Positions 1 through 64,000 of a stretch of DNA of 64,000 nucleotides are shown one piece after another. The position numbers and the translations under genes are program-made. Source of the DNA: Paraescarpia echinospica (taxonomy: Eukaryota > Annelida > Polychaeta > Sabellida > Siboglinidae); assembly GCA_020002185.1 (NCBI GenBank), contig CM034542.1, forward strand, positions 55,752,626 through 55,816,625. Direction: 5' to 3'. Every line of letters begins with the position of its first letter. The first letter of the stretch is position 1. The notes beneath the pieces were generated by a model. The model did no database searches. It was not told the DNA's origin and saw nothing but the letters and a program-made list of their open reading frames with translations.

Positions 1-1895
1 CTCTAGCTGGTGTTGTTCATCCAGTCTTTACAGCAGTCACTCTAACTGGTGCTGTACATCCTGTCTTTACAGCAGTCACTCTAGCCGGCGCTGTACATCC
101 AGTCTTTACAGCAGTCACTCTAGCTGGTGCTGAACATCCTGTCTTTACAGCAGTCACTCTAGCTGGTGCTGTACATCCATTCTTTACAGCAGTCACTCTA
201 GCTGGTGCTGTACATCCTGTCTTTACAGCAGTCACTCTATCCGGCGCTGTACATCCAGTCTTTACAGCAGTCACTCTAGCCGGTGCTGTACATCCTGTCT
301 TTACAGCAGTCACTCTAGCTGGTGCTGTTCATCCTGTCTTTACAGCAGTCACTCTAGCTGGTGCTGTACATCCTGTCTTTACAGCAGTCACTCTAGCCAG
401 CGCTGTACATCCTGTCTTTACAGCAGTCACTCTAGCTGGTGCTGTACATCCTGTCTTTACAGCAGTCACTCTAGCCAGTGCTGTACATCCTGTCTTTACA
501 GCAGTCACTCTAGCTGGTGCTGTACATCCAGTCTTTACAGCAGTCACTTTAGCCGGCGCTGTACATCCAGTCTTTGCAGCAGTCACTCTAGCTGGCGCTG
601 TACATCCAGTCTTTACAGCAGTCACATTAGCTGGTGCTGTACATCCTGTCTTTACAGCAGTCACTCTAGCCGGCGCTGTACATCCTGTCTTTACAGCAGT
701 CACTCTAGCTGGTGCTGTACATCCTGTCTTTACAGCAGTCACTCTAGCTGGTGCTGTACATCCAGTCTTTACAGCAGTCACTCTAGCTGGTGTTGTGCAT
801 CCTGTCTTTATGGCAGTCACTCTAGCTGGCGCAGTACATCCTGTCTTTACAGCAGTCACTCTAACTGGTGCTGTACATCCAGTCTTTACAGCAGTCACTC
901 TAGCTGGTGCTGTACATCCAGTCTTTACAGCAGTCACTCTAGCTGGTGCTGTACATCCTGTCTTTACAGCAGTCACTCTAGCTGGTGCTGTACATCCTGT
1001 CTTTACAGCAGTCACTCTAGCTGGCGCTGTACATCCTGTCTTTACAGCAGTCACTCTAGCTGGTGTTGTACATCCTGTCTTTATGGCAATCACTCTAGCT
1101 GGCGCTGTACATCCTGTCTTTATGGCAGTCACTCTAGCTGGTGTTGTGCATCCTGTCTTTACAGCAGTCACTCTAGCTGGTGCTGTACATCCTGTCTTTA
1201 CAGCAGTCACTCTAGCTGGCGCAGTATATCCTGTCTTTACAGCAGTCACTCTAGCTGGTGTTGTACATCCTGTCTTTATGGCAGTCACTCTAGCTGGCGC
1301 TGTACATCCTCTCTTGATGGGAGTCACTCTAGCTGGTGCTGTACATCCTGTCTTTACAGCAGTCACTCTAGCTGGTGCTGTACATCCAGTGTTTACTGCA
1401 GTCACTCTAGCTGGTGCTGTACATCCAGTCTTTACAACAGTCACTCTAGCTGGCACTGTACATCCTGTCTTTACAGCAGTCACTCTAGCTGGTGCTGTAC
1501 ATCCTGTCTTTACAGCAGTCACTCTAGCTGGTGCAGTACATCCTGTCTTTACAGCAGTCACTCTAGCTGGTGCTGTACATCCTGTCTTTACAGCAGTCAC
1601 TCTAGCTGGTGCTGTACATCCTGTCTTTACAGCAGTCACTCTAGCTGGTGCTGTACATCCTGTCTTTGTAGCAGTCACTCTAGCTGGCGCTGTACATCCT
1701 GTCTTTACAGCAGTCACTCTAACTGGCGCTGTACATCCTGTCTTTACAGTAGTCACTCTAGCTGGCGCTGTACATCCTGTCTTTACAGCAGTCACTCTAG
1801 CTGGCGCTGTACATGCAATCTTTACAGCAGTCACTCTAGCCGGCGCTGTACATCCTGTCTTTACAGCAGTCACTCTAGCCGGCGCTGTACATCCT
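1..1895. repeat. 39-bp minisatellite, about 48 copies
   Basis: Tandem units of 39 bp built on 'gctggtgctgtacatcctgt' followed by 'ctttacagcagtcactcta'. The array is cut by the left edge, so its true length is unknown. Because 39 is a multiple of 3 and the unit lacks stops in several frames, it gives long open frames on both strands. These frames have no codon-level conservation beyond the repeat and end where the array ends. Units differ by scattered substitutions (gctggt/gccggc, acagca/atggca). Confidence 0.97.
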
Positions 1896-3430
1896 GTCAG
1901 CAATGCTGTTCCTCTCTTTGTTATTTCCTGCATGTTCCTGACACCAAATCAATCCAACCAGATGATTAAAGGCAGTGTTCTGCTCTTTCTGGTCACTCCA
2001 ACTCCATTAGAAGTCATCCCCAGTGTCCACACTCCCTGATCCTCGTTCCGGATAACCATTCGTTGCATCTAAATGTTCTAATAAACATCTGTCAGTATTG
2101 TTGCACGACTCTGTCAAATCAACAGGCAGTGAAATGGGCGATCACATAGTATTTAGTGTAATGTTGAAATATGCTGGTTTTGTTACAAATTTCCATGGTC
2201 CCCACTATGGCAACTTTGAAATTGATAGTATTTTTTTATTTATGGATATTTTGTTCTAATTTTTGGCATAAATAAAAGAGAAAATATCAAATGCATTTAT
2301 GGTTCTGATATTAAAAGCAATGCATATAAAATTGTCTGTAACTTTGTCAATAATCTCTACTTGTATGTGCCTGGTTTCCTTTTTAATGTAGATCTTCATT
2401 TCGCCATATATCTGGGAATTGTCACTGTAGAGTTTTCCTTTAGTCATAGATAACTCCACAGGTGCAGTGGTACATGAGTATTATGATCACCCAGGGGACT
2501 GGACCAATGTGACCTTAACAGCAAGGTGACCGTAATACTGAGTTGTGGACTGAAGCATCATGGGAATTGGGAACATCGCTGTAGGACTATATGTGCCATT
2601 TTAACAGCAATGAACATTAAGCAATGAAGTATGTATTGTCATGTACGGTGTAGCGTGTGTTTTATTAATGGATACAGTTATTTGTCTGATTAATTGATCA
2701 ACAGGAACTTTGATTACAGTTAGCATATAGGTACACATGCTCGTACGCATGCACCACACACATCGTGGTGTTTGCGTATTGATGCTGCTGATAGCATTGT
2801 GGATTTGGTTAGAAATTATGGGGCGCATAAATTTAGCCAATAAGCGTAATATTCTTGGTACAATATATTATTTGCTGACATGATATTTCTTTTGATATTT
2901 ACTGATTAAGAGATCAAGCAGGTATTGTCGTAAATGCAAACAGTTCGAACCTCTTAATTTTAGGTTAAGTTTTATATTATCCACAAGAGACGCCACGGGA
3001 TATTTCAGCAAATTTGTAAGTACAGGTGCGCATAACACGAAAATGTGTTGGTGATTGATCATTCCGGGGAACTGCACGAATTGTACTGGAATTCTACCAG
3101 GCCCGGAACAGAGTGCGAACCATAAGGGAGTTTGATGAACGTGTCGGTCGGTGAATTTACCGACAAAAATATAACGAATGTGATTAATTCGTTTAAAAAT
3201 GTATCTCAAAACACAAGTGTAAAACCGTATGGTTTTCCTACTACGCCCGTAGTTTTCATTTTATTAATAAACCGTAGTGACTACGGCTAAACCGTAGTAC
3301 TTGACAGGTATGTTGTTGCCAAGTAAACATCCAGATGCTAACTCATGGCTTCAAAATGTTAGAGTTGCCTTTGGTGCGCAGGCTGATCGGCCGTGTCAAC
3401 CGCCAATCTTGGCTTCCCGGCTGTGATTGA
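1896..3430. other. Non-coding stretch upstream of the gene
   Basis: I see no gene here. Around 3225-3300 there are several short CGTAG/CTACG palindromic steps (for example 'accgtagtgactacggct'). At 2495-2560 a short piece resembles the 'aggtgaccgtaat' dispersed repeat described at 3440-3600. Open frames are short and unconvincing. Confidence 0.6.
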
Positions 3431-3439
3431 CCGTAAATG

Positions 3440-3600
3440 CGGGGATAATCTGCGGGCAATCTCGTCGTTTTGCAATGGGTTACGGACCATATTCCTGAAT
3501 AGCGAGGTGACTGGATTAGCGGGACTATCGTCCTATCTTTTACTGTGTAAATAATTTGGGACTGTCCCAAGGTGACCGTAAACCGAGGTTCGACTGCAGT
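3440..3600. repeat. Dispersed repeat, 'gaggtgacc' family, copy 1
   Basis: Shares blocks such as 'gaatagcgaggtgac', 'aataatttgggactgtcc' and 'gaggttcgactg' with copies at 4930-5100 and 42465-42635. The terminal 'cgaggttcgactg' recalls terminal repeats of pogo/Tigger-like DNA transposons (from memory, unverified). Probably a short non-autonomous element. Confidence 0.6.
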
Positions 3601-3633
3601 AGCTGTTAGTCAAGATGTGATAGATCCTGGGCA

Positions 3634-3880
3634 TTGTTTCACTAATATAATGAACTCTTAAGAAAAATCCCTCATTAAACAGAATCCATTGTTAAATTTA
3701 AAGAGCTTTTCTCAAAATGTAAAAAAACACTGCTGTATCACAGAGGAGACTATTTCCATGACACACTGGCAAAGAGGTCCCAGTGGCGTACCCTGGTGTT
3801 AACAAGATCACTGTTAAAGTGTTAAGGAATAAAATATATTTTAAAGAACAAAATGTGGCTTATTTTTTCATAAGAATCTT
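3634..3880 (-). mobile_element. MITE-like element, family A, copy 1
   Basis: Begins 'tttcactaatataatgaact' and is related in inverted orientation to copies at 11962-12228 and 35089-35318, and in the same orientation to 38756-39009. The best copy (35089) has similar sequence, inverted, at both ends, as expected of a MITE. No coding capacity. Confidence 0.65.
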
Positions 3881-4339
3881 AGGAGACTGACCAATTTCAA
3901 AACTTGTATTTTGTAAAGACAATAGTTCACTGGAACAAACTAAGCGAGTCACAACTGCATGCTGAAACCATAAACAATTTCAGCCGCTGATCTTGTGGCC
4001 CACATGTTGTGAACCCAGCCAATAGTGGCTTCTTATGACATAACCAATCAGATTCAGAAACATTACCCAGGATTACAATGGCCAGGGATTGTCAGTCACA
4101 GTCGAAGTCCATGAAAGATGTCTGATGTTGTTGTATGTTCTTAGAATTTTTTAGCAACAAGTCTATTGGCCTTTAAGTATGACTGTGTTCCCAGCCACTC
4201 TTTGTTTCATCTCAGTGCGGATGGCATTTACCATGACCTTGAGGTGAAGTCAATCACATCAACTGTCAGTGGTAATTCACGACTTGCTCAATCACTGGCC
4301 CTTCTGGAAAACCAACATTTGATTATAGACGTATGTTCT

Positions 4340-4655
4340 TATTCAACATAGTATCGTTGGGACAGCTCAAGGCATTTTACACTTTACTCCCTGGGAGACC
4401 TGTTCAATCAAACACCGTCTCGACTTCTCTGGGAAGAATTCAGCCATGCAATTATTTCATGAAGACTATTCGTACACAAACATCCACCACTCATTATAGC
4501 CAGGTACTCATTCATACAGCTGAGTGAACTGGAGCAACGTAGAGAGAACGAACGTGCCCAAGGTTTGACACGGCAGCATAATGATTTGAACTGGAATCTC
4601 TCTATTGAGAGTCCAAAGCTCCAGCCACGGTTTCACCACCCGCACAGTTATGTAG
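4340..4655 (-). mobile_element. tRNA-derived SINE, copy 1 (antisense)
   Basis: Antisense copy of the main SINE family. Shared blocks are 'ctttactccctgggagacct', 'gccaggtactcattcata', and the tRNA-like head near 4580-4640, where a degraded B box reads 'ggattcgaac'-like in the better copies. It lies outside the coding part of the gene. Confidence 0.85.
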
Positions 4656-4929
4656 AGTGCCACAGCAGTGATATCATGACAAATATCGGGCAGTTTGTGG
4701 TATTCATGTATTAGTGAAAGCAGGCCTGGAGAACGAGTGATGTGGTGCGTAGATATCGCATTGTCATGGCTTCCCACAGTTGGCGCAATTAGCGAGCTTA
4801 CTAAATGAATGAGGCAGGTGGTTCGATCCGTAGTTCATCCAGTTATCTTCTCAGGGCTTGATCCGGGAGATGTGGGCGTGTGTACTGCGACGACAACACA
4901 GTGGCTCTAGGTTGTATGTGACATTTCCT

Positions 4930-5100
4930 GGTCACCCTTGGGGTTGGGCAAAAGTGACCTGATTAGCAAGGTGACCGTATTAGTGGGACTAATTTCCTAT
5001 ACTTTGTTGTATATGGAACAAATTTGTGACTCTCCTAGGGTGACCTTAATTGCGAGGTGGCTGTATTACCGAGGTGACCATAAAGTGAGATTCGACTAAA
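4930..5100. repeat. Dispersed repeat, 'gaggtgacc' family, copy 2
   Basis: Contains 'gcaaggtgaccgtattagt', 'cctagggtgacc' and 'accataaagtgagattcgac', matching the copies at 3440-3600 and 42465-42635 in the same orientation. Confidence 0.65.
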
Positions 5101-6600
5101 GTTAACAAATATACAATTATACGAGTGCCGAGGGATCTCCTGGGGTGGAAGGGGGAGTTTAGTCACCCAATAGTTGTCAATGCTGAAATGTAAAAATTAA
5201 GAAAAAGTTGCCACAGGAGAAGCCGTGGTCCATTGGCACCCGTAGACATACCACTGTATTAGTCAATCTCGGTAAAAACAAATAATTTTTTACCTCTCCC
5301 ACTTAATTAAAAGGTAAGTATTCATTATCGATATTATTATTATTATTTAGTAGTTTGGTTTAACTGGGGAATTTAATAGGTTATTTAATTGAAGATCTTA
5401 TATAATTAATGTTGTTGTTGGAATGTTGTTTTGCCTTCAGCAATGGCAAAAACTTGTTTTGACCACCAATTCTACATTCTATTCTTAGCTAAAGGGCAGG
5501 TCAGCAGCATTGAATATACCCTTGAATTGGCTGCCTGGATAGAAAGCAATCAAATGTTGTGTCTGTGATACATACAATAAATAAAGAGGAATTTGCCAAG
5601 TTGGTTTACTAAATGTGGAATGGGCCTTGTTTGTATTTGACAACTATCTTATGACAATGTTTCAAGTATTGTTAATCCAGACTACAATAATCTGGAAACT
5701 TTGGCATCTGGGCATCATTTCAGAATTTCCAAAAGTTAAGGTTCCCCTTTAATGTGCATAAATCATTTATCTGGTAAACTTGTTTATTCAGATTATATAC
5801 TCTGGGGAATAATGTACAGCTAAACACAGTTAGATATGGAGATAGAAAGGAACAGAGATATATAAATATATTGATAGAAGTAAAAAGATGGGAGATAAGT
5901 AGATGGATGGATAGAGAGAAGTGGAGAGAGGGAGAGAAACTAGAGATATGTAGGTGGGAAAGGGAGATGCGTAGAGAAAGGAAGATGGGAGAGAAACAGA
6001 GATACAGAGATGTGCAAGGGAGGGGAGTGAAATAATAGGTAGAAAGACAAATGAAAACTAAGATGTATATTATACAGTATTCATAGGTGTGAAATCTCAA
6101 GGATTATCTGTGAGTCTCACAGATTTTTACGATTTACACAAGCTCAGTGAGAGACGACACTCACAGATTTCTGTAATTTTACTATTTTCATTTTTGTTCA
6201 ACCCTTGTTATAACGTGCCTCGTCAACTTACAACGTGGATTCGGATATAGCGCAGTCGGCCGTGGACCTCGAAGTTGTCGCTACACTATCCACAACCAAC
6301 ATGTCTATTACGCTAAATGTGACTCATACACTGCACTCTGGCGCACATGCACTGTGTTTTGCATCTTGTTCCCCGCAGCACCTTGGCGTCGCGGCGCTGG
6401 CTTGACGATTACTAGTATTGGTGGCGGCGCCCCGGTGGCATATTTTGAAACATAGTAAGGCGCCTCGCTTATGTCTCATTTCTTGGAACCTGACCACATA
6501 CATTCCACTGCGCTAGAAAATTATGGATGCACAACAAGCAAACAAACAAAAAATTATACGGCTGTATTACAGCCAGAATGAGTCCAGATATTCGACGGCA
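5101..6600. other. Non-coding stretch with a purine-rich tract
   Basis: No gene recognised. From about 5820 to 6050 the + strand is rich in GA/AGAT steps ('agatagaaaggaacagagat'), a low-complexity tract. From about 6200 the base composition becomes more GC-rich, leading into the transposase-like fragment. Confidence 0.6.
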
Positions 6601-6611
6601 TAATAACCAAT

Positions 6612-7060
6612 TTGAAGCTTGGCGTGCATCACGCCTGGTGCGCAGTGTGTTTGCGCGACTTAAAGGTCGCGGCGTCGGGCACACGTGATGTTTGTGGGAA
6701 TATCAAGTCAAAATTGCATGCCAGGCAATTGAAGTCAGCACGACAACACACATCGATGGCTTCTTTTTTCAAGGCGAGGGCGGTCACTCCTGATTCGACC
6801 ATGAAATCTGAGGTGACGTTTGCATGTTTTGTGGTGGAGCACAACCTCTCAGCAGTCTCAGACTACCACACAGCAATGCAGGCTCCAAGAGAACGCTGTC
6901 GATGGTTCGCAAGATCTACACCGAGGCACGCAAGAGCTTGCACGCGGACACGATTACTGCTTTCATGCAATGCAAGATGAACTGTGACATTGCTTTCTTT
7001 GATGTGACACTACAGATGCTGGGCATCCCACCAGTACAACCTGGAGATACTCAGGGTTGA
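6612..7060 (+). pseudogene. Broken BED/hAT-like transposase fragment
   Basis: The frame from 6612 reads through a Cys- and basic-rich segment, then 'TSMASFFKARAV' and 'VTFACFVVEHNLSAVSDYH'. This pattern resembles proteins derived from hAT transposons (zinc finger, 'SFF', then 'a.fivEHNLp..v.dH'). The match is by eye and from memory. After about 6880 the likeness moves to another frame ('GSKRTLSMVRKIYTEARKSL'), implying a frameshift. No intact domain follows. The fragment is more GC-rich than its surroundings. It could instead be chance low-level similarity. Confidence 0.45.
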
Positions 7061-7234
7061 CACCTCTGAGTATTACAGATGTAGATAGGAAAGAAATGCC
7101 AGTCTGTGCCCATGTCTACATTGCATTGGATCTGTCCATGTTCTAACTATGTACACAATGTATAGGGAGAGAAGAAAGACATTAATTCTGGTCTGTGCTC
7201 ATGTTTAGATTGTATTCAATCTGGAGATGTTCTA

Positions 7235-7575
7235 GTTAAAAGGTAAGTTCTTATATAACGCTGCTTCCAGCCTTGGTGACTGCTCAAAGCATTTTATACT
7301 TTACTGAGTTTACTCCCTGGCAAACCTATTCAAATGAACACCATCTTGACTTCTCTGGGAAGCATTCAGCCATGCTGCAATTAATGCGCAAATACTATTT
7401 GTACACAAATATCCATCACTGTCTATAGCCAGGTACTCATTCATATTACTGGGTGAACTGGAGCAATGTAGTGTGAACGAACTTGCTCAAGGTTCGACAC
7501 GGCAGCACAGGATTCGAACCTGGGTTCTCTCGATTGAGAGTCCAATGCTCTAGCCACTGTCCCACTGCGGTATAC
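7235..7575 (-). mobile_element. tRNA-derived SINE, copy 2 (antisense)
   Basis: Nearly complete antisense copy. It starts with 'aaaaggtaagttcttatata' (the reverse complement of the SINE 3' tail) and ends with the tRNA-like head. On the minus strand the B box reads 'gggttcgaatc'-like just before 'cggcagcacaggattcgaac' on plus. Note the consensus splice donor AG|GTAAGT formed by the antisense tail. Confidence 0.92.
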
Positions 7576-8945
7576 CATTATGCCTTCCTTCTCCATGTTA
7601 TAGTGGCTGATCTTAATGGATAAATCAATACATAAATGGACACACTTTGTGGCCATACCATTACACGACAGCCAGTTGTTAGTGATAGCAGGCCGCTATT
7701 CATTGTCGTCAGGCGATGGAGATGAATTAAACTGAGCATTATAAGTTGAAAGTGATAGGAGTGGACATTACCTGAGGTTGGTCATATTATATCTACTCGT
7801 GGGGGTCAGGCACATTGCACATCCTGTTGTAAATGTAGGACACCGTAAAGTTGTCACTTGTATGGGAAATTTCAATAGTTTATCTAATGTGAGACATGTA
7901 TTAGTAGTGCTGTAGTATTATCGTCTGGGAGTAGAAGTTATTGGCAGTGAAATGGTGCATTTTTTAAAAAGGTTAAATGCAAAGGGACGCACAATGTTAA
8001 TTAGGCTGTTGTATACAGTTTTCACCATTATGATATTGTGATCTTATAGACTTCAGCTCATTCTGACTGCCTTCTTAATATTTCTGCTGTCAGTCACAGT
8101 AATAATAAAATACAATATTTATGTAGCGCCATAATCACATAGTGCTCTATGGTGCTTTAAAGTATAGTGGGTGAAACAACACAGTTGACTCCAGGTTTAT
8201 TAGATCAAACTATTGAATGTAAGATTGCAACCAATAGGATATTGTCAGTTCTATAATGTCACTCGTGAATACCAACACTCTGGCAGTATACGTGCCTGAT
8301 TGGGCCATATTTGATATTTTACACACTGCAACTGTTTATTGTTGAACGTTTTTGTTGCTTCCCATATATATATATATATCAGACAGCACCCTATAAATGA
8401 TAAATTTTGGTGATTGTATCTTGTGGAATGCTTACAGAAACCTTAATTATTATTATACAGAGTTATTTCTGGATGTTCATTTCTAACAAAAAGTGGATTC
8501 GGCAGCAGCTGGACTGGAAAGAGATTGGCTGAAAACTCATACGAGCAGCTGCCAGTGGAAGTCTTGATTTGTGTTGCGCAGGATTTAAGTGGTCTACTTG
8601 TGGCTTTGTTATTAATTTCATTGATTCTTTTAGCTGCCGTAGAATTGCCCCGGCGCTGTAATCTAATTTTAAAGCAATCCCTGGTATTGTACGGTCCATA
8701 ATAAATCGTTGGTGAGTGCCCCAGACTTCCATTGAAAGATAAGTGGATACCATTTTATTGGGTCGATGTGTTATGGAACTGCAGGGAACAATCATTTGAG
8801 TATGTTACTGTAATATATGATAGTATTGCTCAGAAAGAGCAACCTAAAACAGTGAACCAGAACGACGGAATTTTATTGTAAAGTTGGTGTACTGTAATTA
8901 TTGTAATGACTGTACTGACTGTGTGTATTCGAACACCTAAAAATA
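7576..8945. other. Non-coding stretch
   Basis: No gene or clear repeat recognised apart from a short (TA)n run near 8366-8380. Open frames here are short and show no family resemblance. Confidence 0.55.
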
Positions 8946-9475
8946 ATTCTCAGTTGTCTGAAAACACACAGTACAAATAAAAAATATACAGTACAAATAA
9001 AAAATTTACAGTACAAAGAAAAAATATACAGTATAAAGAAAAAATACACAATAAGAAAAAATACAAAAACACAGTACAAAGAAAAATATACAGTACAAAG
9101 AAAAACATACAGTAAGAAAAAAATACAAAAACACAGTACAAAGAAAAAATATACAGTACAAAGAAAAAATATACAGTAAGAAAAAAATACAAAAACACAG
9201 TACAAAGAAAAAACACAGTACAAAGAACAAATATACAGTACAAAGAAAAAACACAGTAAGAAAAAAATACAAAACACAGTAAAAAGAAAAAACAGTACAA
9301 AGAAAAAATATACAGTACCACAAAATATATACAGTACAAAGAAAAAATACAGTACAAAAAAAACATGTACAGTACAAAGAAAAAAAACAGTATAAAGAAA
9401 AAATATACAGTACAAAGAAAAAACATACAATACAAAAAACACAGTAAAAAGAAAAAACACAGTATCCCATCTCTT
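8946..9475. repeat. A-rich degenerate tandem array
   Basis: Irregular units around 'cagtacaaagaaaaaatata' of about 16-20 bp, with interleaved longer units ending 'aatacaaaaacacagtacaa'. The minus strand gives low-complexity Phe/Leu/Tyr/Cys frames that are repeat artefacts. Confidence 0.9.
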
Positions 9476-9545
9476 CCTCCCTCCCTCCTTCCTTACCTCC
9501 CTCCCTGCTTCTCTTCTCTCGCTCTCTCCTTCCTTCTTTCCTGGA
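9476..9545. repeat. Polypyrimidine tract
   Basis: A C/T-only or nearly C/T-only run ('cttcctccctccctccttcc' and onward) directly abuts the A-rich array, giving an abrupt purine/pyrimidine strand switch. Confidence 0.85.
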
Positions 9546-10060
9546 AATTCACGCCCTCCTTTACTACCCTTTGTGATCTGAGTCAAAGACCAAGCTCCTT
9601 TCCTCCATGTCATCCTGTCCCTAGAGATCTCCCTGCTAAGTCTCTCTGCAGCCTACTGGGACTGTATTACATGCTGTGCGTTGTACACAACATTAGACTT
9701 CAGTGTCATTACATAGGCTTCATCACATGTATTGACAATCTATCAACAGTGCAATTACTCCATAGTTATGCTAATAACTGCTACCTCTGAACATATCTTT
9801 ACATGAATATCAGAATTGGAGTAGTCCACATGACAAACTAAATAGTGTACCAGGGGGTATGTGGAATCTAAATTGTGATAACATGTTCACTTATTTTATA
9901 AAATAGCCATTCCTATACATAGAAAAGACCTTAAGCAAATGATTGAAAACAGTAAGAATGATGTAGCCACTACATACAAATGAAAAGTAATTACAGTTGT
10001 AGAAAGACTAAAGAAGGTAAGGCAGGGCAGAGTTAAATAAAAACAGTTGAGATGAACCAA
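9546..10060. other. Non-coding stretch
   Basis: No gene or repeat recognised. Confidence 0.5.
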
Positions 10061-10215
10061 TGACAGACTGCTGCTGATATTGGCCAATGACAGTCTGAAC
10101 TGCTGATATCAACCAATGACAGACTGTTACAGATATCCATAAAAGGCAGACAGCTACTGATATCAACCAATGATAGACTGCTGCTTATATCAGCCAATGA
10201 CAGAATTATATAAAG
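10061..10215. repeat. Short degenerate tandem repeat
   Basis: Five or so imperfect copies of 'aaccaatgacagactgctgc' with 'tgatatc', some inverted-CCAAT-like. They lie about 300 bp upstream of the first coding exon, so they could sit in or near the promoter region; I see no direct promoter signal. Confidence 0.6.
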
Positions 10216-10551
10216 GAGAAGACTGATATCAAATAGATATAAAATGGCAAAATAACTCAACAAATGAAGTTTGAATAACTAAGAAATTACCCGCTATACC
10301 AGCCACATTTCACCTAACCTTGTACATTTACGATACAACAAACAATAAAATAATTGTCTTCTCCGACTACTTAATGCAGTGATCCTACACCACGGCCACC
10401 ATTCTAGGAGCGTCCAAAGTCCAGCCACAACCATCCAAGATGTTGTCATTGTTAATTCATGACTTCCTGTTGGTGAGATAGTAATTAGTCTGATTACATG
10501 TCTGACGAGAGACTGTTAACTTGTCAGGTCGGCAACGAGCGAGGCGGGATC

Positions 10552-10645
10552 ATGGACCACCTGGTGGCCAACCTGCTCAACCAGTATCTCGGCAAGTATG
10601 TCCTGAACCTCGCAAGCGAAAACCTCAATGTCGGCATCTTCAGCG
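10552..10645 (+). CDS. Vps13: Vps13 coding exon 1
   Basis: Encodes residues 1-31 plus one base: 'MDHLVANLLNQYLGKYVLNL' and on to 'NVGIFS', the amphipathic start of the Chorein_N domain that caps the lipid groove. The donor is G|gtaagg, phase 1. The exact 5' end is uncertain (see the gene entry). Confidence 0.9.
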
Positions 10646-13600
10646 GTAAGGCATCATCATTGTTGTTGCTGTGGTTGTTGCATGTTGTTGTTGCTTACAG
10701 CTGTTGTTTGTAGATTTTGTTTGTGGTTGTTGCTTGTGGTTTTTGTTTGTGGTTGTTGCTTGTGGTTTTTGCTTGTGGTTGTTGCTTGTGGTTTTTGTTT
10801 GTGGTTGTTGCTTGTGGTTGTTACTTGTGGTTTTTGTTTGTGGTTGTTGCTTGTGGTTGTTGCTTGTGGTTGTTGCGTGCTGTTGTGATTGTGGTTGTTG
10901 CTTGTGGTTGGGGTTTTGGTTGTTAAATGCTTGCGGTTGTAGCATCTGATTGTTGCCTATGTTGTTATTTGTAGTTATTGATATTGGTTACGTGGCTTAT
11001 TGTTGTTGGTTGCTGATGTTGCAGGCAGTTGTGGGTTGTATTTGTGCCTTGTGGTTGTTGCTTGCAGTTGTTGTCACTGTTGTTTCTTTCTTTATTGCTT
11101 GTGTTTGTTATTTGTAATTTTTGCTTACATTTGTTTCTTGTGGTTGTTGATTGTGTACGTTGCTAGTGGTTGTTGCTAGAAGATATTACAGGTGGTTGTT
11201 GCTAGAAGTTGTTGCTTGTCATTGTTGCATGTGGTTGTTGATGTGGTTATTGTTTGCAGTTGTTTGCAATTGTTTGTTGTTGCTAGTGGTTGTTGCCAGT
11301 GGTTGTTGCTAGTGATTGTTGCTAGTGGTTGTTGCTAGTGGTTGTTGTTAGTTGTTGTTGCAAGTGGTGGTTGCTAGCGGTTGTTGCAAGTTGTTGTTGC
11401 AAGTGGTTGTTGCTAGTGGTTGTTGCTAGTGGTTGTTGCTAGCGGTTGTTGCACTAACACCTGTATTGGTGACGTCATCAATCTTCCCCTGGCCACAAAC
11501 CTGACAGCTTTAATGACTGAACTCTTCTGCAGTGTCCATCAGAGAACTGACCAGTTCTGATGTGGTGATCACCACACCTGTTGTGTGGCTCAATCATTCC
11601 ACTAATTGCATTCTCACCTTAATGGGCTAGTCAAGTTTCCAGTAATTTGAGTCTCGTCACAATGGAGCATGCTGTCATTCTCCCACCTACTCTCAAGCTC
11701 ATTTTCCGCGGGAGGGGAAACAGTGCAGATGTGTAATCCTCTGCGAAGACTGTGACTTAGTCTAATGCGGTCTTTGATCACTTCTTTTTCAACTGCTCAG
11801 GCTGACGTGGCAATGTTGTTGTACAAGAACGTGGCAGGTTTTTTACTGAAGTGTTAAATTTTTCATGTTTTTATTTTGACTTATCTGTGGGTGATAATGG
11901 TCCACACTTATTTATTGCACCTCACTGTCAACAGCAGATGTTCAGTCTAATTTCTCGTGTCCATTTCACTAACATGCTTACGAGCTCTTAAACCCGACTT
12001 TGCACTTTAAAATAGATTTCGCTGCTTAACAGTGATCTTGTGTACTGAAAACTGTCAACATCAAGACATGCTACCGGGACACTTTCGCTGGTATGTCACA
12101 GAAATAGTGTCCATTGTGATATGGCGGCAGTGTTTTGCATTTTGAAAAAGCTTCTTAAATTAAACAATGGATTATGTTGAATGATGGATTCTCCTTGTGA
12201 GCTCATTGTGTCAATGGAACGGTCCCCTGGTCTCGTCCCAACATGTCTTTACTGAAGTCCTCTCTTCCGCTGACCTCTAGACTCAGTACCTCACTTACAG
12301 GATTCTCTTGTCTTATGGCAAATATGCCCAGTCTGCCAGCATTTCCTTCATATGAAGACATAAGATGGATTCAGGGATGAATGTCTCATCCTTGATCTAG
12401 TTAACAAGATATGCAGTGTCATTATTTCACTCATTGATTATAGCATGTGTAGAGTCTTGAGCACAATTTTGTTTTTTAATTCCGTCAACTTTAATATTTC
12501 TGTGATGGATCTCCTATCCCATAATTGACATCGACATTCCAGTTATTCTGCACAATGTGCTGTTGCCAGTCTGTTTGATTTTTCTCTGTTTTTAACATAA
12601 TAAAAATATTTTATCAAGTTTATTTTGGTTCTGTATGAGTTATTCTGTACTATTGGGACAAATAATTCCTGTTTGATGATTCCTGATTGATGAGAATAAT
12701 AGATGTCTTTCTCATTACGCAGTCTCCTGGAATCTTGTTTGCAGCATGTGCGGGTTTTGTGGTGAGTTAGCTGCTTGACAGAGAGAATAATTGATGGAAT
12801 GGAGACTTGCATGATGCCATTACGTCCTGCTGTGGTCGTTGGACATGTCTCTCCAATATGTAGCCGTCCCGATGGCACATGTTACTAATGACGACGAACC
12901 ACATTAAAGACCAGCTAGGGTTGATGCAGCTCCATTCCATACACCTGTTAAATCTCCCGTTTCTGATGGCTGAATCCCATGTTTTTTACCAATCTGTGGA
13001 TTGACAAATGTTTGATGAAATCAATCATGATTGAAGCTTCCATCCATGTCCCATTTTCAGACAATCTCCTCTTTTTTAAAAGTAAATTTTTATGGTGTTT
13101 TGTAGATATATGGCATTAAATGGCAAACATACAAGTTTATAAACATATAACTTTTAACTACAATGACAAGTTATGTAAATGTCTAAGTCTGTCTCTAATT
13201 GCAACCTTAAGATCTGACAGACCCACTTTTTAAACATACATCATTGATGTAATTATTTGTTTTTTCCAGGCGAGGTTGAACTAAAAGATTTACAACTACG
13301 ACCAGAGGCCTTGGTAAGTCAGAAACCTTTCTATTACGTCGAATATTGTAAACAGTGAACACCCACTCATACTTTTGATTGCCCGTCTATCAAACAAGAC
13401 ATGGCAGTCTTCATTGGTAACTAAAATGCCATCCCCACATGGGCTTCTATAAACATAACATTGCCATTATTGCAGGACACTGGAAAATATAAGCTTTCTA
13501 TATAAATGCCAGAGCATCACAGACGACAATTGGTCGATTCCTGATGATTGTAAAGACTGTTTTCACAATGTTGTTGCTTAAGTACAGCCAGTATTCTAAT

Positions 13601-16600
13601 ATCTTTCCTTCTAAAAGGTCATTTACATTTTATCTGCTTTCTACAATAATTATTACTCTTTCTACTGAAGACTTATTTTCATTATTTTTTGTTGCCTAAA
13701 TACAGCGAGTATGTAAAATTTATTTTAGTTATTGCTTTCTGATGTATTATGAAGATATTATATGAAGAAACGTGTTTGATGGGTGGTTAGTTCATGTGTT
13801 GATTTTTCAATTTTTTAGATATATATATCTTAATGTTATTGTATTTCAATTAAGATGTTTCTTAATATTATTGTTTTTAAATTGCCGATTAGGATGTTAA
13901 AAAGCATAACATAAAGCATAATTTCAGTGATTAAATTATTTTGTCATTATCATAGTAAAACTTTTACGATCGTTTTTTAACAGACCTAAGCCAGCCAGTT
14001 ATTGGCTACACATGCCTATAATTGACACACTGATGACGTGGGCAAATTACGGGGCTATTTACCTGAGAAAGCAGTGTTGATTTATTTCCTGGAGCAAGCA
14101 AGATGAGACAGTTTTTGTGCTGTTAAACTGAAACAGTGTTGCCTGTTTTATTTCTAGTTTGAGCTTCAGCTGCCTGTGGAAGTGAAGGCCGGAGTTGTGG
14201 GTAAGTGATCCTGCGTCTTCTTCTTCATCATCTTCTTCATCTTTTTTCCTTTTCTTGAACGTTTTCTCTACTTCACCTTCTTCCATTTCTACTTCTTCCT
14301 TTTCTTAATCTTTTTTCTTCATCCTCTTCTATTTCTTCTTTTTCATCATCTTCTTTTTATTCTTCCTCATCCTCCTTTTCCTCCTCTTTGTTTTCTACTT
14401 CTTCCTCTTCTTTTTCTTCCTCTTCTTCATCATCTTCTTCATCATCCTTTTCCTCAATTTCCTCTTCTTCTTCATTTTCCCTCTTCTTCTTAATCTTCTT
14501 CTTCCTGATCCTCCTTTTCGTTGTCTTCCTCTTCTACTTCTTCTACCTCTTCTTCATCATCTTCTTCATCTTCTTCCAATACTACACCTTCTTCATTTTC
14601 TTCATCATCATCTACTTCTTCGACTTCTTCATCTTCTTTTTCTTGTTTTTCATCTTCTTATTATTTTTCATCTTATTAATATTATTCGTTTTCATCTTCT
14701 TCAAGTTATTATTATTCTATCCCAAAACAGCAGTAGATGGTATTAAACGACCATTGTGTTGATCAACAGTTTGGGTGCACTAACCACTAAACCGGTGCTT
14801 CAACTTGCTTGAAATACCATTATCGTGACACCATTTCCTCAAACCCTTGAGTAGGTCTCTATAACTCTGGCTTCATGCTCATACCAGTTTTGTGTGGCAT
14901 TAGTGGAACCATACACAGGCGATTACTGCTGTTGACCAAACACGAACACACAAATGTAAATGGAAAGAAGACAGTGTAAAAGCTATAAGCCTTGCTATCT
15001 TTCATATAAATATGCCCATTTTGTAAAGCATGCAAGATAAATTTTGAGTCGTCGTTTGCTAAGTAGTTGGTGACAAAATAAATTTCAAAGCATGCAGTTT
15101 TTTTATAGTAAAAAACAAATTGTGTCTTGCACACAGTGTGACATTGCCTGATGCACTTTAAGCGTAGGGTTTAATGGAGAAATCAATAAGAGCTGAATGC
15201 GACTATGACTGAGTATACACAGGGGTACGGTGATCATGGCTCGGTGTCACACAGTAGGGTTTAGTGGAGAAGACATAAATAGGTGTGTAAATAATTAAAG
15301 ACAACAGGGCTAGAGATTAAACAGCGACCCAGCAGTCTTATTCAGTGCATTGAGCTGTTGGTGCACTCGGAGTTGCACTAAGTGCTGCTAGACTCATTAG
15401 TGAGTGCCAGGAACAACTGACAGCGAGAAACACCTCTCACACTTACACTAGGGGTGTCAGTTGGGGCTAGGGTGCAATGTTCTGTGTGTGTGTGTGCACG
15501 TGTGTGTGCGTGGGTGTATGGGTGTTTGTGTATGTGTGTGAGTGTGTGTGTGTGTTTGTGTACATGTGCATAAATGTTTTTGTGCGTGTGCATGCATGTG
15601 TATGTGCGTGTGTTTCAGTGTGTTTGTATATATGTGAGTAAGTGATAAGTGTGTGTGTTTGTGTGTGTATATGTGTGTGTGTACATCTGCAAGCGTGTGC
15701 GCGTGAATTCATGGGTATACATGTGTGTGAGTGTACATGATGTGTATGTGTGTGTGATGTGCATGTGTGAATGTGTATGTATGTGCATGTGTGCGTGTGT
15801 GTGCATGCACGTGAGCAAGCATACATACATGTGTCTGTGTGCAGTGTACACATACATTCACTCACATCTGTTAATTGTTATGTACATACCTGCATGTCCA
15901 ACTGCATACAAATGCACGCAGTGTAGCATTCATGTATGCATGCTTGTGTCCAATCAAGCATGCAGCGTGGGCGTCTGTATTGACCATGGCTGACATGCAT
16001 AGAATGCATTGTCCTGTCCGTGTGTTTTTTTTCTTAATATATTTATTGATTTCCTGCCTTCAGTTCATAGCTTGGCATTCCAGGATCAGTGATCCACGAT
16101 CTATGATCTAGCATGCTCCAACACCGTCAGACGTCTGATTAGTTCTCTCACAGTCATTCGGTTGTTAAATAAACATTTCCTCTATTGCTTTCCTATATTT
16201 ATCTAGAATATAATCAGTTCATATCTTTTCCTGTATTATTTGCAAGATGTTTATTGGTTCAGTGGAGATAGCTAGTTAAAGTTTATTACATCGTGTGTAG
16301 ATCAACACATCGCTAAGAAGTCTGTTTTGTTTTGTCATACTGTTTAACGTTAACATGACAGACATTTTCCCTTTGTTCGCGTGATATCACCTGTGTGATA
16401 TTGCCTATATGTGATATTGCCTGTATGATATCGCCTGTGTGATAGCACCTATGTAAACACATTGTGTTCACTTGCCCATGTAATTTCATGTATTTTCACT
16501 CATCATAATCATAAACATCGATCTATTTCCAATTTGGGACGTAAAAGAACCACTGAGGACGACAAGCACCCTGGCAGTGACCACCCTCAGTGCCAGCATA

Positions 16601-19600
16601 GAAAGGTCGGCTTGGCGATAATGTTCTGAAAAAGGCTTACTAGTTGAATGAGACCTCATAAGATCATAACATTGTAACCTCACAATATACAGACTAGTCA
16701 GTTAATAGAACGTTGCCGAGTGCTGGAAACAACTAGAACTAGAAGAACTAGAATATTTACTCTCTGTTGCCTACCTACAGGACAGTTTTCAGCTCATCAT
16801 CTTAATGCCTACTTATCAAGTGTGCTTTCTCTCAAACTGTGCCCAAAATTTTAAATGAAACACTACTTTCTACTCCCCCCATAAATGAAGACATTCGAAA
16901 CTGCAGTTCTACCCTAATTTCTTAACATTTTCTCTTTCAGATGATGACTTTTGCACGTCCGTTTTCATGATTTATATTTTATTATTCTGGTTTGGTGCTC
17001 CTCTGAACTTGAGTTCACGAATGTTTAGACACCATAATAGTTTATTGTTGTTACGTCTTTGTCTGGTGATCAGGGCTTGCTAGTGGTGTGACGACTTACG
17101 TCATGTCACCTTTCTTTCTCGGTCCACATTAGCGTTCATTTGGCAGAACATATCTATTGCAAACACCAGCCCACGTAACTCCTCTTTGCCAGATGGTCCT
17201 GTTTGCAAATGCTGTAATCAGCTGTTTGACAATAAAGCTCTGTTCAATAATGACGTTAGGCAGGTTTTATTTTCTAATATTTCCATTCAGTTTCACTTTG
17301 ATCGTTGAGAAGCTTCTGTTGTGCAATATCATTCACCACGGGAAGCATGAAACACAAAAATATCATTCACCACGGGAAGCATGAAACACAACAATATCAT
17401 TCACCACGGGAAGCATGAAACACAACAATATCATTCACCACAGGAAGCATGAAACACAACAATATCATTCACCACGGGAAGCATGAAACACAACAATATC
17501 ATTCACCACGGGAAGCATGAAACACAACAATATCATTCACCACGGGAAGCATGAAACACAACAATATCATTCACCACGGGAAGCATGAAACACAACAATA
17601 TCATTCACCACGGGAAGCATGAAACACAACAATATCATTCACCACGGGAAGCATGAAACACAACAATATCATTCACCACGGGAAGCATGAAACACAACAA
17701 TATCATTCACCACGGGAAGCATGAAACACAACAATATCATTCACCACGGGAAGCATGAAACACAACAATATCATTCACCACGGGAAGCATGAAACACAAC
17801 AATATCATTCACCACGGGAAGCATGAAACACAACAATATCATTCACCACGGGAAGCATGAAACACAACAATATCATTCACCACGGGAAGCATGAAACACA
17901 ACGATAGATAGGTTGGAATAAATGTTGGTTGTAATTTTATTGGATGTAGTAGTGATATCATGGGCTCGTGGTACACTAGAACACACATGTAATTCCTCGT
18001 ATTGATTTCTTCAGTGACGGTTAACCATATGTGATATGACAGCAACAGGTTTGATTGACGCATTATTCTGACACTGACCCTAACAGTAACAATGAATGAT
18101 GTATAACTTACCCTTTTGATTGACGCATTATTCTGACACTGACCCTAACAATAACAATGAATGCATATATAACTTACCCTTTTGATTGACGCATTATTCT
18201 GACAGTGACCCTAACAATAACAATAACGTGATATGACAGCAACAGGTTTGATTGACGCATTATTCTGACACTGACCCTAACAATAACAATGAATGATGTA
18301 TAACTTACCCTTTTGATTGACGCATTATTCTGACACTGACCCTAACAATAACAATGAATGCATATATAACTTACCCTTTTGATTGACGCATTATTCTGAC
18401 AGTGACCCTAACAATAACAATGAATGCATATATAACTTATCCTTTTGATTGACGCATTATTCTGACACTGACCCTAACAATAACAATGAATGCATATATA
18501 ACTTACCCTTTTGATTGACGCATTATTCTGACACTGACCCTAACAATAACAATGAATACATATATATATAACTTACTCTTTTGATTGACGCATTATTCTG
18601 ACACTGACCCTAAGAATAACAATGAATGCATATATAACTTACCCTTTTGACTGACGCATTATTCTGACACTGACCCTAACAATAACAATGAATGCATATA
18701 TATAACTTACCCTTTTGATTGACGCATTATTCTGACACTGACCCTAAGAATAACAATTAATGCATATATATAACTTACCCTTTTGATTGACGCATTATTC
18801 TGACACTGACCCTAAGAATAACAATGAATGCATATATAACTTACCCTTTTGATTGATGCATTATTCTGACACTGACCCTAACAATAACAATGAATGATAT
18901 ATAATTTACCCTTTTGATTGACGCATTATTCTGACACTGACCCTAACAATAACAATGAATGATATATAACATACCCTTTTGATTGACACATTATTCTGAC
19001 ACTGACCCTAACAATAACAATGAATGATATATAACTTACCCTTTTGATTGACGCATTATTCTGACACTGACCCTAAGAATAACAATGAATGATATATAAT
19101 TTACCCTTTTGATTGATGCATTATTCTGACGCTAACCATAACAAATAATAATTAATGCATATATAAAATGTTGAACAAACCTTAACCCTTTTGATTGATC
19201 CATTATTTTGACCCAGCAGTAGTTGCAAAACAACGAGGGTTATTATGGTATATCTGTGACAACATCTGTGACAACATCTGTTACAACATCTGTGACAACA
19301 TCTGTGACAACATGTGATGTTGGTGACAGGGCGGATCCATCTGACAATCCCGTGGACGTCCCTCTACACGAGTTCAGTGACAGTGGTCCTTGAAGATGTC
19401 TACATCCTGGTCTCGCCGATCGCAGACAGGAAGTACGACGCAGCAAAGGATGCAACACAACGTAATGCCATCAAACAACAAATTCTGGCGAAGTTGGAGA
19501 ATCCACAAGATCAAAAGAAAGGTGGTATAGCTTTAGTAAATATAATTACTTGTGGGGTTTAATCTTGTTTATTTTTGTTGTTGTGAGTGTGTGTATGTGT

Positions 19601-22600
19601 GTGTGTGTGTGTGTGTGCGTGCGTGTGTGTGTGCGTGTGTGTGTTTGCGTGTGTACGGATGCATTTGTGTGTCTACCACTGTTTTATATAAATGGATTTT
19701 ATCCACGCTGTCTCTGAAACTTGTTGCTGTAAATTGCTGCATCGATAAATCTTTTAAAATCAAGTCATCAGTCTGTCCTGATGTCGCTGCTTCACGCAGT
19801 CAACCAACATGAGATTCACAGCAATCTGCTCCAGTCAGACAAAGTCACCACAGGAATGTCAGAAGACAAGATGCATTTTTATTAAAACTCCTGTCTCAGA
19901 AATAGCTCTGTGACATTTACCGAATATTGCAGTTGTGATTAAATTTCCCCCCACATCCACCATTGCAAACCCATTCACCTAATCTGGCATGTCTACTTTC
20001 TAATTTCCGCAGCCTATAAACACATCTCACTGTCTCATTTCAAAGTACATCTGTGATGTCAGTTTTTCTGCATTGGTGAAAGTGTGTGATTAAACGTGAT
20101 TCTGTGGCACTGACTGTATGCTTATGTTTGTGAAAGGTTAGCTGCACAGCTGTCTGGCAAATGTATCTAGCATGTCTCAGTGCAGCTGTGATATTGTTTA
20201 TTACGTGTGTCAGTTGAGCTGTTATTTATCTCCATTTGACAGACCTTTAATATTTAACCAAGTATATATATATGTATATACATATATATATGTGTATATA
20301 TATATATACATTACGTATATATGTATGTATATATATATACATACATATATATATATACATGGCACTTGCGGTTTGTTTCTCTCTTTCGTTGTCGATTTTG
20401 TTGTGATTACAAACTTCCTGTGTGATCAGTTTTAATCCAGTGATTCTGCACAGTTCTATGATGTATTTGTTACGTTGTCTGTGATTTGTCATCCATCGCT
20501 TAACATATTTTTTTAACATTTCCAGTCCTTCTAATGTTAGTGTTATTTCAGTGATTAGATGGATTGGAAAGATAAACAATTACTATTTATGTTTTGTATG
20601 CATTAGCCAATGTTTGAATCAGCCAGATGTAGTTTTTTTTAACGATAAATTACGTTGGTGTTCACAAATGTTCTTTATTAATGTCTGGTTGGGTGTATAG
20701 AAGTATTGATTCTGTTTGTAGATGGATCGTCCGTGGAAGACCAGGGCTTTGTAGAGAAGCTGATGGCAACAGTTATAAATAACATCCAAGTAAGTGATGT
20801 CGAAAATAAAGGAGGAATTAGTAGCACAAACTGAAAATAAAACTAAGGTGTGAATGTGACGATACTTTAGCACAAGATGGATGTGGTATTGGCAACCTCG
20901 ATAGTTACTGTCTGCAGTTGTGATGTATGTACAGTGTTATCACAACATCATAACCAATCAATGTTGTCAATCCAATATTGATTTATGGTTTGATATTTGT
21001 GATGTAAAATCGTTACCATAAACAAGTGGCGCACAGTAACATAATTGGACTCTCAGTCGAGGAAACCAGAATTCAAATCCTGTTGGTGCTGTTTCAAAAT
21101 TTTTGCAATTTTGTGCATTCCACATTGCCTTTGTTCATTCGACTGTATTAATGTATACCCAGCTATAAACAGTACTTGATACAAGTGAACAAATAGTCTT
21201 CAAGTAGTTTTATTACAGCATGGCTGAATTCTTCCAAGAAAAGTGGAGATGGCATTTGATTGAACAGGTCCACCTGGGAGTGAGGTGTAAAGTGCTTTGG
21301 GCAGTCTTAATAACTGGATATCTCGCTGTATCAGAATTTACATTTAAGCCTCTCTTCACTCCACAGATATCAGTCCATCACATCCACATTCGCTACGAAG
21401 ATGTCACGAATCGGCAACATCCATTCTCGTGTGGTATCATGCTGAAGAAGTTGACAGCGGAAACAACAACTGACCAGTGGAAACCAACTCAGATTAACGG
21501 AAGTGCAACCAGAATTCACAAGGTACTGGTTGTGGGCAGAGACATCAATTAGAGCATAGATTGGTTTGTTCCTTGGTTAAGTAATTTATAGTCATATTTA
21601 CACATCTTTGACATTTTTAATCATATAGTAATTTTTGAAAAAAATTAATTGTTTCTTTCATGTAATACATTAGCTGAACATCAAACTTGTTAGTGTTTGA
21701 TTTAGGTGCAAAAGAAGTTATTTATTATTATTATTAATTTGGCAGGATATATTATGATACTTCTTCAACTGACCATATTTTTATCTTGCTAATCCTCCTT
21801 AGCGCCATGGTTATTAATCAAGTAATGACAATATTGTGATTTGACACTGCCTATTCCTATGGTTTTGACGTACCTATGAGCTTGGGTTGCAGAGGATTTT
21901 GGTGTAATCGCATCTTTATATTTGACTATAACTGGAAATAGTAATAAATTACTTATTATGTGTCAAAGTAAGTTATGTCTGAATCATACCTAGTCTACTC
22001 TTACATCTTCTTCTTCCGTCGCCATTATCCCTCACGGTGTCGGCCTGGAGTGTAGTAGTCATCGTCACTTTTTCCGGTCTTGCATGTCTTCTTCCAGCCC
22101 CGTCAACTCCATGTCCTTCTTCACACTGTCTTTCCATTTTTGCTGGTCTCCCTCTTTTCCTTTTCCCAGTGACTGGCAAGCCTGCTGCTATTCTCAGTGC
22201 TGTTCCTCTCTTCTCTGGACGTGGCCATACCAGCGAAGCCGGTCATCTCTCAACTTCTCTTCTATGCCCTCAACACCCGCCAGCTGTCGCACCTCCTCAT
22301 TTGTTTTCACTTCCCTGAGTGAGATGTTCTTCGCCCATCTGATCATCCTCATCTCAGTTCGCAAGAGGAGGGGCTGTTCCATTCTCTTCAGGGCCTATGT
22401 CTCCGCTGTGTACACAAGGACTGGCCGAATCACCACGCTGTAGATCTTGGTCTTTCGCTTGTGTGGTAACCTGCGGTCACAAATGACTCCACTTGTTTCC
22501 CTCCACTTCCGCCAGGCTGTATTGACTCTTGCCTTAACAGCCATTTCACAGCCTCCGTCCTCCTGTATCACAGATCCTAGGTACTTGAATTCGGTGACTT

Positions 22601-25600
22601 GGTTTAACTTCTCTCCATGGATGTCCACTATCTTGACTCTGCCTTTTGTCACTCTTCTCGAGCTGACTGGAACTTACGTCTTTGCTGCGTTGACATACAT
22701 AAGGAGCCCTTTCTTCTCTAGGGATCCCTGCCACTTCTTCATTTAATATATCACATGTAACAGTAGGCCAAGTCTACTGTTACCTGTGATATATTAAGTG
22801 GCTTTGACCTATTACAGTTGTGACAAATTGTTTCATTGCGGAGACAATATGTGACAGGCCACAAAGGTTTTGACTATAAGGTATATTTTGGAAAACTGCG
22901 GAAATGCCTAAAATACATCGCAGGGGTGAAAGTATCAATTTTTTGTATTTTTATGCATATTTTGAATTGAATGGTATGTGATTTCAAATTAAATCCCTAA
23001 AGTTGAAGTTGTCTTTATCAAAAACGTGAATTCTTCAGGTAGGTCAATTCAGCCACCTGCAACTTCGCAATAAATTGACTTACATGTATGACACTAATAT
23101 CATTGTAAAAGTAAAAGTTTACCCTTTAGCATGCTCATATCTCCATACTACAAAAATGTACCTTAAGTTCAAAACCATCGCGATTTGTCATATATAATAT
23201 AATGTAAACACATCTTTAGTGAGATTACACTCACCTTCCATTTCAGTTGGTACAGCTGGAGGGACTTTCCTGCTACTGGAATCCATACCTACATGAACAG
23301 AGCATGGTTCGCAACCAGATCCACACAAGCATCTGGCTGGTAGGTGACTAGAGAACTGGGAGAACTGTAGCGTATTTCTGACCTGCCAAAGCAAAGAGGG
23401 TGTTAAGTTGCAAAATTATGAAATTTAGTTCTGTACCTTTTGGATTTTATGGATAATGAGTTTGAAAATGATACCTCATTTGTAGAAATATCTTCATAGT
23501 TCTTTATTTATTGCAAAAATTGAAGGAAACTTTAAATAGCATCATTTTGAGATACGAGGTCATTTTAACGGATAATTCCATTGTTTTTCTATGGTTCGTC
23601 CTCTCCTTTGGCAATTTATTCTTTTAACCCATCATGTCACTACATTATAGTATTGTAAACTAATGGGTCACCAATTTGGACCCTCTTTGCCGCCATCAGA
23701 GATTCTAGGCTGACCACTGAAAGAGACAACTTAAGTGTAATAAAAATGAAAACTTTTGACTTTTATCTGTTCAATAAGAATGTTTACGGGGAAATGAAAT
23801 TTTAAGAATGTTAAATATATATGTATATATATATATATACAGTTGGTGTACCCACATTTATAGTTGATTGTGAGCATAGGGTTTGCACCGGATGTGTTCA
23901 CGGGGTTTTATTGCAAGAGATGTTGCATGCCTTTTTCCACTTTCGATTTAGGAATAGTATGGAATTGTATATATCGGGGCGAAATACCCCCACATTTGGT
24001 ATTAGTATAATTTTAGATTTAGTGTTTTTGGCAGCAGATAGCGTGGTATTCAGAAAGGCACTTTTTAGTTAATCATGTTGGCTTAGTTAATCATGTTGGC
24101 TTTAAAATTAACTCTACACATAACAAGCTCTGCTGTGATTACATGTCATTCCTTTCAATTGTTCTAGGAATACCGCTGCTGCTTTATATGTTGAAATGTG
24201 GGCTCTAACAGCCTGATGTTCAGGAGACTAGTATGGGCTCAGTCACAGGCCTGGCATTGGGTTGTAGAGTCCACATTTCTTTTATTTAAATATTACAGTG
24301 TGCCAAAAAGGCTTATACACTGGTTACCCATAATAAACAAACGTCATCCATTTGGCCTTTTTCATATCTATATTTGTCTCCGTGTTGTTGCTTGCATAAA
24401 TATATATATACATATATGTATAAAATAGTGGTCAGACATTCAAATTGAACAATAGCAATACCTGATGCCTTTAATGCACGGTTGTTACGTTGTCTTACAG
24501 ATGATTTTTGTTTTAGAATTTGCTGAAAAACTCTATAGACACGCACACAATCAAAGAGCAGGAGCTGGACTTCAGTAAGTACTCAATATAAGTCTTGTAG
24601 CCATGCCTTCTTTTGTGGGCAGTGTAACTATTGTAGCCATGCCTTCTATTGTGGTCAGTATAACTCTTGTGGGCAGTGTAACTCTTGTAGCCATGCCTTC
24701 TATTGTGGTCAGTATAACTCTTGTAGCCATGCCTTCTATTGTGGGCAGTGTAACTCTTGCAGCCATGCCTTCTGTTGTGGTCAGAAAATGAATTGGAAAA
24801 TACATATTTTTTAACAGAAGACAACAATCCAATGCTAACAACAATGCTAAATGAAACAACTCATAAACTTGCAATAAAACATATTTCATAAGAGTCGTAC
24901 CTGGATGTTTTGAGATGGCATACTTTTTGTATTGACCCTTGGTGTCACTGTGTATGTCATCTGTCACCAGTTATTTGGCCGGTGTCAGCATCCTGTAAGA
25001 TGGTCCTCAACAAAGACAGTCTGTCACTGTATATATCATCTGTCACCAGTTATTTCTGGTTATCCTCAACAAAGACAGTCTGTCACTGTATGTTATCTGT
25101 CACCAGTTATCCGACCAGTGTCCTCAACAAAGACAGTCTGTTACTGTATATATCATCTGTCACCAGTTATCCTCAACAAAGACAGTATGTCACTGTGCAT
25201 GTTATCTGTCACCAGTTATCTGGCCGGTGTCAGCATCCTGTAAGATGGTCCTCAACAAAGACAGTCTGTTACTGTATATATCATCTGTCACCAGTTATCC
25301 TCAACAAAGACAGTCTGTCACTGTGTATGTTACCTGTCACCAGTTATCCGGCCGGTGTCAGCATCCTGTAAGATGGTCCTCAACAAAGACAGTCTGTCTG
25401 TGATGCCGAGAGTGATGGTTGATATTGAAGTAGACGACATTGAAGTGCTTGTCTCGCGACTACAGGTAAATACAGCAACATCAACATGTTATAACTCCAG
25501 AGTCATTTCTTTACCCTCTTTATATATATTCATAGGCATCAAATCCAGGCTGGAGGGGCTGAGCCCCTTAGTAATTTAGGTGGAGTAGCTGGAGATAGGA

Positions 25601-28600
25601 TTAGCCCTCCAATATTTAGGGAAGGTTATTGGATTTTTAGGTGCAATTTGAGGTTTTCGGTCAGCCTTGGGGGAGGGAGGTGCAAAGAGATGTGGAGAGC
25701 CTGAAGGTGGGGGTTTTATGGCGAGCCTCAGCACAGATATGTGTACAAAAAAAATTGACACAAATACCCTAGAAGGGCAGGTTTCATGTCTGTAGAAACT
25801 GTTGGGCTCTTGATATGGCAATGGTTTCCTTGTTAATTTTTTATGAGGTCATGGTTTTTTTACTCTGAATGGCAATCTTGTTAAATGTTGTTATGTCTAG
25901 TTAAATCTTGTTAAATAAGGTTAAATATTGTTAAACCTTGTTAAATAACTGTTCCACAGTTCCTGAACATGTTGAGTCTGATGGACTCACTGCGGATGAT
26001 GGCGGTAAATCAGCGGTACCGCAAGTACAACCCCGGTCAGCCGGTTAGCGCCAATGCCCCGGCCTGGTGGAAGTACGCTTACACGGCCATAGTGGAGGAG
26101 ACCATCAGACCATGGTCATGGGACCGCATCAAGAGGGTCAGGTAAGAGGGGTGGAGGGGACCATCAGACCATTCTCATGGGACCATCAGGCCATACTGAT
26201 GGTACCGCATCAAGAGGGTCAGGTAAGAAGGAAAGGTATGTAAAGGTGTCATTGGTGTAAAGAAGTCATTGGTGTAATGGAGTTGTTGTAATTGGGTTGA
26301 TGCTGTAAAGGGGACATTGCGGTAAATGGGTCATTGGTGTAAATGGTTAGTTTGTGTTAATTGGTCATTGGTGGAAAGAGGTAGTGTGTTTAAAGGTGTC
26401 ATTTGTGTAAGGGTGGATATTAATGTAAACCGATCATTTGTGTAAATGGGTCATTTATGTAATAGGGTTGTTAGTGTAAAGTGGTCATTCATGTAAACAG
26501 ATCATTAGTGTAAATTAGTCATTTTGTGTAAAGGGGTTGTTTATGTAGAGTCATTCTTGTAAATTGGTCATTCATGTAAATGGATCGTTCATGTAAAGGG
26601 ATCATTTGTGTAATGGGGTTATTCGTGTAAATGAATCAGTCGTGTAAGTGGATCATTCATGTAAATGGATCATTCATGTAAATCGATCATTCATGTAAAT
26701 GGATCATTCATATAAATGGATCATTCATGTAAGTGTGCAGTAGTTTGGTGGTATCTAACGGTGGTGATAGAAGTGAGTTTTTGTAGAGTTACAAAGCAGT
26801 GTCCTCTCCCTATTCAGACAGCGGTATCGGCAGTACAAGAACGTGTACAAACAACACCTGAAGCAGCCAAACAACGAGACGCTCATGAACCAGTTGCGCC
26901 ACCTGGAGGACGACCTTGACATCACCAACATCCTCATGGCTCGGGAACACGCAAAGCTCGAGGTATGTTAGGCACAACTGGGAATAACGAAGTGACAAAT
27001 ATTACTGGCTGAAGGAATTATTTTATTATATTGATAAATGTTTCTGTTATTAAAATTAGCGTTGTTCATACTTACATATGTTGGAGGAGAAACATTGTTG
27101 ATTAATTTATCTGCAAACTTTCTACGGTAAAATGAGACAAGCATTATGAAGACATTTTTATACCAGATTTGAAGTCTCAGCTACATTTAATTCAGTGTTA
27201 AACTCCTGTCGATAGTGCACACCTGATGAATAGCGGACATTATGTCTATAACAGGCAACTCTCTACAATGGACACTTGTCTACAATGGATACATGTCTAT
27301 AACATGCAACTCTCTACAATGGACACTTGTCTGTAATGGATACATGTCTATAACAGGCAACTCTCTACAATGGACACTTGTCTGTAATGGATACATGTCT
27401 ATAACAGGCAACTCTCTACAATGGACACTTGTCTGTAATGGATACATGTCTATAACAGGCTACTCTCTACAATGGCCACTTGTCTGTAATGGATACATGT
27501 CTATAACAGGCAACTCTCTACAATGGACACTTGTCTGTAATGGATACATGTCTATAACAGGCTCCTTTATCTACATATTCAGCATTATGTTGTTGGTAGT
27601 GTACAAGAGCAACATTTATTTTAAGTGTTTTTATTTAATTATTTTATTAAGCATTTATTAATTTTCAATAGACAATTATTTTTTATTTTAATATGTTACA
27701 TTATTTTTTTGATTTGATGAAACATTGTAAAGCACCCCATAAAATTATTTGGATGATGCACTATAGAAATGCATTATTTATTATTACATACACGATGGTG
27801 TACTATGGCTGAATCCTTCCCAGAGAAGTTGAGATGGGGTTCAATTGAATAAGTCTGCCAGGGAGTAAAGTGTAAAGCGCTTTGAGCAGTCCCGAGGACT
27901 GATAATGTGCTATATAAGAACTTACCTTTTAATTTTTAGTATTAATTATTACATACACTATTTTGACTGAATCATTTTGACACTGTCCCCGTGCAGTTGG
28001 CCCAGGAAGACCCCGACCTGGCCCACAAGAAGAAGGTGAAGCGGGGTTGGTGGGCGCAGCTGTGGGATGGGGAGGATGAGGTGGAGGAGATGGTCATCCA
28101 TACGCCCACCGCGTCCAGTCGTCTCAGCTGGCTGGACCATCTCACCCCCCAGGAGAGGGAGAAACTGTACAATGCTGTGGGGTACGACGAGAATGAGAAC
28201 ATAGAGCATATACCCCAGGTGAGTGACCACAGGGGGCGTCTCATGATAACGGTGATAAATATTTGTGTCTGGTCACTTGGGGATCATCTTAAAATATTGG
28301 TGACCAGTCACATGGGGATCATTTCAAAATAGTAGTGACCATTTAGGATCAGCATCTCACAATTACAATGACTGTTCACTCAGGGGGCGTCTCACAATAA
28401 TAATGACTGGTCACTCAGAGGGCGTCTCACAATAACAATGACTGGTCATTTAGAGGGCATCTCACAATAACAGTGACTGGTTACTCAGGGGGGGGTCTTA
28501 TGATAACAGTGACCAGTCACTCAGGGGGCATCTCACAATTATGGTGACTGATCACCCAGGGGGCTTCTCATGATAACTGATTGGTCATTTAGGGGGTATC

Positions 28601-31600
28601 TCTCAATAACAGTGACCGGTCGCTTAGGAAACATCTCACAGCATCAGTGACACATGACTTAGGGGTCATCTCACAATAGCAGTGACCGGTCACTCGGTTT
28701 GGTTTTCTTGATAACAGTAACTGGTCACTTAGGGGACGTCTCACAATAACAGTGACCAGTCACTCAGACGGCATCTCACAATAACAGTTACCATGTCTGG
28801 TCTCTTACGGGGTTGACCTCAAATTATATGAGTAGCTTGTCGCTTAGGGATCATCTCAAAATATCAGTGACCTGTAATCATCTCAAGATATACGTGACTG
28901 GTTAGGATTCATCTCAAACTATCAGAGAATGGTCATTTAGGGATCATCTCATAATATAAGTGACTGGCCATCATCTTTAATATTATTGATGTAATATCAC
29001 TGGGCATCGGGGTGGTATCAGCTGTTTTGTTTAACATTGTTCTTCAAAGTTAATCAATTGTTGAAGTTTCTCCACTTGCCTGCTGGAGTCTTTACGTTGA
29101 CATTGACTTGTTGTTGCAGTACGTGGCCCACAAGTTCACCCTGTGTCTGACGTCCTGCTCAGTGTCCCTGGTCAACTACGGCAAGGAAGTGCTCAAGGTG
29201 TCCGTCACCAACTTGATCACCAGCCTCGAGAACAGACCTGACTCAGGGGGCTTTGGGCAAGTACATGTAATTATTAATTAAGTAATTATTATCCCCGATT
29301 ATAATGATTATTTGTACATATTAAAATGATTATAATATGATGCGGTCAAAGAAACTCATATTATGATGAATTTATGTAAAACTCATTTTGTTATTTTTGA
29401 TAAAGTGTGTTGTCATAAATAGTTATAAAGAAGTTAAACTCGGATGACTCCTATGATAGCAACCAATTTTGGCTATAATAGAAGTCTCCTGTCCCATACA
29501 TTAAAGTGTAATTATTTTTGTTCTAAGTAGTGCATTGTGTAAAAAATTTTCAACTTGTATTTTATGTTTGTTGTTTATATGATTAAATAAATTATAACTG
29601 TATTATAATGTTGGTATGTATACGGGACAAATACATATTCTGATTCTGATTGTCCCACCTGTTTTTGGGGCCAACCTCCCTTCTCCCATTATGTTTTGAA
29701 AGTTCACCTATTTTTTAGGCGAAACTCCCATCTCCCACCAATTGTTTGGACCACTCTGCCACTTTGGCAACTCCCTTGTGTCATAGGTAAATACTGAGTA
29801 GCACCCAGATGATTGGGATTGCCATCAGGCACTTTGGTGTGGCCAAAAAAGTTCAATTTTTTATTTGGTATGACCCATTCCATACTGGGTATAAAATTGC
29901 ACAATTTCCACAAATAAAAAATAATCCTATCTACCTGCCATGTCTAGCCTAAACACAAATTGTAGTCTATTAAAACTGTATATATTAAAATTTAAAAATG
30001 TAATTTGTTTATGGATCTAATGAAAAAAGTACAGACCTTTCCATAAATGTGAGAGGCAATAAATTAATCTTTAGTACATGCACCAATTATTTTGGGGGTA
30101 CATTCTCAAATCTGCATGAGCACAATGCAAATATATTTTATTTTGAATTTGTTATAAAAGTCTGTTTGTTTCATAGTTTATAGGCCGCTATTGGTTATTG
30201 CTGTTTGTTGCTATAACATGGGACCAGAAGTAGTGATCATTTGGAGAGAGTTAAATAAGTCATACTGTCCTCTTACTGTGGATTGTTTCCTAGTCTCAAC
30301 TGAGAGAACCTGGGTTTGAATCCTACTGCGGTGTCGAACATTGGACACATTAGTTTGCTCTACATTGCTTCAGTTCACTCAGCTGTATGTATGAGTACCT
30401 GGCTATAGACAGTGGTGGATATTTGTGTACTAGTATTCTTCGCGCATTAATTACAGTGTGCCTGAATGCTTCCCAGAGACGTCGAGATGGTGTTCGATTG
30501 AACAGGTCCGCCAGAGAGTAAAGTGTAAAGGGCTTTGAGCAGTCTTGAGGACTGGATACTGCGCTGTATAATAACTTACCTTTTTTGATTGCAGGGTGTC
30601 GGCGAAGACAGAGAGTTTTGTGGTGGAAGGCGTATCCATAGAGAGAGAACTCATCCCTCTCATTACATCAGACATTGGAGTCTATGGTAAAGAGAATGCT
30701 GCCTTACACCCGCCAGGGGTTTGGAGTAGTGAACCAAGGGCACCTGCTATCACCATTATAGTGTTTCCACTGACCATTTAAGTTCTGCTATTGCCAGTTA
30801 TGACATTGCAAGCAGGGGGTAATCATTGCAAGCACGGGGTAATCATTTCCTGGTGGCGATCGTTTCCTGGCCTAAATCAAACTTAATGCCACCATGGCGC
30901 TCTCTTGTGAATGCATCACCATTTAGTTTGTTCACTGAAAAATTAACTTACATAACTCCCTTCATGTGTAAAAAAATACATTGCCAATTAGTATTTGTAA
31001 GTGAGAGGCCAATTGTCATAGGAAGTGACTGGATAGAGACAGGGACGAGTGAACCTTGGCACCTCAGAGGAGATGTATTTACAATTAGTAATTGAGAGGC
31101 CAATTGTCATAGGAAGTGACTGGATAGAGACAGGAACAAGTGAACCTTGGCACCTCAGAGGAGATGTATTTACAATTAGTAATTGAGAGGCCAATTGTCA
31201 TAGGAAGTGACTGGATAGAGACAGGAACAAGTGAACCTTGGCACATCAGAGGAGATGTATTTAGTATTAGTAATTGAGAGGCCAATTGTCATAGGAAGTG
31301 ACTGGATAGAGACAGGAACAAGTGAACCTTGGCACATCAGAGGAGATGTATTTATAATTAGTAATTGAGAGGCCAATTGTCATGGGAAGTGACTGGATAG
31401 ACAGGAACAAGTGAACCTTGGCACATCAGAGGAGATGTATTTATTATTAGTAATTGAGAGGCCAATTGTCATAGGAAGTGACTGGATAGAGACAGGAACA
31501 AGTGAACCTTGGCACCTCAGAGGAGCTGTATTTACAATTAGTAATTGAGAGGCCAATTGTCATAGGAAGTGACTGGATAGAGACAGGAACAAGTGAACAT

Positions 31601-34600
31601 TGGCACCTCAGAGGAGATGTAGTTACAATTAGTAATTGAGAGGCCAATTGTCATAGGAAGTGACTGGATAGAGACAGGAACAAGTGAACCTTGGCACCTC
31701 AGAGGAGATGTATTTACAATTAGTAATTGAGAGGCCATTTGTCATAGGAAGTGACTGGATAGAGACAGGAACAAGTGAACCTTGGCACCTCAGAGGAGAT
31801 GTATTTACAATTAGTAATTGAGAGGCCAATTGTCATAGGAAGTGACTGGATAGAGACAGGAACAAGTGAACATTGGCACCTCAGAGGAGATGTATTTACA
31901 ATTAGTAATTGAGAGGCCATTTGTCATAGGAAGTGACTGGATAGAAACAGGAACAAGTGAACCTTAACACCTCAGAGGAGATGTAGTTACAATTAGTAAT
32001 TGAGAGGCCATTTGTCATGGGAAGTGACTGGATAGAGACAGGAACAAGTGAACCTTGACACCTCAGAGGAGATGTATTTACAATTAGTAATTGAGAGGCC
32101 ATTTGTCATAGGAAGTAACTGGATAGAGACAGGAACAAGTGAACCTTGGCACCTCGGAGGAGATGTATTTACAATTAGTAATTGAGAGGCCATTTGTCAT
32201 GGGAAGTGACTGGATAGAGACAGGAACAAGTGAACCTTGGCACCTCAGAGGAGATGTAGTTACAATTAGTAATTGAGAGGCCATTTGTCATGGGAAGTGA
32301 CTGGATAGAGACAGGAACAAGTGAACCTTGGCACCTTAGAGGAGATGTATTTACAATTAGTAATTGAGAGGCCAATTGTCATAGGAAGTGACTGGATAGA
32401 GACAGGGACAAGTGAACCTTGGCACCTCAGAGGAGATGTATTTACAATTAGTAATTGAGAGGCCAATTGTCATAGGAAGTGACTGGATAGAGACAGGAAC
32501 AAGTGAACCTTGGCACCTCAGAGGAGATGTAGTTACAATTAGTAATTGAGAGGCCATTTGTCATGGGAAGTGACTGGATAGAGACAGGAACAAGTGAACC
32601 TTGGCACCTCAGAGGAGATGTATTTACAATTAGTAATTGAGAGGCCAATTGTCATAGGAAGTGACTGGATAGAGACAGGAACAAGTGAACCTTGGCACCT
32701 CAGAGGAGATGTATTTACAATTAGTAATTGAGAGGCCAATTGTCATAGGAAGTGACTGGATAGAGACAGGAACAAGTGAACCTTGGCACTCAGAGGAGAT
32801 GTATTTACAATTAGTAATTGAGAGGCCAATTGTCATGGGAAGTGACTGGATAGACAGGAACAAGTGAACCTTGGCACCTCAGAGGAGATGTATTTATTAT
32901 TAGTAATTGAGAGGCCAATTGTCATAGGAAGTGACTGGATAGAGACAGGAACAAGTGAACCTTGGCACCTCAGAGGAGATGTATTTACAATTAGTAATTG
33001 AGAGGCCAATTGTCATAGGAAGTGACTGGATAGAGACAGGAACAAGTGAACATTGGCACCTCAGAGGAGATGTAGTTACAATTAGTAATTGAGAGGCCAA
33101 TTGTCATAGGAAGTGACTGGATAGAGACAGGAACAAGTGAACCTTGGCACCTCAGAGGAGATGTATTTACAATTAGTAATTGAGAGGCCATTTGTCATAG
33201 GAAGTGACTGGATAGAGACAGGAACAAGTGAACCTTGGCACCTCAGAGGAGATGTATTTACAATTAGTAATTGAGAGGCCAAGTAATTGAGAGGCCAATT
33301 GTCATAGGAAGTGACTGGATAGAGACAGGAACAAGTGAACCTTGGCACCTCAGAGGAGATGTATTTACAATTAGTAATTGAGAGGCCAATTGTCATAGGA
33401 AGTGACTGGATAGAGACAGGAACAAGTGAACCTTGGCACCTCAGAGGAGATGTATTTACAATTAGTAATTGAGAGGCCAATTGTCATAGGAAGTGACTGG
33501 ATAGAGACAGGAACAAGTGAACCTTGGCACCTCAGAGGAGATGTAGTTACAATTAGTAATTGAGAGGCCATTTGTCATGGGAAGTGACTGGATAGAGACA
33601 GGAACAAGTGAACCTTGGCACCTCAGAGGAGATGTATTTACAATTAGTAATTGAGAGGCCAATTGTCATAGGAAGTGACTGGATAGAGACAGGAACAAGT
33701 GAACCTTGGCACCTCAGAGGAGATGTAGTTACAATTAGTAATTGAGAGGCCAATTGTCATAGGAAGTGACTGGATAGAGACAGGAACAAGTGAACCTTGG
33801 CACCTCGGAGGAGATGTAGTTACAATTAGTAATTGAGAGGCCAATTGTCATAGGAAGTGACTGGATAGAGACAGGAACAAGTGAAACTTGGCACCTCGGC
33901 AGATATGTATTTACAATTAGTAATTGAGAGGCCATTTGTCATAGGAAGTGACTGGATAGAGACAGGAACAAGTGAAACTTGCCACCTCGGCAGATATGTA
34001 TTTACAATTAGTAATTGAGAGGCCATTTGTCATAGGAAGTGACTGGATAGAGACAGGAACAAGTGAAGCTTGGCACCTCAGAGGAGATGTATTTACAATT
34101 AGTAATTGAGAGGCCATTTGTCATAGGAAGTGACTGGATAGAGACAGGAACAAGTGAACCTTGGCACCTCAGAGGAGATGTAGTTACAATTAGTAATTGA
34201 GAGGCCAATTGTCATAGGAAGTGACTGGATAGAGACAGGAACAAGTGAACCTTGGCACCTCGGAGGAGATGTATTTACAATTATCCAAAGTTAGCCTATT
34301 AATATATAGATTATGTGGTCTTATGAAGCACCAGTATCCAACTAGACAAGACATACATGGCACATACTTTATTATCACAGCATGTCTTTTAGCAGTAGTC
34401 TATACATGCCCATGTGGGTTTTGTAAATTGAGACGAGAGGTTTCTCCAGTTCTCATCTACATGCCAAGCAACTGCACCCGCCCATATCACAATCTCACGC
34501 ACCACTTTTCAACTTAATCAGAATATTGATTCTGATATTCTATACAAGTTCATATTCTTAAACCCTTTAAACTACATTTTTTACTGATTTTAAATTTACT

Positions 34601-37600
34601 AATTTTCTTCATCATACTGTACACTGGAGTTACCTGTTTAATTTTAATTCTTGGATAACATTTTGTTCCTGGTTTTAACTTGAACATTTTGTATATTCTG
34701 GACACAAAATTGCTACGCCACTGATGCCTGTTGTAGCGCCATCGAAGGTGACCCAAGTTTTCAGCGTGGAGTTTGAGAAGCGCCCTCTGCAATTGGAAGC
34801 TGACTTTGCCATCAGGATGAATGTCCAGCCAGTAGAGATGGTCTATGACGAGGTATTCAGGTTTACTTTCCAGGACAACAGAGTGAAATTTATTGATATT
34901 TTATCCGTCTTGGTTTATATGGCTTATGATAGAAATTTAACTCCTTAACTTATGATGCATTTAAAGAGAATGGTAGTGAAACATCTTGAAAATGCTCTTA
35001 AAATCATTAAGGTTATGTTTAATGATGGATTTTACTTATGAGCCCATTTAGTCTCATTGCCTTCATGAAAATGTTCCCAGGGAGCCATTTCACAAATATT
35101 CTTAAGAGCTATAGCTCTTTAAAATTGATTTAGCTCCTTAACTGTGATCTTGAATACTAAAAAATTTTGACACCAGGAGGTGCTAGTGGGACACTTTCTT
35201 TGGTATTTCACGGAAATACCAACTTTTGCAATTTGTAAAAACTCGTTAAATTTAACAATGGATTCTGTTTAAAGACCGATTTTCCTTAAGAGCTCATTAT
35301 ATTAGTGAAATGGTCCCCTGATCCCTAGTGTTGTCAACCCACATACTGCTAGGCGGTTTCATGAATCAGCTTAGGGATCATCTCAGAACATCAATGTCCG
35401 ATATCAGTGAAATTACTTTTGTTTGGGGGAGGGAGGTCAGAGCAGTGTCATCTGGAATCTTTCATTGGTATTTTATACTTCAGACCAATACTGTTAATAT
35501 ATTGGTATCATATATTGATATTATTATATCAATGTTTACAAACTTTCGTCTGAGGCCTTATGAAAGTACTTTCATCTGATATCGACATTCTGAGATGATC
35601 CCAAAGTAACTACTAAAGTAATTATAATAATAGTAACAACAAGGTACTTTCTATTGTGGCTGAATCCTCAGAAACCAAGTAATAATAATAATAGTAACAA
35701 CAAGGTACTTTCTATTGTGGCTGAATCCTTGGAAACCAAGCTCAGAGGCACATCAAAACAAACGACAAAAGGACTGGTCAATCTCAAAATCGATAGGGAG
35801 CTCACGGTGGATAAGCAAGGTTGTAAAGATAAGTTTGTTAATGATGGCAGACTACCAGGTAGTGTAATATTTTCAACTGATCTAACACTAAGAAGGAGCA
35901 TTTATTCCAAAGACCTAGTTCCAATGTTAGTACTGACTCTAGGTACAGATCTAACACTAAGAAGGAGCATATATTCCAAAGACCTAGTTCCAATGTTAGT
36001 GCTGACTCTAGGTACAGATCTAACACTAAGAAGGAGCATATATTCCAAAGACTTAATTCCAATGTTAGTGCTGAGTCTAGGTATAGATCTAACACTAAGA
36101 AGGAGCATATATTCCAAAGACCTAGTTCCAATGTTAGTGCTGACTCTAGGTACAGATCTAACACTAAGAAGGAGCATATATTCCAAAGACTTAATTCCAA
36201 TGTTAGTGCTGACTCTAGGTACAGATCTAACACTAAGAGGGAGCATATATTTCAAAGACCTAGTTCATATGTTAGTGCTAAGACTCTAGTTCATATGTTA
36301 GTGCTGACTCTAGGTACAGATCTAACACTAAGAGGGAGCATATATTTCAAAGACCTAGTTCATATGTTAGTGCTGACTCTAGGTACAGATCTAATGCTAA
36401 GGAGGAGCATATATTCCAAAGACCTAGTTCCAATGTTAGTGCTGACTCTAGGTACAGATCTAACACTAAGAAGGAGCATATATTCCAAAGAACTAATTCC
36501 AACGTTAGTGCTGACTCTAGGTACAGCTCTAACACCAAGAGGGAGCATATATTCCAAGACCTAGTTCCAATGTTAGTGCTGACTCTAAGAACAGATCTAA
36601 CACTAATAGGGAGCATATATTCCAAAGACCTAGTTCCAATGTTAGTGCTGACTCTAGGTACAGATCTAACACTAAGAGGGAGCATATATTCCAAAGACCT
36701 AGTTCTAATGTTAGTGTTGACTCTAGGTACTGATGTAACACTAAGAAGGAGCATATATTCCAAAGACCTGGTTCCAATGTTAGTGCTGACTCTAGGTACA
36801 GATCTAACACTAAGAGGGAGCATATATTCCAAAGACCTAGTTCCAATGTTAGTGTTGACTCTAGGTACTGATGTAACACTAAGAGGGAGCATATATTTTA
36901 AAGACCTAGTTCATATGTTAGTGCTGACTCTAGGTACAGATCTAACACTAAGAGGGAGCATATATTCCAAAGACCTAGTTCCAATGTTAGTGTTGACTCT
37001 AGGTACTGATGTAACACTAAGAGGGAGCATATATTTTAAAGACCTAGTTCATATGTTAGTGCTGACTCTAGGTACAGATCTAACACTAAGAGGGAGCATA
37101 TATTCCAAAGACCTAGTTCCAATGTTAGTGCTGATGCTAGGTACAGATCTTACACTAAGAAGGAGCATATATTCCAAAGACCTAGTTCCAATGTTAGTGC
37201 TGACTCTAGGTACAGATCTAACACTAAGAGGGAGCATATATTCCAAAGACCTAGTTCCAATGTAAGTGCTGATGCTAGGTACAGATCTTACACTAAGAAG
37301 GAGCATATATTCCAAAGACCTAGTTCCAATGTTAGTGCTGACTCTAGGTACAGATCTAACACTAAGAGGGAGCATATATTCCAAAGACCTAGTTCCAATG
37401 TAAGTGCTGATGCTAGGTACAGATCTTACACTAAGAAGGAGCATATATTCCAAAGACCTAGTTCCAATGTTAGTGCTGACTCTAGGTACAGATCTAACAC
37501 TAAGAAGGAGCAAATATTCAAAAGACCTAGTGCTGACTCTAGGAACAAAAAGTAAGTCAGAACTAGACGATCGAAGATGGATAATTTTTCTTACAGGAGT

Positions 37601-40600
37601 ATGTGGTTGGTTGCAGCATGCAGTGACAGAGGTGATTGCATTTTTCCAAGTTCCAAGTGTACGACTGAAGGACATGAAGAAGATAGCTCAGGCTGGTCTG
37701 GAACGATTCACCAGCATCAGTAGAGCTGGGCTCCAGTACGCCATTCAACAACACAAGGTAGGCCATGAAATAAGTGTGCAATACATAGTAATAATAATTT
37801 TAAGGTAACATTTTGCACTTAAATCTTTGGAAACCAAGCTCAGAAGCTCATAAATGCAAAAGGGTTAGTCAGAATCAGAATAATTGATTGCATAGGAGGT
37901 CTTAAATGAGGGCCACTGTGCAATAATGCTATCTCTGTATGGGTCTTGCTTGTAGACAGTCCACGTGTCCGTGAATATGAGGTCGCCCTACGTCGTTATT
38001 CCTGAGTATGGAACACTTCACAGGTTAGTGGGGTAGCTCAACCTCTGTAAACTCATTTACACTCATTTACACTCATTTCAGTCTTATGGTTTTTGTAAAC
38101 ACTGACACAGTTCTTACAAAATCTCATGTTATAGCAACTTGCAGTATTAAGATATTGCAAAGACAATGGATATGACTATGAAATGATTATCCGTGGATTC
38201 ACAGTGTACATATATATATATATATATATATAAATTATATAATATTTATATATATATATACTGGTTTATAATATACTAATTATTTCCCTACTTGTTTAGT
38301 TGTTTTGTTTGTCCATCAAATTGTATTGAATCTAACCAGGTCTGAATTTTGCCGTGGATGTCTAAATGATGCAGAATGGATTCTAGAAATGTTGTTTTTT
38401 ACTTTTTAACAGTAAAACAATTCTATTGATTTGTGCTTTTTTTGCTAGCATTTGGCATAACTGACACATAAAAAAAATGTCTTGACACAAAACATAAATG
38501 CTTTGACACAAAAACTGGTCTTTCAACATTTCTTGCAATCTCTATAATCAACATTTTCTTCCAGAGGTGGCAACGTGCTGGTGGTTGACTTTGGAAAGTT
38601 GAAGGTGGAGAGTGAGCTGCAGCCAAAGAATGTCTCACTGCAGGTTAGAGCTTAAAGTGGTATTGTTTTTCTCCCTGGTCCCTTGCGTGGTTGGTCCAGA
38701 TCACACGGTCCATTGTTCCCCTCTTGGTGATACTTTTCTAACTAGCCTGGAGACCATTTCACTGAGATAATGAACTAATAAGGAAAATCCATCACAAAAC
38801 AAAATCTTTTAAATTTAAGAAGCGTTTTAAAAATGAAAAAACCGCCGCTGTGTCACTGAGGACACTGCTTCTGTAACACACCAATAAAAGTGTCCCGATG
38901 GCGTGTTCTCGTGTTGACAGTTCTCAGCATACAGGATCACAGTTAAAGAAAACAATCAATTTTAAAGAACAAAACTGGGCCTGTGAGCCCACAAGAATGT
39001 AGCAAAATGGCTGCCTGATCTTCTGCAGTTGTCTGCCAAACACAGTTGTTCATCCCTGCCCTTTGGATATCTTTATTGACATTATCTTTCCATTTTAGTG
39101 TTGTTTTTTTCCTTCTCCTTTGGTCACCCTCTTCTCTTCTGTTAAGATCATCAAAGCGATCATATAAATGTTTTAATTTTGTTTAATATTTTGAAATTAG
39201 TGGAATCTTTTCACAGTGTAAAGGAACATGATCAGGCCACGTGGCTGTTGGTTTAGTTTTGACGACTACGGTAATAAATCTAGAAAACCTTTTATTGTCT
39301 GGGAAATATTAAGCGCCTTACATCACTGTTTATATGGTACAATACAAAATGTCATATTCTAATTTTCGTATTATTACTTTGACTTGGTCCTTTAATTTGT
39401 TCGTATATCTTACTTCAGGAGTGTACATTGTCAGAGGTAGAGAGCCGACTCTACGACAAGTTCAACATCACAATCACTGAAGTGAAGGCACTGCTCGCTG
39501 ACTCAGGTTTGTATCATCTTATAGAAGTTGTATTTGGACTGATTAATGATGGGATATCTGATAACCTGACCATGTTCAGTTATATCTGATAAGTTTTGCA
39601 GGATGTGTGCTCAAAGGTAAAACAGTTTGTTGTCTCTTAGAATCATTGAAACATTGAAGTCAATGTTATGTCACTGCAGTTATTCCTACTGTTATTTACT
39701 GTTAAATCAATTAGCAATTTTCTACACATGATGTATTATTTAAATGTCAAACTACAGTATTCTTATTTTGTAATACTGTGTACGGCAATGCTGCTCTTTT
39801 GGCACCGAGTTGTCTGATACGAGGCTGGGGATTAGAGGACAGGAACATAAAGTAATTATTCTATGCAGCCATACAAGATAGATATTCCATACTCTATGAT
39901 GTGAATGCAACAAACTCTTGGATGTCTGTTACAAGGGAAGCGATTCCACTAACACATCTTGGTTAATCAGCCCCAACTTTTGACATGCTTTTGGTAATGA
40001 ACTGTTGAACATGTTCTGTAGATCTCGTGAGGAGAAACACACATTGAAATGCACATAAATTAAAAATTGCCAGCAAAACTTATGCAATTATAAGCAACAT
40101 CTCACCCAGGCAACTTCTAACGTTTTCAAACTGAACATCAACTAATTTCTTAAATTGAAGTTGTTGGTGAGTGTCTTTGAGTGGTGCTTTGTCTCCAGCT
40201 GAAGACTGGCACACAGCACAGACAAAGCCAGACTCCGAGTACCACGTCCTGCCAAGTGTAGGCATGCATCTCGCATTCTTCAACACTGTCAAGAACGACT
40301 ACACGCGACTACCACAGTGAGTCACTCATACACTCACACACTACTTACTCAATCATTTATTCAGTCACTCGCACATGTAGATGCTTAGTCACTCAGTCAC
40401 TCACTCATTTACTCATTCACTCACTCAGTCACTCAATCACTCGCTCTCACTCACTCACTTAATCACTTAATCACTCAGTCACTCACTTAATTACTCACAC
40501 AGTCACTCACTTACTCAGTCTATGCTGACAACAACAGTACATTGCTGGGTTATGATCCATGTGTGGTTCACTGTTAAATGTGCTGCTTAAAATGCCTGTA

Positions 40601-43600
40601 ATTAGGATGATTTGTCGTTTCCAGACAGAAAGTGGAGGCACGGCTGCCCACACTGAAGGTGAACCTGTCTGATGAGAAGATCCAGATGTTTGCGAACTTC
40701 TTCAAGCGGCTGCCTGTACCCCACAGCAGCAGCATGATGGGATTGGAGGATATGGTGGACGGTGGCGCCGCCCTCGAACCTCTCACTGCCATCATGGTGT
40801 GTCACAGTTCTCAGTCGGCCACTGATAGAACGATTTTATGTCCTATTTGGCGTGATTAATCTGATGACTTTGACCTTGTTTTCATGTTGTAAGTTGAAGT
40901 AATTAATCTGATGACCTTGACCTTGTTTTCACATAAGTTGACGTAATTAATCTGATGTCCTTGACCTTGTTATCACGTTGTAAGTTGACGTAATTAATCT
41001 GATGACTTTGATCTTGTTTTCGCATAAGTTGACGTAATTAATCTGATGTCCTTGACCTTGTTATCACGTTGTAAGTTGACATGATTTATCTGATGACCTT
41101 GACCTTGTTTTCACGGTGTAAGTTGACGTGATTAATCTGATGACCTTGACCTTGTTTGCACCAGGACGAGGCAGAGGTGCAGAGGGAGCCGTCATTGCAG
41201 GAGCTCGCGTACATGAGACACTCAGTGCTGAGAAACTCCGTCTTGAGACACGATGCGACGGTCCGACGCAAGAAGAAGGTTCACCTGTCTGTCCGAACCT
41301 CAGGTACATTCAATGGTGACAGATCAATTGGACCCTCCAACTACTTTAACTATAATTATGAAGCACAGTGGCACAGTGGCTAGAGCAATAGACTCTTAAT
41401 CGAGAGAACCCGGGTTTGAATCCTGTTGTCATGTTGAACCTTGGGTAAGTTTGTTCACTCTACGTTGCTCCAGTTCACTCCACTGTGTGAATGAGTACCT
41501 GGCTGTAGATAGTGGCAGATATTTGTGTATAAATAGTGTGTGCATTAATTGCAGCATGGCTGAATACTTCCCAGAGAAGTCGAGATGGTGTTCGATTAAA
41601 CATGTCTGCTAGGGAGTAAAGTGTAAAGTGCTTTGAGCAGTCCTGAGGACTGGATACCGCGTTATATAAGAACTTACCTTTTACATTGATTTGCGAGAAT
41701 TTAAATCCGACATCATCTTCAGTTTCACTGTATAAGATGAGGCAAGATAAGGTTCAGTCATTTAACAATGGTAATGCAGGGTCTGTGTATAGTTATGTTT
41801 TACATGGGGAAATTTATTAAATTTAGGAGATTTAAGACGTTTTTTTATGACTTCAAAACATACTGCAAAATATTAAATTTTGAGACAAGATAAACCATGA
41901 TTGTAATACAGAACATAAAAAAGTAATTAAATATGCAAAATATTAGGTTTTTACCCTCAACCCTGGGGAAAGTGAATTAATACGATGTATTGTACTTTGA
42001 CAGACTCGGAGTACTTCTCTGCATCAGACCACTCTGATGAGGAGGGTGGAGAATGGGCCAGGTAAGACGTCTATGAAGGCTGATAATTCGAATATGCTGA
42101 TTAACTACAAGCAAGTCATTTAAACACTAAATTATCATAATGTCAAAGGGCATAGATGAAAAAGTATTGGACACTTGGAAAGCCCGGTAAGCTGAATCAG
42201 ATGGCCTCCTTGTCCAGTTGCCCTGTGAGATTTAGATTATAAACCTTGTTAATTTTATTAGGTACTGAGAGTAAGCTTATCTTTGGCTTGTTATTGTGAT
42301 CAGTAAGCAGTAAAAGTGTGGTCATTTTCTACAAAAATAAATGCATTATTTACTGTAGTGTGTCAAGTTTCCTATTTCTACAAGACAACCTTTGAGCTGT
42401 CAAGTGTAATAAAAACATCTCCCATGTGTAGACCAGTTGAAGCTACTGGTACATTGCAACCTCACTGTTGAAGTCACTCTTAGCACTGGACAAAAGTGTC
42501 CTGAATAGCGAGGTGACCATATTATTGAGACTAATTTCCTATACTTTACTGTTGGTGAAATAATTTGGGACTGTCCTAGGGTGACCTTAATTGTGAGGTA
42601 TTATCAAGGTGACCATAAAGCGAGGTTCGACTGTTTATTGATATTGTCCATCACTTGGAAAAAGGAGAAGATGAAGAAGACGTATCCATATTTCTTAACC
42701 CTTTCAGTGCGACAGGCTGCTTGTGTATGGTTGTCATGGCGAATAAATTAGCTATTCAGCAGTGGTCATCATGGATTATCGCACAATAATAGTTTACATA
42801 GATTTTCGCAGTTTTTAATGATGGATTATCCACAATGGCAGACGGCATTACTTCAACTAGCGATTTAACACGGTATGTTTTGGACAGATTATTTGATAGT
42901 TTTAGCAAAGAATCTTTGTTGGATGTTGACGATCGACACAATGACGATGTCGGCGAACTTAGCAACAGAGTCGGAGACAACTGTGTATAGTAACTGCAAA
43001 AACGTTGAAAACTTGGCGGACTTCTTGGATTGCTGGTTACCATGATGACGGAATGTAAAATCATATGGCTTGTTTCACTCACTGATTATCATACTTTCCA
43101 AAAATGAAGAACATTCCTATTCATGAAATGCATTTTTGTTGCTCAAATCTTGAAGTGAGGTAGTCCATTGTATTCAGTGGTCACAGCTGATCAGGTCTGT
43201 AGTACTGAAATTGTTAACCCTGTCTGTACTTATAACGGTTTTCTTCTGCAAATTTTTTTCTGAAATAACAGCAGAAAAACACCATCTGTCTAAATAATTT
43301 AATCAACCTTCATCTGCGATGCCAAAACCCGGGTTTTATTGACTTCAGAAACATCACAGCCCTCACTGTGGATGACCAGACCTCGGCGACGAACGTGATT
43401 CGTCTCCTCGCGAGGTTCACTCTGGGGGAGGTCCTTGTGCAGGTGTCGAAGTCAGCGGACCGTATCGACACGCCCTACTTGATGTTCCGCGTGAACCGAC
43501 TGTGCGCGGACGCGGCTCTCACCACCTACGGTCTCGCGCTCCAGGCCAGTCTTGGGGGCATCGAACTCGTCGACAAGATACACCTCAGTGAGTGACACTT

Positions 43601-46600
43601 GTTAATCATGTTCTGTCAGAGAGAGAGGGATATCTGTCAATCCTGTTCTGTCTGAGTGAGTGACTCCTGTCAATCTTGTTACACTTGTGTGAGTGACACC
43701 TCAGTATAAGTAAGTTACACCTGTCAATCTTGTTCCATGTGAAAATCTCATGTCAAGTATCTTGTTATGTGTGTGATTGTCAATGTTGTTCCGCATATGT
43801 GAATGACACCTCATCATAAGTAAGTTAAACCTCTAAATCTTGTTCCACTTAAATGAGTGACAAATGTCAATCTTGTTATATGTGTGCGAGTAACACCTGC
43901 CAGTCTTGTTCCATTTAAGCGAGTGACACCAGTCAAGCTTGTTCCACTTAAGAAAGTGATACTTGTCAGTCATGTTCTACACAAGTGAGTGACACCTGTC
44001 AATCATGTTGTACATAAGTGAGTGACACCTGTCTGTCATGTTGTACATAACTGAGTGACACCTGTTATTTATACCAGGGGACATAGATACATCACGATAT
44101 GTTATCTTGACATACCATGCATTAAACTCATTCACAACTTTATAACAAAATATAAATCTTATCAGCTTACTGCACGAAGTGTTACCAATATGTTAAGTGT
44201 CCCTACTGCTGCCATGAAATAACAACAAATGCAGTTTCCTCGGTAGCTGGGTGTGCTATACATGTCATATCGTCTCAGTGTGCTGGTGATCTTGCTTGCA
44301 GGTTCCTCGGGGGAATACCTCGAAGTTCTCAGCTCCAAGTCTGAGTCTGACCTCATCTCTGTCATCTACAGAAAGGTCAGTGACAGGACAAGCTTGTCTC
44401 ATTAGTTCCTACTGATACGGCATGTTAATAATACACATTAAAATGTGAATACTTGTTCTATGTTCCCTGTCAGCATGCCTACGAGATGGCAGCCTCGTCT
44501 TGCGAAACTGACGGAGATATGCTGGATGTACAAACAAACAAAAAACAAACAAACATACATACAGAGATCCACTCTATGTTTTATAATATAGAACAGGTCA
44601 GATTGGTGGATGTCATCTGGAAAATGAAGACAATTTAGTTTTTTTATGACCCCTTAGATCTCAAATCGGCCAAACCTACCCGTAGACTGACAATTTAAAG
44701 GGAATAAAAACATCTATTGCTCGAATTCATGTTATATTAGATCCTGCTATCTATTTCCACGTCCACCAAGCCAAAAAAATCAAAAAAATTCAATGAATTT
44801 GAAATTCCACATTTTATGGTGTGCATCCGGACATTTTCAAATATGCATATTTTTGGCGCGCTTTTCGGGATGCCGAGATGTGACGTCATTTATGACTCAA
44901 ACTCGCATCAGGCCGACCCTTTCCATGCATTCAGGGCATGTTTACAAGTATAGCTTTTGGATCGAAACGAGCGTCAGAACGAGTTATTGTGCAATATTCC
45001 GACGTAATACAAATACTAGTCATCATAGAGGAACAAGCAGTTATCTTACGGTTCCACATGAATCGAATGTTATTCAAAACAACGAATGCGAATGGGCCTA
45101 CAAGTCGACTAGGTTTCGCCGAGCTTGGGCTCGTTTTCAGAATAATTATATCGAATGCAACCAACGGGAGATAATCTACACCAATAAACATATAGCAAAC
45201 ATATATTGTATCCAGCTACATAAAGTAACGTGTATAATATCACTAGAATATCGATATATGAAGGAGTTGTACAATTTATCATAACAACTTAAATCAGTCA
45301 GAGAGTTTTCGCTGGTCCCACTAGCTCAGTGGGTAGGTGCGTCGTTTACTTGTCATTTATTTTACAATCGGGTGACGCTGGTTCAATCCCGACAGCATGC
45401 AAACCTTTGATTTTATTTACACTTTTTTGTTTATGTTTTCACAAAGTAATATAAACAAAATCATTTTATACTATAATGCACTGTTTGTAAATAATTTATA
45501 TTTTTGTAGTAACTATTTATTCGCCACAAAAATTAAAATATGGTCATTATATAACGATGTTTCTAAATTTTATTTATCCAAACAAATATAATGTAACGGA
45601 TATATAATTTATTAATTATAAATATATTGTACGGTAATATATAATAATATATTGTAATTATATAAGTGAAAACAGATTGAGATCTGTCTGGATAAATACA
45701 ATTTAGAAACATTGTTATATATAATGACCATATTTTCATTTTTGTGGCGAATAAATAATTACTACAAAAATAAAAAAAATATTTACAAACAGCGCATTAT
45801 AGTATAAAATGATTTTGTTTATATTACTTCGTGAAAACATAAACAAAAAAAGTGTAAATAAAATTAAAGGTTTGCATGCTGTCAGGATTGAACCAGCGTC
45901 GCCCGATTGTAAAATAAATGACAAGTAACCAATGCACCTGCCCACTGAGCTAGCGGGACTAACGGAAGCTCTCTGTCTGATTTACGTTGTTATGATCAAT
46001 TGTACAACTCCTTCATATATCGATATTCTAGTAACATTATGAGATTACACACGTTACTTTATGTAGCTGGATACAATATATGTTTGCTATGTATGTTTAT
46101 TGGTGTAGATCATCTTCCGTTGGTTGCATTCGATATAATTATTCTGAAAACGAGCCCAAGCTCGGCGAAACCTAGTCGACTTGTAGGCCCATTCACATTC
46201 GTTGTTTTGAATAAAATTCGATTCATGTGGAACCGTAAGATAAATGTTTGTTCCTCTATGATGACTAGTGTTTGTATTACGTCGGAATATTGCACAATAA
46301 CTCATTCTGACGCTCGTTTCGACCCAAAAGCTATCCTTGTAAACATGCTCTGAATGCATGGAAAGGGTCGGCCTGATGCGAGTGTGTGTCATAAGTGACG
46401 TCACGATACCACGTGATCACCTAACTCATTAAAATTTAATTTTCCGCGGGAATCGCTTCACAGACGGGCTTAAAATCGAATTTATGCTACAAATGTATTT
46501 TTCTGTATTTGTTTAATGTTGTCAAATGTTACATACAATGTTAAACTTTGTGTACACATGGAAAAAGGATTTTAGCTAATGCCTTATTTTTATTTCCTTT

Positions 46601-49600
46601 AAGTCGGCCAAAACCAGCCTAAAATAACAGCAAAACTCTGTACAGTACAGTGGCATCATTTCATGGATAGTTTTGAAAACACTTTAGAAACAACGTTTGA
46701 ATGTATGGACTTCACAATTTCTTTTTTTGGGTCAAACAAATTCTGATTCCTTCCCCTGTGTGGATGTTGAGTCGAGCATATGTGTTATTCACTGCAGGTG
46801 GAACCTGACTGTCCAGACTTTGAGAATGTCTACGGCCGCGTGGAGCAGACCATGCTAGTCCAGATGTCTAGTCTCCACATGATGTTTGACCGTGCGGCTC
46901 TTCTCTACCTCAACACCTTTGTACAGGGACTACTGCTCAGGTGGCTGAATACTTTCTATTTTAACACAACTGGTGCCAAGTCTATAACTTTGGTTGTAGA
47001 GTCACCACTTTTTCTTGATTTTTTTACATAACCTACCATACTACCCCTTTTGAGTTAAAATCTACAGTCAAAACATAATTTTAATTTACTGATTTTTAAT
47101 CCAAATATATTGCCTAATAAAAATTTCTTGTAGAAAACGTGCCAGAAATTCCACCATAATAAATAAATATACCATAATTTAAAAAAATTATATTCTACCA
47201 GGAGGGGAATCCCCTCCACACCGCGATGACTACAGTCTGAGGCTCATGGTGTCAGGAGGGGGAATCCCCTCCACACCACGATGACTACAGTCTGAGCCTC
47301 ATGGTGTCAGTAGGGGGAATCCCCTCCACACCATGATGACTACAGTCTGAGGCTCATTGTGTCAGGAGGGGGAATCCCCTCCACACCGTGATGACTACAG
47401 TCTGAGGCTCATGGTGTCAGGAGGGGGAATCCCCTCCACACCGTGATGACTACAGTCTGAGGCTCATTGTGTCAGGAGGGGGAATCCCCTCCACACTACG
47501 ATGACTACAGTCTGAGGCTCATTTTGTCAGGAGGGGGAATCCCCTCCACACCGCGATGACTACAGTCTGAGGCTCATGGTGTCAGGAGGGGGAATCCCCT
47601 CCACACCGTGATGACTACAGTCTGAGGCTCATGGTGTCAGGAGGGGGAATCCCCTCCACACCGTGATGACTACAGTCTGTGGCTCATGGTGTCAGGAGGG
47701 GGAATCCCCTCCACACCGTGATGACTACAGTCTGAGGCTCATTGTGTCAGGAGGGGGAATCCCCTCCACACTACGATGACACAGTCTGAGGCTCATTTTG
47801 TCAGGGGGGGAATCCCCTCCACACCGCGATGACTACAGTCTGAGGCTCATGGTGTTAGGAAGGGGAATCCCCTCCACACCGTGATGATTACAGTCCGAGG
47901 CTCGTGGTGTCAGGAGGGGGAATCCCCTCCACACCACGATGACTACAGTCTGAGGCTCATGGTGTCAGGAGGGGGAATCCCCTCCACACCACGATGACTA
48001 CAGTCTGAGGCTCATGGTGTCAAATGTCTTAAAATCTCATGTAATATAAGGGCAAGGAGTCTCAAGTTAAATCACATCAGGTTATGTGTATTGTTGTACA
48101 TTGAACTTTCAAGATCATCTGTAATTAATTTCATAATTAAATATTTTAAAATGGCTGATCTACTCACTGTAAGTAAGGTAAGTAATTAACATCACAATAA
48201 TAACTATGCGCATGATCTCCGTCAAGCTGTGCCTTATCAACAATGTTTATATATGTGCATTATGTTACTAGGACAGCCTCACATCAGCCAGATCAATCTT
48301 TCTCGCATATAGTTTTCGCTTACACAACTTGCTTTATGTTTTTGTTGCAAAGAAAAACATTTATGCAAGCAACAACACAGAGTCCAATATAGTGATGAAA
48401 AAAGGCCAAATGAATGACGTTTATTTATTAACGTGATAAGAGAGAAATGTGGGCTCGACATCCCAAGGCCAGGCCTGTGACTGAGCCCATGCTAGTCTCC
48501 TGTACCTCAGGTTGACCGAGCCCACATTTCGGTACATAAAACAAGCAGTATTGGTATACATGATATCATATATCAAACAATGTCATTACTGCTAAAATCA
48601 CCATAGACCTACTGCACAGTATAATACTAGCCAAGCACACCAGTCAAGCACACCAAATCTAAAACCAACACTACCCGCTGACGCATTACACTATATATAA
48701 CTGAGGCTAAACCTTAAAAGTGGGGACAATTATGCCTGTCCTACCTAACTAAAATCATCAGTGGAAGAGAAGCGAGCTGTCTCCGCATCAAAACCCCGTG
48801 AACACATTGTCCACCTGAACTAAGAAAATGGGGAAAGCATTGAGATATGCTGATGACCCCTCTTCCACTAATGATGCACATGTGTTATTAATGCTAAACT
48901 CTACAGAAGTGGGCGGGATGGGAGGGACGCAAAACTCTCGACCGAATAGTTTGCTCTCTCGAACCAAAGTGGCCAACTTCTAGCGCGCGCTACAACTGCT
49001 CGCTACTACTATGCGCTGATTGGTCCTTTGCGCCCACGGCTAAGTTGAATTAGCATATAATTAGAATAATCCACTGGGCCAATCATCACTTGTCTGCATT
49101 GTTGCCCGCACAAAAATACGTATGCCGCATCGTGCCGGTGCAGCATACTCTCATTTATGCAAGCAACAACTATACGCACAAAATGGCGGCCAACAAAGGG
49201 AATTACAAACAATGAAAATACTCAGCTGGAACCGGCCGAAGTGTTCAGCAATCACCTTCCGTGGAAGATCCGACGCAGATGAAACGCAATGCAAAAATGG
49301 TGATGACGATGTGAAAAGATGACGGCAATGAAAACGCAGTAACAGAACGCAAAACTCTCGACCGAATAGTTTGCTCTCTCGAACCAAAGTGGCCGACTTC
49401 TAGCGCGCGCTACAACTGCTCGCTACTACTATGTACTGATTGGTCCTTTGCGCCCACGGCTAAGTTGAATTAGCATATAATTAGAATAATCCACTGGGCC
49501 AATCATCACTTGTCTGCATTGTTGCCCGCACAAAAATACGTATGCCGCATCGTGCCGGTGCAGCATACTCTCATTTATGGCCAGAATTTCAACAAAATAT

Positions 49601-52600
49601 ATGAAGGAATGTCTGACATGCACTTCAGCCATTTTATAAGCTTGATGGATGTGGTTGCTAGGCAAACAGTGAGGTGATTGATCCATCATGTGACCTGTCG
49701 TCTAGCAACAAGGTACATCAAGCAATCAAAAATGGATGCCGAACATATGGAGCATTCAAACATTCATTGTATTTTTTTTTTAAAGTCTGGCCCAAAGAAA
49801 TAGTAATACATTTTATTTCCACAGTAGCGTTATAATACATACGTGATTTTATGTTTTAATTGTATTCATAATTATTGTAGAAAAGCAGAAAGCAAAAATT
49901 TAACACTTATGAAGTGCTTCCCCAAAAAGTTTAACACTGATGAAATGCTTCCCCCAAATGTTTAACACTTATGAAGTGATTCCCCCAGATGTTTAACACT
50001 TATGAAGTGCTTCCCCCAAATGTTTAACACTTATGAAGTGCTTCCCCCAAATGTTTTCTTTATGACAAAAACATAAGGCAAAGTTGCATAAGGGAGAACT
50101 TATGAAGCACTTCCCACAAATATTTAACACTTATGAAGTGCTTCCCCCAAATGTTTAACACTTATGAAGTACTTCCCCAAAAAATTTAACACTTATGAAG
50201 CACATCCCCCAAATGTTTAACACATATGAAGTGCTTCCCCCAAACGTTTAACAGTTATGAAGTGCTTCCCCCAAATGTTTAACACTTATGAAGTGCTTCC
50301 CCCAAATGTTTAACACTTATGAAGTGCTTCCCACAAATGTTTAACACTTATGAAGTGCTTCCCCAAATGTTTAACACTTATGAAGTGCTTCCCCCAAATG
50401 TTTAACACTTATGAAGTGCTTCCCCCAAATGTTTTCTTTATGACAAAAACATAAGGCAAAGTTGCATAAGGGAGAACTGTATGCAGGAATGTTTGAACTA
50501 GCAGATGTCATGCCATAATGCACATATATTACTTTTATTAGCATTGTTGGCAAGACAAAGCTTGACGGAGGTCACGTGCATATTTATGACTGTGACATTG
50601 GCAAACCCTGATGTACCGTATCCAACAATTGCAAATTTAAAATCCATAAAGAAAAGATATCAGATGAAAGAACTAAGTTTGCCCAATCAGACTCTGTCTT
50701 TGTCAAAACCATCTGTTTTGTGGCCATCAGCGTTCGAGGTGGCATGGATCGCGGCATGCAGAAGAGTACCAGTACCGTCCTGTCCGTTCAAATGGAACAG
50801 TCTCAGCCGGACTCACCCAGTCTCCTGCAGCGAATCTCGTCACAGGTGGAAGAAGGTGGATCTAACATTCAACCTACTTCATCATTACAGCAAGCTATTT
50901 CTGTGTGCTTTCTAAACTGACAGCATGTTTTGGCTTGAATTATTTTGAAGGCTTGGATACTATTTACTGCAGAGCCGTAAAATTATTTTTCAAATTATTA
51001 TAACTTCCAAAGGAGTGTGGGTAAAACTCAGAATGTCCAAAACAATGCTAATAAAATAAAATGCTAATAAATATAATTTTATTATGAAATAATAAATATG
51101 TTAATGTTTGCTATATTTAAACTATTTATTATGTGCTTCACTTTTTACACCAAGTCTTATATATTATATATATAATACTGTAAGTAATGATAATAATATA
51201 GTTCCATAGCATTTACACCTTAGCAGTATGAACTCAGAGGTGTAACAAATAAAAATCATTAGGCAAAATCATGAAAAGGGATATGCAAAAGTAATCTGCC
51301 AAGCTTTAAAGTGAAAATTTAATTTAAAAAATTGTGATTCAAAACATTTCTCCATGTATTGCACAAGATTAATATTTTCTGTGCCACATTTCATATGTAG
51401 TCAACATTGGATTTAATGATTTATGTCTTTCTCGTTTATAGATCCCATCACCGGGGTCACACAGCTCCATCTGGTGGCCAAACTGGATGACCTTGAAATG
51501 AAATTGTGTGATCACGAGAACGACTTCGCAGAAATAAAAGCACGAGGTCAGGATGATATCAGTGTTGATACTTATTTACCAAGTAGAGTAATTATTATAA
51601 AACAATCTAAGTAAACGTTCAGTTACATAAGAATATTACTATGTGAAGTGTTGTGCAACTAGTAAATTAACTAATGTGTTTATTACACAGGAAAATCTAA
51701 AATAAAATGTATGAAATGTTGACAAAATTACTGATTTTAAGTATGCATGTTATAGGTTTTGAAGGAATAGTTATAAAGAAGCCATCGAAAGTAACCTTCC
51801 ATGTGAAACTCAGTGACTTCTCGATTGACGACCTAACGGAGAATACCCTCTACCCCAGGGTAAGTCTGATTCCACCTTAAACTACCCTAAACTCTTATCT
51901 ACAAGACAAGTGTTTATTAGATATCATCAGGCAATGCTAATTTTTGTATATTTATAAAATAATTATATTATTCCCTGTATCTCAATAGAGTTATTTTGAA
52001 CTTTGTGTTACCAAACAAACAATTAATAAGCCCCCTGGGGTTTCTAGAGAATCTCCTGAGTTACTTGATGAAACTATAATTTCGTTCTTACATGTAATAC
52101 TGTAACCGAGTAACTAAATAAACTTTCAAACCTTATAATGGGTTGGCAGTCTAAGACTTTCACGGTATAGTAGGATGAAGTGATGCTTCCCTGAGAAGTC
52201 GAGTTGGTGTTCGATTGAACAGTTCTGCCAGGGAGTAAAGTGAAAAGTGCTTTGAGCAGTCCCAATGACTGGATTCTGCGCTATATAAGAACTTACCTTT
52301 TTACCTTTTAAAATGAATTGATGCAACAACTGATTGTGCCTTTTTTCAGCTGCTGGTCATTGAAGATGATGAGGTGTTTGACTTAAAGGTGCGTGATTTT
52401 AACATATTTAAACTAGTCAGTCTGCTATTGCAATACCGACCAGTTTGCTATTATCAATATTACTACTAATACTATTAGTAGTATTAGCTATTAGTAGTAT
52501 TAGCATTTTATGTTATTAATTTTACAGATAATTAATAAACGCCCATTCTTTCCTTATCACGACTAAAGTTTTTGCACAAACACAACAAATTGATAGCATA

Positions 52601-55600
52601 GTTTGAACATGAAGAGTTATTTTAAATATATGATGATGTTTTGTATGATATATGACCTTGTGTATGTTCCCATGGTTAAACTACGATTTCTGTTAGTGTT
52701 CACAACAGTGACCAGTTTGTTACTGTTACTTTTACTAATGTCATCATGTCACTCTTTGTACCATCAATGAGTCTGACAGAAGGATATCCATCCTTTCCTG
52801 CAGTGACCAAGAATACCATGAAAAACAACAAAATAGCAGTTTATTTTAAATAATAATAAATAATAATATATATATATATATACATCCAAGTAATTGTTCT
52901 TTGGCGGAGTATGTTGTCACCAAAACAATAATAGTGATAAGGTAACTTCTTTTGTGCCTAAGGCATTGGAAACCAAGCTGAGAGGTGCATCAAGACACAA
53001 GGGTAGGTTAATCTCAAAATCAGTAAACAGTATTCAAGTTGTCAACAGATGGATGCAAGCGCCATGGAGCTAAATAGACACTTTTAAAATATGGGCAGAT
53101 ATTAAACACTATAGAATGTATATTTAGGTATGAGAGATCAGTGTAATCAGTGAGTGTGTGTTGTAGTTTGTGAGCTACACGAAGCCAACCCTAAAGACAG
53201 ACGCAATATCCAAGAAGCGGACAGCAGTGGACATGTCACTGCGACTGAGGATAGGGCGACTACAGGGAACCCTGCTCTATAAGTTCATCTCGGAGATCAA
53301 GGTTTGTGTAGGGGCAGTCTCCAAAACATCAAGTATGAAAAATTTCATTTTATCTTTGGACTCCCCTCCCACTAAATGAAAATTTGAATTGAATGAATAA
53401 AACTTTATTTCAACAACAATAAAAATAATAAAAACAGTATTATTGAATTACGTTGGCCATAAGTGTGAAATGTCTACATTCTTCATGATGTTGCCATAGT
53501 ATACCTCACAGGCATCTATACTATACCAATACGCTGACTTTGGAGCATTGTAAGTGCATCTCCTCTGAGGTGGCACAGGTTCACTCACCTCTCTCTCTAT
53601 GTTCATTCATCTCCTCTGAGATGGCACATGGGTCAACTCATCTCTTCCTATATGTTCATTCATCTCCTCTGAGGTGGCACAAAGGTCCACTCATCTCTCT
53701 CTCTATGTTCATTCATCTCATCTGAGGTGGCACAGAGGTCCACTCATCTCTCTCTCTATGTTCATTCATCTCATCTGAGGTGGCACAAAGGTCCACTCAT
53801 CTCTCTCTAAGTTCATTCATCTCATCTGAGGTTGCACAGAGGTCCACTCATCTCTCTCTCTCTACGTTCATTCATCTCATCTGAGGTGGCACAAAGGTCC
53901 ACTCATCTCTCTCTCTATGTTCATTCATCTCATCTGAGGTGGCACAAAGGTCCACTCATCTCTCTCTCTCTATGTTCATTCATCTCATCTGAGGTTGCAC
54001 AGAGGTCCGCTCATCTCTCTCTCTCTATGTTCATTCATCTCATCTGAGGTGGCACAAAGGTCCACTCATCTCTCTCTCTATGTTCATTCATCTCATCTGA
54101 GGTGGCACAAAGGTCCACTCATCTCTCTCTCTATGTTCATTCATCTCATTTGAGGTGGCACAGAGGTCCACTCATCTCTCTCTATTTTCATTCATCTCCT
54201 CTGAGGTGGCACAGAGGTCCACTCATCCCTCTCTCTCTCTATGTTCATTCATCTCCTCTGAGGTGGCACAGAGGTCCACTCACCTCTCTCTCTCTCTATG
54301 TTCATTCATCTCCTCTGAGGCGGCACAGAGGTCCACTCATCTCTCTCTCTATGTTCATTCATCTCCTGTGAGATGGCACAGAGGTCCACTCATCTCTCTC
54401 TATTTTCATTCATCTCCTCTGAGGCGGCACAGAGGTCCTCTCATCTCTCTCTCTATGTTCATTCATCTCCTCTGAGGGGGCACAGAGGTCCACTCATCTC
54501 TCAATGTTCATTCATCTCCTTGCACCATTCCCCTCTCATCTAACAATTGTCGATGTATTTAAGAAAACACAACAACAGTTATTTACTGAGGGGCACAGTG
54601 GCATAGTGGCTAGAGCGTTGGACTCTCAATAGAGACAACCAGGGTTTGATTCCTGTGCTGCCATGTCAAACCTTGGGCAAATTCATTCACTCTGCTTAGA
54701 TCGAGTTCACTCAGCTGTATGAATGAGTACCTGGCTATAGACAATGGTGGGTATTTGTATATGAATAGTCATCGCGCAGTAATGGCTGCATGGCTGAATG
54801 CTTCCCAGTGAAGTCGCGATGGTGTTTGATTGAACATGTCTGCTGGGGAGTAAAATGTAAAGCATTTTGAGTAGTCCTAAGCATTGGATACTGCACTATG
54901 TAAGAATTTACCTTTTTATTTTACTTGTTATTTAGAATTCACTCAGACTGACATAAAATTGTTCACAGAATTTCTTGGACCCGTTCATGAACCCAGAAGT
55001 GACGAAGGCCTATAAAGTGGCAGCTCAGAAGGCCATCAACGACAAGGTGGAGTACTCTCACATCCACAATGTAGACATACCCTGGGTGGAGTACTCTCAC
55101 ATCCACAATGCATACATACCCTGGGTGGAGTACTCTCACATCCGCAATGTATACATACCCTGGGTGGACTACTCTCACATCCACAATGTATACATACCCT
55201 GGGAGGACGTGCAATCTATTTGTATAAGAAGTTGATATATGAAATAATTATTGCAATATTTTAAATCCATGCAAAAAAGTGTTGGCAAAGCTCTTCTTGG
55301 GGAAATATGTGTGGGCTATGAAAACTACCACATTTCCACAAGATGGGTTCGATTATATTTTCTTATAATTCTGGGAATGTTTCTTTTATCGCAAACTGTT
55401 TTTTTGGGGGGAAGAAACACTTTATATATGTCGAAAGATTTCTACTTTATTGTCTATTTCGCATTTCTATATTTTCGATTGATTTATGTATTATGTGAAA
55501 TGAAAACAATAAACTTATAACTTATCATTGTAATAGGAGCAAGGAGGAGAAGAACAATGTATATTATTCTTAATTAAGTCTCTCTGATTCTGTTTTAGAT

Positions 55601-58600
55601 CCAGGACGTTCAGGAACAGGGGACTCGGATCCGACTGACGGTCGACATCAAAGCGCCCTCTGTACATGTACCTCAGAACTCGGAATCGACAAGTGTCATC
55701 GTTCTCAAGCTTGGTGACCTGCATGTGACGAACTCCTTTGAGGACTCTGAAGTCGGTGGAATCACACAGAAGTGGGACCACTTGTATCTGAAGCTACAGG
55801 CCCTCAAAGTGATCAGGTACTTCTCTTCTCTCAGTAGATGCTCACAATCATTTGGTTGATTATTCTGGCAATAACGCTAACTAAAGTTTAGAGAATGAGA
55901 TCCAAGCTAAGTGAATCCATGACAGGTTTTTCCATTTCCCATCGTGGGATCTTTTACTTCGCCTGGCACAGACACACCAGATGGAAGGGACCAACCATTT
56001 ATAGCGTCTGTTCCAAAAGACAGGCAACATAGGGTGAATTAAATTGGCCCTAAGTTTTGACACAGTGGTCAGTACCAGGATTCAAACTCAGGTTCCTTCA
56101 ATCAACAGTCCAGCACCACCGTCCACTTGACCATCGCTCCCCAGTTCACGCCCCATCATCATCGTCTTCATAATAATCATCGTCATCATCATCATGTTTT
56201 TTGTGTGCTGCATTCATTGACAATCTTGTCCCTCCAATTTCGTGCAACAGTTCAGATGTCATTAATGCTACCAATTACCATAATAATAACATATAATATT
56301 ATTAAAGTTAAGCCTTGCTATAATGGCCACCCTGTGAATTGAAGCAAAGAAACCATAATAACAAAGTGAACGTAATAGTGAATCTGGTTACCAAAGCATC
56401 ACAAGCATTCCAAAACATTGTGATCTGCTTTTGAATAATTTTTTCAATCCTCGAATATACTTTACAATGTTTAATTAGCATCTTTCCAGTAAACAACTAC
56501 CTCCAAAATAAATTAGAATTAATGTGACTGCATTTTAATGCAAAGCAACATTTTGAAACACATTTTTTTTATTTAAGTGTATTTCTAAATTAGTTATATA
56601 ATGATATCAGTGTTTAAAAAAGTTTATTTGTTTATAACATTTGCAGAATATGGCATCACCATAGTTATTTTGATAATAGGTTATGAAATATGTTACCGTT
56701 AAAAATTTCATAATTTCAGAGGGAAACTAAACATGAATGGATACATCGAGCACGTTCACACAGTCGTTGACCCAACTAACCTGCGACTAGACCTGAAGAG
56801 GGCGTTGCCGCCCATCCAGACGGATTGTACGCATGATTTCAGTGGACATCTTCACATGATCAAGGTTTGTAGAGTATAGAATGAATGATTTCATCATATA
56901 GTATTGGTTTAAGTCACAAACTGTTATGCAAACAGTTAGTCGTAATTAATACTTAATTTGAGGAATATTAATAAATATCAAAATAAAAGCAAAATAATGA
57001 TTATTTAGGGACTCTTATCTTAAAATAACATGTAATTAGCGATAACTGCTAATATGTCAATCTTGGTTAGTGTCTATTTCTGTAATTTATTTTCATATAG
57101 TAATATTTTAAAGGATTTTTAACACATTTTATCTGCAGAAAACTATGCCACAATTTATCTTTTATACTTCAGTTTTGTTTCTATTCGTTATTAGAAAAAA
57201 CTATTTTGTTATGTAGAATTGCTTTACAAATTGACATAATTTAACATTCTTAGGTAAACTGTGGGTTGTTTGTCAACGACAGGTCCAAGTGACGCAGCTG
57301 GACCTGAAGGTTGTCATGGCGATACTTCACGAGAACTTCAGCGAGACTAGCAACAAACCAGCCATTGTTGGTCAGTTTGTGTGTAGATCAGTTTGTGTGT
57401 TGGTCAGTTTGTGTATTGGTTAGTTTGTGTTGATCATTTTATGTTGATCGGTTTGTGTGTTGGTCAGTTTGTGTGTTGGTTAGTTTATGTGTTGGTTGGT
57501 TTGTGTTGGTCAGTTTATATATTGGTAAATTTGTGTGTTGGTCAGTTTAAAAGTTGGTCATGTTGTGTGTTGGTCAGTTTGTGTGTTGGTCAATTTGTGT
57601 GTTGGTCAGTTTAAATGTTGGTCATGTTGTATGTTGGTCAGTTTGAGTGTTGGTCAGTTTGTGTGTTGGTCAGTTTGTGTGTCAGTCAGTTTGTGTGTTG
57701 GTCAGTTTGTGTGTTGGTCAGTTTGAGAGTTGGTCAGTTTGTGTGTTGGTCAGTTTGTGTGTCGGTCAGTTTGTGTGTCGGTCAGTGTGTGTGTGTTGGT
57801 CAGTTTGTGTGTTGGTCAGGTTGTGTTTTGGTCAGTTTGTGTGTTGGTCAGTTTGTGTGTTGGTCAGTTCATGTGTTGGTCAGTCCATATGTCAGTTAGT
57901 ATATTTAATAACAATAATGTTTTTATTTTTTATCTGATACATAAAGTACTTATTATGTTTGTGGTCAGTTTACGTGTCGGTCGGTTTACTTTCTCTGATT
58001 GTGTCCACTGCAGATGATGTTGACCTGAGCCCCCAGTTGACAGATGACCACGTGCTGGTGACCCAGGACAGTACTGACACGCAGATGCCGTGTCTCGAGT
58101 CTGTCGAGCCCCTCCTCGCCACGCCTGACGCGTCAGAGATCATCAAACAGACACGCTTCATGTTTGTCATGGACGGCACCCAGCTGAGACTGCTGCAAGA
58201 GGATGATGACCCCCTTGTGGTCAGTACCCCCACCCTAGATCCCCTTGTGGTCAGTACCCCCACCCTACACCCCCTTGTGGTCAGTACTCCCACCCTACAC
58301 CCCCTTGTGGTCAGTAGCCCCTAGACCCCCTTGTGATCAGTACCTCCAGATCCTCTTGTGTTCAGTACCCCCACCCTAGACCACCTTGTGGTCAGTCATC
58401 CCCCACTCTAGATCCCCTTGTGGTCAGTACCTCAGTTGGACTTGGACTAGGACAGCCTGCTTGCCACACCATCTGGCGAGCAGAGGAAGAACAGTTCCTG
58501 ATGCATCTATTGTAGTAGTTTTGGATTGTTTATCGAGGAAGGTAAACTGGACAGTGAAAGGTGAGATAATAAGTGATGCATTTCTGCCAGAATCACGACA

Positions 58601-61600
58601 TTGATGGGACAAGACTGAGACAGCTATTTTTGGCTCGTCTGCAGAATAGACCTGTGCAGCTTAACACCTGGTTCACTGTGGCGGGTGACAAATGTTCTTA
58701 AAGGTCAGTTTTTTTTCACTGCTTCATACATTTGATTCCCACCTGTTGCAGATGACATCGCCCGGCCAGGAGGAAGGAGACGGTCTTGCTCAGTTCGAGA
58801 CCGGAAAACTAGATTTGTCTGGACAGTGGAATAATGACGGCTCCCTTGAAGTTGACCTCTGTTTGAAGTCCGTGTCACTTGACGATGTGAGGGAGCATAG
58901 CAACTTGGCTGTGAAAAGGTCAGTATTTGTTTCTGGCATGTCAGTAATTACTATTTGTTTTTGACATTGGCTTTTAATAAGTTTAATATATGCATATATT
59001 TAATCTAATGTTATCTCAGTAATTAGCATAGATACTTCTAATTAATAATGACATGATGATACACATCATGTTTTTATACCCTTTTTATTAAAAATGTTAA
59101 ATACATATTTTTTTTATTGTGACAGTTATTATTTGTAATTTCCTATTTTAGTACTATACGGCTTAACAGTGTTTATTTAAATTCCTTTTGATGTCTATTT
59201 ATTTAATGATTTATTTATTTGTGAATTTTTTTAATATACATTTACTTTATTGTACAGTGTATCAGTCCACTAAGTAGGATTTAATGCTTAATAAATAAAC
59301 TATTATTATCGTGTCATTCATTCCAGTGCATGTATTTTGCAGGCTGATTCAATCGAGTAACCACGTACGAAGTAAATATGACACAGCACCACCTATGTTC
59401 CACATCAAGTACAAACAAGATGCCGAAAACAACCGATACAGTGAGTGGTTTGTAGACATCATTCAGTTGTTCATGTCTAGTTTAAGGTAACTTTCGTATG
59501 TCGTATTTTATAGCATAATCATTTGTACATATCATTGAAGACCAACCTGCATAAAGATAATTAACAACTAAACATAATTAACAACACGTTGAACAGCAAG
59601 CCAGTCATAACACTAAACAATTATATAAAGGGGGTGGCGGTTTGAAGATACTTAATTCCACATATATTAAAGTTCCTGTGTTTATTGCCAAACATGGGGA
59701 AAGTATTAAGACATGATACAAAAATGTATATCTTCTTACCAGCCGTGTACAATAGTTCTTTAACTGGTCATGCACGACCAAATAAGGAAGAAAGATGGGG
59801 AAGAGGACAGGATTCAAAGGTAGGAACCACGACCAATTGTGGTGGTGGGTATAAAAGTTATGTGATTCAGTCTTCAGTGGCAGCTTCCTTACTGTTCTGG
59901 TAATATATGTTGTGACATCATTTAACTCTTGATCTCAGAGGTCCCAAATTAACCTCCTAGTTCCCAAGCAAATTTGCTTTTGTACTGATGTCATGTTTTT
60001 TTGTCTGCAGTCTACATGTTATACTTTATTCATCAGCAAGCGTCAAAAACTATATATCAAATGAAAGCTAATAACTTATTTAATAAAGGTCATTTGTAAT
60101 AGTGTAACTTTTATAAGTGTTTGTATATCTTACAGTTACAATACAATTGTTTTATAAATGTTTGTATATCTTACAGTTACAATACAATTGTTTTATAAGT
60201 GTTTGTATATCTTACAGTTACAATACAATTGTTTTATAAGTGTTTGTATATCTTACAGTTACAATACAATTGTTTTATAAATGTTTGTATATCTTACAGT
60301 TACAATACAATTGTTTTATAAGTGTTTGTATATCTTACAGTTACAATACAATTGTTTTATAAGTGTTTGTATATCTTACAGTTACAATACAATTGTTTTA
60401 TAAGTGTTTGTATATCTTACAGTTACAATACAATTGTTTTATAAATGTTTTAGTTCATACAAACTTAAAATAATTACAGACACTGTCAACTTCAGATACC
60501 ATTATGACAATTATTAATACATTTTGACTGCAATATCAGTTATTGAAATCTTTGGAACTAAGTCCGTCCTGAGGCTGATTCAATTGGTACCAAATGTAAT
60601 TATGTAAATCAAAGTCACATGTATATATAAGTTTTTGACCACCAATGAAAACCAAAATCGCAAACATTTCTAACTACGAAAACGTCGACCATCTATCCTA
60701 TGCGTCCATGAAAACCATCAAAATAACCACCACCGGTGAACTCTTGAGTATTCAAGTTCATGCACAATTCGCATCCAGCTGTCATAGACATCGTTACCGA
60801 CTTGTACTTGACTTTGATCGAGTGAAAACAGCCACTAAATTACTGTCCAAAACATTATCTGAGTCATCATAAAATGCATGAGCATTGCTACCACCACGCA
60901 CAGCATCAATGGTGTCAGCCACTCTGTAACAAAAATGAAACTTAGCAGCGTATTTATTCAGATAAAACACTCAAAATCACCGTCAAAACCTTTAACTGAC
61001 AAGTGTATACAAAACGGAAGTGTCCCGGCCAAGTACACATACACACGTCTTGTGACATCATAGGGTGTGTACGTTTTTTAAGGTAATTCGATCGGCCTAC
61101 ACAACTACCTGAAAAGTTGTAGTTCCGATAGAAAGGGTAACTACGTGAAAAGTCGTAGTTGGAATAGAAAGGGTAACTACGTGGAAAGTCGTAGTTGGGA
61201 TAGAAAGGGTAACTACGTGAAAAGTCGTAGTTGGGATAGAAAGGGTAACTACGTGAAAAGTCGTAGTTGGGATAGAAAGGGTAACTACGTGAAAAGTCGT
61301 AGTTGGGATAGAAAGGGTAACTACGTGAAAAGTCGTAGTTGGAATAGAAAGGGTAACTTCGTGGAAAGTCGTAGTTGGGATAGAAAGGGTAACTACCTAA
61401 AAAGTGGTACCTGGTAGTTGGGATAGAAAGGGTAACTACGTGAAAAGTGGTAGTTGGATTAGAAAGGGTAACTACATGAAAAGTTGTAGTTGGGATAGAA
61501 AGGGTAACTACGTGAACAGTTGTATTTGGAAAAAAAGAGTTAAGCTAGCGAAATAGTTATCTGGCAGTAATTTTAATCAGCTCATGGTTGTAAAATAGTT

Positions 61601-62319: not shown

Positions 62320-62334
62320 GTGAGCCTTAGCGAA

Positions 62335-62635
62335 TGTATGTATTTGGACACTGAATGTATTTGGACATTGGATGTGTTTGGACACTGGATGTATTTGGAC
62401 ACTGGGTGTATTTGGACATTGGATGTATTTGGACACTAGGTGTATTTGGACACTGGATGTATTTGTACACTGGATGTGTTTGGACACTGGATGTGTTTGG
62501 ACACTGGATGTGTTTGGACACTGGATGTGTTTGGACACTGGACGTGTTTGGACACTGGATGTGTTTGGACACTGGATGTTTTTGGACACTGGATGTGTTT
62601 GGACACTGGATGTATTTGGACACTCTATGTGTTGG
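62335..62635. repeat. 18-bp minisatellite just after exon 39
   Basis: Units 'tttggacactggatgtgt', about 16 copies, starting about 15-20 bp after the donor. The 6-residue repeat frame (WTLDVFGH-like) is an artefact. Confidence 0.96.
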
Positions 62636-62689
62636 ATACCCTAAAAATCTGCAAAATGTATTACTAATATTAAGAAAGCAACAAAATAA

Positions 62690-63000
62690 GTCCACAATAG
62701 TGATTAAAAAGCCAACAGAATGATGTGTGTTTGTTAAAATGTGATATGTTTAAGAGAAGTATGGGGGTCTACAATCCAACGTCAGGCCTGTCATTGTGCT
62801 CATACTAGTCTCCTGTACCTCAGGTTCATAGAGCCCACACATCCGCACATATAACAATTATAGCAGTATTGCTGTAACTGATATAGAAAACAATGGCATT
62901 ACTGCTGTAATGACAGTAGACGTACTGCTTGGTACACTACTAACCAAGTACACCAGTCGACCTCGCCAAATATAGCAGAAACATTCAATGCTGAAGAATG
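62690..63000 (-). repeat. Dispersed repeat, family B, copy 3 (partial)
   Basis: Same orientation as 48270-48880: 'gtcaggcctgtcattgtgct', 'tagtctcctgtacctcaggt', 'gagcccaca' and 'tggcattactgctgtaatga'. Confidence 0.75.
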
Positions 63001-63123
63001 TCACTATATCTAGATTAGAATAAATGTAAAAGTGGGATCATTTCACCACTCTATGTACCTTATGTAATCAGACACACCCATAAAAATAACTTTCCTATAT
63101 ATTTGGAACCAGTTATTAGTGAT

Positions 63124-64000
63124 CTTTTATGAAGTCTGCCTTCTCACAGATGATGTTACACAGTCCTATTTACGAAGTCTGCCTTCTCACAGATGACGTT
63201 ACACAGTCCTATTTACGAAGTCTGCTTTCTCACAGATGACGTTACACAGTCCTATTTACAAAGTCTGCCTTCTCACAGATGACGTTACACAGTCCTATTT
63301 ATGAAGTCTGCCTTCTCACAGATGATGTTACACAGTCCTATTTACGAAGTCTACCTTCTCACAGATGATGTTACACAGTCCTATTTACGAAGTCTGCCTT
63401 CTCACAGATGATGTTACACAGTCCTATTTACGAAGTCTGCCTTCTCACAGATGATGTTACACAGTCCTATTTATGAAGTATACCTTCTCACAGATGATGC
63501 TACACAGTCCTATTTATGAAGTCTGCCTTCTCACAGATGATGTTACACAGTCCTATTTATGAAGTCTGTCTTCTCACAGATGATGTTACACAGTCCTATT
63601 TATGAAGTCTGCCTTCTCACAGATGATGTTACACAGTCCTATTTACGAAGTCTGCCTTCTCACAGATGATGTTACACAGTCCTATTTATGAAGTCTGCCT
63701 TCTCACAGATGATGTTACACAGTCCTATTTATGAAGTCTGCCTTCTCACAGATGATGTTACACAGTCCTATTTACGAAGTCTGCCTTCTCACAGATGATG
63801 TTACACAGTCCTATTTATGAAGTCTGCCTTCTCACAGATGATGTTACACAGTCCTATTTACGAAGTATGCCTTCTCACAGACGATGTTACACAGTCCTAT
63901 TTACAAAGTATACCTTCTCACAGATGATGTTACACAGTCCTATTTACGAAGTCTGCCTTCTCACAGATGATGTTACACAGTCCTATTTACGAAGTCTGCC
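63124..64000. repeat. 43-bp minisatellite running off the right edge, about 20 copies
   Basis: Unit 'gatgatgttacacagtccta' followed by 'tttatgaagtctgccttctc' and 'aca'. Each unit carries 'tctgccttctcacag', an acceptor-like string; whether the array adjoins the next exon cannot be seen. Confidence 0.97.

Follow-up and report, generated by a model that had tools for sequence, protein, structure and literature searches.

The reference cited for the mirage minisatellites of amphioxus is reportedly Canestro et al. 2002. According to the accessible text of two reports, tandem repeats of amphioxus span exon borders on both the 5′ and the 3′ side in Adh3, the globins, TnC and PGBD5 (PMC3087553, PMC3902484), with units of 10-72 bp in Adh3 and of 150-160 bp in the globins (PMC3087553). 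As far as these texts go, the reported mirage minisatellites are cephalochordate and the name was coined there. From the available parts of two further sources, exon-intron boundaries of human genes in segmental duplications carry variable internal tandem repeats (PMC2812944), and earthworm metallothionein genes carry minisatellites in intron 1 with a mean monomer of 178-181 bp (PMC12783039). The pattern known from lancelets is present here in the animal group to which molluscs and many worms belong.

VPS13 is a very large animal gene whose product is a lipid-transfer protein. Spliced alignment placed exons 1-39 of a VPS13A/C-like gene in the window (the whole stretch of 64,000 nucleotides that was analysed), giving 1,624 codons without a stop. 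The translation is collinear with the relative P0001 at 55% identity. This collinearity backs the exon borders and has no bearing on decoy use in the gene studied here. Matches to Pfam VPS13_N/VPS13_M were obtained in three of five scanned ORFs, all under the curated cut-offs, as expected because the ORFs are exon fragments. The start of exon 33 was set at 55599 after comparison with P0001, and exons 35 and 36 took the place of a spurious exon (58380-58541) of the first spliced alignment. That alignment also put an exon 40 inside a 43-bp array (63126-64000), which was rejected since its translation departs from the continuation of P0001. The exon map of a first-pass annotation of this DNA proved correct, its numbering being identical to that of our final model. 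Searches with Rfam at gathering scores and with ARAGORN yielded no matches and no genes, respectively. In a tree, the protein fell in a 100/100 clade with two further sequences, and a 100/100 group that excludes Branchiostoma unites it with a nemertean and the molluscs sampled. This lophotrochozoan placement rules out an amphioxus origin of the DNA.

TRF returned 82 rows in the window; merged, those of the gene region make up 46 arrays (Table 1). Arrays cover 33.7% of introns 1-38 and 24.4% of the upstream flank (bases 1-10551), and are nearly absent from exons (73 of 4,872 bases). Since they fill about 34% of the introns and about 24% of the flank, many adjoin exons by chance. The first-pass annotation had listed junctions bearing repeats, and TRF confirmed repeats at or near every one of them. 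Its description of arrays that begin exactly at the junction fitted donors 24, 32, 35 and 36 (TRF starts at -1, -1, -5 and -12 relative to the first intron base); at donors 8 (+12), 10 (+15), 39 (+18), 12 (+38) and 20 (+72) the TRF starts lay within the intron. Arrays were also present at junctions that it had not named, namely donors 1 (+16) and 3 (+15) and, ending 16 and 11 nt away, acceptors 4 and 10.

Table 1. Positions of the VPS13A/C-like gene, exon 9 and the arrays and copies near exon borders in the window
Feature	Coordinates	Strand	Evidence
VPS13A/C-like gene, exons 1-39, continues past window	10552..62319	+	Pfam, spliced alignment, P0001 collinearity
GTTGTTGCTTGTG array from 16 nt past exon 1 donor	10662..11452	+	TRF
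TCT-rich array from 15 nt past exon 3 donor	14216..14711	+	TRF
12-bp array, end 16 nt before exon 4 acceptor	19252..19313	+	TRF, copy search
36-bp-based array from 12 nt past exon 8 donor	24587..24784	+	TRF
Array across exon 9 acceptor (25344); 37-57 matching exonic bases in three long copies	24943..25397	+	TRF, copy search
Exon 9	25344..25465	+	spliced alignment, P0001 comparison
10/30-bp array, end 11 nt before exon 10 acceptor	25874..25948	+	TRF
22-bp and 17-bp arrays 3′ of exon 10 donor (26142)	26157..26732	+	TRF
Intronic copy of exon 10 end and donor, 37/42 exonic nt, one copy	26181..26231	+	copy search
35-bp arrays, intron 12; copies of up to first 38 intron bases	28257..28788	+	TRF, copy search
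TCAC-rich simple array, intron 20	40389..40517	+	TRF
47-bp array, end 3 nt before last base of intron 21 (exon 22 acceptor)	40847..41161	+	TRF, copy search
33-bp arrays (two TRF stretches) from exon 24 donor (43588)	43587..44065	+	TRF, copy search
39-bp array, 4 copies, unit from GT of exon 32 donor (55047)	55046..55207	+	TRF, copy search
16-bp array from 5 nt within exon 35	57366..57884	+	TRF, copy search
30-bp array from 12 nt within exon 36	58208..58431	+	TRF, copy search
17-bp array from 18 nt past exon 39 donor (62320)	62338..62624	+	TRF

The junction itself is copied, with five or more exonic nucleotides in an intronic copy, at 5 of the 77 junctions: donors 10, 24, 35 and 36 and acceptor 9. 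The longest exonic stretches belong to acceptor 9, whose copies match 57/58, 53/55, 37/39 and 6/6 exonic bases; six look-alike acceptors occur there, and the TRF periods are 49-128 bp. The single copy at exon 10 lies at a donor-to-donor spacing of 81 nt. At exon 24, GTGAGTGACAC occurs four times, junction included, and one copy retains 8/8 exonic nucleotides. Donor 35 has 5/5 exonic nucleotides in each of three copies, and intron 35 holds 31 donor look-alikes (at most 3 mismatches in 13) that reach position 609 of its 643 nt. CTTGTG|GTCAGT at exon 36 occurs six times, junction included, with exonic matches of 11/12, 11/12, 11/11 and 10/12 in the copies. At donors 12 and 32 the copies share one exonic nucleotide, and those of donors 8, 20 and 39 and acceptor 22 contain intronic bases only. 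The earlier proposal that each array repeats its local junction thus applies strictly to the five junctions, the unit being intronic or starting at GT elsewhere.

Probe segments recurred in the adjacent intron for 11 of 39 donors and 4 of 38 acceptors; each probe shared 30 bases with its own target, self matches were removed before counting, and where exons are shorter than 70 nt, the nominally "exonic" stretch of a probe runs into the preceding intron. A self-excluding recount gave 10/39 and 4/38, exon 10 dropping out because its copy is mainly exonic. The same probes matched other introns in 0 of 780 (donor) and 5 of 760 (acceptor) comparisons, and the core words of junctions 9, 24, 32, 35 and 36 were confined to their own intron on the plus strand of the whole window, which together indicates that the junction units are of local origin. 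BLAST matches between arrays were few and involved some arrays of GT-rich or simple sequence, neighbouring arrays within introns 12 and 24, and one inverted pair. These results rule out a single mobile repeat behind the junction arrays, as the first-pass annotation had argued. Its argument does not extend to every unit, however, since arrays of introns 14 and 31, both away from junctions, have a common unit in inverted orientation and not every unit is therefore purely local.

The placement of arrays was compared with random expectation in this one gene. Nine of the 46 arrays started within 20 nt of a donor, where 2.3 were expected (P 0.00015). Under permissive placement, in which an array may reach into an exon by slightly less than one unit, the expectation rose to 3.4 for all 46 arrays (P 0.004), and donor starts numbered 8 against 3.2 for the 41 arrays with a period of 9 or more (P 0.009) and 6 against 2.6 for the 26 arrays with a period of at least 9 and a score of at least 100 (P 0.03); all these P values are optimistic, because we chose the thresholds and the gene was picked for its odd look. 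Array ends near acceptors showed no excess over chance in this gene, so that the claim that arrays sit at junctions more often than chance allows stands for donors and falls for acceptors. Under permissive placement, crossing of the junction at donors (4 observed, 2.1 expected, P 0.15) and at acceptors (1 observed, 2.1 expected) can be explained without targeting. Local-copy density was 10/39 in the first 40 intron bases and ranged from 6/33 to 14/37 between +60 and +200, neither peaking nor falling towards the donor, and there was no peak of repeat density at exon borders. The contrast between donors and acceptors was not significant (10/39 versus 4/38, P 0.14; 11/39 versus 4/38, P 0.08).

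We consider it probable that these arrays arose by local tandem duplication that sometimes spanned a splice site and was tolerated as the copies landed in the intron. Introns, like the upstream flank, would gain minisatellites in two steps, local tandem duplication and then slippage or unequal exchange, and some founding duplications would cross a splice site or lie directly against it. A border duplication of this kind could be tolerated if the outer, authentic junction stayed in use, leaving the new copies intronic and free to multiply, while duplications reaching into coding sequence would be removed. The outcome would be arrays whose exon-side end is fixed by the authentic junction and which, at five junctions, consist of its copies. 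The exonic sequence within the intronic copies at these junctions, core words confined to their own intron, the scarcity of probe hits in other introns, the coverage contrast between introns, flank and exons, a local-copy density that is no lower close to the donor and border crossing without targeting all count for this explanation. Against it count the excess of donor starts, which plain random nucleation does not predict even under permissive placement, and the inverted related arrays of introns 14 and 31.

That same excess, with four arrays starting at or inside the exon edge, is what a duplication process aimed at or near 5′ splice sites would leave, for instance one in which a transcription- or splicing-linked DNA structure makes arrays nucleate at donors. 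We regard such a process as unlikely, given a local-copy density without a donor peak, acceptors that lack an excess and yet include the longest exonic copies (exon 9), a donor-acceptor contrast short of significance and a single gene selected for its pattern. Slightly less likely is the wider proposition that a duplication process of this lineage starts preferentially at 5′ splice sites of transcribed genes, so that its mirages would be independent of those of lancelets and donors would be genome-wide nucleation points for repeats, decoys and possibly introns. The recurring process amplifying exon borders that had been proposed earlier is weakly supported: the donor-start excess speaks for it, but the flat density, the lack of an acceptor excess and the dense arrays of the flank do not. 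The alternative offered with it, tolerance of arrays that leave splice sites intact, is no worse a fit.

Arrays of junction copies also fit the model put forward for amphioxus globins, so far as the accessible part of that paper goes (PMC3087553), whereby tandemly duplicated exonic segments with proto-splice sites made introns that now consist of the array, and the reach of the exon 35 look-alikes across nearly all their intron agrees with it. Many arrays, however, span just part of their intron, and the exonic stretch per copy is at most 12 nt except at exons 9 and 10, making intron birth very improbable. We give still less weight to functional decoys, whose alternative use would lengthen the protein by in-frame repeats or whose arrayed 5′ sites would recruit U1 and protect the transcript: read-through past donors 32 and 36 (39- and 30-bp units) stays open for 186 and 102 nt, but among the eight donors read through, a stop comes within 14 nt at exons 24, 10 and 8 and within 50 nt at exon 35 (16-bp unit). 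Least credible is that faulty assembly produced the copy numbers or some of the arrays; long near-identical arrays such as 17324-17906 (99% matches) are prone to mis-assembly, yet the junction copies are diverged (11/12, 37/42 and 53/55 exonic matches) and several arrays are short.

Local duplication tolerated in introns thus being our preferred explanation, the border arrays are best read as mirage minisatellites outside chordates. If this is true, their presence in a protostome and in lancelets would make them something that duplication near splice sites brings about repeatedly, not a cephalochordate oddity. The donor of exon 35, which has 31 look-alikes in its intron, and the acceptor of exon 9, which has six, would allow the choice of the spliceosome between near-identical sites to be tested in a natural setting. 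Among the matches listed in a literature search of titles and abstract openings, mostly of non-subscription papers, splice-site-spanning minisatellites in lophotrochozoans were not found.

As described in the accessible text on human variable internal tandem repeats, these resemble the present arrays in that minisatellites with units of about 30 bp lie at exon borders. They differ in altering transcripts and in being able to give rise to new introns in recent paralogues, whereas the present arrays are not known to change the transcript. Earthworm metallothionein genes share minisatellite arrays within introns of a lophotrochozoan gene; those arrays lie in the first intron, and splice-site-spanning units are not mentioned in the part of the source available. 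The first-pass annotation had likened the arrays to amphioxus mirages and taken this as a hint at the clade; the tree shows the hint to be wrong, and the likeness survives as anatomy. Unlike the amphioxus examples, the host here is lophotrochozoan (100/100), and the pattern concerns five junctions of one gene known from one sequence. As in Adh3, BflGb6, BflGb9, TnC and PGBD5, repeats run across exon-intron borders at both 5′ and 3′ sites, here at four donors and one acceptor. Unit lengths are similar, the 16, 30 and 33 bp units lying in the reported range and the exon 9 periods and exon 10 spacing partly between the two reported ranges, and in both many units bear splice signals.

The 5′ portion of a VPS13A/C-like gene lies on the plus strand of the window. 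Three of the five scanned ORFs gave Pfam matches to VPS13_N (E 2e-11 and 0.004) or VPS13_M (E 4e-6), none of which reached the curated cut-offs, a result to be expected of exon fragments, and one ORF matched four PDB sequences, all VPS13 chains. Spliced alignment guided by an approximate human VPS13A sequence, followed by correction by hand, yielded a model of 39 exons (10552-62319; 4,872 nt, 1,624 codons) with zero stops and compatible phases, whose exon numbering is that of the first-pass annotation. P0001, a collinear VPS13-like relative of 2,013 residues on a contig of only 6,235 bases and therefore cDNA-like, showed 55% identity across the whole model. Junction 32/33 was the sole one with a gap exactly at the border (two residues), and the start of exon 33 was therefore shifted to 55599; gaps of 1-3 residues lie a few residues away from junctions 4/5, 14/15, 22/23 and 27/28. 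Since this alignment is nearly gap-free at junctions, the predicted exon borders discussed here are well supported.

Identity was 50% to a further relative, P0016; Haliotis and Patella reached 44-45%. A tree of 29 proteins, built with IQ-TREE from 1,542 columns, placed the window protein, P0001 and P0016 in a 100/100 clade, nested in a 100/100 group with the nemertean Lineus and the sampled molluscs (gastropods, bivalves and an octopus), which formed a separate 100/100 clade; the branching order of nemertean, molluscs and window clade was weak (56/72). Annelid, brachiopod or chiton names were absent among the 15, 120 (of 213) and 118 matches listed, and a bryozoan and a rotifer were placed outside the lophotrochozoan group on long branches. 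The host may therefore belong to the annelids, brachiopods, chitons or a comparable group, annelids being a guess. Branchiostoma clustered with echinoderms and a hemichordate (83/80), apart from the window protein, and the earlier hint that the repeats point to an amphioxus-like clade is thus contradicted.

Junction probes of 70 exon-side and 40 intron-side bases were compared with up to 1,500 bases of adjoining intron (score at least 30, self-matches removed). Copies were found in the junction's own intron at 11 of the 39 donors (exons 1, 3, 8, 10, 12, 20, 24, 32, 35, 36 and 39) and at 4 of the 38 acceptors (4, 9, 10 and 22), and these include every junction at which arrays had been noticed on first reading (donors 8, 10, 12, 20, 24, 32, 35, 36 and 39; acceptors 9 and 22). 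The proposal that the unit is the local junction sequence applies to donors 10 (37/42), 24 (8/8), 35 (5/5) and 36 (11/12) and to acceptor 9 (57/58, 53/55, 37/39 and 6/6), where at least five exonic bases are copied, but not to donors 12 and 32, whose copies have a single exonic base in common; the 39-bp unit at donor 32 begins at the GT. With a stricter, junction-centred probe (12 exonic and 12 intronic bases, ungapped, at least 19/24 matching) copies were detected at 2/39 donors (10 and 36) and 1/38 acceptors (exon 9). Donor look-alikes (at most 3/13 mismatches) in the own intron numbered 31 for exon 35, five for exon 36, four for exon 24 and two each for exons 32, 10 and 3; acceptor look-alikes (at most 5/18 mismatches) numbered six for exon 9 and one each for acceptors 5 and 8. 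As the rate in other introns was 0-0.23 per kb, chance may explain the low counts at exon 3, acceptor 5 and acceptor 8.

That the unit differs from exon to exon and is not one mobile repeat was largely borne out: against other exons' introns (20 shifts) the junction probes gave 0/780 donor and 5/760 acceptor matches, and five junction core words tested were absent elsewhere on the plus strand. One exception is an inverted match between the arrays of introns 14 and 31 (70.7% over 150 bp, E 3e-11), and that unit is therefore not purely local.

TRF reported 82 rows in the window; merging left 46 arrays across the gene region. Masked array sequence makes up 33.7% of introns 1-38 and 24.4% of bases 1-10551, compared with 73 of 4,872 exonic bases; arrays are thus frequent in the gene as well as beyond it, with coding sequence avoided. 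Other repeats and single features are listed below. The SINE-like family had no Rfam or ARAGORN match. In the array at the window start, 54 of 86 deviations from the consensus fall on a single codon phase, largely at few positions. It has open frames of 611 codons on the plus and 539 on the minus strand; the unit is nearly stop-proof in the plus frame (0.13 stops expected), so that the open frame is no evidence of coding.

Coordinates of repeats and other features in the window
Feature	Position	Description
39-bp array	1-1898	about 48 copies
GC donor of exon 13	29257	intron 13 GC-AG in the model
91-bp array, intron 14	30993-34283	36 copies; inverted related unit in common with intron 31 array
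53-bp array, intron 31	53557-54520	
43-bp array, intron 3′ of exon 39	63126-64000	extends past window end; consensus unit contains acceptor-like motif TTCTCACAG
Direct duplication	48927-49159, 49347-49579	233 bp, 98.7% identity
Second dispersed repeat	48361-48724, 62670-63036	73% identity across ~370 bp
SINE-like dispersed family, ~330 bp	4331-4631, 7234-7567, 21045-21345, 27805-27947, 30294-30590, 41363-41691, 52183-52319, 54586-54922, 61666-62000	full or partial copies, both orientations

When arrays were placed randomly in their own introns with exon overlap forbidden, donor-side starts within 20 nt were in excess (9/46 versus 2.26 expected, P 0.00015; 4, 4 and 11 at 5, 10 and 40 nt, P 0.003, 0.026 and 0.00025), and acceptor-side ends numbered 4 versus 2.19 (P 0.16; 2, 2 and 4, P 0.13, 0.33 and 0.64). 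A permissive null, mimicking junction-spanning duplication by independent placement with exon overlap up to just under one unit (maximum 129 nt), gave 9 donor starts versus 3.44 for the 46 arrays (P 0.004), 8 versus 3.22 for the 41 with period at least 9 (P 0.009) and 6 versus 2.60 for the 26 that also scored at least 100 (P 0.03). The remaining counts for the 46 arrays under this null were unremarkable: 4 arrays crossed a donor (2.13 expected, P 0.15), 4 ended near an acceptor (3.34 expected, P 0.43) and 1 crossed an acceptor (2.08 expected). All these P values are optimistic, because thresholds were set after the arrays had been seen and the gene was picked as odd-looking. A TRF-free profile of local copies showed no peak at the donor: 10/39 for the first 40 intron bases, then 8/39 at +20, 13/38 at +60, 14/37 at +100, 6/33 at +200 and 9/17 at +400. 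On the acceptor side the share was 4/38 within 40 bases of the intron end and 8/26 at 250. On both sides the far offsets come from longer introns only. Donors and acceptors did not differ significantly at the border (10/39 versus 4/38, Fisher P 0.14).

The arrays are most simply explained by local tandem duplication, which is frequent in this region of the genome, combined with a selective filter. A duplication over a donor or acceptor would leave the outer junction intact and add the copy to the intron, with room to grow, and one reaching into the exon would be lost. Such a process would explain the halt of arrays at exons, the exonic sequence in some units and the differences in unit among exons, but leaves part of the donor excess unexplained. 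Donors constrain a shorter stretch of intron (about 6 nt) than acceptors, with their polypyrimidine tract and branch point; this could account for the difference between donors and acceptors, but not for the donor excess over uniform placement. A junction-linked process nucleating arrays is therefore a candidate as well.

With eight donors read through into the intron, the first stop lies 1 nt beyond exon 10, 5 beyond exon 24, 14 beyond exon 8, 50 beyond exon 35, 102 beyond exon 36, 111 beyond exon 12, 117 beyond exon 39 and 186 beyond exon 32. If decoy sites were used, each 39-bp unit at exon 32 would add a predicted 13 residues and each 30-bp unit at exon 36 ten; in the alignment with the model such repeats are absent from P0001, a protein of another animal.

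In amphioxus, exon borders spanned by tandem repeats are known from Adh3 and globins (PMC3087553) and from PGBD5 and TnC (PMC3902484), with regular splicing apparently undisturbed; for human genes, internal tandem repeats at exon-intron boundaries have been reported (PMC2812944). Intron minisatellites of one lophotrochozoan, in earthworm metallothionein genes, are also on record, but border-spanning units, which the VPS13A/C-like locus has at five junctions, go unmentioned in the accessible part of that report (PMC12783039). At these five junctions the locus, known here from its sequence anatomy, matches the anatomical definition of the amphioxus mirage minisatellites, which span an exon-intron border. 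With this locus the mirage anatomy, already known from amphioxus, extends to a new branch of animal phylogeny.
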